The notes below the pieces were generated by a model. That model was not told the DNA's origin. It was given only the letters and a program-made list of their open reading frames with translations, and ran no database searches. From Ruminococcus sp. (GTDB taxonomy: Bacteria; Bacillota; Clostridia; Oscillospirales; Acutalibacteraceae): DNA of 52,823 nucleotides. Shown here piece by piece: positions 1 to 52,823 of the stretch. The translations under genes and the position numbers were made by a program. Location of the stretch: contig JAFUIK010000045.1 of assembly GCA_017473955.1 (NCBI GenBank), positions 1-52,823 on the forward strand, in the 5' to 3' direction. Numbering within the stretch: position 1 is the stretch's first letter; each line of letters begins with the position of its first letter.

Positions 1-342
<342 letters not shown>

Positions 343-433
343 CTAAAATAGAATTAACTTAATAAAAAGTGCACCCCGTTATAAATATGCAATTACTGCA
401 CAAAAATTCATAGCGGAGCAGTAGATAAAAAAC

Positions 434-489
434 AAAAATCTTGCACTAATAACATTATAGAACTAACGTCATTAAAATGCAAGATTTTT
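434..489 (-). promoter_or_regulatory. gdhA promoter framed by a 12-bp inverted repeat
   Basis: On the minus strand TTGCAT (482-477), a 17-nt spacer and TATAAT (459-454) form a strong sigma-A promoter for gdhA. Perfect 12-bp arms lie at 434-445 (aaaaatcttgca) and 478-489 (tgcaagattttt), so one arm overlaps the -35 box and the other lies around or just after the transcription start. The arrangement suggests a regulator site, but no regulator can be named. The 5' leader of about 110 nt shows no other clear structure. Confidence 0.6.
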
Positions 490-576
490 CTGCATTTTTT
501 CAATTTTTGATAGAAATATGCATATAAAATGACGATTTATGTAGCATATTTGCAATATTTGACCTTCAAAGTTGCG

Positions 577-1962
577 TTATTTAGAGTTTAGGTAGTCGTG
601 GATACCGACAGCAGCGGAGCGTCTCGCACTCATAGCAAGGATAACTGTAGCCGCTCCTGTTACTGCATCACCGCCTGCAAAAACACCCTCTCTTGAAGTT
701 TGACCGGTAATTTCGTCAGCAACAATGCATTTTCTATTGTTTATTTCTAAACCCTTTGTTGTGGAAGAAATCAGCGGATTAGGCGAAGTGCCAAGTGACA
801 TAATCACCATATCAACGTCCATAGTAAACTCTGAGTCAGGAATAACAACGGGCTTTCTTCTGCCACTTTCGTCAGGTTCTGTGAGTTCCATTTTAACGCA
901 TTTGATACCGCATACACAGCCGTTATTATCAGTTAAGATTTCTGTAGGATTGGTGAGGATATCAAAAATTACGCCCTCTTCTTTAGCGTGATGAATTTCT
1001 TCTTTTCTTGCAGGAAGCTCTGCTTCGCTTCTTCTGTAAACAATGTGAACTTCACTGCCGAGTCTTAAAGCTGTTCTTGCCGCGTCCATAGCAACGTTAC
1101 CACCACCGACAACTGCGACCTTTTTAGCTCGCATAATCGGTGTTGCGGAGTTTTCGTCGAACGCTTTCATCAGGTTTGAACGGGTTAGGTATTCGTTGGC
1201 AGAGAAAACACCGTTTGCGTTTTCGCCCTTGATACCCATAAATTTAGGTAAGCCTGCACCTGAGCCGATGAACACCGCGTCAAAGCCTTCTTTATCAAAG
1301 AGGTCGTCTATAGTAAGCGATTTACCGATAACGGTGTTAAGCTCAATTTTAACTCCCATATGTAGGAGCATAGCAATTTCTTTTTTAACAACATCTTCCT
1401 TTGGAAGTCGGAATTCAGGGATGCCGTAAAGAAGTACACCGCCTGCTTCGTGTAAAGCTTCGAAAATTGTAACCTCGTAGCCGTATTTTACTAAATCACC
1501 TGCACAGGCAAGGGACGCAGGGCCTGAACCGATTACAGCAACCTTTTTGCCATTCTTTTCGTGAGAATGTGGTCTACGCTTGCCTTTTTCCATAGCATAG
1601 TCAGCAACAAAACGCTCGAGCTTGCCGATAGCAACCGACTCGCCTTTTATACCGCGGACACACTTGCCCTCACACTGTGACTCCTGCGGGCAAACTCTTC
1701 CGCAAATTGCAGGGAGAGTATTACATTCAGAGATTATCTCAAACGCTTTGTCAAAGTCGCCCTCTTTTACTTTATGTATAAATTCAGGGATTGGAACTGA
1801 TACAGGACAGCCCATAACGCAAAACGGGTTTTTACATTCTAAGCAACGAGTAGCCTCAAGCATAGCCTGTTCTTTTGTATATCCAAGGCAAACCTCATCG
1901 AAGTTGTTAGCACGAACCTTAGGGTCTTGCTCACGGATTGGAACTTTCTTTTTCATATCCAT
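577..1962 (-). CDS. nfnB: NfnB, large subunit of NADH-dependent ferredoxin:NADP oxidoreductase (GltD-like flavoprotein)
   Basis: Large FAD subunit of the bifurcating transhydrogenase Nfn, which couples NADPH, NADH and reduced ferredoxin. The 461-aa protein has an N-terminal double [4Fe-4S] segment (CLECKNPFCVMGCPV near residue 41 and ICGRVCPQESQCEGKC near 86), an FAD motif VAVIGSGPASLACAGDL and a second nucleotide motif VAVVGGGNVAMDAARTAL. These also occur in the small subunit of glutamate synthase, so GltD is the alternative. The immediately preceding nfnA gene, whose stop overlaps this start as TAATG, makes Nfn much more likely. The start at 1962 has a GGAGGTGA site 6 nt away. Confidence 0.88.
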   Translation of the reverse strand: MDMKKKVPIREQDPKVRANNFDEVCLGYTKEQAMLEATRCLECKNPFCVMGCPVSVPIPEFIHKVKEGDFDKAFEIISECNTLPAICGRVCPQESQCEGKCVRGIKGESVAIGKLERFVADYAMEKGKRRPHSHEKNGKKVAVIGSGPASLACAGDLVKYGYEVTIFEALHEAGGVLLYGIPEFRLPKEDVVKKEIAMLLHMGVKIELNTVIGKSLTIDDLFDKEGFDAVFIGSGAGLPKFMGIKGENANGVFSANEYLTRSNLMKAFDENSATPIMRAKKVAVVGGGNVAMDAARTALRLGSEVHIVYRRSEAELPARKEEIHHAKEEGVIFDILTNPTEILTDNNGCVCGIKCVKMELTEPDESGRRKPVVIPDSEFTMDVDMVIMSLGTSPNPLISSTTKGLEINNRKCIVADEITGQTSREGVFAGGDAVTGAATVILAMSARRSAAVGIHDYLNSK

Positions 1963-2852
1963 TACTGCTCACCTCCGCAAAAACCGCAACCGCCGTGGTG
2001 GGTGTCGCCTTCTTTTTCTTTTAGGTATGCTCTGCCTTCTTCTGTTTTATAAATATTCTGGCGTTTCATAGCCTCGTCAAAATCAACTAAATGTCCGTCA
2101 AATTCAGGACCGTCAACACAGGCAAATTTAATTTCACCGCCGACAGTTACTCGACATGCTCCGCACATACCTGTACCGTCAACCATAATTGGATTCAAGC
2201 TGACAGTTGTAGGGATGTTTAATGACTTTGTTGTAAGACAAGTAAACTTCATCATAACCATCGGGCCTATTGCGACACACATATCGTAGTGCTTGTTTTC
2301 AACGTTGACTAAATCTTCGATAACCTTGGTAACGAGACCCTGTCTGCCGTATGAGCCGTCGTCTGTAGTTACGTAAAGATTAGTAGCAAACTGCTTCATT
2401 TCATCTTCCATAATGAGCATATCTTTTGTTTTAGCACCGATGATTACATCGCTGTCAACGCCGTTTTCTTTAAGCCACTTAACCTGTGGGAAAACAGGAG
2501 CAGTACCAACACCGCCAGCGACAAAAAGTATGCTTTTTTTCTTGAGTTCATCAATGTCGGTGTTGCACAGTTCACTGGCACAACCCAGCGGTCCTGCAAC
2601 ATCGTGCAGAAAGTCGCCTGTAGAAAGTCGTGAGAGTCTTAAAGAGCCTGCACCGACTACCTGAAACACAAGCGTAATGGTTTTATTTTCTCTGTCATAA
2701 TCGCAAATTGTGAGAGGGATTCTTTCCGCGTCACTGTGCGAGCGGACGATTACAAACTGACCGGGTAAGCACGAAGCTGAAACACGCTCGGCTTTAACAA
2801 CGAATGAGTAGATGTTATTTGTAAGCATTTTTGCGTTTAATATCTCATACAT
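1962..2852 (-). CDS. nfnA: NfnA, small subunit of NADH-dependent ferredoxin:NADP oxidoreductase
   Basis: Ferredoxin-reductase-like subunit that binds FAD, NAD(H) and a [2Fe-2S] cluster. The fold order is a flavin-binding barrel (RIPLTICDYD), an NAD-binding half (FVAGGVGTAPVFPQ) and a C-terminal cysteine cluster (GTGMCGACRVTV with C at the FACVDGPEFDG segment), as in the beta subunit of sulfide dehydrogenase and PyrK-like proteins. I prefer the ATG at 2852 because GAGGGTG lies 6 nt upstream; a GTG three codons earlier falls inside that site. It is the first gene of the nfnA-nfnB operon. Length (296 aa) is normal for the family. Confidence 0.88.
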   Translation of the reverse strand: MYEILNAKMLTNNIYSFVVKAERVSASCLPGQFVIVRSHSDAERIPLTICDYDRENKTITLVFQVVGAGSLRLSRLSTGDFLHDVAGPLGCASELCNTDIDELKKKSILFVAGGVGTAPVFPQVKWLKENGVDSDVIIGAKTKDMLIMEDEMKQFATNLYVTTDDGSYGRQGLVTKVIEDLVNVENKHYDMCVAIGPMVMMKFTCLTTKSLNIPTTVSLNPIMVDGTGMCGACRVTVGGEIKFACVDGPEFDGHLVDFDEAMKRQNIYKTEEGRAYLKEKEGDTHHGGCGFCGGEQ

Positions 2853-2890
2853 AATTTTCACCCTCTGAAAGAGAATTTAAGCTACCTTAC

Positions 2891-2919
2891 ATAATACTCC
2901 TTTTTTCGTTTTGTTTCAA
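2891..2919 (-). promoter_or_regulatory. nfnAB promoter
   Basis: Minus-strand TTGAAA (2919-2914), a 17-nt spacer and TATTAT (2896-2891) lie about 40 nt before the nfnA start. Confidence 0.5.
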
Positions 2920-2974
2920 GTTTTTACTGCCATTATTATTTCTAAACTTGAGAGGGTTTGAGAGGTTAAAACTA

Positions 2975-3003
2975 TTGCAAATGCCCTATTTGAGTGTTAA
3001 AAT
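2975..3003 (+). promoter_or_regulatory. ssnA-ygfK-hyuA promoter
   Basis: TTGCAA at 2975-2980, a 17-nt spacer and TAAAAT at 2998-3003, 37 nt before the ssnA ATG. It would serve the three tightly spaced genes ssnA, ygfK and hyuA. Confidence 0.5.
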
Positions 3004-3039
3004 GTAATCGGAAAATTATAAAGTTTTGGGAGGCTTGCT

Positions 3040-4371
3040 ATGTATCTGCTTTGTAACGGTAAGGTTATTACCAGAGATGAACAAAATCCGTACTTAGATA
3101 ACGGCGGTGTGCTTATTGACGGCACCAAAATTTTGGAGGTTGGTACAACCGATGAGCTTAAAGCAAAATATAAGGATGCTCAGGTTGTTGATGCCAAAGG
3201 CTTGGTTATTATGCCTGCGTTTATAAATGCTCACACTCATATTTATTCAGCACTTGCACGCGGTCTTTCCATAAACGGATATAACCCCAACAATTTCTAC
3301 GAGATACTCGATGGTATGTGGTGGAATATTGACAGAAAGCTCAGCCTAAAAGCTACAAGAGCGAGTGCATATGCTACATATCTTGATTGTATCAGAAACG
3401 GCGTTACAACTATTTTTGACCACCACGCAAGCTTCTGTGAAATACCGAATTCGCTTTTTGAAATTGCTGATGTTGCAAAAGAGATGGGTGTGCGTTCCTG
3501 TCTTTGCTATGAGGTTTCCGACCGTGACGGTGAGCAAAAATGTGATGAGGCTATTAAAGAAAACGCAGATTTTATAAGGTATTGCAAGGATAACAACGAT
3601 GATATGCTAAAAGCTATGTTTGGTATGCACGCATTGTTTACGATTTCGGATAAGACCTTTGAAAAATGCGTTAAGGCTAACGATAACATGACAGGTTACC
3701 ATATTCATATCTGTGAGGGTACAAACGATGTGATTGACTCAAAAGAAAAGTACAATATGCTCCCTGTTGAAAGACTTTTGAAGTGGGGCATTTTGGGCGA
3801 AAAAACCATCCTTGGTCATTGTATACACGTTAGTGAGCCTGAGATGGATATAATAAAAGAACACAATACGATGGTTGTCAACAATCCGCAGTCTAATATG
3901 GGCAACGCGGTCGGTTGTTCTCCGATACTCAAAATGTATGAAAAAGGTATAATGCTCGGACTTGGTACAGATGCGTATACTCACGATATGCTTGAGAGTA
4001 TGAGCTGTGCACTTACTATTCAGCGACATAATGCAGGTAAAGCTAATGTCGGCTTTAGCGAAGTTACCGATATGCTCTTTAAAAATAACCCGAAAATTTG
4101 CTCAAGATACTTTGACGGAGAACTAGGTGTTCTGAAAAAAGGTGCATCGGCTGACGTTGTTGTTATGGATTACAAGCCGTTTACTCCTTTTGATAACACT
4201 AACATCGACGGTCATATGCTCTTTGGTATGAAAGGTAGACAGTGTGTTACTACCTTTGCAAACGGCAGACTGCTTTACAAAGACAGAGAGTTTGTTGGTA
4301 TAGACGAAGAAAAAATAAACGCTGAGATTTTAGAATCGGCGAAAGATTTGTGGAGAAAAATTAACGGATAA
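3040..4371 (+). CDS. ssnA: SsnA-type amidohydrolase (predicted purine-pathway aminohydrolase)
   Basis: Metal-dependent hydrolase of the amidohydrolase superfamily, cytosine-deaminase/TrzN branch. Metal ligands are visible in NAHTH (residues 64-67), HIHICEG, ILGHCIHVS and GLGTDAYTHDM. SsnA is a recurrent member of the yge/ygf purine (uric acid) degradation set, and here it is followed after 18 nt by ygfK and then hyuA, which is the main reason for the name. Its exact substrate is not established; a deamination or ring-hydrolysis step is inferred. GGGAGG precedes the ATG at a good distance. The 443-aa length is normal. Confidence 0.85.
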   Translation: MYLLCNGKVITRDEQNPYLDNGGVLIDGTKILEVGTTDELKAKYKDAQVVDAKGLVIMPAFINAHTHIYSALARGLSINGYNPNNFYEILDGMWWNIDRKLSLKATRASAYATYLDCIRNGVTTIFDHHASFCEIPNSLFEIADVAKEMGVRSCLCYEVSDRDGEQKCDEAIKENADFIRYCKDNNDDMLKAMFGMHALFTISDKTFEKCVKANDNMTGYHIHICEGTNDVIDSKEKYNMLPVERLLKWGILGEKTILGHCIHVSEPEMDIIKEHNTMVVNNPQSNMGNAVGCSPILKMYEKGIMLGLGTDAYTHDMLESMSCALTIQRHNAGKANVGFSEVTDMLFKNNPKICSRYFDGELGVLKKGASADVVVMDYKPFTPFDNTNIDGHMLFGMKGRQCVTTFANGRLLYKDREFVGIDEEKINAEILESAKDLWRKING

Positions 4372-4389
4372 GTTTTGAGGTGACAAAAT

Positions 4390-7332
4390 ATGAGTGAAAG
4401 AATGACACCTATAAGTATAGATCAACTGCTTTTAAATATCACGCAAGAGTTTGATAAATTCGGTACTGTTTTCGGCGTTAAAAGAGCGTATAAGCACGGT
4501 GATAAAAAAGCATTTTCTATATTCAACGAAAAACTGGAAACTGTAGTAGGTCCTGCGGCCGGCCCTAATACTCAGCTTGCACAGAATATCGTAGCTTCAT
4601 ACTTTGCAGGAGCGAGATTTTTTGAGCTTAAAACTGTACAGACCTTGGATGGCGAGGATTTAGCGAAGTGTATAAATCGCCCGTGCATCAAAGCTGATGA
4701 TGAGGGCTATAACTGCGAGTGGTCAACCGAATTAACAGTGCAACAGGCTTTTGACGAGTACGTTAAAGCATGGTGCATTTTAAAAGTTATCTCCAAGGCT
4801 TATGGTTTAGGAGAGAGCGACGGTTTTGTTTTTAATATGAGTGTTGGTTATGATTTAGAGGGCATTAAGTCGCAGAAAATCGACAGCTTTATTGAGGGAC
4901 TTAAGGATTGTTCCGATACTCCTGTGTATAAAGAGTGCAAAAAAGCACTAAAAAAATACTTTTCTGACTATGTTTTAAATATAACACCAAATGTGTGCAG
5001 TAGTGTAACGCTTTCAACCCTTCATGGTTGCCCTCCTGATGAGATAGAGCGAATTGCAACTTATCTGTTAAAAGAGAAAAAGCTCAACACATTTGTTAAA
5101 TGTAACCCTACTTTGTTAGGATATGAGAGTGCAAGAGAGATTTTAGACTCTATGGGTTACGATTACATAGCTTTTGATGACCATCACTTCAATGAGGATT
5201 TACAGTATGCTGATGCTGTTTCTATGTTCGCTCGTTTACAGAAGTTGGCTGATAGTGAGGGCTTGGAATTCGGTGTTAAGCTGTCTAATACTTTTCCTGT
5301 TGATGTAAAAGCGGGCGAGCTTCCAAGTGAAGAGATGTATATGAGCGGTAAGTCGTTGTTTCCGCTGACCATCGAAATGGCAAGCAGGCTTTCAAAGGAG
5401 TTTTCAGGAAAGCTTAGAATGAGCTTTTCGGGTGGTGCTGATTACTTTAATATAGACAAGCTCTATAACTGTGGTATCTGGCCTGTGACGGTTGCTACTA
5501 CAATTCTTAAAACGGGCGGATATATGAGGCTTACTCAGCTTGCAGAAAAATTGTCAGGCTGTGAGCATAAGGAGTTTATATCTACTGACAGTAATGCTAT
5601 TGAAAAACTTAGTGCTGATGTTCGTAAAGATAAGCATCATATAAAGCCAATTAAGCCTCTGCCTAAGCGTAAGATAGATAAAAGAGTTCCGCTGATTGAC
5701 TGTTACTTTGCTCCGTGCAGTAAAGGCTGTCCGATAAATCAGGATATCCCTGAATATCTTACACTGGTTAAAAAAGGTATGCACAAAGAGGCACTTTCTG
5801 TTATTACACAGAAAAACCCTCTGCCGTTTATTACGGGCACGATTTGTGCACATCCGTGTATGAGTAAGTGTACACGTAACTTCTACGAAAGCAGTGTCAG
5901 AATAAGAGAAACTAAGCTTGAAGCAGCCAAGGGCGGTTATGATGCTTTGCTTTCTGAGATTAAGCCTGTAGCTAAGAATAGCGACAAAAAGGTTGCTGTT
6001 ATCGGTGGCGGTGCGGCCGGACTTTCTGCTGCTTACTTTGTAGCGAGAGAGGGAATAGAGGTAACCGTTTTCGAGCGTGATGAGCACTTAGGTGGAATAG
6101 TTCGAAATGTTATCCCTGAGTTTAGAATTTCAGAAGAATCGATAAATAACGATATCGAGCTTATTAAAGCTATGGGTGTTGATGTTCGCACAAACACAGT
6201 TGCTCCAAGTGTTGAAAAACTTAAGGCAGACGGCTATACTCATATCCTGTTTGCTGTTGGTGCGTATAAATCTCAGAGCTTGAATCTCGGAGAAAATGAG
6301 CTTGATGTAATTGAGCTTTTAAAGAAGCTGAGAAAAGGTGAAAGCTTAAATTTAGGCAAAAATGTAGCCGTTGTCGGTGGCGGTAACACTGCTATGGATG
6401 CCGCCAGAGCTCTCAAGCGTGTTGACAAGGTTGACAATGTTTACATCGTTTACAGAAGAACAAAACGCTATATGCCTGCTGATGAGCACGAGCTTGAGTT
6501 TGCACTTAATGATGGTGTTGAATTTATTGAGCTTGTATCCCCTGTGACACATAAAAATGGTGTGCTTTACTGTAAAAAAATGGAGCTTAGCTTGCCTGAT
6601 AACAGCGGTCGCAGAAGCGTTATTGAAACCGACGAGGTCGTGCCTGTGTTTGTTGATACCGTTATTTCAGCCATTGGTCAGAGAATTGATACTACTGTAT
6701 TCGAAGAAAACGGCATCGAGATAGTTGATAATAAAGTTCCTTTTAAAACTAATATTGAGGGCGTTTACACAGCAGGTGACTGCTTACGTGGCCCTTGTAC
6801 GGTGGTTGAATGTATAGCTGATGCACAGAAGTTTGCTGACATTGTAACAGGTAAGAAGCATATTATGAATATACCGCTTGAAGCGTTTACTGCTCCTGAA
6901 AAAGCTATCAAAAAGAAGGGTAACTTGTGCGACTCTTGTAGTGGTGTATATGAAGCTGACAGATGTCTTAACTGCTCGACAGTTTGCGAGAACTGCGTTG
7001 ACGTTTGTCCTAACCGAGCTAATGTTGTTATTACCCTTCCTGATACTCGCAGAGAAATTTTGCACGTTGACAGAATGTGCAACGAGTGCGGTAATTGTAT
7101 GAGCTTTTGCCCGTATGACAGTGCTCCATATAAGGAAAAGTTTACACTGTTTAATACCGAAGAGGATTTTGTTGACAGTGAAAATATGGGCTTCTTAGTC
7201 CTCTCTAACGATATGGTCAGAGTGCGACTTGATACAGTTAAAGATTATAAGCTAAGTGAGCTTAATGTTTTAGGTAAGGATTTAGAAAGCCTTATCAAAA
7301 CCGTGATGAACGATTATAAATATCTGTACTGA
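4390..7332 (+). CDS. ygfK: YgfK-type iron-sulfur flavoprotein (predicted purine-ring reductase)
   Basis: A 980-aa multidomain redox protein often annotated as putative selenate reductase subunit YgfK. Residues up to about 410 look like a dihydroorotate/dihydropyrimidine-dehydrogenase-type barrel (KCNPTLLGYESAREIL, LRMSFSGGADYFNI). A GltD-like [4Fe-4S] segment follows (CYFAPCSKGCPINQDIP near 438, CAHPCMSKC), then the FAD motif VAVIGGGAAGLSAAYFV near 535, the NAD(P) motif VAVVGGGNTAMDAARAL near 660, and C-terminal ferredoxin-like cysteines (CLNCSTVCENCVDVCP, CNECGNCMSFCP). The overall layout resembles dihydropyrimidine dehydrogenase rearranged, which suits reductive attack on a purine ring. It lies between ssnA and hyuA with almost no gap, so it should be co-transcribed. 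The selenate role is not supported by the context. Confidence 0.88.
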   Translation: MSERMTPISIDQLLLNITQEFDKFGTVFGVKRAYKHGDKKAFSIFNEKLETVVGPAAGPNTQLAQNIVASYFAGARFFELKTVQTLDGEDLAKCINRPCIKADDEGYNCEWSTELTVQQAFDEYVKAWCILKVISKAYGLGESDGFVFNMSVGYDLEGIKSQKIDSFIEGLKDCSDTPVYKECKKALKKYFSDYVLNITPNVCSSVTLSTLHGCPPDEIERIATYLLKEKKLNTFVKCNPTLLGYESAREILDSMGYDYIAFDDHHFNEDLQYADAVSMFARLQKLADSEGLEFGVKLSNTFPVDVKAGELPSEEMYMSGKSLFPLTIEMASRLSKEFSGKLRMSFSGGADYFNIDKLYNCGIWPVTVATTILKTGGYMRLTQLAEKLSGCEHKEFISTDSNAIEKLSADVRKDKHHIKPIKPLPKRKIDKRVPLIDCYFAPCSKGCPINQDIPEYLTLVKKGMHKEALSVITQKNPLPFITGTICAHPCMSKCTRNFYESSVRIRETKLEAAKGGYDALLSEIKPVAKNSDKKVAVIGGGAAGLSAAYFVAREGIEVTVFERDEHLGGIVRNVIPEFRISEESINNDIELIKAMGVDVRTNTVAPSVEKLKADGYTHILFAVGAYKSQSLNLGENELDVIELLKKLRKGESLNLGKNVAVVGGGNTAMDAARALKRVDKVDNVYIVYRRTKRYMPADEHELEFALNDGVEFIELVSPVTHKNGVLYCKKMELSLPDNSGRRSVIETDEVVPVFVDTVISAIGQRIDTTVFEENGIEIVDNKVPFKTNIEGVYTAGDCLRGPCTVVECIADAQKFADIVTGKKHIMNIPLEAFTAPEKAIKKKGNLCDSCSGVYEADRCLNCSTVCENCVDVCPNRANVVITLPDTRREILHVDRMCNECGNCMSFCPYDSAPYKEKFTLFNTEEDFVDSENMGFLVLSNDMVRVRLDTVKDYKLSELNVLGKDLESLIKTVMNDYKYLY

Positions 7333-7348
7333 TGTGGAGATGAGTTTA

Positions 7349-8728
7349 TTGAATATACTTTTACGCGGTGGCACGGTTGTGTCAGGTGTTAATGCTAAAA
7401 AACAGGATGTGCTGATTAGCGGTTCAAAAATCGTTAAAGTGGGCAAATTCATAAACGACAAAGATGCTAAGGTTGTTGATGTTTCGGGTAAACTGATTTT
7501 CCCAGGCTTTATTGATGCACACACTCACTTCGATTTAGAAGTATCTGACACTGTTACTGCTGACGATTTCGAGTCGGGTACAAAGGCGGCTGTGTGTGGC
7601 GGTACTACAACTATTATTGACTTTGCTACTCAAAATAAGGGGGAAAGTTTAAGTCAGGCACTAAACAACTGGCATTTAAAGGCTTTTGCTAAGTCAAGTT
7701 GTGATTACGCTTTTCATATGGCTGTGTCAGATTTTAACGATAATATAAAGGAAGAGCTTCCTGCTATGTTTGAGCAGGGTGTGAGCTCATTTAAAGCGTA
7801 TATGACCTACGACGCTATGATGCTGTCCGACGAAGAGCTGTTTTCGCTTTTATATTCGCTTAAAGAGCAAGGCGGAATTCTTGGTGTTCACTGCGAAAAT
7901 CACGGTATCATTAAATCTCTTACTCAAAAGCATAAAAATGACGGCACATTGTCAGTCGGCAATCATCCAAAGGTTAGACCTAGTGCTGTCGAAGCTGAGG
8001 CTATCAGCAGACTTCTTTCAATCGCTATGGTGGTTGATGTGCCTGTGGTTATTGTGCATTTGAGCTCAAAAGACGGCTTAGAGATGGTTGAGCACTATAG
8101 AGAAAAGGGGTGCAAGGTTTACGTTGAAACCTGCCCTCAGTATTTACTGCTTGATGATTCTCGTTATGAGCTTAGCGGTTTAGAGGGAGCAAAATATGTT
8201 TGCTCACCGCCTTTACGCAAAAAAGAGGACTCTAAAGCATTGTGGAAAGCGATTAAGTTGGGGCAAGTTCAGACTGTTGCTACTGACCATTGCTCGTTTA
8301 CTTTGGAGCAAAAAAGCGTAGGCTTAGAGGATTTTTCAAAAATGCCTAACGGACTACCTAGCGTTGAAACAAGAGGTATACTCCTATATACATATGGTGT
8401 GTGCAAAAAGCGTATAAGCATTGAGCAGATGTGCAAGGTGCTGTGTGAAAATCCTGCAAAGCTTTACGGAATGTATCCTAAAAAAGGAGTTATAAAAGCT
8501 GGCAGTGACGCTGATATTGTTGTGCTCGACCCAAAAGCTGACGGTTTTATTACCAAGAACACTCACCACAGTAAGGCGGGCTACACCCCGTATGAGGGTG
8601 TTCGCACCAAGGGTAAGGTGGTTACGGTTTATCTCCGCGGTAAAAAGGTTGTCGAAAACGGCGAGCTTGTAATCGAAAATAAGGGTAAGTACGTCAAGCG
8701 TGATAAAAATATTCTGGACTTAATATAA
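7349..8728 (+). CDS. hyuA: dihydropyrimidinase/hydantoinase
   Basis: Cyclic-amide hydrolase that opens hydantoin or dihydropyrimidine-like rings; in the purine set it hydrolyses a ring produced by the preceding reductase (inferred). Visible are the metal site IDAHTHFDLEV, the lysine that is normally carboxylated in SSFKAYMTY, GVHCENHG, VVIVHLSSKDG and the catalytic aspartate in ATDHCSF. The start is uncertain: a TTG at 7349 has GGAG 9 nt upstream, whereas an ATG at 7340 sits on that site and a GTG at 7334 has no ribosome site. All give about 460 aa. It follows ygfK directly and ends the operon. Confidence 0.88.
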   Translation: MNILLRGGTVVSGVNAKKQDVLISGSKIVKVGKFINDKDAKVVDVSGKLIFPGFIDAHTHFDLEVSDTVTADDFESGTKAAVCGGTTTIIDFATQNKGESLSQALNNWHLKAFAKSSCDYAFHMAVSDFNDNIKEELPAMFEQGVSSFKAYMTYDAMMLSDEELFSLLYSLKEQGGILGVHCENHGIIKSLTQKHKNDGTLSVGNHPKVRPSAVEAEAISRLLSIAMVVDVPVVIVHLSSKDGLEMVEHYREKGCKVYVETCPQYLLLDDSRYELSGLEGAKYVCSPPLRKKEDSKALWKAIKLGQVQTVATDHCSFTLEQKSVGLEDFSKMPNGLPSVETRGILLYTYGVCKKRISIEQMCKVLCENPAKLYGMYPKKGVIKAGSDADIVVLDPKADGFITKNTHHSKAGYTPYEGVRTKGKVVTVYLRGKKVVENGELVIENKGKYVKRDKNILDLI

Positions 8729-8745
8729 TAGCGTATATACGACAA

Positions 8746-8774
8746 AAGCACCGATTTTGCATCGGTGCTTTCTT
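8746..8774. terminator. intrinsic terminator between convergent hyuA and the acetyltransferase gene
   Basis: agcaccgat (8748-8756) pairs with atcggtgct (8761-8769) around a short loop, with A and T runs on its two sides, so it can work in both directions. Confidence 0.8.
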
Positions 8775-8798
8775 TATTTCAGAGTTTATTAAATTAAA

Positions 8799-9611
8799 TC
8801 AACTTTTAATTAGGTTAACCTTTCCGATGAGCTCATAGCCAGCTTTCTTGAAAGCTTTGACGGCACTTATGTTACCGTCGTTTGTGTACAGCATAATTGA
8901 GTTGCCGTTTTTAGAGTGCATAACAGAACTTGTGTTTGTGACGATGGTAGCGTAACCTTTGTTTCGTTCACTGAGTTTAGTGGCAACTGAACGAATGCTA
9001 GATAGCTCGTCGCTGTCGTTTCTGATAACACAGACAGATAATAACTGCGAGTTTTTCAATAACAGATAGGTGTTGTAAGAAGTATACTTCTTGACTGTTG
9101 CGTTCACCTTTTCTTCACTCCAGTGAAATTCGTCCTTAAGCTCCATATAGAAGTTGAGCAGAGCATCATAGAATTTCTTGTTGTACTTGAGCACTGTGAC
9201 GGCGTTACTTTCAGGAAGCTTGTTTCCAGTAAAACGGTAGGCACCGAGGGAAAACTCGCTTTTTACCTGATAATCAAGGTCGTTACTTATCAGTGCGTAC
9301 ATATCGGAGAATATCTGGGTGAGGTTGGGTTTTGTGAAAAACTCAAGCCCTGCTGTATCAAATTCTCTGATAGCTTTCGCGATATTAATTACTGCATCAA
9401 CATCGTTACATACATCGTCATCTGTCCATATCCACACGCTTTTACTACCCTTTTTGCGACAGATAATAACACGCTTTTTATCAGAGTAAAACTCAGCTTT
9501 GTCGCTTTGTCTTGCTCCGTCAATATAGTTAAAAACAAGTCTGTCACTGAGGTATTCAGGATTATGGAATACCTCATCGTTAGCAGAAATCATTATAATT
9601 TCAGCACTCAT
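8799..9611 (-). CDS. GNAT-family acetyltransferase
   Basis: 270-aa cytoplasmic protein. The C-terminal part shows an N-acetyltransferase fold: SIRSVATKLSERNKGYATIV would be the acetyl-CoA binding region (a degenerate R/Q-x-x-G-x-A motif) and NDGNISAVKAFKKAGYELIG the typical end of the domain. The N-terminal 150 residues are not recognised and may bind the substrate. AAAGGAG lies just before the ATG. It follows the threonine-synthase-like gene by 48 nt and probably ends that operon, so it may act on an intermediate of the purine pathway, but nothing in the sequence proves this. Confidence 0.7.
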   Translation of the reverse strand: MSAEIIMISANDEVFHNPEYLSDRLVFNYIDGARQSDKAEFYSDKKRVIICRKKGSKSVWIWTDDDVCNDVDAVINIAKAIREFDTAGLEFFTKPNLTQIFSDMYALISNDLDYQVKSEFSLGAYRFTGNKLPESNAVTVLKYNKKFYDALLNFYMELKDEFHWSEEKVNATVKKYTSYNTYLLLKNSQLLSVCVIRNDSDELSSIRSVATKLSERNKGYATIVTNTSSVMHSKNGNSIMLYTNDGNISAVKAFKKAGYELIGKVNLIKS

Positions 9612-9659
9612 AACAGTTCTCCTTTATGATACTAACAAACTGATTATTTGAAGTGATAT

Positions 9660-10904
9660 TTATTCAACTGTAATGCCGACCTTTTTGAACTCGCTTTCGA
9701 ATTCTTCAAGGTCATTTTTTGAGTATACAGGTGACGGACAGTTAGCGATTGCACTTTCGATGTCCTTCAAGCCGTTGCCTGTAACAACTGAAACAACAGT
9801 TGCGTCGCTTTCGATAAGACCCTCTGCACAAAGCTTTCTGAGTCCTGCTGTAGCGGTGACACCTGCTGGCTCACCGAACACACCACATTCCTTTGCTAAG
9901 AAACGCTGAGCGTCTCTTATTTCATCGTCAGTGACATTTACTGTGATGCCGTTTGAAGCAAGAATTGCGTTGATAGCCTTGTCAGGGTTGCGTGGTACAC
10001 CAACAGCAATTGAGTCAGCATAAGTGTTCTCTTCCTGCGGTGTCCAGTCGTTAGTCTTGTTAGCAGCGGCAACGTTAATCGGACAGCATCCGCTTGCCTG
10101 TACTGAGATAAGACGCGGGATTTTGTCGATAAGACCAACATTGTACATATCATAAAGACCCTTGTAAACGCCTGCGATTGTACAACCGTCGCCGACTGAA
10201 ATAGCAACATAGTCAGGTGCATTGAAATTAAGCTGTTCGATAATCTCTAATGATACGGTTTTCTTGCCTTCGCTAAGATACGGGTTGATAGCGGCGTTTC
10301 TGTTGTACCAGCCGTATTTATCGATAGCTTTCTTTGATAGTTCAAAGGTTTCTTCGTATGTGCCCTTAACTGCTGTGAGGTTAGCTCCAAACATCATAAG
10401 TTGAGCGATTTTACCCTTTGGAGCACGCTCTGGAACAAAAATGTAAGTCTTTAATCCTGCTGCAGCAGCATTACCTGCAAGCGAAGAAGCCGCGTTACCT
10501 GTTGAGGAACAAGCGATAGTTGAGTAGCCTGCTTCAATAGCCTTTGTAACAGCCATCGCGGAGGCTCTGTCTTTGAGTGATGATGTAGGGTTAACGCCGT
10601 CATCCTTGATGTATAGCTTCTTGATGCCGAGCATCTTAGCTACCTTAGGAACATCATAGATAGGGGAGTTGCCGACTCTTAAACCTTTTGGGGTTGTGCT
10701 TTCTTCGATTGGAAGAAGCTCGCGATATCTCCACATAGTTTCGTCCTCGCGATTTTTGAGAACGTCTTTATTAAAAACTGTTTTGATATAATCATAGTCG
10801 TAAATTACGTCAAGTATTCCGCCACACTCGCAAGTTGTTGCATCAGCAGTAGCTTCATAAGTCTTGCCACATTTTACGCACTGTAAGTATTTAACGTTTT
10901 TCAT
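9660..10904 (-). CDS. thrC: threonine synthase-like PLP enzyme
   Basis: Fold-type-II PLP enzyme, 414 aa from the ATG at 10904. It has an N-terminal zinc ribbon (CVKCGKTYEATADATTCECGG region), the Schiff-base lysine in NPTSSLKDRASAMAV, the phosphate-binding CSSTGNAASSLAGN and a C-terminal VVSVVTGNGLKD, all as in threonine synthase. A GTG start at 10913 is possible, but AGGTG lies 6-8 nt before the ATG. It is 12 nt downstream of a second PLP enzyme and no hom or thrB is nearby. Within a yge-type locus it could act on 2,3-diaminopropionate or another beta-substituted amino acid instead of phosphohomoserine; that is inference. Confidence 0.75.
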   Translation of the reverse strand: MKNVKYLQCVKCGKTYEATADATTCECGGILDVIYDYDYIKTVFNKDVLKNREDETMWRYRELLPIEESTTPKGLRVGNSPIYDVPKVAKMLGIKKLYIKDDGVNPTSSLKDRASAMAVTKAIEAGYSTIACSSTGNAASSLAGNAAAAGLKTYIFVPERAPKGKIAQLMMFGANLTAVKGTYEETFELSKKAIDKYGWYNRNAAINPYLSEGKKTVSLEIIEQLNFNAPDYVAISVGDGCTIAGVYKGLYDMYNVGLIDKIPRLISVQASGCCPINVAAANKTNDWTPQEENTYADSIAVGVPRNPDKAINAILASNGITVNVTDDEIRDAQRFLAKECGVFGEPAGVTATAGLRKLCAEGLIESDATVVSVVTGNGLKDIESAIANCPSPVYSKNDLEEFESEFKKVGITVE

Positions 10905-10916
10905 TGCTTGCACCTA

Positions 10917-12392
10917 TTAAAGAGCCTTTAACAGACCGACTTCTTCGTTGAACTGCTCGATAAGCACGTCAAGCTCTTCACACTGCTTATGAACCTTATC
11001 CCAAGTGTTGTCAACGTCATACCATAAAGCGTCGAGCTCTTCAACAGTTCTGCCCTGCTGTTCAACCCAAGTATAGTACTTTAAGTTGTGAACGCGCTTT
11101 CTGTCAACATATGTAAGCTCAATGAGGTTGTCTGTTTTTAAACCTAACATATGGAGCTTGTGGTCGATTTCAGCTTCTTTTAAGTTGTATTCACCGTGCA
11201 TTTCGTTGAGCTCAGTGATTCTTGACTGATACATATCTGCACTGTCAGTGAGAACTGTAGCAACAACGTCGTGCTCTGTGAACTCGTAGTACTTAGCCAT
11301 TTTGATACAGCAAAGGATGTTAGCGATACCTGAAATACCGAGCCAAGAAAGCTTTTTAACGAAATCTTTGTCAAGACCAAGGTCATTAATAAGGTAAGCC
11401 TTGCCGTCTTCTGTGTTGAAAAGTCTTAAGAGTCTTTGGCTGTCTTCGTCATCAATAGCGATAGCCATATCAGTGTTTTTAACGTTGTGGATGAATGGAA
11501 TATGCTTGTCGCCGATACCCTCAATTCTGTGACCACCAAAGCCGTTGTTTAAGATTGTAGGACACTGAAGTGCTTCGCCAACACCGAGCTTCATTGTAGG
11601 ATAGTGGTCTTTTAAGTAGTCACCACTGCTCATTGTACCCGCTGAGCCTGATGTAAAGCACGCACCTGCGAGCTTATCGCCCGGACGCTTAATAGCTTCG
11701 AATACTGTAGCTAAGCCGTGACCTGTAACGTTGTAGTGCCAAAGTGGGTTGCCCATTTCTTCAAACTGGTTGAAAATCATAACATCATCACGCTGTTTTA
11801 ATTCCCAAGTTTTATCGAAAATTTCTTTAACATTTGATTCACAACCCGGTGTTGCGATGATTTCACCAGCGACAGTTTTGAGCCAGTCAAAACGCTCTTT
11901 GCTCATTTCAGCAGGCAAGATGGCGATTGAGTCGCAAGCGAGTAAGTTAGAGTTAAACGCACCGCCTCTGCAGTAGTTACCTGTTGAAGGCCATACAGCC
12001 TTGTGAACAGTTGCGTCAAACTGACCTGTTACAAGACGAGGTGCTAAACAACCGAAAGATGCACCAACCTTGTGACAGCCTGTAGGGAACCACTTGCCGA
12101 CCACAGCAAAAATTCTAGCTTTAACGCCTGTTAATTCGCTTGGTAATTCGATGTAGTTAGGAACATCCTGAAACAGACCGCCTGTTTCTTTAGCTTCGTT
12201 TTTCCATGTGATTCTGAAAAGGTTAACAGGGTCTAAATCCCACAGACCTGTGTGAGAGAGCTTTTCCTTGATTTTCTCAGGAATGAGCTCAGGGTTTTGC
12301 ATCTGCTTAATTGTTGGGATAATGACGTTATTTTCTCTTGCTTTCTCAATGTTGTGTTTAAGACCAACCTCGTTGATTTTAAAATCAATCAT
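10917..12392 (-). CDS. PLP-dependent fold-type-II enzyme of the purine-degradation locus
   Basis: 491-aa PLP enzyme of unknown specificity. PTGCHKVGASFGCLAPRL carries the likely Schiff-base lysine; WPSTGNYCRGGAFNSN and FTSGSAGTMSSGDYLK look like the substrate and phosphate loops of the cysteine synthase/tryptophan synthase beta fold. It is longer than a normal cysteine synthase (about 310 aa) or YgeX (about 400 aa). The start at 12392 follows ACAGGAGG by a normal gap. It heads an operon with the threonine-synthase-like gene and lies divergent from ygeY-ygeW, exactly where ygeX would be expected. A lyase acting on diaminopropionate or a carbamoylated derivative is plausible but unproven. Confidence 0.8.
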   Translation of the reverse strand: MIDFKINEVGLKHNIEKARENNVIIPTIKQMQNPELIPEKIKEKLSHTGLWDLDPVNLFRITWKNEAKETGGLFQDVPNYIELPSELTGVKARIFAVVGKWFPTGCHKVGASFGCLAPRLVTGQFDATVHKAVWPSTGNYCRGGAFNSNLLACDSIAILPAEMSKERFDWLKTVAGEIIATPGCESNVKEIFDKTWELKQRDDVMIFNQFEEMGNPLWHYNVTGHGLATVFEAIKRPGDKLAGACFTSGSAGTMSSGDYLKDHYPTMKLGVGEALQCPTILNNGFGGHRIEGIGDKHIPFIHNVKNTDMAIAIDDEDSQRLLRLFNTEDGKAYLINDLGLDKDFVKKLSWLGISGIANILCCIKMAKYYEFTEHDVVATVLTDSADMYQSRITELNEMHGEYNLKEAEIDHKLHMLGLKTDNLIELTYVDRKRVHNLKYYTWVEQQGRTVEELDALWYDVDNTWDKVHKQCEELDVLIEQFNEEVGLLKAL

Positions 12393-12499
12393 TGTAATAC
12401 CTCCTGTCTGCATCAATCGTTATAGTAAAATCACCGATTTGCTGTGTTTTTCTATATAAGGTGCAGTTAAATTTTGGTTCTGTTTTTAACCATAGATAT

Positions 12500-12528
12500 A
12501 TAGTAATACAAGTGGGAGCTGATTTCAA
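12500..12528 (-). promoter_or_regulatory. promoter of the PLP-enzyme operon
   Basis: Minus-strand TTGAAA (12528-12523), a 17-nt spacer and TACTAT (12505-12500). The resulting leader of about 100 nt holds one small hairpin (ggtt/aacc) and no riboswitch I recognise. Confidence 0.45.
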
Positions 12529-12561
12529 TAATTTTTTTGTTTCTAAAATTTGAATTTTTGT

Positions 12562-12589
12562 TTGACAGAAAGGCAAGTTGCGATATAAT
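12562..12589 (+). promoter_or_regulatory. ygeY-ygeW promoter
   Basis: TTGACA at 12562-12567, a 16-nt spacer and TATAAT at 12584-12589, about 80 nt before ygeY. It is back to back with the promoter of the PLP-enzyme operon, so both arms could share one control region. Confidence 0.65.
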
Positions 12590-12668
12590 GTTATTAAGTA
12601 ATATATACTTTTTGTGTACCATTAACAAAGTTACAATTTATAGCTATATGAAGAAAGGGGCTTATGTG

Positions 12669-13862
12669 ATGAATTTTGATGCTATTAAAAAGGCGGCTGA
12701 ATCATACGAAAAGGATATGACAAGGTTTTTGCGTGACCTTGTAAGAATTCCGAGTGAGAGTGCAGAAGAAGAGGGTGTTGTAAAACGCATTAAGGAAGAA
12801 ATGGAGAAGCTCGGTTTTGATAAGGCTGAGATAGACCCTATGGGTAATGTTTTAGGCTTTATGGGTGATGGCGATAAAATCATCGCTTTTGACGGTCATA
12901 TTGATACTGTAGGCTTAGGTGAGATGTCTAACTGGACTTTCGACCCATATGAGGGCTACGAAACTGACACTGAAATCGGTGGTCGTGGTACTTCTGACCA
13001 AGAGGGTGGTCTTGTGTCTGCTGTTTACGGTGCTAAAATTATGAAAGACCTTAGCTTAATTCCTGAGGGCTACAAAATTTTAGTTACAGGTACTGTTCAG
13101 GAAGAGGACTGCGACGGTCTTTGTTGGCAGTATATTCATAATGAACTGGGCATTAAGCCTGAGTTTGTGGTAATAACCGAGCCTACTGACAAGGGTATCT
13201 ATCGCGGTCAGCGTGGCAGAATGGAAATCAGAGTTGAAGTTAAGGGCGTTTCCTGTCACGGCTCTGCTCCTGAGCGTGGTGACAATGCTATTTACAAAAT
13301 GGCTGATATTATTACCGAAATCCGCGATTTGAACGACAGACTTCACTATGACGAATTTTTAGGCAAGGGCACAGTCACAGTTTCCCAGTCTTTCTATAAC
13401 TCACCATCACGTTGTGCGGTTGCTGATATGGCGGCTGTGTCACTTGACAGACGTTTAACCGACGGCGAAACTTGGGAGTCGGCTTTAGAAGAAGTAAGAG
13501 AGCTTCCTAGTGTTAAAAAGTACGGTGCAGAGGTTACAATGTACACATACGAGCGTCCGTCTTGGACAGGGCTTGTTTACCCAACAGAATGTTACTTCCC
13601 GACTTGGGTTATTCCTGAGGAGCACCCTGCAACCTTAGCAGTAGTTGAAGCTCACAAGGGTATGTACGGTGAGCCTCGCGTTGACAAGTGGACCTTCTCG
13701 ACAAATGGCGTTTCCATTATGGGTAGATATGGTATTCCTTGTATCGGCTTTGGCCCGGGTGCTGAGGCTCAGGCTCACGCTCCTAACGAGAAAACCTGGA
13801 AAGAAGACCTTGTTCGCTGTGCCGCTGTTTATGCTGCTATTCCGCTTAACTACAAAAAGTGA
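12669..13862 (+). CDS. ygeY: YgeY-type M20 metallohydrolase
   Basis: 397-aa M20-family amidohydrolase (ArgE/DapE type), cytoplasmic. Metal and catalytic residues appear in [25 protein letters not shown] and QEEDCDG, and the dimerisation domain contains [23 protein letters not shown]. The family name YgeY comes from length and from ygeW 8 nt downstream. In the yge pathway it is thought to remove an acyl or carbamoyl-type group from a purine-derived intermediate. I start it at 12669, where AAAGGGG is 8 nt upstream; an in-frame ATG at 12648 has no ribosome site. Confidence 0.85.
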
Positions 13863-13870
13863 GGTTTAAT

Positions 13871-15064
13871 ATGAGTAAAGCTAACGATTTGATTAAACAT
13901 TTGGAAAATCTCGACATTAAAAATATGTACGACAACGATTTTTTCCTTACTTGGGATAAAACAGACGATGAGTTAGATGCTGTTTTTACTGTTGCTGATG
14001 CTTTAAGAGATTTAAGAGAACGCAACATTTCTACCAAGATTTTCGACAGTGGCTTAGCTGTTTCAAACTTTAGAGACAACTCTACACGTACACGTTTTTC
14101 TTTTGCTGCAGCTTGCAATCTTTTAGGCTTAGAGGTTCAGGATTTGGACGAGGGCAAAAGCCAAATTGCTCACGGTGAAACTGTCAGAGAAACTGCGAAC
14201 ATGATTTCGTTTATGGCTGATGTTATCGGTATCAGAGATGATATGTATATCGGCAAGGGTCACACTTATCAAAAGGAGGTCGTCGAGTCTGTAAAAGAGG
14301 GTTATAACGAGGGCATTTTAGAGCAGAAGCCTACTTTAGTTAACCTCCAGTGTGATATTGACCATCCGACCCAATCTATGGCTGATATGCTCCATATCAT
14401 TCATCAGTTCGGCGGGGTTGAGAATTTAAAGGGCAAGAAGGTTGCTATGACTTGGGCATACTCACCGTCATACGGTAAACCACTTTCAGTGCCACAGGGT
14501 GTTATCGGCCTGTTTACTCGCTTTGGTATGGACGTTGTTCTCGCTCATCCTCAGGGCTACGACGTTATGCCTGAGGTTGAAGAGGTAGCAAAGGCTAACG
14601 CAGAAAAATCAGGCGGTAGCTTTACAAAGTGTAACAGTATGGAAGAAGCTTTCAAGGATGCTGACATCGTTTATCCTAAGAGTTGGGCATCGTTTGCCGC
14701 TATGGAGAAGCGTACTAACCTGTATGGTGAGGGTGATTTCGACGGCATCAAGGAGCTTGAAAAAGAGCTTTTAGCCCAGAATGCCGAGCATAAGGATTGG
14801 GAATGTACCGAGGAAATGATGAAGCTGACAAAAGACGGTAAGGCTTTATATCTGCATTGCTTGCCTGCTGATATTACGGGTGTTTCCTGTAAAGAGGGCG
14901 AGGTTGAAGCGTCTGTATTTGACCGTTATCGTAATCCACTTTACAAAGAGGCATCATTCAAGCCGTATATTATCGCGGCTATGATTTTCCTTGCAAAGGT
15001 GAAAGACCCTGCAAAGGCTCTCAAAGAGCTTGAAGAAAAAGCGAAAGAGCGTAAAGCGTTTTAA
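13871..15064 (+). CDS. ygeW: YgeW, knotted carbamoyltransferase
   Basis: Member of the aspartate/ornithine carbamoyltransferase superfamily, 397 aa, matching the YgeW subclass. The carbamoyl-phosphate signature STRTR is in SNFRDNSTRTRFSFAAA, and HCLPADITGVSCKEGEVE is the C-terminal substrate loop. YgeW substrates are not firmly known; in the purine set it probably transfers or releases a carbamoyl group so that carbamoyl phosphate can yield ATP (inference). The start at 13871 has GAGG 6 nt upstream. It is the second gene of the ygeY-ygeW operon. Confidence 0.87.
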   Translation: MSKANDLIKHLENLDIKNMYDNDFFLTWDKTDDELDAVFTVADALRDLRERNISTKIFDSGLAVSNFRDNSTRTRFSFAAACNLLGLEVQDLDEGKSQIAHGETVRETANMISFMADVIGIRDDMYIGKGHTYQKEVVESVKEGYNEGILEQKPTLVNLQCDIDHPTQSMADMLHIIHQFGGVENLKGKKVAMTWAYSPSYGKPLSVPQGVIGLFTRFGMDVVLAHPQGYDVMPEVEEVAKANAEKSGGSFTKCNSMEEAFKDADIVYPKSWASFAAMEKRTNLYGEGDFDGIKELEKELLAQNAEHKDWECTEEMMKLTKDGKALYLHCLPADITGVSCKEGEVEASVFDRYRNPLYKEASFKPYIIAAMIFLAKVKDPAKALKELEEKAKERKAF

Positions 15065-15081
15065 TTTTATAAGATAAAAAC

Positions 15082-15114
15082 AAAGGAGAGCTAATCGTTA
15101 GCTCTCCTTTTTCC
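15082..15114. terminator. bidirectional terminator between ygeW and guaD
   Basis: A 13-bp stem, aaaggagagctaa (15082-15094) with ttagctctccttt (15098-15110), is flanked by A and T runs and lies between convergent genes. Confidence 0.88.
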
Positions 15115-15116
15115 TT

Positions 15117-16391
15117 TTATATTATCTTTTCGCCTTTTACAAATTTGGCTGTTATGCCATTGAAGTCAGCGTTTAAGTAAACCGCACGCTGTAAGCGTTC
15201 AAAAACCGTAAGCTTTTGCGGATGCGGTAGTATAGAGTCGTCGATAACAACCGCATCGAATTCGTAGTCTTTCTCAAATGAACCGACCTTGCCGAAAAAC
15301 TCTCCGCCACCTTTTGATGCAAGAAAAAACACTTCGTTAAATGTGACAGGCTTTGCTGTGTTATCAATTAGTCGGTAGTATAGCTTTGACATTTGTACGG
15401 TATCTGCGATTGTTCTGAAAAGCGACTCGCTGTGACCTCCTGCTACGTCAGTACCTAAGCCGACTTTTAAATCCATTTCAAGATAACGCCTTATCGGTGC
15501 GATGCCTGAGCTTAAATTTGTGTTAGATGCAGGGCAATGTGCGACAAACACTCCGTTTTTCTTCATAAGCTCTGCTTCATCTTTGGTTGAATATACGCAA
15601 TGAGCCATAATGGTTTTTGCTTCTTTTCCGAAAAGCCCGAATTTATCATAAGCATCTCCGTAGCTTTTCGACTTAGGACAAAGCTCTTGGACCCATTTTA
15701 TTTCGTCTTTATTTTCGCTTAAATGAGATTGTACAGGTAGCTTGTATTCACGCTGAATGTCAGCGAGTTTTTTCATCAGCTCGTCTGAACACGATGGGAT
15801 GAATCGCGGAGTTAAAATAGGGTAGGTGCTTTTATATTTATCTGCGGTATCTAAAACCCAGCTAACAGTATCATCTGCTGACCTTTGAGCTGAGCTTTCA
15901 CACAGGTTGTCAGGACAGTTGCGGTCCATATTAACTTTGCCTACATAAGTTTCTAGGCCCGTTTCATCCATTAAATCCATCAAAATTTTTGTAGCATCCT
16001 TGTGTAAGGTTGCAAAAATACACGCTCTTGTTGTGACGCTGTTTTTAAGTGAATTGGCAAATATAGAGTAAGCTCTTTTTGCATAGTCATTATCGGAATA
16101 CTTTGTTTCTTCCATAAAAGCGGAGTTGTTGAGCCAGTCCAAAAGCTCCGCGTCCATATTAAGCGAACGAAAAGCGAACTGCGGTGCGTGGATGTGTAGG
16201 TCGGAAAGTCCGGGGATAACGAGCTTATCTGTATAATCGAACAGCTCATATTCGCAGAATTCTGACGGAAGTTCTTCATATACCCCTTTGCACAAAGAAT
16301 TCTCGCACACAAGGTAACTGTCTTTTAATGTGATAAGGTTATCCTTGTTTTTGCTGTAACAGATGTCACCTTTTATAACAAAGCTTTTCAT
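15117..16391 (-). CDS. guaD: guanine deaminase
   Basis: Converts guanine to xanthine and ammonia, feeding the purine pathway. The 424-aa protein shows the amidohydrolase metal site LSDLHIHAPQF, then guanine-deaminase hallmarks: RFIPSCSDELM, VQSHLSENKDEI, MAHCVYST, HCPASNTNLSSGIAPIRRYL and GLGTDVAGGHS. A GAGGTGAT ribosome site precedes the ATG. It is transcribed alone, convergent with ygeW and divergent from the purine importer, which fits salvage of imported guanine. Confidence 0.93.
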   Translation of the reverse strand: MKSFVIKGDICYSKNKDNLITLKDSYLVCENSLCKGVYEELPSEFCEYELFDYTDKLVIPGLSDLHIHAPQFAFRSLNMDAELLDWLNNSAFMEETKYSDNDYAKRAYSIFANSLKNSVTTRACIFATLHKDATKILMDLMDETGLETYVGKVNMDRNCPDNLCESSAQRSADDTVSWVLDTADKYKSTYPILTPRFIPSCSDELMKKLADIQREYKLPVQSHLSENKDEIKWVQELCPKSKSYGDAYDKFGLFGKEAKTIMAHCVYSTKDEAELMKKNGVFVAHCPASNTNLSSGIAPIRRYLEMDLKVGLGTDVAGGHSESLFRTIADTVQMSKLYYRLIDNTAKPVTFNEVFFLASKGGGEFFGKVGSFEKDYEFDAVVIDDSILPHPQKLTVFERLQRAVYLNADFNGITAKFVKGEKII

Positions 16392-16596
16392 AAAATCACC
16401 TCGCAGGTTAAAGCATTTTTGCTACGTTTAGATTTTACAATATGAGTTTTTAGTTATTTTTCTGTAATAGCAATATAATGTTTCGGTTTCGTTAATTTGT
16501 ACTCGTGGTTTATAGGCAAAAGGTCAAATAATGTAGGAATTGCATATATAAAGAGGACTTTTTTATAAATTTTTTAGTTTTTTTTCTTCAAAAATA
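16392..16596. other. intergenic stretch between guaD and the purine importer
   Basis: AT-rich divergent promoter region. I see no ORF and no purine-type riboswitch consensus here; the only clear element is the bmp promoter and leader just downstream. Confidence 0.4.
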
Positions 16597-16702
16597 TTGT
16601 CAATCATATTCAATGAATGTATAATTGTTGTGTTAGAAACCTATCTTTTGGTAGGCTAACTTTAGATTTCCGAACGGAAATATTTTTAAGGAGGAGATTT
16701 CC
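16597..16702 (+). promoter_or_regulatory. bmp promoter and hairpin leader
   Basis: TTGTCA (16597-16602), a 17-nt spacer and TATAAT (16620-16625). The 70-nt leader has a hairpin at 16640-16655 (cctatc/ggtagg, TTTT loop) and a second at 16666-16681 (atttccg/cggaaat) followed by atttttaag. The sequence gatttcc recurs at 16696-16702, right after the ribosome site, so cggaaat could pair with either copy and alternately free or mask the start region. Confidence 0.55.
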
Positions 16703-16703
16703 A

Positions 16704-17942
16704 ATGAAAAAGTTAATCGCACTTATCCTTGCTATCCTTATGGTAGCATCTCTTGCTGCTTGTGGCGGTACTGACACTGCTACAAAGGACGAAGCAGGCA
16801 CATCTTCTGATTTCAAGATGGGCGTTATCCTCGTAGGTGACGAGAACGAGGGCTATACATACGCTCACATTGAGGGTATTAAAGAAGCTGCTGCAGCTTT
16901 AGGCCTTGCTGATGATCAGATTATCTGGAAGTATACAATCCCAGAAGACGAGACTTGCTACGACACAGCTGCTGACCTTGCTGACCAGGGTTGCGACCTC
17001 GTTATTTCTAACTCTTACGGCCACCAGTCTCATATGCAGCAGGCTGCTACTGAGTTCCCAGAGGTTACATTCATCGCTATGACAGGTGACACAGCTAAGG
17101 CTTCAGGTCTTCCTAACTTCTGTAACGCATTCACAGCTGTTTACGAGTCAAGATTCGTATCCGGTGTTGTTGCAGGTATGAAGATTAAAGAACTTGTTGA
17201 CGCTGGCAAGCTTGAGGATGACAACTTTGATGCTGACGGCAATGTTAAGGTTGGTTATGTAGGTGCATATCCATACGCTGAGGTTAAGTCAGGCTACACA
17301 GCTTTCTTCCTCGGTATCAAGTCAGTTTATGACAAGGTTTCAATGAGCGTTCAGTTCACAAACTCTTGGTTCGACCTCACAAAAGAGGGTGAAACAGCTA
17401 ACCAGCTTCTTTCACAGGGTTGCGTTATCATTTGTCAGCACGCTGACTCAACAGGTGCTCCATCTGCTGTTCAGGCTGCTTTAGAGAAGGGCGACGTTTG
17501 CTATTCTGTTGGTTACAACATTGATATGCTCGAGGTTGCTCCTGACGCTGCTTTAACATCAGCTACAAACGTTTGGTCAGTTTACTATAAGGAAGCTATC
17601 GGTGCCGCTATGAACGGCGAAGCTGTTCCTACAAACTGGGCAGAGGGTTACGCTAAGGAAGCTGTTGCTATCACTCCACTCGGCGAGTCATGTGCAGAAG
17701 GCACACAGGAGAAGGTTGATGAAGTTATTGCTGCTATCAAGGCAGGCGAGCTTCACGTATTCGATATTGAAACATTCACAGTAGGCGGTAAGAAGGTTGA
17801 GTCTGCATTTGCTACAGATACAGATGGTGACTTCGTTCCTGATGCTGACGAGGCTGTATTTGATGGTTACTTCCACGAGTCATACTTCCAGTCAGCTCCA
17901 TGTTTTGCTCTCGATATCGACGGCATCACACTTCTTAACTAA
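16704..17942 (+). CDS. BMP-family nucleoside/purine-binding lipoprotein
   Basis: Substrate-binding lipoprotein of a BMP-type ABC importer (BmpA/Med superfamily), anchored outside the membrane. The signal peptide MKKLIALILAILMVASLAAC ends in a lipobox cysteine at residue 20. The mature part begins with MGVILVGDENEGYTYAHIEG, close to the purine-nucleoside binders. GGAGGAG precedes the ATG. It heads a four-gene importer operon, and its neighbours suggest purine bases, nucleosides or uric acid as cargo; the exact ligand is not readable. Codon use is heavily optimised, as expected for an abundant binding protein. Confidence 0.88.
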   Translation: MKKLIALILAILMVASLAACGGTDTATKDEAGTSSDFKMGVILVGDENEGYTYAHIEGIKEAAAALGLADDQIIWKYTIPEDETCYDTAADLADQGCDLVISNSYGHQSHMQQAATEFPEVTFIAMTGDTAKASGLPNFCNAFTAVYESRFVSGVVAGMKIKELVDAGKLEDDNFDADGNVKVGYVGAYPYAEVKSGYTAFFLGIKSVYDKVSMSVQFTNSWFDLTKEGETANQLLSQGCVIICQHADSTGAPSAVQAALEKGDVCYSVGYNIDMLEVAPDAALTSATNVWSVYYKEAIGAAMNGEAVPTNWAEGYAKEAVAITPLGESCAEGTQEKVDEVIAAIKAGELHVFDIETFTVGGKKVESAFATDTDGDFVPDADEAVFDGYFHESYFQSAPCFALDIDGITLLN

Positions 17943-17966
17943 TAATTAATTTAGTTTAAGTTCATA

Positions 17967-17992
17967 GGGGAAGCCGAGTTTTTCGGCTTCCC
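17967..17992 (+). terminator. strong hairpin after the binding-protein gene
   Basis: ggggaagccga pairs with tcggcttccc around a TTTT-rich loop. No T run follows, so this is more likely an mRNA 3'-end stabiliser or partial stop that keeps the binding protein in excess over the ATPase and permeases. Confidence 0.6.
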
Positions 17993-18020
17993 TAAACTTG
18001 TTTAATATACCCCCTAACTT

Positions 18021-18107
18021 TAGGTAAAACACAACTGCCCGCATAAGCAATGTCAAGGTTTTGGCATTGCGAGATACAAAAATTTTCGGACCGTTGTGTT
18101 TTATTTA
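18021..18107 (+). ncRNA. candidate structured leader before the importer ATPase gene
   Basis: A closing stem of about 15 bp pairs 18021-18035 with 18093-18107, including a perfect 10-bp core (aaaacacaac/gttgtgtttt) and two G-U pairs. Inside is an 8-bp hairpin at 18047-18070 (gcaatgtc/ggcattgc, loop aaggtttt) and a possible 3-bp helix (18039-18041 with 18087-18089). It ends 12 nt before the AGGAGG of the ATPase gene. It does not match the purine, xanthine, PRPP or guanidine riboswitch consensus I know. Confidence 0.5.
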
Positions 18108-18133
18108 AACTCAATTATAGAGGAGGATGTGTA

Positions 18134-19693
18134 GTGCAAAACAACATTGCTGTTAAGCTACAGGACATTACCAAAACCTTTGGTAAACAGGTTGTTGCTA
18201 ATAAGGACGTTACGCTCGATATAAGAAAGGGCGAGATTTTGTCACTTCTTGGTGAGAACGGTTCAGGAAAAACAACGTTGATGAATATGCTCGCGGGTAT
18301 TTACTTCCCTGACAGTGGTCATATTTTTATGGATACTGACGGTGAGGGCTTAAAGGAAGTTTCTATCTGCTCTCCTAAGGATGCTTACGCTCTTGGTATT
18401 GGTATGATTCACCAGCATTTTAAGTTAGTTGATGTTTTTACCGCTACCGAAAATGTTGCTCTCGGTCTTGATAAGAGCATCGCGTTCAACAAAAAGCAAA
18501 TTGCTCAAGATATTAAGGCTATCTGTGATAAGTACGGCTTTAAGGTGGAAGCTGATAAAAAGGTTTACAATATGAGCGTTTCCGAAAAGCAGACCTTGGA
18601 AATTGTCAAAGCACTGTACAGAGGTGCTAACATCCTGATATTGGACGAGCCTACTGCGGTGCTTACTCCTCAGGAAACCGATATGCTCTTTGACGTTATG
18701 CGTAATATGAAAGCGGACGGAAAGTCTATCATCATCATTACTCATAAATTAAACGAGGTGCTTGAAATCTCCGATAGAGTTTCAATTCTTCGAAAAGGCG
18801 AATATGTCGGCACTGTTGACACAGCAGATGCAACGGTGAGCTCACTTACTGAAATGATGGTAGGTCAGAAGGTTACGCTCGAAATCGACAGAAAAGAGCC
18901 TAAGGATATTAAAGAACGCTTGGTTGTTAAAAACCTCACTTGTGTTAATAAATACGGTGTAAAAGCTCTAGATAATGTTAGCTTTACCGCATACGGCGGT
19001 GAAATACTCGGTATCGCGGGTATTTCGGGAAGCGGACAAAAGGAGCTTTTGGAAGCTATTGCAGGCTTACAGGATACGGTTGAAAACAGCTCTATTGAGT
19101 ATATCGCACCTGAAGCTAATACACCGTCACAGCTTATCGGCAAAACCGCTTTGCAGATTAAGAATATGGGTGTTGCACTTTCGTTCGTACCTGAGGACAG
19201 ACTCGGTATGGGTCTTGTTGGTACAATGGGTATGTCAGACAATATGATGCTTCGTTCTTACAGAAAGGGCTTCATTTTTACTGAACGTAAAGGTCCTAAG
19301 AGCCTTGCTCAGAAGGTTAAAGATGACCTCGAGGTTGTCACACCTAGTATAACTACTCCTGTAAGAAAGCTGTCGGGCGGTAATGTACAGAAGGTTCTTG
19401 TTGGTCGAGAGATTGCGGCTGAGCCTACAGTTTTAATGACAGCTTACGCTGTTCGTGGCTTAGACGTTAACACATCATATACTATCTACGGACTTTTAAA
19501 CGAGCAGAAGGAAAAAGGTGTTGCCGTTATTTATGTCGGCGAGGATTTGGATGTGCTTTTGGCTCTTTCTGACCGCATTATGGTGCTGTGTGACGGAAAG
19601 CTCAACGGCATTGTTGATGCGAGAACTACTACTAAAGAAGAAATCGGTCTTCTTATGACACATTTAAGAGAGGAGGAGAACGATAATGGCTAA
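18134..19693 (+). CDS. nucleoside/purine ABC importer ATPase (double ATP-binding)
   Basis: 519-aa tandem ATPase of a BMP/sugar-type importer. The first half has Walker A GENGSGKTT and Walker B ILILDEPTAVLTP; the second has the Walker A-like GISGSGQKE and KLSGGNVQKVLVGREIA, with a divergent Walker B (TVLMTAYAVRGLDV instead of a usual LIxxxPTRGLD), so the second site may be weak, as is common in this family. The GTG at 18134 is chosen because AGGAGG lies 7 nt upstream. The stop overlaps the next start by 8 nt. Confidence 0.9.
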   Translation: MQNNIAVKLQDITKTFGKQVVANKDVTLDIRKGEILSLLGENGSGKTTLMNMLAGIYFPDSGHIFMDTDGEGLKEVSICSPKDAYALGIGMIHQHFKLVDVFTATENVALGLDKSIAFNKKQIAQDIKAICDKYGFKVEADKKVYNMSVSEKQTLEIVKALYRGANILILDEPTAVLTPQETDMLFDVMRNMKADGKSIIIITHKLNEVLEISDRVSILRKGEYVGTVDTADATVSSLTEMMVGQKVTLEIDRKEPKDIKERLVVKNLTCVNKYGVKALDNVSFTAYGGEILGIAGISGSGQKELLEAIAGLQDTVENSSIEYIAPEANTPSQLIGKTALQIKNMGVALSFVPEDRLGMGLVGTMGMSDNMMLRSYRKGFIFTERKGPKSLAQKVKDDLEVVTPSITTPVRKLSGGNVQKVLVGREIAAEPTVLMTAYAVRGLDVNTSYTIYGLLNEQKEKGVAVIYVGEDLDVLLALSDRIMVLCDGKLNGIVDARTTTKEEIGLLMTHLREEENDNG

Positions 19694-20816
19694 TGTTGCT
19701 GTGCATAAAAGAGAACCGCTTGTTCGTATAGCAAAGCGTGATTCAATGCCTCTGTGGCAATCCATACTCATAAGAGTTCTTTCTATCGTGCTTGCCCTTG
19801 TGGTTTGCGGTGTTATCATTTATATGCTCATTAAGGTTAACCCTCTTGAGGTTTACAAATCTATGGTTGAGGGTGCTTTTGGTGCCTTTAAAGAGGACTA
19901 CAAATTCTTTAATCGCAGAACGTGGATTACTATCCGCGACACTATGATGCTCCTTTGTATCGCTGTTGGTCTTGCTCCTGCGTTTAAGATGCGTTTCTGG
20001 AACATCGGTGCTGAGGGTCAGATTTTAGTCGGCGGTATTGCTACAGCCGCTTGTATGATTTATCTAAAAAATCTTCCTCCTGTGCTTTTGTTTATTTGTA
20101 TGATTGGTGCCAGCTTGCTTGCTGGTGCGTTATGGTCGCTTTTGCCAGCTATTTTCAAGGCTAAGTGGAACACTAACGAAACCTTGTTCACTCTTATGAT
20201 GAACTACGTAGCTATTCAGCTCACATCATTCTTTGTCGCTTTGTGGGAAAATCCTTTTGGTTCAAACACTGTCGGTATTATTAACCCGACAGGCAAAGAG
20301 GGTTGGTTCCCTCCTGTGTTTGGTCTTGATTACCTGATGAATGTTATAGTTGTTATGACTATCACAGTGGGTATGTTCATTTACCTTAAGTATTCAAAGC
20401 AGGGTTACGAAATTTCTGTTGTAGGTGACTCCGAGAACACTGCTCGATATGCAGGTATCAACGTTAAAAAGGTAATCATCCGCACAATGCTCATTTCAGG
20501 TGCTATTTGCGGTCTGTCAGGCTTTGTTGCCGTGTCTGGTGCGTCACACACAATTTCAGTTAATACAGCAGGCGGTAAGGGCTTTACAGCTATCATCGTT
20601 GCTTGGCTTGCAAAGTTTAATACATTCACAATGATTTTGATTTCTCTGCTCCTTGTTTTCCTTGATAAGGGTGCTATCGAAATTGCTTCAAAATACGACC
20701 TCAACGATTACGTTGCGAGTATGATTACAGGTATTATTCTGTTCTTCATTTTAGGTAGCGAGTTCTTTGTTAACTACCGTATGATTTTCAGAAGCAAGGA
20801 AAAGGAGGTACAGTAA
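19686..20816 (+). CDS. nucleoside/purine ABC importer permease 1
   Basis: Membrane subunit, 376 aa, with about eight to ten hydrophobic spans. RFWNIGAEGQILVGGIATAA and WNTNETLFTLMMNYVA are typical of the YufP/NupB family of BMP-type importers. It overlaps the ATPase gene and precedes the second permease by 1 nt. GGAGGAG lies upstream of the ATG. Confidence 0.9.
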   Translation: MANVAVHKREPLVRIAKRDSMPLWQSILIRVLSIVLALVVCGVIIYMLIKVNPLEVYKSMVEGAFGAFKEDYKFFNRRTWITIRDTMMLLCIAVGLAPAFKMRFWNIGAEGQILVGGIATAACMIYLKNLPPVLLFICMIGASLLAGALWSLLPAIFKAKWNTNETLFTLMMNYVAIQLTSFFVALWENPFGSNTVGIINPTGKEGWFPPVFGLDYLMNVIVVMTITVGMFIYLKYSKQGYEISVVGDSENTARYAGINVKKVIIRTMLISGAICGLSGFVAVSGASHTISVNTAGGKGFTAIIVAWLAKFNTFTMILISLLLVFLDKGAIEIASKYDLNDYVASMITGIILFFILGSEFFVNYRMIFRSKEKEVQ

Positions 20817-20817
20817 T

Positions 20818-21810
20818 ATGGGTAATATGAATACATTATTGCAGTTATTACAGTCTTCCATTGCTTTCGGTACAATTATTATGTTCGGTGCTGTTGGTGA
20901 GATTATCACCGAGAAAGCTGGTAACTTAAACCTCGGTATCCCCGGTGTTATGTACCTCGGTGCGATATCAAGCTTGGTTGGTGTTTTCTTCTACGAAAAG
21001 AACGTTGCCGACCCTAACCCGTTTGTGTGTGCTGTTATCGCTATTCTTTGTGCGTTTTTAGCAGCAGCTCTGGGTGGTCTTTTGTTCAGCTTTTTGACTA
21101 TTACTTTAAGAGCTAATCAGAATGTAACAGGTCTTACGCTGACTATTTTTGGTTCGGGTGTAGCAAACTTCTTTGGCGGATTGTTAAACGGCTTTTCAGG
21201 CGGCGTTGGTCAGATTCGTGTTGAGACAACCTCTAAAGTATTTATGGCGAAAATCCCGTTTTTATCCGAACTCGGTGTAGTCGGTAAGTTGCTTTTCTCT
21301 TATGGTTGGCTTGTTTATGTTGCTATTATTATTGCTGTGTTATCTCAGTGGTTCTTTAATAAAACACGCACAGGTCTTAATCTTCGAGCTGTCGGTGAGA
21401 ACCCTGCTACAGCAGATGCCGCAGGTATTAACGTTACACTTTATCGTTACCTTGCAACCTGCATCGGCACTGGTATCGCAGGCTTGGGCGGTCTTTACTA
21501 TGTTATGGACTACACAAAGGGTACTTGGGCAAATGACGGTACTATTGAGAACCTCGGCTGGCTTGCTGTTGCTCTTGTTATCTTTGCTATCTGGCGTCCT
21601 AAGAACGCTATCTGGGGTGCATATCTGTTTGGTCTTTTATTCTGGCTTTACTTGTATGTTCCGGGTCTTGATAGAAAAACAAATGAACTTTTCAATATGC
21701 TCCCATATGTTGTCACAATTATCGTGCTTGTTTTCACATCCTTCAGAAAGAAGAGGGAAAACCAGCCTCCGAACGCGTTGGGCCTTGCGTATTTCAGAGA
21801 AGAGAGATAA
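20818..21810 (+). CDS. nucleoside/purine ABC importer permease 2
   Basis: Second membrane subunit, 330 aa, of the YufQ/NupC type. Characteristic segments are EIITEKAGNLNLGIPGVMYL, LRANQNVTGLTLTIFGSGVA and LRAVGENPATADAAGINV. AAGGAGGT precedes the ATG. It completes the binding protein, ATPase, permease, permease set; a terminator follows. Confidence 0.9.
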   Translation: MGNMNTLLQLLQSSIAFGTIIMFGAVGEIITEKAGNLNLGIPGVMYLGAISSLVGVFFYEKNVADPNPFVCAVIAILCAFLAAALGGLLFSFLTITLRANQNVTGLTLTIFGSGVANFFGGLLNGFSGGVGQIRVETTSKVFMAKIPFLSELGVVGKLLFSYGWLVYVAIIIAVLSQWFFNKTRTGLNLRAVGENPATADAAGINVTLYRYLATCIGTGIAGLGGLYYVMDYTKGTWANDGTIENLGWLAVALVIFAIWRPKNAIWGAYLFGLLFWLYLYVPGLDRKTNELFNMLPYVVTIIVLVFTSFRKKRENQPPNALGLAYFREER

Positions 21811-21827
21811 ATTTATATTGCACACTA

Positions 21828-21859
21828 AAATCCCTTGCTTTTTGCAGGGGATTTTTTTA
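21828..21859 (+). terminator. terminator of the purine importer operon
   Basis: aaatccc and ggggattt arms around a ttgctttttgc loop, followed by seven Ts. Confidence 0.85.
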
Positions 21860-21895
21860 TACTTAATTTGTTATTCTTTTAGTTTAGGTGATATT

Positions 21896-23257
21896 ATGGC
21901 ATTGTTACTTAGAAACGTTAACTACGCGGTGTCGTGTGATAAAACCGACACAGTGTATGAGGGCGTGGATATTTTTATAAAAGACGGCAAAATTGAGGCA
22001 ATTGGAATTGACCTTGATGTTGGTGCCGAGCGTGTAATTAATTGCACTGATATGATATGTTATCCGGGGTTAGTTAACACTCACCACCATTTGTATCAGG
22101 TGTTTTCGCGTAATATTCCGAGTGTGCAGAATATGGAGCTGTTCCCTTGGCTTAAATCGCTTTACGGTGTGTGGAAAAACCTTGACAACGATGTTGTGTA
22201 TTTAAGCTCACAATGCGGTATGACGGAGCTGATGAAAAACGGTTGTACTACATGTTTTGACCACCATTATGTGTTCCCGCAGGGAGGTTCGTTGTCGCTG
22301 TTAGAGAGCCAGCTTGAAGCAGCTAAAGAGCTTAATATCAGGATGTATATGTCGCGTGGCAGTATGAATCTGTCACAAAAAGACGGGGGCTTACCGCCTG
22401 ACAGTGTTGTTCAAAATACAGCAGAGATACTCAAAGACAGTGAGCAAGCTATTGAAAAATACCACGATGCATCTTTTGGTTCTATGAATATGCTCGCTCT
22501 AGCTCCTTGTTCGCCATTTTCGGCAAGCTCTGACTTATACAGAGAAAGTGCAATCTTAGCCAGACAGTATGGTGTCAGGCTTCATACACATTTGTGTGAA
22601 ACTCTGGATGAGGAAAACTACACTTTGGAAAAATTTAAAATGCGACCGCTTGAATATATGCAGTCTTTAGGCTTTATCGGTGAAGATGTGTGGTATGCTC
22701 ACGGAATTCATTTTTATGATGCTGAGGTTACTACTCTAGCAAAAACAGGCACAGGTGTTGCACATTGCCCTGTGTCGAATATGAAGCTAAGCTCGGGAGT
22801 TGCGAAAATTCCTCAGATGCTTAAAAAAGGGGTAAAGGTTGGTTTAGCGGTTGACGGCAGTGCATCAAACGACGGCTCGAATATGTTAGAAGAAATAAGG
22901 GTTGCTTATTTACTCTCGCGTCTTACCTACGGCAGTGAGGGGTTAACTCCGTATCAGGTACTGAAAATAGCAACAGTTGGTTCAGCACAGGTTTTAGGCA
23001 GAGATGACATAGGCTCTATCGAAGTAGGAAAATGTGCCGATATGTTTCTTGTTGATAAACGAAGAGTAGAGCTTGTAGGTGCAACATTTGACCCTAAGTC
23101 AATGCTTGCGACAGTGGGCTTAAAGGGTGCTGTGGACTACACAATAGTAAATGGCAAGATAACTGTCGAAAAAGGCAGATGTGTTACCATTGACGAAGAA
23201 AAGCTTTATGAAAAAGCTGATAAAAAAGTTAAGGAATATCTCAGCGATTTGCTGTAA
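21896..23257 (+). CDS. 8-oxoguanine deaminase-like amidohydrolase
   Basis: 453-aa amidohydrolase of the AtzB/TrzN/8-oxoguanine deaminase branch. Metal and catalytic segments are LVNTHHHLYQVFSRNI, CTTCFDHHYVFP, LHTHLCET, WYAHGIHF and VDGSASNDGSNM. Known close families deaminate 8-oxoguanine to uric acid or dechlorinate and deaminate triazines; next to the purine importer and guaD, 8-oxoguanine is the most likely substrate (inference). A reading frame extends far upstream across the permease gene, but the ATG at 21896 follows AGGTGAT after a short gap and begins at the conserved N terminus. Confidence 0.8.
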   Translation: MALLLRNVNYAVSCDKTDTVYEGVDIFIKDGKIEAIGIDLDVGAERVINCTDMICYPGLVNTHHHLYQVFSRNIPSVQNMELFPWLKSLYGVWKNLDNDVVYLSSQCGMTELMKNGCTTCFDHHYVFPQGGSLSLLESQLEAAKELNIRMYMSRGSMNLSQKDGGLPPDSVVQNTAEILKDSEQAIEKYHDASFGSMNMLALAPCSPFSASSDLYRESAILARQYGVRLHTHLCETLDEENYTLEKFKMRPLEYMQSLGFIGEDVWYAHGIHFYDAEVTTLAKTGTGVAHCPVSNMKLSSGVAKIPQMLKKGVKVGLAVDGSASNDGSNMLEEIRVAYLLSRLTYGSEGLTPYQVLKIATVGSAQVLGRDDIGSIEVGKCADMFLVDKRRVELVGATFDPKSMLATVGLKGAVDYTIVNGKITVEKGRCVTIDEEKLYEKADKKVKEYLSDLL

Positions 23258-23261
23258 ATAG

Positions 23262-23294
23262 AAACGAGCCTACCAAATGGTAAGCTCGTTTTTC
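23262..23294. terminator. terminator after the amidohydrolase gene
   Basis: aaacgagc (23262-23269) pairs with gctcgttt (23284-23291), with an inner tacc/ggta extension and a T run; it also faces the remnant on the other strand. Confidence 0.8.
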
Positions 23295-23651
23295 TTATTC
23301 AAAGCTGAAAGTATAAACAGCATCTTTATCTGTGTAGTGTTCGTTCGGTACGAAAAGCATAGTTTTGTCGGTAAGGTTATAAACAGCGGAATGTACCGTG
23401 CAACCGTTGCCGTCATCATTTTCCCAATTTCTTCTGCCTACAATTGAAAGTATGTCCATAGCGGCGTTTTCGTCTTTTACAACGCCGTTTGTTTTGTTAA
23501 GCTCTTCGTAAATTCTTTCATAGCGGTCAAAGCCTTTTTTATCTTCGCTCTTAGAGTCCTTGTAGTAATCAGGCTGGAGAACAAAATTTGTGATATTCTG
23601 TTTTTTATTCAAAGGGTGCTTTTTTATCTGAATTGATTTATGTGTTGACAT
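23295..23651 (-). pseudogene. C-terminal remnant of a linear amide C-N hydrolase (choloylglycine hydrolase family)
   Basis: The roughly 119-residue reading matches only the C-terminal part of this family (YERIYEELNKTNGVV, NGCTVHSAVYNLTDKTM, FVPNEHYTDKDAVYTFSFE). The N-terminal catalytic cysteine that defines the enzyme is missing, as are about 200 residues, and no ribosome site precedes any start. The 5' end lies inside the marR promoter. This looks like a gene eroded or deleted from its front. Full-length relatives act on bile-salt or N-acyl amides. Confidence 0.65.
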
Positions 23652-23694
23652 TTTAAAACGGCTGATATATAATACGAGAAGTTGAAAATTCAAC
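23645..23694 (+). promoter_or_regulatory. marR promoter with operator palindrome
   Basis: TTGACA (23645-23650), a 17-nt spacer and TATAAT (23668-23673). The palindrome gttgaa-aa-ttcaac (23681-23694) begins at about the transcription start, a typical place for MarR autorepression. Confidence 0.7.
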
Positions 23695-23718
23695 ATCTTT
23701 ACAGAAAGGGTTGTTATT

Positions 23719-24171
23719 ATGATAGACAGATTCGAGAAATTTTCCTATGTAATTTTTGAAATCACCCGTTACTGGCATAAGCTCGCCAGTGAAGAAATGG
23801 CTAAATATGACCTTAAAGGTCCACACGCTACTTATCTAACGACCCTGTACCGTTTTGATGACGGTATCACAGCACCACAGCTTTCTGAGCTGTGTGGTAA
23901 AGACAAGGCTGACGTATCCCGTATGATGTCTATTATGGAGAAAAAAGGCTTGGTTATTAAGGAGTCTGTTGGCAAGAATATGTACAGAGGATTGCTTAAG
24001 CTTACCGACGAAGGAAAGCGTGCCGCTGAGCACGTCAGAAAGCGTGCGGCTCTCGCTGTTGAATTATCGAGCAAAGGCTTAAGCGAAGCAGACAGAGAAA
24101 CCTTTTACAATGCACTAGACCTTATTTCTTCAAATATGCGTTCGCTTTGCGAGGATGGTCTGCCGTCATAA
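23719..24171 (+). CDS. MarR-family transcriptional regulator
   Basis: 150-aa winged-helix dimer. The HTH is in APQLSELCGKDKADVSRMMSI, and the wing region follows (KGLVIKESVGKNMYRGLLKL). It is preceded by AGAAAGGG and by a promoter with its own candidate operator. The degV gene starts 23 nt after it and is probably co-transcribed. The ligand is unknown; in this family, small phenolic or lipid-like molecules are common. Confidence 0.88.
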   Translation: MIDRFEKFSYVIFEITRYWHKLASEEMAKYDLKGPHATYLTTLYRFDDGITAPQLSELCGKDKADVSRMMSIMEKKGLVIKESVGKNMYRGLLKLTDEGKRAAEHVRKRAALAVELSSKGLSEADRETFYNALDLISSNMRSLCEDGLPS

Positions 24172-24193
24172 CATACCTAAAAAGGAGAATATT

Positions 24194-25036
24194 ATGAGCG
24201 TAAGAATTATCGTGGACAGCACAACCGACCTTATTCCATCTGTTAAAGAAAAAGTCGAAACAGTACCGCTTACCGTGCGTTTTGGTGATGAGGAGTTCAT
24301 TGATGGTGTAACCATTGACCATAAAATGTTTTACGAAAAGCTTATTGAGAGCGATGTTATCCCAACCACCAGTCAAGCAACACCAAGTGCTTTTGTACCA
24401 TACTTTGATAAGATTAAAGAGAACGGTGATACCGCTGTTGTCATTACTGTTTCTAGTAAGCTTTCGGGCACTTACCAGAGTGCGTGTATAGCAGCAGAAG
24501 ATTATGATAATATTTATGTTGTGGACAGCGGAAGCGTTACTATCGGTGCAGGCATTTTAGTTGAATATGCTCTGTCACTTTCAGACAGCGGACTTTCAGC
24601 TGAAGAAATCGCTGATAAGCTCGAAGAAAAAAAGGACTCCGTTATCATTGTCGCAATGCTCGATACTTTAGAGTATCTCAAAAAGGGCGGACGAATTTCA
24701 GCAGCAGTTGCTTTCGCAGGCGGTGTGCTTAATATCAAGCCTGTTGTTTCTGTTGAGAAGGGCGAGATTAAGATGCTCGGCAAAGCCAGAGGCTCAAAGC
24801 AGGGCAACAATCTTCTTGTTCAAGAAATCCAGAAAGCCGGCGGTGTTGACTTTGATAGACCACTGCTTTTAGGCTACACAGGTCTTACCGACACACTTTT
24901 AAAGAAGTATGTTGAAGACAGTAAGGCTTTGTGGGCACACGCTAAGAGTGGGCTTAATTCGTCGGTTATCGGCTCTGTTATCGGCACTCACGTTGGTCCC
25001 GGAGCAGTAGCGGTAGCATTTTTTAAGAATAATTGA
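24194..25036 (+). CDS. degV: DegV-family fatty acid-binding protein
   Basis: 280-aa DegV protein. Such proteins bind a fatty acid and present it to a fatty acid kinase. The signature begins VRIIVDSTTDLIPSVKE, and the lipid pocket segments TTSQATPSAFVPYFDKI, TVSSKLSGTYQSA and GTHVGPGAVAVAF are present. AAAGGAG precedes the ATG at 24194; an upstream in-frame ATG lies inside marR and lacks a ribosome site. Placement behind marR suggests that MarR controls lipid-related genes. Confidence 0.92.
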   Translation: MSVRIIVDSTTDLIPSVKEKVETVPLTVRFGDEEFIDGVTIDHKMFYEKLIESDVIPTTSQATPSAFVPYFDKIKENGDTAVVITVSSKLSGTYQSACIAAEDYDNIYVVDSGSVTIGAGILVEYALSLSDSGLSAEEIADKLEEKKDSVIIVAMLDTLEYLKKGGRISAAVAFAGGVLNIKPVVSVEKGEIKMLGKARGSKQGNNLLVQEIQKAGGVDFDRPLLLGYTGLTDTLLKKYVEDSKALWAHAKSGLNSSVIGSVIGTHVGPGAVAVAFFKNN

Positions 25037-25045
25037 TATACTTAG

Positions 25046-25078
25046 TACCTCGATTTTTATCGGGGTATTTTTATTTTT
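25046..25078 (+). terminator. degV terminator
   Basis: tacctcgat (25046-25054) pairs with atcggggta (25059-25067), with one G-U pair, followed by a T-rich run. Confidence 0.8.
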
Positions 25079-25156
25079 CAGTGAACCTTTCATAGCTTTA
25101 GTTAATCTAATATACAGAATGAATTCATTCCTATTCTTTTAGAAAGGGAGATACAT

Positions 25157-26518
25157 ATGAAAGATAGACTTCAAAACGCTTTTAAAGAAACACCTGAGCG
25201 ATTTGCTTATGCTGTCGAAAATGCATTAATTGAAGCAAGGCAACAATCAAAAAGGAAGAAAATTAGCGTTCCGTTTAAGATAGTTATAGCGGTGGTTCTT
25301 ATTTTTGCTGTGTTACCGAGTACTGTTTTTGGTGCGGTAAAAATATGTGGAGCTTTAGCACAAAAGGTCGGGAATTTTGGCCTTGCTATAGGTATTAGCA
25401 TAAACGAAGATGCTCCAAAATACGTCAAGATGAACATAGATGTTCCCAAAGGCTTTAGAGAACAGCCGAATACAGGCGGGTTGAAATTTGAGCGTGACAG
25501 CGAAGAATGGGTCTTTGGATTTACAATTTTACCGATGAGGTTTTATGAGAATGTGCATTACACTTTGCTGGAGACAGATGTTAAGGAGTATAACGAAATA
25601 ACTATATCTTCCCGTCCGTCGTATGAGCTTATAGGAACAGAGAACTATCATGGATTAAGACGCTACTTTGTGTGGTACGAAGAAGCAAATGTACTGGTGC
25701 TTATTTACCGCGGTGATACTGTTACTGACAGCGAGCTTGAGGCTTTTGTTGACTCAATAAGCTTTACACAAGGCAGCGAAAATGACCACGACAGTTTTTT
25801 TGAGCCTGAAAGGGCAGAGAATGAACCTGACGATTTTGCGAGCTACAATTACGAGTATGTATTCGAAGAAATACAAAGAGATACTGAAATAACATTTTTA
25901 GGCTTTAATGAAGACACAGGTGAAAGTGAGCTTCAGGTAAAATCAAAAATAACCGATATTCGTATCACTGATAATATAAAAGGTTTTGACGAAAGCGATA
26001 TAAACCCTATGTATCAGTCTGAAAAGATAGCTGATAGCAATGGTGTGCTTCTGCCTAAGGTCGTCGAAGTATGGCAATATGGGGATGGTGTTAACAGTGA
26101 AACCAAGATGCTCAGTGCAGAGAGTAAGGAACAAAAGCTTGTATTGGTTGACATAGAATATACTAATACTACTGATAAAGAAGTGAGTATTTATATTCCT
26201 CACAGGCTCGAAACCTTGACTATGGATGAATATGGCAACTATAATTTTGCTGTAGAAATTGACAAATTTCAGGATATTTTAGCAAAAGAATACTGTGACG
26301 GCGAAATTTTCTATATGAGTTCGCATGGTAGTAATGACAAGGGATTCTATGTACCAAAGCTTTTACCGAATGAAACAAGGACTATTACTATAGGTTTTCG
26401 TTGTATCGAGGAGCAGCTAAATAACGCTTATCTTGTTTTTGACCCGATAACAGATGGAGTGCTTGTTCCTGACTATTCTGACAGAGCTAACACACGCTTG
26501 ATTATTAAGGTACAGTAA
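25157..26518 (+). CDS. membrane-anchored partner of an ECF sigma factor (probable anti-sigma)
   Basis: 453-aa protein with an N-terminal cytoplasmic segment of about 40 residues, one membrane span (VPFKIVIAVVLIFAVLPSTV) and a large outer part. The outer part includes a stretch like DUF4367 (VLIYRGDTVTDSELEAFVDS). No enzyme motif is seen. The ECF sigma gene begins 2 nt after its stop, which supports an anti-sigma or sensor role. The order is unusual: the partner comes before the sigma factor. AAAGGGAG precedes the ATG. Confidence 0.65.
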   Translation: MKDRLQNAFKETPERFAYAVENALIEARQQSKRKKISVPFKIVIAVVLIFAVLPSTVFGAVKICGALAQKVGNFGLAIGISINEDAPKYVKMNIDVPKGFREQPNTGGLKFERDSEEWVFGFTILPMRFYENVHYTLLETDVKEYNEITISSRPSYELIGTENYHGLRRYFVWYEEANVLVLIYRGDTVTDSELEAFVDSISFTQGSENDHDSFFEPERAENEPDDFASYNYEYVFEEIQRDTEITFLGFNEDTGESELQVKSKITDIRITDNIKGFDESDINPMYQSEKIADSNGVLLPKVVEVWQYGDGVNSETKMLSAESKEQKLVLVDIEYTNTTDKEVSIYIPHRLETLTMDEYGNYNFAVEIDKFQDILAKEYCDGEIFYMSSHGSNDKGFYVPKLLPNETRTITIGFRCIEEQLNNAYLVFDPITDGVLVPDYSDRANTRLIIKVQ

Positions 26519-26520
26519 TT

Positions 26521-26988
26521 ATGGATATAAATAAATTTGAACAGCTTGTGAGGGCATCAACGGACACTCTGTACAGAGTGTCAATGTCGATGCTGAAAAA
26601 CGAGCACGACGCACAGGATGCCGTAAGTGAAGCAATACTCAAAGCGTACGAAAACCTGCATAAACTCAGAAAAGAGGAGTATTTCAAAACGTGGCTTGTA
26701 CGCATACTGATAAACGAGTGTAAACTTATACTTAGAAAATCTGACAGAATTATCTCTAATGCAAATGAAAAAATACCCGAGATAACTAGCAGGGATAATC
26801 CGTACTTGAGTGTTGAAGTGGGCGAAGCAATTAACAGCCTGCCCGAAAAAATCAGACTGGTTATTGTGATGTTTTATGTCGAGGATTACTCGATTAAAGA
26901 TATTAAACGAGTACTCAATATCCCCGAGGGTACTGTTAAAAGCAGACTTTCTAAGGGCAGAGCACTATTAAAGGAACAACTCCTATAG
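26521..26988 (+). CDS. ECF-type RNA polymerase sigma factor
   Basis: 155-aa sigma-70 of the extracytoplasmic-function type. Region 2 is visible (TLYRVSMSMLKNEHDAQDAV, YFKTWLVRILINECKLILRK), and region 4 has LPEKIRLVIVMFYVEDYSIK and the helix-turn-helix IPEGTVKSRLSKGRALLKEQ. It directly follows a gene for a single-span membrane protein, probably its antagonist. It should redirect transcription in response to a surface signal; target promoters cannot be read here. Confidence 0.9.
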   Translation: MDINKFEQLVRASTDTLYRVSMSMLKNEHDAQDAVSEAILKAYENLHKLRKEEYFKTWLVRILINECKLILRKSDRIISNANEKIPEITSRDNPYLSVEVGEAINSLPEKIRLVIVMFYVEDYSIKDIKRVLNIPEGTVKSRLSKGRALLKEQLL

Positions 26989-26997
26989 ATAACAACA

Positions 26998-27025
26998 AAC
27001 CCCCGATTGAATAATCGGGGGTTGA
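26998..27025. terminator. bidirectional terminator between the sigma gene and glnN
   Basis: aacccccgatt and aatcgggggtt form an 11-bp stem with a 4-nt loop between convergent genes. Confidence 0.85.
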
Positions 27026-27035
27026 TTTGTGGTGT

Positions 27036-29132
27036 TTATTGAACTGAATATAGCATATCACCGTAGGAAGGATATGGCCAGTACTCGGATGACATATCGT
27101 TTTCCATTGTGTCGCCGACAACGCGGAGCTTATTCATTGCTGACAATACATAATCTCTGTAATACTCAGCAAGAGTGAGCGGATTGCTCTTGTAGTTTTT
27201 AGCGATAGCGAGTTTTTCCTCAAGCTCATCAGTAAGAACAGCAAATTTGCAAAGCAATTCGGACATTTCAGTAAGAAGTTTTTCTTCTGCTTCGGTTTTG
27301 ATAAGTGAAGACACAGCCTTTTTATTAATTATAGTTTGTGCCAACTCTCCCGTGAACTTAGATACAGCAGGGAAGATGTCTTTCTTTGCCATATTAATCA
27401 TAGTCTGGGCTTCAATCGCGATAACCTTAGAGTAGTTTTCAAGCAGAATTTCGTATCTTGCTCTTACTTCTTTCTCGCCGTATATGTGGTTTCTTTCAAA
27501 GAGCTCAATGTTCTTTTTATCAACAAAGTGCTTTAAAGCTTCAGGTGTGTTTCTTAGATTAAGAAGTCCTCTGCGTTTAGCTTCCTCGACCCACTCATCG
27601 GTGTAGCCGTCACCGTTGAAGATGATACGCTTGTGTTCTCTGAAAGTATGCTTGATAAGACGTCTGCAGGCTGATTCGAAGTTTTCTGCTTTTTCTAAAG
27701 TATCAGCAAACTGGGAAAGAACATCTGCAACAATTGTGTTGAGCATAATGTTCGGACAGGAAATGCTGATTGATGAACCTAAAGAACGGAACTCAAATTT
27801 GTTACCTGTGAATGCAAACGGCGAAGTGCGGTTGCGGTCAGAGTTATCCTTTTTGAAGTCAGGCATAGACTCAACGCCTGTTTCCATAAGCACTCGGCCG
27901 TGGGATTCGTATTCTTCGTTATTAATAATAGCGTCAACAACGGCTTCCAAATCGTCGCCCAAGTACATTGAAATAATAGCAGGCGGAGCTTCGCTTGAGC
28001 CCAAACGGTGGTCATTACCTGCAGTTGCAACAGAAATTCTGAGCAAATCCTGATGTTCGTCAACAGCCTTGATGACTGCCGCAAGGAAAAGTAAAAACTG
28101 TGTGTTTTCTTCAGGCTTTTTGCCGGGTTTTAAAAGGTTTTCGCCTGTGTTTGTTGAGAGTGACCAGTTGTTGTGCTTACCTGAACCATTGACATCAGCA
28201 AACGGCTTTTCGTGGAGTAAACAAGACATACCGTGCTTTCTGGCAATTGTCTTCATAGTTTCCATTGTAAGCTGGTTCTGGTCAGTTGCAATGTTTGTTG
28301 TAGTGAATACAGGAGCAAGCTCGTGCTGTGACGGAGCAACCTCGTTGTGCTTTGTTTTTGAGTAAATTCCAAGTCGCCAAAGCTGTTCGTCCAGTTCTTT
28401 CATAAAGAGAGAGACTCGGTTTTTGATAGCACCGAAATAGTGGTCCTCAAGCTCCTGACCTTTTGTTGCTCTTGCACCGAAAAGTGTGCGGCCTGTGTAT
28501 TTTAAGTCCTTACGCTTATCGTACATTTTGCGGTCAATAAGGAAGTATTCCTGTTCAGCACCAACATTTGCTGTAACTCGTGTTACATCGTCTTTGCCGA
28601 AAAGCTTTAAAATTCTCAGAGCCTCGTTGCTTACTCTGTCCATTGAACGCAATAGCGGAGTTTTCTTGTCGAGAACCTCGCCTGTGTATGACATAAACGC
28701 TGTTGGAATGTACAACGAGCTGTCCTTTACAAAAGCGTATGATGTAGGGTCCCACGCTGTGTAGCCTCTTGCTTCGAATGTTGCTCTTATTCCGCCGTTA
28801 GGGAAAGATGATGCGTCACTTTCGCCTTTTGCTAAAGCCTTGCCCGAAAATTCCATAATAACCTTGCCGTCTTTATCAGGAGTCAAAAAGCTATCGTGCT
28901 TTTCGGCTGTAATACCTGTCATTGGCTGGAACCAGTGGGTGTAATGTGTGCAACCTTTTTCGATTGCCCATTCTTTCATAGCTTCTGCAACGATGTTAGC
29001 AACGTTGATATCAAGTGACTCGCCATTTTGAATTGTTGCTTTTAAGGCTTCGTATGTGTCTTTTGGCAGACGCTCTTTCATAACCTGTTCGTTAAAAACG
29101 TCTATGCCGAAAATGCTCGGGACATCTATCAT
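27036..29132 (-). CDS. glnN: glutamine synthetase type III
   Basis: Assimilates ammonia into glutamine using ATP. At 698 aa it has type III size (types I and II are near 470 and 370). Diagnostic stretches are [52 protein letters not shown] and [18 protein letters not shown], which carry the metal- and glutamate-binding residues. GAGGAG lies just before the ATG. It is transcribed alone, with its own strong promoter, and complements gdhA at the other end of the window. Confidence 0.96.
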
Positions 29133-29177
29133 AGTGCTCTCCTCAAAATGTAAAATATTGTAGAAAAATATAGCAAA

Positions 29178-29206
29178 AGTATAGTCTTTGACACGGTTTT
29201 TGTCAA
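29178..29206 (-). promoter_or_regulatory. glnN promoter
   Basis: Minus-strand TTGACA (29206-29201), a 17-nt spacer and TATACT (29183-29178), about 45 nt before glnN. Confidence 0.7.
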
Positions 29207-29259
29207 GCAGTTAAAGAGTTAAAAACACCGTGCAAAATTGCCATCATAATGCAAATAGG

Positions 29260-29288
29260 TTGTAAAATAACACGCTGTATGTTATACT
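29260..29288 (+). promoter_or_regulatory. dapF promoter
   Basis: TTGTAA (29260-29265), a 17-nt spacer and TATACT (29283-29288), about 35 nt before dapF. Confidence 0.6.
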
Positions 29289-29322
29289 TTCCATATATTG
29301 TTATGCAGGAAAGGTGATACAA

Positions 29323-30168
29323 ATGTTGAAATTCACAAAAATGCACGGAATCGGTAATGATTACGTATATATAAACGCAATTGAACAAAAAATTGATGAC
29401 CCAAACGCACTGGCTAAAAAACTTTCTGACAGACGTTTTTCTATCGGCGGTGACGGAGTTATCCTCATTTGTCCTAGTGACATTGCAGATGCAAAAATGC
29501 GTATGTTCAACGCTGACGGCAGTGAAGGCAAAATGTGCGGTAACGGTGTAAGATGTGTCGGTAAGTATGTTTACGATAATTTGCTTGAAGACAAGTCAAA
29601 AGACACTGTTTCTATAGAAACCTTGAGCGGTATTAAAACTATGAAAATTACTGCAGTTGACGGCAAGGCTGAACTCTTGCAGGTTGATATGGGTAAGGCG
29701 GAGCTGAAAGCGGAGAATATTCCTGCAATTTTTGACGGATGTGAAACAGTTGTTGCAAAACCTCTTAGAGTTAATGGAGAGGAACATATCGTCACTTGTG
29801 TGTCAATGGGCAATCCGCATTGCGTTACCTTTGTGGATGATGTTGACTCTTTAGAGCTGGAAAAAATCGGCCCATATTTTGAAAAGCACCCTGCTTTTCC
29901 TGAACAGGTTAACACCGAATTTGTAAAGGTGATTGATGACCATACCTTGCAGATGCGTGTTTGGGAACGTGGTAGTGGCGAAACCTGGGCGTGCGGTACA
30001 GGTGCTTGTGCAACTGCTGTTGCTGCGGTTGAAAACGGCTACTGCAAAAAAGGCGAGGATATTACTGTTCATCTTCGCGGTGGCGATTTAGTCATTAACT
30101 ACACCGACGAACGTGTGCTTATGACAGGACCTGCGACTAAGGTTTTTGACGGCGAGATTGAAGTTTGA
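29323..30168 (+). CDS. dapF: diaminopimelate epimerase
   Basis: Interconverts LL- and meso-diaminopimelate for lysine and peptidoglycan synthesis. Both catalytic cysteines are present, in KMCGNGVRCVGKYV and in WACGTGACATAV. The N terminus KFTKMHGIGNDYVYI is also characteristic. I choose the ATG at 29323, with AAAGGTGAT upstream, rather than a GTG three codons earlier that lies inside that site. It has its own promoter and is followed by a repeat and a terminator. Confidence 0.95.
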   Translation: MLKFTKMHGIGNDYVYINAIEQKIDDPNALAKKLSDRRFSIGGDGVILICPSDIADAKMRMFNADGSEGKMCGNGVRCVGKYVYDNLLEDKSKDTVSIETLSGIKTMKITAVDGKAELLQVDMGKAELKAENIPAIFDGCETVVAKPLRVNGEEHIVTCVSMGNPHCVTFVDDVDSLELEKIGPYFEKHPAFPEQVNTEFVKVIDDHTLQMRVWERGSGETWACGTGACATAVAAVENGYCKKGEDITVHLRGGDLVINYTDERVLMTGPATKVFDGEIEV

Positions 30169-30204
30169 GTTTTGCCTGAGTGTGGCACAAATGTGTCACG
30201 TTCA

Positions 30205-30243
30205 TCAACGCTGTACAACAGGCGACCAATGGTCGCCCCCTAC
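30205..30243. repeat. GTAGGGG-type palindromic repeat
   Basis: ggcgacc-aat-ggtcgcc followed by cccctaca; on the minus strand this reads tgtagggg and then the hairpin. It shares the tgtagggg edge with the modules near 36.7-37.0 kb. Confidence 0.65.
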
Positions 30244-30257
30244 AATATACATTGTTA

Positions 30258-30286
30258 ATCCCCACCAAAAGAGGTGGGGATTTTTT
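30258..30286 (+). terminator. dapF terminator
   Basis: aatccccacc and ggtggggatt arms with an aaaaga loop, followed by TTTTTT. Confidence 0.88.
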
Positions 30287-30536
30287 GTGCACTAATACTT
30301 TTAGCTTCGTTAATACAAACAAATTAGGGGCTTAAAAAATGTATGCTATGTCACTATAATTGAAGCTTTTATATATGATAAAATTGAGTTAAGATAAGCG
30401 GATATTTAATATGAGTGATTTAATCAAAAATATATTAAAAATTTTTTCAAAAAGTTGAAACCAAAATCCGTTTTTGTGCGTTTTATTTATGAAGGGATAT
30501 TTTCCTAAATTAGCTTAAACTTTAGGAGGCGAAATT
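30287..30536. other. intergenic stretch before the dockerin gene
   Basis: AT-rich. Apart from TTTAGGAGG just before the next gene, and possible promoter sequences I cannot place confidently, I see nothing with a clear function. Confidence 0.3.
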
Positions 30537-31628
30537 ATGAAAAAGTTAGTTAGTGTTATTCTTATTGCAGTATTGATGATGACAGCGTTTGTGCTACCTG
30601 CAAATGCTAACATAATCGATTATTTTTATGGTGATGTCACCAAAGACGGTAAGGTTGATGTTATGGATGCAACCGTGATTTCACGTCATTGTGCAAGACT
30701 TATCACGCTCGAACACATCGAGTACGCACTCGCTGATTTTAACAACGATGATGCCGTTTCCGTGCTCGATGCTACGTATATTCAGATGTATTTAGCTAAG
30801 CTTATCAAGCATCCGAGATTTAATGAATGGCTTGAATATTATGTTGAGATTGAAGATATAGTTATTGAGTCCTATAAAGGCACTCCGTTGTTAGCTAATA
30901 AATCTATAGTATTTAAGGTTTTATTTGATGAAGAATATAATGTTTCTGACGACAAAGATGCTAAATATGATTATACTTTCAGGGGTATTACCGATGAGAC
31001 ATACTACAAAACATATCCACACGATATTAGTAGCTATCCTTCCATCTCCTGGTCGTTCCCAAGTGCCGGCATATATGAAATTACAGTGAAGGTGTACAAC
31101 GGATATTGGTTAGGTTCTTATACATACACAAAACGCTTTGAGGTTTTGCCTGAGTATGAGTTTGATGGTATGCGTTTTGTTGATTACAGTCATTTGGGCA
31201 ACTACTGGATGGATTATCCGCAACCGCCTGAAGGCACAACAGATATAGAATATCAATCTGTTGTTGATTGCAAATATATGGATTTAAAGGGCGGTTATGG
31301 TTGGAGCAGTAAAAGCGAGCGTTTTGTTGCGTTGATACACACAAAAGAGGAATACGATAATCTCTTTGAGATTGATAATACAGAATTTGACGATGAATTC
31401 TTCGAAGAAAAGAGCCTTGTTGTGGCTGTTTCTCCGGGATATGAGTGGCATGATTATTCGCCGATAATGGGTCTAAAAACTAAAGATGATGTTCTATATG
31501 TAGATGTTGCATACCTCAACAATAGCCCATATGAAGGTGTGGAGCTTCCTGCAGCTCCTACATGGTACTCTTATGTATCTGTTGATAAAGCAGATGTAGA
31601 ACATATCGCGTCTGTGCAAAGAGTATGA
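30537..31628 (+). CDS. secreted protein with N-terminal type I dockerin
   Basis: 363 aa. A signal peptide (residues 1-24, ending LPANA) is followed at once by a dockerin: two calcium-binding repeats, DVTKDGKVDVMDATVISRHC near 33 and DFNNDDAVSVLDATYIQMYL near 67. The remaining 260 residues are a beta-rich module I do not recognise, possibly with an Ig- or PKD-like part around SFPSAGIYEITVKVYNG. A dockerin binds a cohesin on a scaffold or the cell surface. No catalytic motif is seen, and no cohesin is encoded in the window. AGGAGG precedes the ATG. Confidence 0.8.
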   Translation: MKKLVSVILIAVLMMTAFVLPANANIIDYFYGDVTKDGKVDVMDATVISRHCARLITLEHIEYALADFNNDDAVSVLDATYIQMYLAKLIKHPRFNEWLEYYVEIEDIVIESYKGTPLLANKSIVFKVLFDEEYNVSDDKDAKYDYTFRGITDETYYKTYPHDISSYPSISWSFPSAGIYEITVKVYNGYWLGSYTYTKRFEVLPEYEFDGMRFVDYSHLGNYWMDYPQPPEGTTDIEYQSVVDCKYMDLKGGYGWSSKSERFVALIHTKEEYDNLFEIDNTEFDDEFFEEKSLVVAVSPGYEWHDYSPIMGLKTKDDVLYVDVAYLNNSPYEGVELPAAPTWYSYVSVDKADVEHIASVQRV

Positions 31629-31652
31629 TATAATATTTCATAACATAACAAA

Positions 31653-31681
31653 AACCCGACAAGGTTAAGCCTTGTCGGGTA
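31653..31681. terminator. bidirectional terminator between the dockerin gene and glyQS
   Basis: acccgacaagg and ccttgtcgggt form an 11-bp stem with an A run before it and a T-rich end after. Confidence 0.85.
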
Positions 31682-31700
31682 TCTTTATGTTCTTATAAAA

Positions 31701-33083
31701 TTAAAACTTAACTTTCTCTGCGATATATGCTTTGAGCTCGTCAATCTTAATTCTTACCTGCTCCATTGTATCTCTGTCACGAACTGTTACACAGCCGTCT
31801 TCGAGTGACTCAAAGTCGTATGTGATACAAAGTGGTGTGCCGATTTCGTCCTGACGACGGTAACGCTTACCGATAGAGCCTGCATCATCATACTCAACCA
31901 TAAAGTCTTTTGAAAGCTCATCAAAGAGTGCTTCAGCTTGCTCGCCTAATTTCTTAGAGAGTGGGAGAACTGCTGCTTTGAATGGTGCTAAGAACGGATG
32001 GAGTCTTAAAACTGTACGAACATCGTTTTTCTCAGCGTCTACAACCTCTTCGTCGTAACCTTCAGTTAAGATTGAAAGGAAAAGCCTTTCAACACCTAAG
32101 GATGGCTCGATAACATAAGGAATGTATCTTGAGTTGTCAGTTGAGTCAAAGTACTCTAAACTCTTGCCGGATGTATTCTGATGCTGAGTTAAGTCGTAAT
32201 CAGTTCTGTCAGCAATACCCCAAAGCTCGCCCCAACCGAATGGGAAGAGGTACTCAAAGTCAGTTGTAGCCTTTGAATAGAAGCAAAGCTCCTCAGGGTC
32301 GTGGTCACGAAGACGTAAGTTTTCCTCTTTCATACCAAGGGAGTACAGCCAGTCACGGCAGTAAGCTCTCCAGTAGTCAAACCACTCTAAGTCTGTACCA
32401 GGCTTGCAGAAGAACTCAAGCTCCATCTGCTCAAATTCACGAACACGGAAGATAAAGTTACCCGGTGTGATTTCGTTTCTGAAAGATTTACCAATCTGTG
32501 CAACACCGAAAGGAACCTTCTTACGAGTTGTACGCTGAATGTTAGCAAAGTTTACGAAAATACCCTGTGCTGTTTCAGGACGAAGGTAAAGCTCAGCCTT
32601 TGAGTCCTCGGTAACACCCTGAAATGTTTTGAACATAAGGTTAAACTGTCTGATATCAGTGAAGTTCTGCTTACCGCAGTTTGGACAAGGAATGTTCTTC
32701 TCCTTGATGTACTCTGTCATCTGCTCATTGGTCCAACCTGCAACGTTTGTGCCGTCGAAATCCTCAATAAGGTTATCAGCTCTATGACGAGTTTTACAAT
32801 CTTTACAGTCCATAAGTGGGTCAGAAAAGCCACCTAAGTGACCTGATGCAACCCAAGTCTGCGGATTCATAAGAATAGCGGAGTCAAGACCTACGTTATA
32901 CTTGTTCTCCTGAACGAATTTTTTGAGCCAAGCCTTTTTGATGTTATTTTTGAGCTCCATACCAAGTGGGCCGTAATCCCAAGTGTTAGCCAGACCGCCG
33001 TAGATTTCAGAGCCCGGATAAACAAAGCCTCTGCCTTTGCACAAAGCAACGATTTTTTCCATTGACTTGTCAGTGTTTTTCAC
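31701..33083 (-). CDS. glyQS: glycyl-tRNA synthetase, single-chain dimeric type
   Basis: Charges tRNA-Gly. It is the eukaryote/archaea-like alpha2 form of class II, 460 aa, not the alpha-beta GlyQ plus GlyS form. Class II motif 2 is visible in FRNEITPG and REFEQME, with motif 3 in [14 protein letters not shown]. The opening reads [20 protein letters not shown], and the C-terminal anticodon domain is present. The GTG at 33083 is preferred, because GGAGGGG is 5 nt upstream. No T-box leader was seen before it. Confidence 0.95.
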
Positions 33084-33174
33084 GAATACCCCTCCATTAT
33101 AGTTTTTATACATCTTATATAGTACAATTTTAGGGTGGTATTGTCAAGAAGATAAGTGATTTTACGTTTGTTTG

Positions 33175-33203
33175 TTGACATTGTTTATGCAAGGTGATAT
33201 TCT
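33175..33203 (+). promoter_or_regulatory. pyrR promoter
   Basis: TTGACA (33175-33180), a 17-nt spacer and TATTCT (33198-33203), giving a leader of about 115 nt. Confidence 0.65.
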
Positions 33204-33239
33204 AAAATCAAGATATCTTTAATTCGGTACTGTGATGCC

Positions 33240-33313
33240 GACAAGGTTTCGATGTTGTACGTTTACTTTGCCTGCCTTGTTTGCATTTTGCGACAAGGCA
33301 ATTTTTGTTTTTT
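33240..33313 (+). promoter_or_regulatory. pyrR leader attenuator
   Basis: gccttgt (33274-33280) pairs with acaaggc (33293-33299) and is followed by aatttttgtttttt: an intrinsic terminator 10 nt before the pyrR ribosome site. The same gacaagg lies at 33240-33246 and can pair with ccttgt (33275-33280) instead, forming an antiterminator. The classic PyrR-binding loop is not obvious, so PyrR autoregulation is an inference. Confidence 0.65.
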
Positions 33314-33323
33314 GAGGTTTTCT

Positions 33324-33860
33324 ATGGAGTTAAAAGCACAACTGTTAAATGAATGTGATATAAACCGCGTATTAAAGAGAATTTCTCACCAGATTATTGA
33401 AAAAAACCGAGGTACAAAGAATTTGTGTCTGATTGGTATCAAATCGCGTGGTGTGCCTCTTGCTAAAAGACTTAAAGATAATATCTTTGAAATTGACGGC
33501 AATGAGGTTGAAGTAGGCGAGCTTGATATCACTCACTATCGTGATGACAGAAAAAAGAACGAGGACAGTGCGGTGCTTACTGACACAAGGGTTGATTTTG
33601 ATATAACGGGCAAAACGGTGGTGCTCGTTGATGACGTTATTTTTACAGGACGAACAGCCCGTGCGGCACTTGACGCTGTACTAGACTTGGGCAGACCGTC
33701 TAAAATCCAGCTTTGTGTGCTTATAGACAGAGGACACTCTGAATTGCCGATTAAAGCGAATTTTGTTGGTAAGAACATCCCCACTTCGCTTGATGAAGAA
33801 GTTGCAGTAAGACTTTCTGAATATGACGGAGAAAACTCTGTTGCGATTTATATGAAGTGA
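33324..33860 (+). CDS. pyrR: PyrR, pyrimidine regulatory protein / uracil phosphoribosyltransferase
   Basis: RNA-binding attenuator of pyrimidine genes, usually also with uracil phosphoribosyltransferase activity. The 178-aa protein has the PRPP-binding loop VVLVDDVIFTGRTARAALDA and the family segments LIGIKSRGVPLAKRL and ITHYRDD. The ATG at 33324 has GAGG 6 nt upstream. An attenuator precedes it. It is not followed by pyr biosynthesis genes but by a dockerin protease whose start is 17 nt downstream. Confidence 0.93.
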   Translation: MELKAQLLNECDINRVLKRISHQIIEKNRGTKNLCLIGIKSRGVPLAKRLKDNIFEIDGNEVEVGELDITHYRDDRKKNEDSAVLTDTRVDFDITGKTVVLVDDVIFTGRTARAALDAVLDLGRPSKIQLCVLIDRGHSELPIKANFVGKNIPTSLDEEVAVRLSEYDGENSVAIYMK

Positions 33861-33877
33861 TTTGCCGAGGAGTTTTT

Positions 33878-35443
33878 ATGAAAAGATTTTTACATAAGGT
33901 TTTATCAATAATGCTGACAGTTGTTGTGGTGGTGTCGATGGCTGTTTTTACAACGCCTGTAGCATATGCAGATACAACCTCTTTGCCTGATTTTGTTGAC
34001 AACAGCGAGTCGCCGTACTTTCCTGCTATTGAAAATCAGGGGTCTTTGGGAGCGTGTGTTTATTGGGCAGAAACTTATTACCAGTTTACTTATACGATGA
34101 ATAAAGCCATGCAAGTTGTGACCACCCCTGAAAATACGTTTTCACCGAGCTGGACGTTTAATTTCGGTAACGGTGGTAAGAACGGCGGTGGTTGGGATAT
34201 AGACGGATTTACGCTTATGCAAGAACTCGGAAACGTTCCGTTGTCAACTGTTCCTTATACGGTGGATGATTATTTAAGCTGGCATCCTCAGGAAAGCATA
34301 TGGCGTGAAGCTCTTAACTACAGAGTGAAAAGTTATGAGTATTTTGATGATGTAGGTGACAAAATCGAAACGCAGATAACGTCTGTTGATGATTCTGACC
34401 TCACAAAAATCAAGACCTGTCTTGCGAACGGTGAGGTGTTGTCTTTTACTACAAGCTTGGATGCTGTAACCGTAATAAGACTTAAAGAACACTCACAGGT
34501 TTTGGAAAACTCAAAGTATGTTAACGAGTACGTTATTAAAGACAGAATAGGCGGCGGTGAGGCTCACCGAATGACTATTGTCGGCTACAATGACAAAATT
34601 TGGAGCGATTTAAACGATAACGGACAGGTTGACTCAGGCGAGATGGGAGCGTTCAAGGTTGCAAACTCTTGGGGCACTGAACGTCATAATAAGGGCTTTT
34701 ACTGGTTTTCGTATGACTCTTTAAATAGATACACAAGTGTGGCTGGCTCAAGCAGTACCGACAGGTACAGTGCAGTTTGGGATGTTGCGAGAATTGAAGT
34801 AAGACCATACGGAGAGGGCAGTGATTTGTACATTAGATACACACTCAACACCTGCGACAGGGGTCAGAGCAAGATGTATATCACCGCAACTAAGGGCGAC
34901 GAAAGCTACACCTATGAAGTAGGGCCTAAGAGAAAGTTCGGCATGAACGGCTCAAATTTTTCTTATGACGGAACAACCAATTCGAACCACGGAACAATGC
35001 TCTATGCTCTTGATAATGTTGTGCCTGATGTTACTCCCGACAATGTTCACGAGTATAAATGGAGCATAAAGTTTGAGGATACAAATGCCGATTCCAAGGT
35101 GTTTACCGTTAAAAATTGTGAGATTGTTGATGAGAAGAATAACAGGGTTATCAAACCTGCTAACGTTTTTCCGTTCTCTCTTGACGGCTCATCAAAAACT
35201 GTTTTGTACCCTGAAATAGAAGAAATAAAGGGTATAATAGGTGACAGTGACGGCGACACAAGGGTCACTATTGTTGATGCAACTACAATCCAGAAATATC
35301 TTGCAAAAATAATCACTCAAAATGAATTTGAATACGCACTTGCTGATTGTGACAAGGATGGACTTGTTACTATTTCTGATGCGACTTTAATCCAGCGATA
35401 TTTAGCTCATATTGAAGACGACAATTCCTTTGTCGGTAAATAG
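33878..35443 (+). CDS. secreted papain-like cysteine protease with C-terminal dockerin
   Basis: 521 aa. A signal peptide spans about residues 1-31. The peptidase C1 domain has the nucleophile in ENQGSLGACVYWAETYYQF, the histidine in GEAHRMTIVGYND and the asparagine in FKVANSWGTERH. Between these last two is a short calcium-loop-like insert (DLNDNGQVDSGEMG). The C terminus is a type I dockerin (DSDGDTRVTIVDATTIQKYL, DCDKDGLVTISDATLIQRYL). It is secreted and presumably docked to a cohesin scaffold. GAGGAG precedes the ATG. It lies right behind pyrR and may share its transcript. Confidence 0.88.
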   Translation: MKRFLHKVLSIMLTVVVVVSMAVFTTPVAYADTTSLPDFVDNSESPYFPAIENQGSLGACVYWAETYYQFTYTMNKAMQVVTTPENTFSPSWTFNFGNGGKNGGGWDIDGFTLMQELGNVPLSTVPYTVDDYLSWHPQESIWREALNYRVKSYEYFDDVGDKIETQITSVDDSDLTKIKTCLANGEVLSFTTSLDAVTVIRLKEHSQVLENSKYVNEYVIKDRIGGGEAHRMTIVGYNDKIWSDLNDNGQVDSGEMGAFKVANSWGTERHNKGFYWFSYDSLNRYTSVAGSSSTDRYSAVWDVARIEVRPYGEGSDLYIRYTLNTCDRGQSKMYITATKGDESYTYEVGPKRKFGMNGSNFSYDGTTNSNHGTMLYALDNVVPDVTPDNVHEYKWSIKFEDTNADSKVFTVKNCEIVDEKNNRVIKPANVFPFSLDGSSKTVLYPEIEEIKGIIGDSDGDTRVTIVDATTIQKYLAKIITQNEFEYALADCDKDGLVTISDATLIQRYLAHIEDDNSFVGK

Positions 35444-35459
35444 CTTCATAGCAAAAGTT

Positions 35460-35489
35460 AACGCACTCTCATAAAGGGAGTGCGTTTTT
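35460..35489. terminator. terminator between the protease and anti-sigma genes
   Basis: acgcactc and gagtgcgt arms followed by TTTTTT, between convergent genes. Confidence 0.85.
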
Positions 35490-35492
35490 TCG

Positions 35493-36104
35493 TTATTTTG
35501 TGAATTTTAATTCCCAGTTTCCGCTTATTATAAGAGGCTGGTCGGCTTTTTTCTCGCTGACGAACTCATTTACAAGCAGGGTGTAGTTACCGCTTTTGAG
35601 CTCATTTATTGGTATAGTTAGCTGTGCCTTGCCGTCTAAAACCTCGGATAGCTCGCTTGACTTTTTCTTTACAACAGCTATGTTGTTTGAGTCGATTATG
35701 CTGTAGCTGTTGATGCCAAGCATCTCACTGCAATTATATGGGGGTTGTTCATTGTTAAGAAAGGTGACTTCTACTGTCAGAACATCTGTGATTTTAGTTA
35801 TATCAATTTCTATTTCATCAGTAGCTTGATCGTAGGCTGTGCCTGTGATAGCTCCACCTAAGTTTTTTATGTCTTTGAAATATCCCTGCAATTTTCCTGT
35901 TGATGCCAAAGCGACGGTTGATGCTACGCAAATGCATAACACCAGTGCGGCTATTGCTACAATCGGCTTTTTGTAAAATAATGTTTTGTTGGTTTTCATA
36001 TTAGCTTTCTCCGTTTCATTGTAACAGTTTTTTATAATACGTTGTTTCATATCTGGCGGCATTTTTATGTTGCCGATACTGTGTTTTAAGTCATTTGTTT
36101 TCAT
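35493..36104 (-). CDS. membrane-anchored partner of an ECF sigma factor (probable anti-sigma)
   Basis: 203 aa with a cytoplasmic N terminus (about 45 residues), one membrane span (KPIVAIAALVLCICVASTVA) and an outer domain of about 130 residues with no recognised motif. Its ATG overlaps the stop of the ECF sigma gene as TGATG, so the two are translationally coupled. That arrangement is typical of sigma/anti-sigma pairs and is the main basis for the call. Confidence 0.65.
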   Translation of the reverse strand: MKTNDLKHSIGNIKMPPDMKQRIIKNCYNETEKANMKTNKTLFYKKPIVAIAALVLCICVASTVALASTGKLQGYFKDIKNLGGAITGTAYDQATDEIEIDITKITDVLTVEVTFLNNEQPPYNCSEMLGINSYSIIDSNNIAVVKKKSSELSEVLDGKAQLTIPINELKSGNYTLLVNEFVSEKKADQPLIISGNWELKFTK

Positions 36105-36592
36105 CACATAAGCTCCTTTCTGTACGTTTCTTTTAGCAGGCTACGCCCTTTTTGCAGACGCATTTTAACAGCAGAGGTTGTTCTGTTAATTATGCGTGCA
36201 ATTTCCTTTGTGCTGTAGCCTTCAATGTAGTGTAAAATAAGTACCGTTTTAAATTTTTCAGGCAGTGTCATAAGTGCTTCCATAATGTCACTGTTAGTTG
36301 AGTCAGCAGTGAATTCATTAACATCATCAATGTTTATCTGCGGTTGATGATTTTTGGCTCTTATGATGTCTTTGCATTTATTAGTTGCAACAGTAATCAG
36401 CCACGCTTTTTCGTGTTCATCACTTTTGAATTCTGGGGCTTTTTTTAAGTATTTTATAAAGGTTTCCTGTACTGCGTCCTCGGCATCGTGAGAATTTCCG
36501 AGCGTAATCAGACACAATCGAAAAAGCATATCGCCTTGGGTATTTATAATATTTTCAATACGTTCAGCCGTACGCACCGATGTATTGTCCAT
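36104..36592 (-). CDS. ECF-type RNA polymerase sigma factor
   Basis: 162-aa ECF sigma. Region 2 shows MLFRLCLITLGNSHDAEDAV and KAWLITVATNKCKDIIRAKN; region 4 shows LPEKFKTVLILHYIEGYSTK and the HTH IINRTTSAVKMRLQKGRSLL. The ATG at 36592 has a strong AAAGGAGGT upstream. It forms an operon with the membrane partner that follows. It is distinct in sequence from the other ECF factor in the window. Confidence 0.9.
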   Translation of the reverse strand: MDNTSVRTAERIENIINTQGDMLFRLCLITLGNSHDAEDAVQETFIKYLKKAPEFKSDEHEKAWLITVATNKCKDIIRAKNHQPQINIDDVNEFTADSTNSDIMEALMTLPEKFKTVLILHYIEGYSTKEIARIINRTTSAVKMRLQKGRSLLKETYRKELM

Positions 36593-36717
36593 CCGATTAC
36601 CTCCTTTCACTGATAACACGATTGAAAATGCTGTTTGGTCAATTTTAAGTTAAAATTCTTGCAGAATACTTTTTATGTTATAAGGTGTAGTTTCACTAAA
36701 GTGTGATGTTACGTTAT

Positions 36718-37022
36718 TTGTAGGGGAGGGTTTCCACGCCCTCCCGTTAAACATTCCGGATATACACATTATATCTGTGCAATAAACATAAATGTATCGC
36801 TGTTCGTAGGGGTCGACTTCCCAGACGACCCGATGCTCGCACCTACAATTGATATCCATTTTAGTTTGTCGCACGGATAATACGCAGATTTTCATCAATG
36901 TTTTAATAACGGTACGTCAAGGATGCCGTACCCTACGGTTTATGTTTCATTTAGGTTCGATACACGAATAAAACTTCGATTTACAATTGCGTTTTGGGGA
37001 TGATATGGAGTTACCCCCTACA
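36718..37022. repeat. cluster of GTAGGGG-type palindromic modules
   Basis: Four modules in about 300 bp without genes: 36718-36751 (gtagggg with gggaggg/ccctccc), 36805-36846 (gtaggggtcg with cgaccc and cctac), 36910-36938 (ggtacg/cgtacc with ccctac) and 37005-37022 (gggga ... cccccta). Each keeps a gtaggg or cccctac edge but carries a different hairpin. A short antisense reading frame across them is judged non-coding. Confidence 0.6.
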
Positions 37023-37067
37023 AGTTGAGTTGATACAACTGATTAAACTATAATGCATTATAAAAAA

Positions 37068-37110
37068 CAACGGGCTATCTTACTAGGTGAAGTAGTAAGA
37101 CAGCCGTTTA
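37068..37110 (-). terminator. terminator of the Crp/Fnr-family gene
   Basis: Long imperfect stem: aacgggct and tcttact pair with agtaaga and agccgttt. Confidence 0.7.
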
Positions 37111-37111
37111 C

Positions 37112-37771
37112 TTATAGCAGTGTGAAATTGTTTTTGTCAAAGGTCAGCAATCCCTCGTCACGCATTTTGCACAGCTCATTTGACATAGCACTGCGGTCAA
37201 CGGATAGAAAGTCCGCGAGTTGTTGACGATTAAACGGAATCGAAAAGCTGTTAGAGCCGTTGAGCTTTGACTCGTTTGACAGATAAGAAATGAGCTTTTC
37301 TCTTGTGGTGCGTTTTGAAATATGGGTCAGCTTTTGCATTAAGGCTCGGTTTTTGTGAGTAAGAGCTATCAGCAGATTTTGTATTACCGCACTGTGAAAA
37401 CTGCAAGCGTGGGGGCAGACGGTCATCAGCTTTTTTACGTTAAAAAACGCAACAACACAGTCGCTTGTCGCAACAGCGTCAGTTAGCACGGCAGAGCTTC
37501 CGCTTACAGCGTAAGACTCGCCGAACATCTGGGAGGGTTTAACCTGCGAAACAATACTGCGGTTGCCCCAGTAATCGTCAGATTGAATATGTACAGACCC
37601 ACTTATCAGTACACAGAAATGGTCGAGATATTCGCCTTGCCTGAAAATGTATTCTCCCTTTTTGTACTCCTTGAAATTCGCATTAAGACAGCTTGTCATA
37701 GTTTGTATATCGCTTTCACTAATGCCGCTAAACATAGTTGTGTGTTTTAATATATCAATATATTTATTCAT
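37112..37771 (-). CDS. Crp/Fnr-family transcriptional regulator
   Basis: 219 aa: an N-terminal cyclic-nucleotide-binding-like barrel (KKGEYIFRQGEYLDHFCVLI, SGSVHIQSDD) and a C-terminal winged helix (FNRQQLADFLSVDRSAMSNE). It lacks an N-terminal Fnr cysteine cluster, so it is not an Fnr-type [4Fe-4S] sensor; a haem or redox ligand as in HcpR-like regulators is possible. It is divergent from the ferredoxin and flavodiiron genes and probably controls them through the palindrome at 37786-37801. Confidence 0.85.
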   Translation of the reverse strand: MNKYIDILKHTTMFSGISESDIQTMTSCLNANFKEYKKGEYIFRQGEYLDHFCVLISGSVHIQSDDYWGNRSIVSQVKPSQMFGESYAVSGSSAVLTDAVATSDCVVAFFNVKKLMTVCPHACSFHSAVIQNLLIALTHKNRALMQKLTHISKRTTREKLISYLSNESKLNGSNSFSIPFNRQQLADFLSVDRSAMSNELCKMRDEGLLTFDKNNFTLL

Positions 37772-37785
37772 AAAACTTTCCTTTT

Positions 37786-37828
37786 TGTTGTAAAAACAAC
37801 AGACTTATTGTAAATATCATAATATAAT
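37786..37828 (+). promoter_or_regulatory. Crp/Fnr-type operator and ferredoxin promoter
   Basis: Perfect palindrome tgttgt-aaaa-acaaca (37786-37801) and a -10 TATAAT (37823-37828) with no good -35. The palindrome centre is about 41-42 nt before the expected start of transcription, the classic class II activator position. Confidence 0.65.
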
Positions 37829-37858
37829 AAAGCCAGAAAGTCAACGGAGGTAAAAGCT

Positions 37859-38560
37859 ATGTTAAGAAAAATAATTAAGATAGATGAAGAAAAATGTAAT
37901 GGTTGCGGGGCGTGTGCTACAGCTTGCCACGAGGGTGCTATCGGTATGGTAGACGGCAAAGCAAAATTACTAAGAGATGACTACTGTGACGGGTTGGGCG
38001 ATTGTCTGCCTGCGTGTCCGACGGGAGCGATTACATTTGAAGTTAGAGAAGCGTTAGAATACAACGAAGATGCGGTTAAAAAGGCTCAGGCTGAAAAAGC
38101 TAAAGGTAGCGGTAAGCTTCCTTGCGGATGTTTGAGTGCAAATTCTAAAACATTTGTAAGAAACGAGCCTGACTTGTGCTTTTCAGCTCCTGTTTTTAGC
38201 AGACTCAACCAGTGGCCTGTACAGATAAAGCTCGTGCCTGTTAATGCACCATATTTTGACAACGCTGACCTACTTATCGCGGCTGATTGCACAGCATTCT
38301 CGTATGGTAATTTTCACAATGACTTTATCAAAAACAGGATTACACTTATTGGGTGTCCGAAACTTGATGAGGGCGACTACACAGAAAAGTTGACTCAGAT
38401 TATTTCAAACAATAACGTAAAGAGTGTTCACATTGTGAGAATGGAAGTGCCGTGTTGCGGTGGTATTGAAAACGCGGTAAAGCGAGCACTGATGAATAGC
38501 GGAAAATTCATCCCTTGGAGTGTGACAACCATCACAACTGACGGAAGAATTTTAGAATAA
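37859..38560 (+). CDS. 4Fe-4S ferredoxin-domain protein
   Basis: 233 aa. The N-terminal 60 residues carry two cluster motifs (CNGCGACATACHEGAI and CDGLGDCLPACPTGAI), the second with the altered CxxxxxC spacing. The rest, about 170 residues, belongs to a domain with cysteines in CGC (near 98), CTAF, GCPKLDEGDY and VPCCGGIE, found in anaerobes next to Crp-like regulators and hybrid-cluster or flavodiiron genes. Probably an electron carrier or partner in O2/NO stress. GGAGGT precedes the ATG. The flavodiiron gene follows 65 nt downstream with its own promoter. Confidence 0.82.
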   Translation: MLRKIIKIDEEKCNGCGACATACHEGAIGMVDGKAKLLRDDYCDGLGDCLPACPTGAITFEVREALEYNEDAVKKAQAEKAKGSGKLPCGCLSANSKTFVRNEPDLCFSAPVFSRLNQWPVQIKLVPVNAPYFDNADLLIAADCTAFSYGNFHNDFIKNRITLIGCPKLDEGDYTEKLTQIISNNNVKSVHIVRMEVPCCGGIENAVKRALMNSGKFIPWSVTTITTDGRILE

Positions 38561-38564
38561 GTAT

Positions 38565-38592
38565 TTGCAGTAAAACGAAAGTGTGATATAAT
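38565..38592 (+). promoter_or_regulatory. fprA promoter
   Basis: TTGCAG (38565-38570), a 16-nt spacer and TATAAT (38587-38592). Confidence 0.55.
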
Positions 38593-38625
38593 TAAAAAAT
38601 AGTACACATTAAAGGGGTTTTGAAT

Positions 38626-39966
38626 ATGTTTATTTCAAATGACATAAAATATGTAGGAGTTAACGACCATGTGCTTGACCTGTTTGAGGGTCAGTACATT
38701 GTGCCAAACGGAATGGCGTACAATTCCTATGTTATCTTGGATGATAAAATTGCGGTTATGGATTCCGTCGATGTAAATTTTAAGGAAGAATGGCTATCTA
38801 ATATTGATGATGTATTAGGTGATAGAAAGCCTGACTATTTAGTTGTTCAGCATATGGAGCCTGACCACTCGGCTAATATTGTGAGCTTTGTTGAGAAATA
38901 CCCTGATGCTAAAATTGTCGCATCAAGCAAGGCTTTTGCTATGATGAAGAATTTCTTCGGTACAGATTTTGCGGACAAACAGGTTGTTGTTTCACAGGGT
39001 GACACTCTTGATTTAGGCGAGCACACCTTAACTTTTGTTACAGCACCTATGGTTCACTGGCCGGAGGTTATCGTGACTTATGACAGTAAGGACAAAGTGT
39101 TGTTCTCTGCTGATGCTTTCGGAAAATTCGGTGCTCTTGATGTTGAGGAAGACTGGGCTTGCGAAGCAAGACGTTACTACTTCGGCATTGTCGGCAAGTA
39201 CGGTGTGCAGGTTCAGACACTTCTTAAAAAGGCTAAGGATTTGGATATAAAAACAATCTGCCCGCTTCACGGTCCTGTTTTAAACGAAAACCTTGAGTAT
39301 TATATCAATCTCTATGATGTTTGGTCGAGCTACAAGGCTGAGGAAGAAGGAGTTATGATTGCTTACACTTCAGTTTACGGCAATACTAAAAAGGCAGTTG
39401 AGCTGTTAGCAGAGAAGCTTAGAGCAAACGGTGCTAAAAAGGTTGTAGTGAATGACCTTGCAAGAGAAGATATGGCAGAGGTTGTAGAAGACGCTTTCCG
39501 TTATGACAAGCTCGTTTTAGCTACAACCACATATAACGCTGACATTTTCCCTTATATGAAAGAGTTTATCAACCATCTCACAGAGCGAGGATATAAAAAC
39601 AGAACAGTAGCTTTAATCGAAAACGGCAGTTGGGCACCTGTAGCTGCAAAGGTTATGAAAGCGATGCTGTCTGAGTGCAAAAATATTGAATTTGCAGAAA
39701 CGGTTGTAAAAATTGTTTCTGCATTAAATAGCGACAGTGAAGCTCAGCTTGATAAGCTTGCCAATGAGCTTTGCGGTGTAACTGAAAATAATGGAGGTGA
39801 AAGTTTTATGAAATACGTATGCGATGTATGCGGTTGGGAGTATGATGTTGAGATGGGGTCACCTGAAAACGGTATCGCTCCGGGCACAGCATTTGAGGAC
39901 CTTCCTGAGGATTTTGTATGCCCACTGTGCGGTGTAGGCAAAGAAGATTTTTCAAAGGTTGACTAA
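38626..39966 (+). CDS. fprA: flavodiiron protein fused to rubredoxin (O2/NO reductase)
   Basis: 446-aa A-type flavoprotein that reduces O2 to water (or NO) in the cytoplasm of anaerobes. The order is a metallo-lactamase-like diiron domain (ligands in [20 protein letters not shown] and CPLHGPVL), a flavodoxin domain ([20 protein letters not shown] near residue 244) and a C-terminal rubredoxin ([19 protein letters not shown]). The ATG at 38626 has AAAGGGG 8 nt upstream. Just before the rubredoxin domain an internal ribosome site and ATG occur in frame, so a separate rubredoxin may also be made. Confidence 0.93.
39793..39966 (+). CDS. possible free rubredoxin from an internal in-frame start
   Basis: GGAGGTGA at 39793-39800, a 7-nt spacer and ATG at 39808 lie inside the flavodiiron frame. 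Translation from there gives a 52-aa rubredoxin of normal free-standing size, with both CxxC pairs (CDVCG, CPLCG). The fusion may derive from two adjacent genes that lost the stop codon between them while keeping the second start. Whether it is used is not known. The feature range includes the ribosome site. Confidence 0.5.
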
Positions 39967-39973
39967 TAAAGCG

Positions 39974-40005
39974 ACAGTCGGGCTTAATTGCCCGACTGTT
40001 TTTTC
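39974..40005 (+). terminator. fprA terminator
   Basis: acagtcgggc and gcccgactgt form a 10-bp stem followed by TTTTTC. Confidence 0.9.
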
Positions 40006-40092
40006 TTGAAATTGAAAGTATTTGCTGTTATAATAACTCCATATTTGAAGTTGAATTATCAACGTTTGCGTTTTTGGAAAGGGAGTATCGTA

Positions 40093-40821
40093 ATGGAAAA
40101 TAAAATGGAAAGAGAGCTGCTTATACCGCTTTCTCATTGTGATAATACATCTCGTCTTAGTGTGCCGTTTATGTTTAATATGTTTATGGATATAGCAACA
40201 GACCATGCCGTACAGCTTAAGCTAAGCTCTAAGGATTTGGGCGAGGATATGTTCTGGCTTGCAACAAGAACAAAGATTGTTGTTAACAGACGTCCTCAGA
40301 TGAGCGAGAAAGTAACGCTTGCAACTTGGCCACAAAAGGCGGTGCGTGTTCGTGCCAACCGTCATTATACCGTGTGTGATGACAAAGGTGTTGCTGTTGC
40401 AGGTAAAACCGAATGGGCTGTTATTAACACTGCGACAGGAAAATTACAGCGACTTAATGACCTTTACGGCGAAGATTTTGAGTTTTGTGAGGATGTTTCG
40501 TGTGAGGGCTCATATGCCAGAATAAGTGATAATTTTGATGATGCTAGGGTGCTCGCAGAATATAAAATCCGTTGTACTGACATTGATGTCGGTCAGCATA
40601 TGAATAATGCAGCTTATGTAAGAGCACTTTTCTCGTTATTTTCTTGTGATGAGCTTGAAAAAAGCGGTGTGAAAGAAATCGACATTACTTATAAAAACCA
40701 GAGCTTTGAGGGAGAAATTCTCACAGTAAAAGAGCGTGTCGCTGAAGACGGAGCGTATGAGTACGGTATGATAAAGCCTGACTCAACCGTTGCTGCAGTA
40801 GTGAGAATAGTTAGAGAATGA
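40093..40821 (+). CDS. acyl-ACP thioesterase-like protein
   Basis: 242 aa with two hotdog domains, as in bacterial acyl-ACP thioesterases (FatA type): the first opens with LLIPLSHCDNTSRLSVPFMF and has RTKIVVNRRPQMSEKV, and the second contains IDVGQHMNNAAYVRAL, which carries the catalytic-type asparagine and histidine. It releases fatty acids from ACP in the cytoplasm. The ATG at 40093 has GGGAG 7 nt upstream; the frame extends further back but across the preceding terminator. The next gene overlaps it as ATGA. Confidence 0.85.
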   Translation: MENKMERELLIPLSHCDNTSRLSVPFMFNMFMDIATDHAVQLKLSSKDLGEDMFWLATRTKIVVNRRPQMSEKVTLATWPQKAVRVRANRHYTVCDDKGVAVAGKTEWAVINTATGKLQRLNDLYGEDFEFCEDVSCEGSYARISDNFDDARVLAEYKIRCTDIDVGQHMNNAAYVRALFSLFSCDELEKSGVKEIDITYKNQSFEGEILTVKERVAEDGAYEYGMIKPDSTVAAVVRIVRE

Positions 40822-41564
40822 GCGAGATAAGTTTTATGAAAAAAGGTTTGAGCACATTTTCTCTGAAAATTCTTGCTTGCGTATTTATGCTTATTGACCA
40901 TATAGGTATGCTGTTGTTACCGCAGGTTGAAGTGTTGCGTGTTATAGGTAGACTGGCATTTCCGCTGTTTGCGTATTTTATCGCAGAGGGTTCACGATAT
41001 ACCAGAAATAAACTTAAAAGACTGTTAACTATAGCTGTGTTGGGCGTTTTCTATGAATTAGTTTTTGTCTTATTTATGGGTTATTTTATAGGAAATATTA
41101 TGCTCACATTTACCGGCTCTATAATACTGATATACTTACTTGAGCATACTAAGAAAAAGTTTATAGAAAACAGTCGTCTGGGTTATGCTTATTTGCTACT
41201 CTTTGTGTTCAATTTAGCAGGAGCGTATGTTGTTTGTAAGCTTATCGGGGTAGATTACGGCTTTTTTGGGATGATAACGCCGGTTTTGGCGGTGGCTTTT
41301 GATGATATGGGCGAGTGGTCTGATAAGCTATACAGTGTTATTGGCAGAAAGTATGTATCGCTCTTTATGTTTTCACTCGGACTTATACTGGTTGCTATTT
41401 TTGAGGTTGAGTTGGAGTGCCAGATTTTTAGCTTGTTTAGTGTGCTCTTGTTGCTACTATACAACGGCGAACGTGGTAAATACAGCTTTAAGTACGGTTT
41501 CTATCTGTTTTATCCGTTGCATTTTCTGGTTATACAGGCAATTATGTTTGTGGTTTTCAAATGA
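40818..41564 (+). CDS. TraX-family membrane protein
   Basis: 248-aa membrane protein with about seven hydrophobic spans. CVFMLIDHIGMLLLP and IGRLAFPLFAYFIAEGSRYT are the hallmarks of the TraX family, named for an F-pilin acetylase; chromosomal members in Clostridia have no proven substrate, and membrane acyl transfer is the usual guess. Its start overlaps the thioesterase stop (ATGA), so the two are coupled, and a shared role in acyl metabolism is conceivable. A start at 40836 (MKKGLS) is also possible. Confidence 0.8.
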   Translation: MSEISFMKKGLSTFSLKILACVFMLIDHIGMLLLPQVEVLRVIGRLAFPLFAYFIAEGSRYTRNKLKRLLTIAVLGVFYELVFVLFMGYFIGNIMLTFTGSIILIYLLEHTKKKFIENSRLGYAYLLLFVFNLAGAYVVCKLIGVDYGFFGMITPVLAVAFDDMGEWSDKLYSVIGRKYVSLFMFSLGLILVAIFEVELECQIFSLFSVLLLLLYNGERGKYSFKYGFYLFYPLHFLVIQAIMFVVFK

Positions 41565-41585
41565 ATTTGATATTCGTAAGATAGG

Positions 41586-41612
41586 TTGCTTTTGTTTATT
41601 CAAAAGCACTTT
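41586..41612 (+). terminator. terminator after the TraX-family gene
   Basis: gcttttg (41588-41594) pairs with caaaagc (41601-41607) and is followed by a T-rich run. Confidence 0.7.
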
Positions 41613-41632
41613 TTATTTTTACTAAAACATGC

Positions 41633-41753
41633 TTGACAAAACAATGGATATAGTATATACTAGCATTAGTTAGCTTAGGCTAACTAATATTGAAAGTTGC
41701 TTATCTCAGCCGAAAGGCTATATTTTTTAACAACCAGTTAGCATACGCTAACT
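41633..41753 (+). promoter_or_regulatory. DUF3793 promoter with two DtxR-like operators
   Basis: TTGACA (41633-41638), a 17-nt spacer and TATACT (41656-41661). A perfect 10-4-10 palindrome (attagttagc ttag gctaactaat, 41665-41688) covers the transcription start, and a second copy, agttagc-atac-gctaact, lies at 41736-41753. Both resemble iron-dependent DtxR/IdeR boxes. Between them is a short GAAA-capped hairpin, agcc/ggct, followed by atattttttaa (about 41708-41730). Confidence 0.75.
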
Positions 41754-41782
41754 AAAACATCCTGTATGCAAAGGAGCCCGTT

Positions 41783-42334
41783 ATGTCTGAAGAAATGATT
41801 GTAAAAAATTGCTCGCCGACATTGGCTGGGCTTAAAACCGCGAGTATGTTTTCGTGTAGCTTTGGAGATAAAAGCGAAATGGTGAAAGCTCTTTGCTCTT
41901 TTAACAGGTTGCTATCTAAAAAGGGAGTAAGAGCAGTGCCGTTAAGATACAGAAACGGCAAGGCTCTTATCTATATTTACAGACCGAAGAAGCTTAGTTT
42001 TGATTTGACAGATGATACAGCACACCGTGTGCTAAGCGAACGCGGCTATGATGTTTCTTCGCCCCAGAGGTGCATAGTAGAGCTTGTAAAACGATTGAAC
42101 AGGAAAGACGATTTTCCTCACGAAATCGGCTTGTTTTTAGGCTATCCGCCACTTGATGTGGTGGGCTTTATCGAGAACAGAAAGGATGAGCTCAAATGCA
42201 CAGGCTACTTCAAGGTGTATTCAGATAAAGAGAAAGCCGAAAAGCTTTTTGCACAGTACAAAAAATGTACCGATGTATATTCTGCTCTTGTGAAAAAGGG
42301 CAGAGGAATAGAGCGACTTACTGTCGCATCCTGA
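41783..42334 (+). CDS. DUF3793-family protein
   Basis: 183-aa cytoplasmic protein of the uncharacterised DUF3793 family, recognised from NCSPTLAGLKTASMFSC, FLGYPPLDVVGFIENR and CTGYFKVYSDKEKAEKLFAQ. Cysteines in these stretches are conserved-looking and could bind a metal or cofactor. There is no signal peptide or membrane span. The gene sits alone behind two DtxR-like boxes, so it is probably induced when iron (or manganese) is scarce. AAGGAGC precedes the ATG. Its function is unknown. Confidence 0.85.
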   Translation: MSEEMIVKNCSPTLAGLKTASMFSCSFGDKSEMVKALCSFNRLLSKKGVRAVPLRYRNGKALIYIYRPKKLSFDLTDDTAHRVLSERGYDVSSPQRCIVELVKRLNRKDDFPHEIGLFLGYPPLDVVGFIENRKDELKCTGYFKVYSDKEKAEKLFAQYKKCTDVYSALVKKGRGIERLTVAS

Positions 42335-42386
42335 TTGTTTACTACTCCTTTTCATAAAAACCACTTTAATTTTTTCACACAAAAAG

Positions 42387-42414
42387 CTCCGAAGCTAAAC
42401 TTCGGAGTCTTTTT
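42387..42414 (+). terminator. DUF3793 terminator
   Basis: ctccgaag and cttcggag form an 8-bp stem with a ctaaa loop, followed by TCTTTTTG. Confidence 0.85.
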
Positions 42415-42491
42415 GTTTTGTGCAATAATACTATTGAAAAAAAGCCTGTTCTGAAATAGAATAGTGTTAGAATAACAAATGAGGTGTTATT

Positions 42492-43664
42492 ATGAAAAAA
42501 GGAAAATTTGCGTTACTTAGCATTGTAACGATTATCATAGTGTTCGCTGTGGCAATAAGTGCAGTATACTTTTTAGGGGATGCATCGGGTTTTGCTTCGG
42601 GCGATGGAAAAGTCGAAGAAACTGTCGCAACCGAGGCTGTGACCGAAGCTCCAACCGAGCCTAATAAAGTCGAGATACTTGTAAATGAAATGAGTCTTGA
42701 AGAAAAGGTTGCTCAGATGATTATGGTTAGTTGTCACGAGGGGGTTAATACTGATGCGGCTGCTTCATACGGCGTAGGTGGAATTTGCCTTTATTCTCAT
42801 TCGTTTGCAGACAAAAATGCAGACGAGGTTAAAGCTATGATTGATTCGTACCAGAATCTCACATATCTTCCTATGCTTGTTTCAACTGACGAGGAGGGCG
42901 GCACTGTAACAAGAATAAGCTCAAACCCTCTGCTTCGAGAAACTCCGTTTTTGTCACCAATGGAGCTGTTTTCACAGGGTGGTATGGATTTAGTAAAAAG
43001 TGATACTCAGGAGAAGTCACAGCTTTTACTTTCTTTGGGGGTTAACGTTAATCTCGCTCCTGTGTGTGACGTTCCGCTTGACCAGACAAACTACATCTAC
43101 GACAGATGTTTTAGCTTAAACGCGGACGAAACAGCATCTTATGTGCAGTCAGTTGTTAGTGTTATGGAAGAAAACGAGATAGGTTCGTGCTTAAAGCACT
43201 TCCCCGGTTACGGCGGAAGCGTTGATACTCACCAGTCATTGTCGTATGATGACAGAGATTATTCCGCCTTTGAAAATGGTGACTATAAGCCGTTTGAAGC
43301 AGGAATAAACGCGGGTGCGGATTGTGTGCTTGTATCTCACAATATCGTTAACTGTATCGACTCTGAAATGCCTGCGTCGCTGTCAATTTCTGTTCACAAC
43401 GAGCTCCGTGAAAAACTGGGATTTAACGGTGTTATTATGACAGATGACCTCGTTATGGAGGGAATACAGCAGTTTACTGACGGTAACAGTGCGGCTGTGC
43501 TCGCTGTGAAAGCAGGCAATGATATGATAATCTGCGAGGACTACTCGGGCTCTGTTGATGCTATTGTGGCTGCTGTTAATAACGGCGAAATTGATGAGAG
43601 CCAAATTGATGAGTCTGTAAAAAGAATTTTAAAATGGAAGTTTGATTTAGGTCTGCTAGAATAA
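42492..43664 (+). CDS. secreted or membrane-anchored GH3 beta-N-acetylhexosaminidase-like enzyme
   Basis: 390-aa glycoside hydrolase of family 3, NagZ/BglX branch. An N-terminal signal or anchor (residues 8-29) is followed by a threonine/glutamate-rich linker. The catalytic domain starts around MSLEEKVAQMIMV. KHFPGYGGSVDTHQS contains the general acid/base histidine-aspartate loop of NagZ-type enzymes, and VIMTDDLVMEGI carries the nucleophile aspartate. It probably trims peptidoglycan or other GlcNAc glycans outside the cell. There is a normal ribosome site (GAGGTG). Confidence 0.88.
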   Translation: MKKGKFALLSIVTIIIVFAVAISAVYFLGDASGFASGDGKVEETVATEAVTEAPTEPNKVEILVNEMSLEEKVAQMIMVSCHEGVNTDAAASYGVGGICLYSHSFADKNADEVKAMIDSYQNLTYLPMLVSTDEEGGTVTRISSNPLLRETPFLSPMELFSQGGMDLVKSDTQEKSQLLLSLGVNVNLAPVCDVPLDQTNYIYDRCFSLNADETASYVQSVVSVMEENEIGSCLKHFPGYGGSVDTHQSLSYDDRDYSAFENGDYKPFEAGINAGADCVLVSHNIVNCIDSEMPASLSISVHNELREKLGFNGVIMTDDLVMEGIQQFTDGNSAAVLAVKAGNDMIICEDYSGSVDAIVAAVNNGEIDESQIDESVKRILKWKFDLGLLE

Positions 43665-43683
43665 ATAAATAGTTAAAAGTGTA

Positions 43684-43711
43684 AGCTCCCCGTAACATTA
43701 GTTGCGGGGAG
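43684..43711 (+). terminator. GH3 gene terminator
   Basis: gctccccgtaac and gttgcggggagc form a 12-bp stem with an atta loop. Confidence 0.8.
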
Positions 43712-43770
43712 CAGTTGTTTGTGTATGGTAGCTTAGATTTTGTGGTTAGTCAAGTAGTTTAACGAATCAA

Positions 43771-43813
43771 AATCTGACCTGCTGTAACCAAAGAATAGGG
43801 ATTGAGAAATCAC
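43771..43813. repeat. dispersed repeat A, copy 1
   Basis: The stretch aatctgacc ... ccaaagaatagggattgag is nearly repeated at 45279-45318; see that copy. Confidence 0.55.
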
Positions 43814-43837
43814 AGAAAAGCTTGTATAATAAAAGTG

Positions 43838-43868
43838 TTGACTCTGACGTTGCGTCATACTTTATACT
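43838..43868 (+). promoter_or_regulatory. MerR-type promoter with 19-nt spacer and palindrome
   Basis: TTGACT (43838-43843), a 19-nt spacer and TATACT (43863-43868). The spacer contains tgacg-ttg-cgtca (43845-43857). A stretched spacer with a dyad is the hallmark of promoters that MerR regulators untwist. Confidence 0.8.
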
Positions 43869-43889
43869 CTACAGCAGAGAGGTGATTTT

Positions 43890-44627
43890 GTGAAAATGCA
43901 TATAAAAGAATTCGCAAACCTTTGTGGAGTCAGTGTGCGTACGCTTCACTATTACGATGAAATCGGTCTGCTTAACCCCGCCTTTGTTGATGAACAAAAC
44001 GGCTATCGGTTTTATGACGAAAAATCCCTTGAGCGTATACAAGAGATATTGTTCTATAGAGAGCTCGACTTCCCGCTTAAAAGCATTTCAGCGATTATAA
44101 CCTCTCCCGATTACGATAAGCAAAAAGCACTCAAAGAGCAGAGAAAACTCTTGATTCTTAAAAAACAACGTTTACAGAGAATTATTGATGCTCTGGACAG
44201 TGCTGAGAAAGGAAAGATTAATATGAACGCATTTGATAATAACGATTACGATACCGCCCGTAAACAGTATGAAGCTGAAGCAAAAGAACGCTGGGGCAAA
44301 ACAGATGCATATAAAGAACACGAGCAAAAAACTGCAAGTTACAGTAAAGATAAATGGCGACAGGTGAACGACGGACTAAACGCAGTATTAGCTCAATTTG
44401 CAGTTTGTTTGCAAGGCGGACAAGCACCCGACTCGAATGAAACACAAGCTCTTGTGAAAAAACTGCAAAGCTACATCACAGAGAATTACTACACCTGTGA
44501 TAGGGGAATTCTCAAAGGTTTAGGTCAGATGTATGTCGCAGACGAACGCTTCAAAAATAACATCGACAAGCACGCAACAGGCACTGCTGAATTTGTATCT
44601 AAAGCCATAGAATTTTACTGCAAATAA
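43890..44627 (+). CDS. MerR-family regulator with TipAS-like domain
   Basis: 245 aa. An N-terminal MerR winged helix (IKEFANLCGVSVRTLHYYDE, NGYRFYDEKSLERIQEI) is followed by a dimerisation coil and a C-terminal TipAS-type domain (KTDAYKEHEQKTASYSKDKW, TCDRGILKGLGQMYVADERF), the drug-binding module of TipAL and Mta. It probably activates its own stretched promoter on binding an antibiotic-like ligand. A GTG start at 43890 follows GAGGTG; an ATG two codons later is possible. The nitroreductase gene 42 nt downstream is the likely target. Confidence 0.88.
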   Translation: MKMHIKEFANLCGVSVRTLHYYDEIGLLNPAFVDEQNGYRFYDEKSLERIQEILFYRELDFPLKSISAIITSPDYDKQKALKEQRKLLILKKQRLQRIIDALDSAEKGKINMNAFDNNDYDTARKQYEAEAKERWGKTDAYKEHEQKTASYSKDKWRQVNDGLNAVLAQFAVCLQGGQAPDSNETQALVKKLQSYITENYYTCDRGILKGLGQMYVADERFKNNIDKHATGTAEFVSKAIEFYCK

Positions 44628-44669
44628 AATAGCAACTATAACTTAATTTATCTATATAGAGGTGTTAAA

Positions 44670-45188
44670 ATGGATTTTGAAAAACTAATTGATGAGAGAT
44701 ATTCCGTGCGTAATTTCAAGAGTGAACATTTAGAGCAGACAGTGATTGATAAAATTCTCGAGGCAGGTCACAAAGCTCCAACAGGCTGTAATTATCAGCC
44801 ACAAAGAGTACTTGTTTTGAATACTGATGAATCTATCGAGAAGCTGAAAGAGTGTACTAAATGTCATTTTAACGCACCAACTGCTATGCTTGTTTGCCAC
44901 AATAGGGATGAAAGCTGGAAGCGTGTGTATGACGGTGCACTTTCTTCTCCTGTTGATGCAGTTATAGTTACAACATATATGATGCTTGCGGCTCAAAATG
45001 AAGGAGTTGGCACCTGTTGGGTTATGCATTTTGACCCTGAAAAAATGCGTGAAACTTTCAGTATTCCTGAAAACGTTGAGCCTGTTGCATTACTCGTTAT
45101 GGGTTATCCATCAGATGATGCAAAACCACTCGACTTGCATTTTAAATCCCGACCTATTGATGAAACAGTTATCTACGATAGTTTTTAA
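44670..45188 (+). CDS. nitroreductase-family flavoprotein
   Basis: 172-aa FMN-dependent oxidoreductase. The N-terminal RYSVRNFKSE and AGHKAPTGCNYQPQRVLV segments bind the flavin phosphate, and EGVGTCWVMHFD and LLVMGYPSDDAKP complete the pocket. It is the short type common in Clostridia. It follows the MerR/TipA-like gene and probably forms one transcript, which hints at detoxification of a nitro or quinone-like compound. Confidence 0.88.
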   Translation: MDFEKLIDERYSVRNFKSEHLEQTVIDKILEAGHKAPTGCNYQPQRVLVLNTDESIEKLKECTKCHFNAPTAMLVCHNRDESWKRVYDGALSSPVDAVIVTTYMMLAAQNEGVGTCWVMHFDPEKMRETFSIPENVEPVALLVMGYPSDDAKPLDLHFKSRPIDETVIYDSF

Positions 45189-45194
45189 CGTAAC

Positions 45195-45226
45195 AAGGCG
45201 GAGAGGTTGCCCTCTCCGCCTTAACT
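45195..45226 (+). terminator. nitroreductase terminator
   Basis: aaggcggagagg and cctctccgcctt form a 12-bp stem followed by aacttttt. Confidence 0.88.
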
Positions 45227-45278
45227 TTTTCATGACGCATTTCATCAATCACAAATGGTCGATGAAATGATAGTTCAA

Positions 45279-45318
45279 AATTTGACCCGTTTGTCCCAAA
45301 GAATAGGGGTTTAGAAAA
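45279..45318. repeat. dispersed repeat A, copy 2
   Basis: aatttgaccc, then cccaaagaataggggttta; about 30 of 40 positions match copy 1 at 43771-43813. Both lie in the gap after a small gene and before a regulator gene. Confidence 0.55.
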
Positions 45319-45336
45319 TATTAGAAATCCCAAATT

Positions 45337-45407
45337 ATCGAGCAAAAGTTAATAAATAATTATAGATGCAACATTGTAAGCTACAACTTGCGATGTTGCA
45401 TTTTTTT
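45337..45407. repeat. dispersed repeat B (ATGCAACAT hairpin), copy 1
   Basis: atcgagcaaaagttaataaat, a short spacer, then the stem atgcaacat (45366-45374) with atgttgcat (45393-45401) and a T run. Shared with 48397-48466 and 52454-52523. Confidence 0.75.
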
Positions 45408-45420
45408 GCAAATCAATACA

Positions 45421-45471
45421 TTGACAATTATCTATGTGTATGTTATAAACATATAGACAAATATCTATGTG
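45421..45471 (+). promoter_or_regulatory. arsR promoter and operator
   Basis: TTGACA (45421-45426), a 17-nt spacer and TATAAA (45444-45449). An inverted repeat, catataga caaata tctatgtg (45450-45471), lies over the start site and runs up to the ribosome site, a typical place for an ArsR operator. Confidence 0.75.
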
Positions 45472-45482
45472 AGGTGGACAAA

Positions 45483-45755
45483 ATGAATACAAGGGAAGTA
45501 GCTCTCATTTGCAAAGCAATTGCTGATAATAATCGTTTGCAGATTGTTCAGATGTTATTAGACGGTGAAAAATGTGGATGCAAATTGTTAGAGGCTTTTG
45601 ATATTACACAGCCAACGCTTTCTCACCATATGAAGATTTTATGCGAATGTGGGCTTGTGAACAGCAGAAAAGAAGGCAAATGGCATCACTATTCTATAAA
45701 CAAAACTGTGTTAGAAAGTTTAAACGATTTTATAGGTTCAATTCTGAAGGTGTAA
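45483..45755 (+). CDS. arsR: ArsR-family transcriptional repressor
   Basis: 90-aa winged-helix metalloregulator. The metal site CGC in DGEKCGCKLLEAFDITQPTL sits at the start of the DNA-recognition region, as in arsenic/antimony-responsive ArsR proteins. GAGGTGG lies 5 nt before the ATG. It heads an operon with the DUF5714-ArsC fusion 4 nt downstream and the C_GCAxxG_C_C gene, and probably represses its own promoter until arsenite binds. Confidence 0.9.
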   Translation: MNTREVALICKAIADNNRLQIVQMLLDGEKCGCKLLEAFDITQPTLSHHMKILCECGLVNSRKEGKWHHYSINKTVLESLNDFIGSILKV

Positions 45756-45759
45756 GGCT

Positions 45760-46701
45760 ATGGAAGAAAGAGTGAATAAGATTATAGAAGCGTGTATTTT
45801 GGAGAAGATCAAGAACCCAGTTGAGATTTTCAATAATATCGCTCACAGGGACTTTGTTCGTATACACGGACCTGAGCATCATATATTAGACGGAGCGTGT
45901 ATTCTTACAGCTTTTTATAATGCAGGTGGCAAGATTGACCTGCAAGAGAGCCTTACTGAGCTTATGAAAAGAGGGTCGCAGATGCCGGGAGCAACCTGCG
46001 GTATGTGGGGTGTTTGCGGTGCTGTGAGCTCAATGGGAGCAGCTCTGTCTATCATTGACGGTACTGGTCCATTAAGCGTGGACTCTTCTTGGGGAAAGCA
46101 TATGGAGTTTACGTCAGTTGCATTGTATAGCTTGTCACAGGTAGGTGGTCCGAGATGTTGCAAAAGAGATGCTTATCTTAGCTTTCAAAAAGCAATAGAA
46201 CACATAAACAGTAACTACGATGTAAAGTTAGAAAGCAGTGTTATTGAATGTGACTTCAGCGAAGAGAATGCTCAGTGTCTGGGTGTCAAGTGCCCGTTTT
46301 TCAAAAAGCCAAAGAAAAAGGTTGCTTTTATCTGTGTTCATAATTCTTGTCGCAGTCAGATTGCCGAAGCATTAGGCAAATACTTTGCAAGTGACGTGTT
46401 TGAGTCATATTCTGCAGGAACTGAAACAAAACCTCAAATCAATCAGGATGCAGTTCGCATTATGAAAGAGCTGTATGGCATTGATATGGAACAGACACAG
46501 CATTCGAAATTGATTACTGATATACCTGCTCCTGATATAGCAATTTCGATGGGTTGCAATGTAGGTTGTCCGTTTATTGAAAGAGGATTTGACGATGATT
46601 GGGGACTAATAGACCCGACAGGAAAATCGGATGAAGAATTTAAAGCAGTAATTGCTGAAATCGAGCGTAGAGTGTTGAAACTCAGAGATGAAATAGTTTA
46701 G
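45760..46701 (+). CDS. fusion of DUF5714 domain and arsenate reductase (LMW-phosphatase type)
   Basis: 313 aa in two parts. Residues about 20-185 match DUF5714, a cysteine-rich domain of unknown function (GPEHHILDGACILTAFYNAG, GSQMPGATCGMWGVCGAVSS, GGPRCCKRDAYLS). From residue 188 a low-molecular-weight-phosphatase-like arsenate reductase follows, with the active-site loop CVHNSCRSQ (C192, R198) and the redox cysteines in ISMGCNVGCPF, ending WGLIDPTGKSDEEF. Reduction of arsenate to arsenite is inferred for the second half. Its position after arsR supports this. The role of the first half is unknown. Confidence 0.85.
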   Translation: MEERVNKIIEACILEKIKNPVEIFNNIAHRDFVRIHGPEHHILDGACILTAFYNAGGKIDLQESLTELMKRGSQMPGATCGMWGVCGAVSSMGAALSIIDGTGPLSVDSSWGKHMEFTSVALYSLSQVGGPRCCKRDAYLSFQKAIEHINSNYDVKLESSVIECDFSEENAQCLGVKCPFFKKPKKKVAFICVHNSCRSQIAEALGKYFASDVFESYSAGTETKPQINQDAVRIMKELYGIDMEQTQHSKLITDIPAPDIAISMGCNVGCPFIERGFDDDWGLIDPTGKSDEEFKAVIAEIERRVLKLRDEIV

Positions 46702-46724
46702 GTTCACAGAACAGGAGAAATCTT

Positions 46725-47162
46725 ATGAAACATACAGAATTAGCAAAACATTATTTTGAGCAGAAATTTCATTGTTCACAGGCTGTACTTGCAGCGTTTG
46801 CAGAAGAGCTTGGACTGAGTGAGGAGCAGGCTTTAAAGTTAGGCGGATGCTTTGGTGGCGGTATGTGCAAGGGCGAAGTGTGTGGTGCTTGTACAGGAGC
46901 ATTGATGGCATTAGGATTAAAATACGGTCAATCTGATGTCAACGATGTTGATAGCAAAGTAAAGACAAACAAAATCGCAGTGCAGTTTCTTGATATGTTC
47001 AAGGAAGAAAACGGCTCATACATCTGCAATGAACTCTTAGGCTGTGATATAGCATCAGTTGACGGCAAACAGTACGCACTTGATAATAATCTGTTCGTTG
47101 AGTTCTGTCCTAAGATGGTTGAGTCAGCGACAATTATTGCAGAGAAACTGCTTAATCTTTAA
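46725..47162 (+). CDS. C_GCAxxG_C_C-family protein
   Basis: 145-aa cysteine-rich protein of a family named for its motif: here HCSQAVLAAF, LGGCFGGGMCKGEVCGACTG and later cysteines in YICNELLGCDI and FVEFCPKM. Members are thought to be redox-active or metal-binding, often next to iron-sulfur and DUF5714 proteins; none is well characterised. AGGAG precedes the ATG. It is the third gene of the arsR operon; a hairpin terminator follows. Confidence 0.85.
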   Translation: MKHTELAKHYFEQKFHCSQAVLAAFAEELGLSEEQALKLGGCFGGGMCKGEVCGACTGALMALGLKYGQSDVNDVDSKVKTNKIAVQFLDMFKEENGSYICNELLGCDIASVDGKQYALDNNLFVEFCPKMVESATIIAEKLLNL

Positions 47163-47209
47163 GAGATAAACTTTGATTGTTACAATGAAAATCAATAACA
47201 AATAAGTCA

Positions 47210-47246
47210 ATGCAACAGTGCTACAAAAGTGCTGTTGCATTTTTGT
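47210..47246 (+). terminator. terminator of the arsR operon (stem related to repeat B)
   Basis: atgcaacag (47210-47218) pairs with ctgttgcat (47232-47240) and is followed by TTTTTG. The atgcaac/gttgcat core is shared with repeat B, but the flanks are not. Confidence 0.82.
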
Positions 47247-47296
47247 TTGCAGTAGCTATTGAGTTGTAATATAATACATTTAGTTATCAAAAAATT

Positions 47297-47348
47297 ACCG
47301 ACTAAGGTGCAAAAACGACCGACTATGTAAAATCAATGGTATTATAAT
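47297..47348 (+). promoter_or_regulatory. LytTR-type direct repeats and promoter
   Basis: ACCGACTA at 47297-47304 and again at 47318-47325, 21 bp apart start to start (two helical turns), with TATAAT at 47343-47348. The second copy overlaps the -35 position, which otherwise lacks consensus. This is the geometry used by LytTR regulators to activate transcription, here presumably by the gene that follows. Confidence 0.72.
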
Positions 47349-47389
47349 ATGCGATTTGATATACTTCAGGTCGAAGGGAGGAAAGAACA

Positions 47390-47830
47390 ATGCAAATTGA
47401 AATCAGCATTGATGAAAAATACAAGATTCCTAAAATAATAATCAAAACAGACAAGGTGACCGATGAGGTAACAGAAGTTATGAAAAAACTTTCAGAAGAT
47501 GTTCCGAAAGTAATCACAGGTTTCAAAGAAGACTGTGCAGAGGTTATTGAACCTGAAAGTATTTACCGCTTTTATTCAAGTCAGGGCAAGGTCTTTGCGG
47601 TGACTGACAATGGTGAATATACAGTCAGAACAAGGCTTTACGAAATCGAAGAGCAGATGAATCTCAAGAAGTTTGTAAGAGTATCGAACTCCGAGATAAT
47701 CAATCTCAAAAAAGTCAGTAAGTTTGACCTAAGTTTAGCGGGTACAATATGTGTTAAATTCAACGATGGATCTGACACTTATGTGTCAAGAAGGTATGTG
47801 TCAAAAATCAAAAAGATATTAGGTATATGA
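47390..47830 (+). CDS. LytTR-family DNA-binding regulator
   Basis: 146 aa. The C-terminal half is a LytTR domain (GKVFAVTDNGEYTVRTRLYE, FVRVSNSEIINLKKVSKFDL, YVSRRYVSKIKKIL). There is no receiver domain, only a short N-terminal extension. GGGAGG precedes the ATG. The DUF3021 membrane gene starts 9 nt later; LytTR-DUF3021 pairs are a recurrent unit in Firmicutes, in which the membrane protein is thought to restrain the regulator. Confidence 0.9.
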   Translation: MQIEISIDEKYKIPKIIIKTDKVTDEVTEVMKKLSEDVPKVITGFKEDCAEVIEPESIYRFYSSQGKVFAVTDNGEYTVRTRLYEIEEQMNLKKFVRVSNSEIINLKKVSKFDLSLAGTICVKFNDGSDTYVSRRYVSKIKKILGI

Positions 47831-47839
47831 GGTGTTTTT

Positions 47840-48295
47840 ATGTTTAAAGAAGTTTTAAGAAGAAGTGCAGTTGGTGCAGTGTTTGGTGTGACTCTCAGCC
47901 AGTTGATTGCTATTGTTATTTCGTTATGTATAGCTGACGGTAATTTTTACGCAGTTGTACCAAGTTTGACAGAAAGAATGAACAGCGAAGTCAGTGCGGC
48001 TATTGTTCAGATAGTTTGCTCGTTTTTATATGGTGCTGTATTTGGCGGTATGTCTATGGTATGGGAGCTTGATAACTGGAGCATTTTAAAGCAGACAATT
48101 GTACATTTCTCAGTTGTTTCTGTTGTAACTATGCCGATTGCGTATATTAACGAGTGGATGCATCACTCAATCCTCGGTGCAATTATTTACTTTGCAATCT
48201 TTGGTGTGAGCTATGCTTTTATCTGGCTTTCACAGTATATTGCGATGAAAAAGCGTATCGATGAAATGAACAAGAAAGTTGTAGAAATGGTGTAA
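47840..48295 (+). CDS. DUF3021-family membrane protein
   Basis: 151 aa with four hydrophobic spans (around residues 10-32, 51-73, 86-102 and 110-130) and a charged C-terminal tail. It matches DUF3021, the usual partner of stand-alone LytTR regulators. GAGGTG overlaps the stop of the LytTR gene. It is likely a membrane inhibitor or sensor for that regulator. Confidence 0.82.
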   Translation: MFKEVLRRSAVGAVFGVTLSQLIAIVISLCIADGNFYAVVPSLTERMNSEVSAAIVQIVCSFLYGAVFGGMSMVWELDNWSILKQTIVHFSVVSVVTMPIAYINEWMHHSILGAIIYFAIFGVSYAFIWLSQYIAMKKRIDEMNKKVVEMV

Positions 48296-48396
48296 TCAGC
48301 TTGATGAATTTGAATGGGGTGTACAGAAAGCAATGATGCTGGCAGTGTTGCATAATTCATAGCACACCATTTATTAAAGAATTTGTAATTCGAAAT

Positions 48397-48466
48397 TGTC
48401 GAGCAAAGTTAATGAATGATTTTAGATGCAACATTGTAAGCAAGGAGCTTGCGATGTTGCATTTTC
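48397..48466. repeat. dispersed repeat B, copy 2
   Basis: gtcgagcaaagttaatgaatg and the stem atgcaacat/atgttgcat. Similarity with copy 3 goes on past the T run (tgttttact, then gagattt) into the promoter region of the next gene. Confidence 0.75.
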
Positions 48467-48553
48467 TGTTTTACTCAGTGCACAGTTGTTGAGATTTCGG
48501 ACGTACTGTGGTATAATCTGCTCAATAAACTTGAATTTGTAGGAGAGTTGGAA

Positions 48554-48829
48554 ATGAGTGTGCATGATTTAATTGTTGCCGAATTGTTTGAAACAAAATC
48601 CCTTGCAGCATTAATATTTTTAATAGATTGTGGTCGTGAGTTGGAGTTTAAAGTCGATGGTAAAGAATACTTTATTTCCTGTTCTAACGCAGAGAAGTAT
48701 GTTTCTTTATGGACGAATCAAAATGAGCAGAGTTTTGATAGTGTTTATGAGTTGATTGAAAATGCGACGATAGATAATACTGGTTTTTTAGTCGCTTGGT
48801 CTCATGCTGAGTTGATGTTTTTACTTTAA
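48554..48829 (+). CDS. small protein of unknown function
   Basis: 91 aa, acidic, with no recognised family. It reads like a compact alpha-beta fold (ALIFLIDCGRELEFKVDGKE, YFISCSNAEKYVSLW). No signal peptide or membrane span is seen. AGGAGAG precedes the ATG with a normal gap. A promoter-like TATAAT lies at 48512-48517. It sits directly behind a repeat B copy, as does the last gene of the window, so it may belong to a mobile-repeat-linked set of small genes. Confidence 0.6.
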   Translation: MSVHDLIVAELFETKSLAALIFLIDCGRELEFKVDGKEYFISCSNAEKYVSLWTNQNEQSFDSVYELIENATIDNTGFLVAWSHAELMFLL

Positions 48830-48871
48830 TTAAATTCCAATTTGTAGAACAGAATAGTTTTCGAAAAGCTG

Positions 48872-48900
48872 TTGACAAAGAGAAATTTATGTTGTATCAT
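48872..48900 (+). promoter_or_regulatory. promoter of the riboswitch-led membrane protein gene
   Basis: TTGACA (48872-48877), a 17-nt spacer and TATCAT (48895-48900), a few bases before the RNA element. Confidence 0.7.
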
Positions 48901-48906
48901 ACAGTA

Positions 48907-49000
48907 AACCCATGAGGGAGTAGCAAGCGTTTAACGTAGCAAGTCAACATCCTGGCAGTTTATAACTGTCTGGCTTGTTTTAAATTGCCAGACTCATGTA
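48907..49000 (+). ncRNA. probable yybP-ykoY manganese riboswitch
   Basis: The closing stem catgag (48911-48916) pairs with ctcatg (48993-48998). The conserved 5' strand GGAGTAGC (48917-48924), the internal gtcaacat (48943-48950) and the 3' GCCAGAC (48987-48993) match the yybP-ykoY pattern of GGGGAGUAGC ... GCNAGAC. An inner arm pairs ggcagtt (48954-48960) with aactgtc (48964-48970), and caag with cttg. It lies between a strong promoter and a terminator, before a membrane protein gene. Confidence 0.72.
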
Positions 49001-49040
49001 TAGAGAACAGCTATACATTGAGTTCATATTTTAGATTTAA

Positions 49041-49079
49041 AACCCAAGTATAGCTTTCGGCTGTGCTTGGGTTATTTTT
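49041..49079 (+). terminator. regulatory terminator behind the riboswitch
   Basis: aacccaag (49041-49048) pairs with cttgggtt (49066-49073), with an inner tagc/gctg, followed by attttta and, 22 nt later, the gene start. The arm tgggtt could instead pair with aaccca (48907-48912) at the 5' edge of the aptamer, so an on/off switch is possible. Confidence 0.75.
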
Positions 49080-49100
49080 ATATCGAGAGGAAAGATTGTT

Positions 49101-49583
49101 ATGTTATTAGTTTTAGAAGGAATCGTAATGTGCTTTGTATTACTTTTAGTTTGTGTTGTTGCAATAGCAAACGGGGCTGTTGGCGGTGTTGCACTTTACG
49201 AAAATGATGTTCAGGAAAGAGTTGTGGAACTTGGGCTTACAACCAAAGAGAGAATAAAGAAAAGTTTTCTTTTAATGTCAGTTGCTTTGTATCTTCCGCT
49301 GTTTACATTAGTGCCATTTATGGTGTACTTTATCAACGGAGCAGTAGGATTTTGGGACGGCTTTTGGCAGATGTCGATTATAATGTGGATTATGGGTTTG
49401 TTTGACCGTTTGTTTATCGACTTCTATTGGGTAGGTCACACAAAGGCTTGGCATATCGAAGGCACAGAAGATTTGATGCCATATATCCCTGTAAAAGTAG
49501 CGGTAGTTAAGTGGACTTTTACCATAATCGGTATGCCACTCATTTCAGCTATTATCGCTTTGGTTGTTACGCTTTTTAGTTGA
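49101..49583 (+). CDS. unknown four-span membrane protein under a probable Mn riboswitch
   Basis: 160 aa with membrane spans near residues 5-27, 48-75, 82-104 and 130-158. A conserved-looking stretch, LFDRLFIDFYWVGHTKAWHI, then EGTEDLMPYI, has histidines, aspartates and glutamates that could bind a metal. I do not recognise the family; it is not MntP, TerC or a P-type ATPase, the usual genes behind this riboswitch. GAGGAAAG precedes the ATG. If the riboswitch call is right, a role in manganese export or metal-linked membrane stress is likely. Confidence 0.72.
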   Translation: MLLVLEGIVMCFVLLLVCVVAIANGAVGGVALYENDVQERVVELGLTTKERIKKSFLLMSVALYLPLFTLVPFMVYFINGAVGFWDGFWQMSIIMWIMGLFDRLFIDFYWVGHTKAWHIEGTEDLMPYIPVKVAVVKWTFTIIGMPLISAIIALVVTLFS

Positions 49584-49638
49584 TAACATATGATACAGAT
49601 CTATGAAATAAATGAGGTTTCAAAGAGGAGAGCTTTCA

Positions 49639-50355
49639 ATGGAAACTTACAAAGAGTTTTTAGACAGAATTAATTCATTTGAGAAAAGTGAGATTTATTT
49701 GGGCGATGATTATTTCAGAGGAAATCCGTCAATCGCTTTAAAGGTTGACGAAGATAACGGCTTTAGACCTTTCTATGGCGATACTGTTGTTTTCAATCTT
49801 GATGATGCGACCAAGGAAAAACTTGAGAAGATTGTGGACAGTATAAACGCAGAAGTATCAGAATGTTTCTGTGAACGACTGGTTCCAAATACATTTCATA
49901 TGACACTTCACGACCTTAGCAATTCTCCTGTTTTAGAAAACATAGCTACAGAGCTTTTTCACAATGAACTCAAGGCTGTGAAGATAGCAGAAAAGATAGC
50001 TAATCAGAAAATCAAAATGAGAAGCAAATATATCTTCAATATGGTAAACACAAGCTTGGTTATGGGCTTGTATCCTACTGACGAAGAAGAGTATAATAAG
50101 CTTATGGACTTGTATTATCTCTTTGATGATGTAAAAAAGCTAGGTTATCCGCTGACTCCACATATCACTCTCTCTTACTATAACGTTGATGGTTTTAGCA
50201 CAGAGTCAGCAAGAAAGTTAGAAAACATCGTGAAAGAGCTTAATGTAAAAGATATGGAAATAGAGATAGAGTTAGACACAAAAGAGCTTTTCTATCAGAA
50301 GTTCGTAAGTATGAACGATTACATAAATATTTTTAGTATGGCAGGAACGAAATAA
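49639..50355 (+). CDS. 2H phosphoesterase / 2'-5' RNA ligase-like protein
   Basis: 238 aa with two HxT motifs, NTFHMTLHDL (near residue 84) and LTPHITLSYY (near 175), which together define the 2H phosphoesterase superfamily (LigT, cyclic phosphodiesterases). It probably cleaves or forms 2',3'-cyclic or 2'-5' phosphate bonds in RNA or nucleotides; the substrate is unknown. The ATG at 49639 has AGAGGAG upstream. Its stop overlaps the next ATG as TAATG, so it is coupled to the deacetylase-like gene. Confidence 0.8.
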   Translation: METYKEFLDRINSFEKSEIYLGDDYFRGNPSIALKVDEDNGFRPFYGDTVVFNLDDATKEKLEKIVDSINAEVSECFCERLVPNTFHMTLHDLSNSPVLENIATELFHNELKAVKIAEKIANQKIKMRSKYIFNMVNTSLVMGLYPTDEEEYNKLMDLYYLFDDVKKLGYPLTPHITLSYYNVDGFSTESARKLENIVKELNVKDMEIEIELDTKELFYQKFVSMNDYINIFSMAGTK

Positions 50356-51176
50356 TGGTAAAGAAACTATATCCTTTTGGCAAAGCCAAAGCCTTTAACG
50401 TTACATACGACGACGGCATTTTGCAGGATGTCAGATTTGTAGAACTTCTTAATAAATACAACCTCAAAGGCACATTCAACCTTAATTCAGGACTTATGGA
50501 AAATGAGTTTGAGTGGACACACGAAAGCGGAGTTGTTGTAAAACGTCTCCCAAAAGAAAAGGTCTTATCTCTCTATAAAGGTCACGAAATTGCAAGCCAC
50601 ACTTTGACTCATACTTATTTTCAGGATAAAAGTGAAGCCGAGATTATGACTGAACTGAGTGAAGACAAGAAAAACCTTGAAAAACTTTTTAACAGAGAAA
50701 TCAAAGGTTTTGCCGTGCCTTTTGATTATTACGATGATTTAATTGAATATTGCACCAAAAAGTGTGGTTTTGAATATGCACGAATTTCAGAAGAAACATT
50801 ATCCTTTAAACCGCAGACGGATTACCACAGATGGAAAGCAACAGTATTTCATCTCGATGTAGCTCTTGAAAATCTTGCAAAAGATTTCATAAGCACCGAT
50901 GAAGAACTTGCTCTGTTTCAGATTGTGGGTCACTCTTACGACCTTGATACAGAAAATATGTGGGATGAAATTGAGAGTATATTCAAAGAAATATCATCGC
51001 AAAGTGATATTCTTCCGATGACCACTATTGAAATAATTGATTACCTGAAAGCTATGGAACAAGTTGAATTTACCAATAGCCATATCAAAAATTACAGTGA
51101 GAAAGCCTTGTGGTTCTTGGTGAATGGTAATGTGTGCGAAATAGACCCTGAATGTAAAATTGCTTTAGGTAAATAA
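50355..51176 (+). CDS. polysaccharide deacetylase-like (NodB fold) protein
   Basis: 273 aa. The NodB metal motifs are visible: the first in NVTYDDGILQD (catalytic and metal aspartates) and the second, HEIASHTLTHTYF, with both histidines. A FAVPFDYY stretch replaces the usual RxPxG motif. No signal peptide, so it probably acts on a small cytoplasmic N-acetyl substrate rather than cell-wall glycan. It is translationally coupled to the 2H phosphoesterase upstream. Confidence 0.82.
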   Translation: MVKKLYPFGKAKAFNVTYDDGILQDVRFVELLNKYNLKGTFNLNSGLMENEFEWTHESGVVVKRLPKEKVLSLYKGHEIASHTLTHTYFQDKSEAEIMTELSEDKKNLEKLFNREIKGFAVPFDYYDDLIEYCTKKCGFEYARISEETLSFKPQTDYHRWKATVFHLDVALENLAKDFISTDEELALFQIVGHSYDLDTENMWDEIESIFKEISSQSDILPMTTIEIIDYLKAMEQVEFTNSHIKNYSEKALWFLVNGNVCEIDPECKIALGK

Positions 51177-51198
51177 GAATTTACCGAGGAGAACAGCT

Positions 51199-51630
51199 AT
51201 GGAGTATATGTTCAGAAAATGTGAAGATACAGACTTTCATTTTATCTATGAGTTAAAGGAAAAGTGTTTTAAATGGTATGTTGAAAAAATATATGGTTGG
51301 AATGAGAACACACAGATTGAATTAACAAAGAAAGAAATGTCTGAGCATTTGGCAGATATGAGTATCATTCAATACGAAGGTAAAGATATAGGTTTATTTA
51401 CTTTTTATTACGATGATATGGGTGATGCGTGTATTGGAATGTTTGCAATATTGCCTGACTACCAAGGAATGGGAATAGGAACTCGAATTCTTACAAATGT
51501 TTTGAAAGAAAATAAAGATGTAAGAATATACTTAAAAACATACAAAGAAAACCCTGCAAGAAATCTTTATCAGAGAGTAGGATTTAAAAAATATGATGAA
51601 ACAGAAACACATTGGTTAATGGAGAGATAA
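51199..51630 (+). CDS. GNAT-family acetyltransferase
   Basis: 143 aa. The acetyl-CoA loop is LPDYQGMGIGTRIL near residue 94, and NPARNLYQRVGFKKYDE is the typical C-terminal strand-helix. The N terminus (FRKCEDTDFHFIYELKEKCF) also matches the family. The substrate is unknown. GAGGAG precedes the ATG. A second, different GNAT gene follows 18 nt later in the same direction. Confidence 0.88.
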   Translation: MEYMFRKCEDTDFHFIYELKEKCFKWYVEKIYGWNENTQIELTKKEMSEHLADMSIIQYEGKDIGLFTFYYDDMGDACIGMFAILPDYQGMGIGTRILTNVLKENKDVRIYLKTYKENPARNLYQRVGFKKYDETETHWLMER

Positions 51631-51648
51631 TTCTTATGGAGGTATCTT

Positions 51649-52089
51649 ATGAACGATAAAATACAAATCAAAGAAGAACGAATTACAGCAGAAGAATATA
51701 TAGATTTTCTTAAAAGAACTGACTTGGGTTCACAGTATCCTAAGGAAAGATTTGAGGATAGAATCAAAAAACTTGTTAAGAATGTTTCAATTAGTTTGGT
51801 AGCCCGAAACGAAAGTAATACTATCATAGGTGCGTTGTTTGGCTTGACTGACTTCGCTTATTGGCTTTATGTGACAGATTTAGGTGTTGATAGAGATTAT
51901 GAAGGACAAGGTATCGGTAGACAGCTTATGAAAACTGCTCACGAAATCGCAGGCGGTGAAAAGGATATAGCCGTATATCTGATTGCAAACGAGAATGCTA
52001 TTCCGTTTTATGAAAAACTGGGTATGGAAAAAGCTGACGATGTAATGCAGTATAATAAAATCGAGTGGACAGATTTTGAAGTGAAATAG
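51649..52089 (+). CDS. GNAT-family acetyltransferase
   Basis: 146 aa. DLGVDRDYEGQGIGRQLMKT holds the acetyl-CoA motif and NENAIPFYEKLGMEKADDVM the C-terminal signature. It is only distantly like the preceding GNAT, so this is not a recent duplication. GGAGG precedes the ATG. Substrate unknown. Confidence 0.88.
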   Translation: MNDKIQIKEERITAEEYIDFLKRTDLGSQYPKERFEDRIKKLVKNVSISLVARNESNTIIGALFGLTDFAYWLYVTDLGVDRDYEGQGIGRQLMKTAHEIAGGEKDIAVYLIANENAIPFYEKLGMEKADDVMQYNKIEWTDFEVK

Positions 52090-52118
52090 ATAAACTTGAA
52101 TTTGTGGAGGTCATAATT

Positions 52119-52442
52119 GTGATTGGAACTATAGTAAAGGTGGTTGTTGACAGACCGTTAGGAACCTACCATCCAAAGCATAAAGACATTTATTACTCGG
52201 TCAACTATGGATATATTCCTGGAGTGATGGCACCAGATGGAGAAGAACAAGACGCATATATTCTCGGTGTAGCTCAACCTGTCGAAACGTTTGTTGGGAA
52301 AGTCGTCGCAATCATTCACAGATTTGACGATGTAGAGGAGAAATGGGTTGTAGCACCAGAAGGTGTATCCTTTACAAAAGAAGAAATTATGAGGCAAGTT
52401 GCATTTCAAGAACAGTACTTTTGTACAGAAATCAGAATGTAA
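52119..52442 (+). CDS. small inorganic pyrophosphatase-like protein
   Basis: 107 aa. PLGTYHPKHKDIYYSVNYGY and IPGVMAPDGEEQDAYILGV resemble the start and the acidic metal motif of family I soluble pyrophosphatases, but the protein is about 60 residues shorter than the usual 170-180 aa and only part of the acidic set is seen. It may be a reduced relative with another substrate. The GTG at 52119 has GTGGAGG 8 nt upstream. It is followed by a repeat B copy. Confidence 0.72.
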   Translation: MIGTIVKVVVDRPLGTYHPKHKDIYYSVNYGYIPGVMAPDGEEQDAYILGVAQPVETFVGKVVAIIHRFDDVEEKWVVAPEGVSFTKEEIMRQVAFQEQYFCTEIRM

Positions 52443-52453
52443 AAATCCAGTTT

Positions 52454-52523
52454 ATCGAGTTAAAGTTAATAAATTATCTCAGATGCAACATTGTAAGTAT
52501 AAAGCTTGCGATGTTGCATTTTG
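52454..52523. repeat. dispersed repeat B, copy 3
   Basis: atcgagttaaagttaataaat, then the stem atgcaacat/atgttgcat and T-rich tail, with extended similarity to copy 2 past the tail. Confidence 0.75.
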
Positions 52524-52611
52524 TTTTACTCTGCTTATCTATATTGAGATTTCAAGTGTGCTGTGTTAAAATTAACTTGATGATTTTTAACTTACTAAGG
52601 AGGTTCTTATT

Positions 52612-52823
52612 ATGAATAATCGTGAGATTATAAATCAATGGCTTAGTGTATTTGGCAAAGACGTAGATAAGAAATTAATAAAATCTAATGTGACTTCCTA
52701 TGGTAATCATTTATGGCATATATTCACATGGGGAAATGTGCCTTGTCTTGAAGGCGATACTGCAAGACAAACTTTTGATAATTTACAATATACAGAAGCT
52801 ATTAAATTTTGTGGTGGATATTC
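52612..52823 (+). CDS. DUF4275-like protein, N-terminal part (runs off the window)
   Basis: 70 codons visible, starting MNNREIINQWLSVFGKDVDK. The stretches NHLWHIFTWGNVPCLEGDTA and RQTFDNLQYTEAI resemble DUF4275, a small uncharacterised family in Firmicutes; this is a by-eye match only. AAGGAGG lies just before the ATG. The gene follows repeat B copy 3. The remainder is outside the window. Confidence 0.5.
   Translation, partial: MNNREIINQWLSVFGKDVDKKLIKSNVTSYGNHLWHIFTWGNVPCLEGDTARQTFDNLQYTEAIKFCGGY

Follow-up and report, generated by a model that had tools for sequence, protein, structure and literature searches.

A reductive uric-acid locus of Ruminococcus sp. without a YgeX match carries an adjacent pair of PLP enzymes that probably serve the end of the pathway

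The window analysed here, a whole stretch of 52,823 nucleotides from contig JAFUIK010000045.1 of the gut bacterium Ruminococcus sp., contains at positions 3040 to 23257 what we read as a reductive uric-acid pathway with uptake and feeder enzymes. YgeX was not found and, in the interpretation that the sequence data lead us to favour with moderate confidence, two adjacent genes, here called PALPx and ThrCx, would most likely take the C3 amine product onward. These two vitamin-B6 enzymes accompany the pathway in many anaerobes. They probably help to complete uric-acid breakdown and may act on 2,3-diaminopropionate at its end, perhaps via serine.

An earlier sequence-only reading had proposed anaerobic purine (uric acid) breakdown, which holds and agrees with the pathway as established in 2025, but it had missed the two-gene PLP module and was silent on the absence of YgeX. 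The set of ssnA, ygfK, hyuA, ygeY and ygeW that it named was correctly placed, all five lying at 3040-15064 and scoring over the NCBIfam curated cut-offs, except that ygeY does not start at 12537 but, from the sequence, at the ATG at 12669. The ygeW ORF opens with a GTG at 13859 and has an ATG at 13871. SsnA, YgfK or UacX, HyuA, YgeW or UacY, and YgeY, which are expected in a reductive uric acid degradation cluster, are all represented in this interval. Three minus-strand genes within it (GNAT-like, ThrCx and PALPx) had been left out of the earlier description. The features are the following, with bit scores given against cut-offs.

3040..4371, plus strand: ssnA, aminohydrolase (opens reduced yanthine); NF005540, 651 against 444
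4390..7332, plus strand: ygfK, flavin/Fe-S reductase (dearomatises yanthine); TIGR03315, 1320 against 835
7334..8728, plus strand: hyuA-type hydantoinase/dihydropyrimidinase; TIGR02033, 579 against 393
8799..9611, minus strand: GNAT-like protein, peripheral; weak Pfam FR47 match, 22.2 against 22.1
9660..10904, minus strand: ThrCx, threonine-synthase-like fold-type-II PLP enzyme with an N-terminal four-cysteine motif; NF006050, 310.9 against 303; TIGR00260, 215 against 167; PF00291, 232.7 against 35
10917..12392, minus strand: PALPx, CysK-like fold-type-II PLP enzyme of about 490 aa; best NCBIfam match 73 against 351; PF00291, 27.1 against 35
12393..12668, no strand: intergenic stretch that separates the PALPx-ThrCx unit from the divergent ygeY-ygeW unit, read from the sequence
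12669..13862, plus strand: ygeY, M20 hydrolase (cleaves off a ureido group); TIGR03526, 672 against 321.5
13871..15064, plus strand: ygeW, knotted carbamoyltransferase; TIGR03316, 796 against 500
15117..16391, minus strand: guanine-deaminase-like amidohydrolase; TIGR02967, 336, below the cut-off of 375
16617..17942, plus strand: Bmp-type substrate-binding lipoprotein; Pfam PF02608, 99.6 against 24.1
18050..19693, plus strand: ABC importer ATPase; PF00005 in two stretches, NF047930 relative below cut-off
19686..20816, plus strand: ABC importer permease 1; PF02653, 101 against 26.8
20818..21810, plus strand: ABC importer permease 2; PF02653, 120 against 26.8
21902..23257, plus strand: 8-oxoguanine deaminase (predicted to yield uric acid from 8-oxoguanine); NF006055, 558 against 532; PF01979

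Scanning the window for Rfam families and tRNAs gave no matches. The reductive uric acid pathway has been described for E. coli, C. difficile and C. sporogenes (passages of PMC12507026 and PMC12990295), and the locus shares with it SsnA, YgfK, a HyuA-type enzyme, YgeW and YgeY; Xdh and selenium maturation genes are likewise present, elsewhere in the genome. However, the genome has no YgeX match over the cut-off and has PALPx-ThrCx at the locus, and the genes typed there include a Bmp-ABC importer but no UacT-type permease. The cluster also takes in the guanine-deaminase-like gene and that for 8-oxoguanine deaminase, while carbamate kinase is missing from the locus and present in one member of the genus (locus L080).

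The predicted BMP-type importer was borne out, since the Bmp protein is followed by an ABC ATPase and two permeases (16617-21810), and it would take up purines or nucleosides. The two deaminases would feed xanthine and urate into the pathway. Of these, the gene previously called guaD is guanine-deaminase-like and stays below the TIGR02967 cut-off, while the 8-oxoguanine-deaminase-like assignment is confirmed by NF006055; the ORF given for the latter (21302-23257) was too long, the deaminase occupying residues 200-644 and starting near 21902. Only two amidohydrolases, not three as had been counted, are present beyond SsnA and HyuA.

Concerning xdh, not seen in the window, it had been supposed that these genes are elsewhere or not needed. 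The first option proved right: the suggested search for xdh and a selenium set found XdhA, SelD, YqeB and YqeC in the same genome, on contigs C21 and C8. XdhA (1226 bits against a cut-off of 780) is accompanied by FAD and Fe-S subunit-like genes, and the genome carries two PF02738 genes, as expected of an XdhD/XdhAC-type molybdenum reductase. A gene resembling selenium-dependent XDH is split in two pieces at the ends of these contigs, as recognised by BLAST only, and is whole in the related genome G016 (1356 bits against 830). PF02738 matches occur in seven of seven ygeW-bearing members of the genus and in none of the four ygeW-lacking members tested. Xdh enzymes encoded outside the locus would convert xanthine and urate into each other and carry out the reduction of urate to yanthine. 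Opening of the pyrimidine ring would then fall to YgfK and SsnA and that of the imidazole ring to HyuA, and YgeW and YgeY would take off the ureido groups, leaving 2,3-diaminopropionate.

The conversion of 2,3-diaminopropionate to pyruvate would be the step of YgeX, which was not found. No YgeX/DpaL gene lies at the locus and none scores over the cut-off in the window's genome, which is 83.2% complete. With the window's genome counted in, a match over the TIGR01747 cut-off is missing from all seven ygeW-bearing genomes among 36 of the genus, one of them (G016) 99% complete, and from two other genomes. In the window's genome the ThrCx region scores 18.7 bits with TIGR01747 (diaminopropionate ammonia-lyase; cut-off 274), and PALPx is not among the matches listed. 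The pair and DpaL belong to the same fold-type-II PLP superfamily, ThrCx being related to DpaL by profile (E 2.9e-10), whereas PALPx barely aligns (probability 27.6). Both enzymes have STGN where eight DpaL rows have TDGN, and they are two genes instead of one, neither reaching the TIGR01747 cut-off.

PALPx and ThrCx are transcribed divergently from ygeY. In ThrCx the SLKDR-type lysine and the STGN loop are invariant across 30 sequences, and in PALPx the HKVG lysine and the PSTGN loop across 34, while PALPx reaches no curated NCBIfam family. Residues 57-404 of ThrCx align with solved threonine synthases (2zsj, 1uim, 6cgq and 2d1f; E 1.8e-64) and the protein passes both curated threonine synthase models, NF006050 and TIGR00260, but the GNAGN loop is GDGCT and SFKDR is SLKDR, and its presence follows that of YgeY and PALPx. 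PALPx aligns over residues of about 96-339 with O-acetylserine sulfhydrylase (CysK) and cystathionine beta-synthase (CBS; E 1.2e-15), from which it differs by long N- and C-terminal parts beyond the match and by scores under the NCBIfam and PF00291 cut-offs. OrtB, the thiolase of the ornithine pathway, was rejected as an identity for PALPx: an NCBIfam model for it exists but did not appear among the NCBIfam matches of PALPx. The GNAT-like gene was rejected as part of the module, a relative being present in only one of six other loci of the genus (L080, 58%).

The distribution of the pair was then evaluated. Among 59 relatives, the seven genomes with ygeW over the cut-off are the same seven that have a PALPx orthologue (77-91% identity with that of the window), the window's own genome being one of them. 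Across 398 genomes of the phylum, both PALPx and ThrCx are present in 73, PALPx only in 14, ThrCx only in 2 and neither in 309, the ThrCx count leaving out as weaker relatives (343-391 bits) five of 80 genomes; these and the following co-occurrence counts are uncorrected for phylogeny. The search for YgeY covered 80 of the 261 genomes with neither the pair nor dpaL and 80 of the 133 that carry at least one of them (134 with the window's), the latter chosen by the analyst. At more than 450 bits, a limit for "strong" matches set after the scores had been seen, YgeY is present in 42/44 pair-only genomes, 12/13 with pair and dpaL, 6/23 dpaL-only and 1/80 with neither; over the curated cut-off the corresponding figures are 43/44, 13/13, 8/23 and 2/80. 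Thus 61 of the 160 genomes searched have a strong YgeY, 54 of them with the pair (12 also with dpaL), six with dpaL only and one with neither. None of 19 ygeW genomes lacks dpaL, PALPx and ThrCx all together, and of the 11 without dpaL ten have both pair genes and one (G400) ThrCx alone.

PALPx and ThrCx are linked in 41 of the 75 PALPx genomes whose neighbourhood was read, 20 of these neighbourhoods having been selected for a ThrCx gene close to PALPx, which all or nearly all of the 20 have; the other 12 of the 87 PALPx genomes, including the window's own, are outside this count. At least one core purine gene (Xdh, YgeY, carbamoyltransferase, SsnA, YgfK/UacX or HyuA) adjoins 39 of the 41 linked pairs and at least two adjoin 34. 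Genes were typed with identity thresholds set by the analyst, and the BLAST references for xdhAC and uacX came from locus L115, where they had been named by reading and not by family search. Of 57 genomes with the pair, 28 have YgeY over the cut-off less than 10 kb from one of the two genes, as read by eye. Against the proposal stand the 14 PALPx genomes without ThrCx, the presence of a core gene near PALPx in no more than 9 of the 34 genomes in which the pair is unlinked or ThrCx missing, and 18 of the 56 named loci with both genes in which no core purine gene was seen. The association is not peculiar to the window's genus, a possibility that we rejected, for purine genes recur beside the pair in loci of many families and in Desulfosporosinus and Halanaerobium records. 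Cultured carriers include Oscillibacter ruminantium GH1, Halanaerobium kushneri and Desulfosporosinus lacus. Two Treponema records have the pair with no core purine gene seen next to it, and in a Deltaproteobacteria record PALPx occurs without ThrCx.

In otherwise similar clusters, dpaL and the pair share ygeY, carbamoyltransferase and xdh-type neighbours. Locus L315 contains dpaL, a carbamoyltransferase, ygeY, a UacT-like gene and xdhMo, and loci L258, L260 and L274 contain PALPx-ThrCx instead, with otherwise the same kinds of genes in a different order plus a regulator. In our reading the two enzymes form a conserved PLP module that belongs to anaerobic purine pathways, and we infer that it most likely acts on the amino group of the C3 amine product by beta-elimination or beta-replacement, giving serine or pyruvate; racemisation and lyase work may be divided between PALPx and ThrCx.

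A more specific version of this proposal, which we put forward tentatively, is that most YgeY-bearing members of the phylum end the reductive purine pathway with PALPx and ThrCx and not with YgeX. The 2,3-diaminopropionate, probably the D form, would be converted to L-serine by racemisation and beta-hydration, and its carbon would enter metabolism at serine, towards one-carbon units and glycine (GlyA) or pyruvate (serine dehydratase). GlyA lies by 9 of 41 linked pairs and Sda by 4, against none of 20 dpaL-only loci, these controls coming from 20 of the 45 genomes with dpaL and without PALPx and some lying on short contigs. GlyA and Sda can also serve a glycine route.

The pair might instead supplement YgeX, one or both enzymes acting on another intermediate or enantiomer (L- against D-diaminopropionate, or a ureido-amino acid), while members without YgeX release diaminopropionate or use it otherwise. 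We consider this possible, although unlikely. A strict exclusion of YgeX by the pair was rejected, as dpaL (counted at E 1e-60 in 61 genomes, 60 of them over its cut-off) is present in 16 of 87 PALPx genomes, with no mutual avoidance over the 398 genomes (p 0.40, phylogeny-uncorrected counts). An exclusion tendency appears only among the 19 ygeW genomes (3 with both, 5 dpaL only, 10 PALPx only, 1 with neither; p 0.04). Moreover, dpaL is found in 4 of 41 linked-pair loci (G061, G212, G288 and G335), being in G212 the next gene after PALPx, and in 7 of 80 named loci; the long form of PALPx co-occurs with dpaL above chance (13/34 against 48/364, six of the 13 from one family). In passages of PMC12507026 E. 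coli YgeX acts on both diaminopropionate isomers, and the stereochemistry of the pathway is still open according to passages of PMC12990295, both of which leave room for a supplementary role. However, 44 of 57 pair genomes lack dpaL, and nearly all of these keep a strong YgeY; the comparison of L315 with L258, L260 and L274 also suits replacement better.

It is improbable that the pair supports a glycine-serine branch, in which purines would give glycine and then pyruvate via GlyA and serine dehydratase, as in Clostridium acidurici, and not diaminopropionate breakdown. The GlyA and Sda genes near linked pairs would fit, as would SerC and SerA, seen in 7 and 4 respectively of the 80 named loci, and a glycine-serine-pyruvate route is described in passages of PMC3519856; but the pair is often accompanied by enzymes of the diureidopropionate route (YgeY, carbamoyltransferase and HyuA), typing of the window genes at 577-37771 gave neither GlyA nor Sda, and in C. 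acidurici the locus tags place glyA and sdh away from xdh. Very improbable is that both genes are passengers, with ThrCx making the cell's threonine as its threonine synthase and PALPx resembling cysteine synthase: ThrCx does exceed the NCBI threonine synthase cut-off by 8 bits and aligns with solved threonine synthases along its length behind the cysteine motif, but a strong ThrCx is absent from 323 of 398 genomes (318 without any match at E 1e-100, five with the weaker relatives), its presence tracks YgeY and PALPx, purine genes accompany almost every linked pair, and the genomic context speaks against its making threonine from O-phosphohomoserine as the cell's only thrC.

A literature search for a threonine-synthase-like gene in urate clusters led to no paper on the subject beyond the two on the pathway cited above; the passages of PMC4581275 consulted do not mention the pair, and a search on xanthinase found only PMC12507026. 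The survey in that paper scored YgeX by the Pfam domain PF00291, according to its Figure 3 legend; because ThrCx passes the cut-off of this domain and PALPx does not, genomes with the pair would probably be scored as having YgeX and the variant missed.

It was not until 2025 that the anaerobic uric acid pathway was resolved, and it has a bearing on gout and on the gut microbiota. If PALPx-ThrCx is the terminal step of this pathway, YgeX would be the less common ending in the phylum, as judged from 160 genomes of which half were picked for the pair or dpaL, and the last step and its product could be tested directly with two proteins and bought substrate. Should the serine ending also be true, annotations as "threonine synthase" and as cysteine-synthase-like would be concealing a new enzyme activity and, with it, a major variant of purine catabolism.

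According to excerpts of two papers (PMC12507026; PMC12990295), E. coli and C. difficile reduce urate to yanthine with XdhD; yanthine is reduced and its ring opened by SsnA with YgfK or UacX, HyuA produces 2,3-diureidopropionate, YgeY with YgeW or UacY frees 2,3-diaminopropionate, and YgeX, encoded by dpaL, converts this to pyruvate. The terminal step of the window locus appears to be variant: no YgeX was found, and a conserved pair of PLP genes lies in the pathway. The search for YgeX (TIGR01747) in 36 genus genomes gave no match over the cut-off in any of the seven ygeW-bearing members. The pair, which the sequence-only reading had left out, consists of two fold-type-II PLP genes between hyuA and ygeY:

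10917-12392, minus strand: PALPx, a CysK-like protein
9660-10904, minus strand: ThrCx, a threonine-synthase-like protein

The seven of 59 relatives with ygeW over the cut-off are also the ones with PALPx orthologues (77-91% identity), and ThrCx adjoins PALPx in all seven (six relatives and the window). The PLP-lysine motif and the phosphate loop are invariant in 34 aligned PALPx and 30 aligned ThrCx sequences. PMC12507026, according to its Figure 3 legend, used PF00291 alone to score YgeX in its survey. We found that ThrCx passes the PF00291 cut-off and PALPx fails it, and one half of the pair would be named threonine synthase. No paper naming PALPx-ThrCx in purine breakdown was found in the literature searched.

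The window, contig C42 of a draft genome of 1.6 Mb (completeness 83.2%), holds a real reductive purine-degradation locus. Curated family models and Pfam bore out the genes named earlier and their positions, with SsnA, YgfK, dihydropyrimidinase (HyuA type), YgeY, YgeW and 8-oxoguanine deaminase over curated cut-offs, and the proposed importer comprises two permeases, an ABC ATPase and a Bmp lipoprotein. Two calls held in part: guaD is present but its guanine deaminase score lies under the curated cut-off, and the last ORF is indeed the 8-oxoguanine deaminase, but its start had been placed too far upstream, making it overlong. All six other ygeW-bearing genus members carry guaD and bmp on the ygeW locus. 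Divergent to ssnA, at 577-2861 (minus strand), are an NADPH-dependent glutamate-synthase-like subunit and an FNR-like subunit, which we take to be an NfnAB-like pair and which may be a source of reducing power for YgfK; relatives of one or both are kept at that place in genus loci L080 (cut by the contig end) and L081. In four of the six other genus loci (L080, at 12720-13655, and L082-L084) a carbamate kinase separates ygeW from guaD; it is not at that place in the window, L081 or L085. Elsewhere in the window, a Dockerin type I domain protein (30537-31628, plus) suggests that the host is a fibre-degrading gut bacterium; a TraX-family protein (40818-41564, plus), a MerR regulator with a TipAS antibiotic-recognition domain (43890-44627, plus) and a low-molecular-weight phosphotyrosine phosphatase domain fused to DUF5714 (45760-46701, plus) were also seen.

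It had been proposed that, with xdh missing from the window, xanthine/urate interconversion must be encoded elsewhere or not be needed; the genome does carry Xdh and selenium parts for the purine locus. XdhA scores 1226 bits (cut-off 780) and adjoins FAD and Fe-S subunit-like genes (BLAST). A second molybdenum hydroxylase, resembling selenium-dependent XDH (BLAST), is cut by contig ends into two pieces, on C8 and C21 (L236, L237); in genome G016 this gene is whole (L235; 1356 bits, cut-off 830). The accompanying proteins scored as follows:

SelD, contig C21: 394 bits, over the cut-off of 125
YqeB, contig C21: 370 bits, over the cut-off of 220
YqeC, contig C21: 163 bits, over the cut-off of 73
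Cysteine desulfurase family protein, contig C21: 448 bits, over the cut-off of 377
MocA-like protein: 140 bits, under the cut-off of 186

Two molybdenum hydroxylases (PF02738) per genome were found in all seven ygeW-bearing genus members, and none in the four ygeW-lacking members tested.

Across 398 genomes drawn from one phylum, taken to be Bacillota, ygeW exceeds the cut-off in 19, dpaL is found in 61 (60 over the cut-off), PALPx-family proteins in 87 and strong ThrCx in 75, five weaker relatives being left out. Both PALPx and ThrCx occur in 73 genomes, PALPx alone in 14, ThrCx alone in 2 and neither in 309 (phi 0.88; Fisher p about 1e-62, phylogeny ignored). PALPx has a long form of about 490 aa, the window's type (34 genomes by our sorting), and a short form of about 457 aa, and purine loci hold both. 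The two genes are linked in 41 of the 75 PALPx genomes whose neighbourhood was read. Counting Xdh, YgeY, carbamoyltransferase, SsnA, YgfK/UacX and HyuA as core purine genes, at least one is adjacent in 39 of these 41 and at least two in 34; at least one was found in 9 of the remaining 34 neighbourhoods, where the pair is not linked or ThrCx is missing. Both genes are present in 56 of 80 loci from named records, with at least one core gene in 38, at least two in 33 and none in reach in 18. In partly overlapping sets comprising 89 loci with both genes, they share a strand in 87 and are separated by less than 300 bases in 62. A YheO-like PAS/HTH regulator (L125:5355-6014 and relatives), missing in the window, neighbours PALPx in 26 of the 80 named loci as well as three genus loci.

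YgeY scores exceed 450 bits in 42/44 genomes that carry the pair but no dpaL, 12/13 that carry the pair and dpaL, 6/23 that carry dpaL alone and 1/80 that carry none of these (completeness of that genome 85%, contamination 7%); by the curated cut-off the counts become 43/44, 13/13, 8/23 and 2/80. YgeY thus accompanies the pair more frequently than it does YgeX among the genomes searched.

The reaction of the pair is inferred: somewhat more probably than not, the pair would take 2,3-diaminopropionate onward in place of YgeX, a reading weakened by the dpaL figures over the 398 genomes. Locus L315 (genome G234) has dpaL with carbamoyltransferase, ygeY, a UacT-like permease and xdhMo-FAD-FeS; L258, L260 and L274 have these gene kinds reordered, plus a PuuR-like regulator, with PALPx-ThrCx in place and no dpaL, which is absent from all three genomes at the threshold of the phylum search. 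In L102 (G410), ygeW, PALPx, carbamate kinase, ThrCx and ygeY are co-directional and follow xanthine phosphoribosyltransferase and hyuA, and in L115 PALPx adjoins genes that we read as XdhAC, UacX and SsnA. A tendency to exclusion is confined to the 19 ygeW genomes (both 3, dpaL alone 5, PALPx alone 10, neither 1; p 0.04).

On the other hand, dpaL and the pair share one cluster in G061, G212, G288 and G335, dpaL lies beside PALPx in 7 of the 80 named loci, and the long PALPx form accompanies dpaL above chance (13/34 vs 48/364); six of those 13 genomes belong to one family, in which PALPx had no adjacent purine gene in the four read. Given this coexistence, the pair may add a function to YgeX, for instance by handling the other enantiomer, which we consider unlikely. 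Strict replacement of dpaL by PALPx is rejected, as no mutual avoidance is seen over 398 genomes (16 with both, p 0.40).

An ornithine-carbamoyltransferase-like enzyme (about 32-38% to YgeW) adjoins the pair in L246 (3100-4080; OTC model 287.5 bits, cut-off 280.85), L241, L243, L258, L260 and L274, mostly adjoining ygeY too. These genomes are without YgeW over the cut-off, and the enzyme is perhaps a candidate second carbamoyltransferase of the pathway.

As to the product, BLAST counts with examples typed place serine hydroxymethyltransferase beside 9 of 41 linked pairs vs 0 of 20 dpaL-only loci, and iron-sulfur serine dehydratase beside 4 of 41 vs 0 of 20. The 80 named loci include 7 with phosphoserine aminotransferase and 4 with SerA, and a SerA-like gene is found at one dpaL-only locus. 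This recurrence of serine-node enzymes next to linked pairs suggests, without proving it, that serine is the product of the pair; the glycine-serine-pyruvate route of purinolytic clostridia, described in an excerpt of PMC3519856, offers another reason for such neighbours. With the pair as terminal system in place of YgeX, it is tentatively possible that in most YgeY-bearing members of the phylum the pathway would end in L-serine made from 2,3-diaminopropionate.
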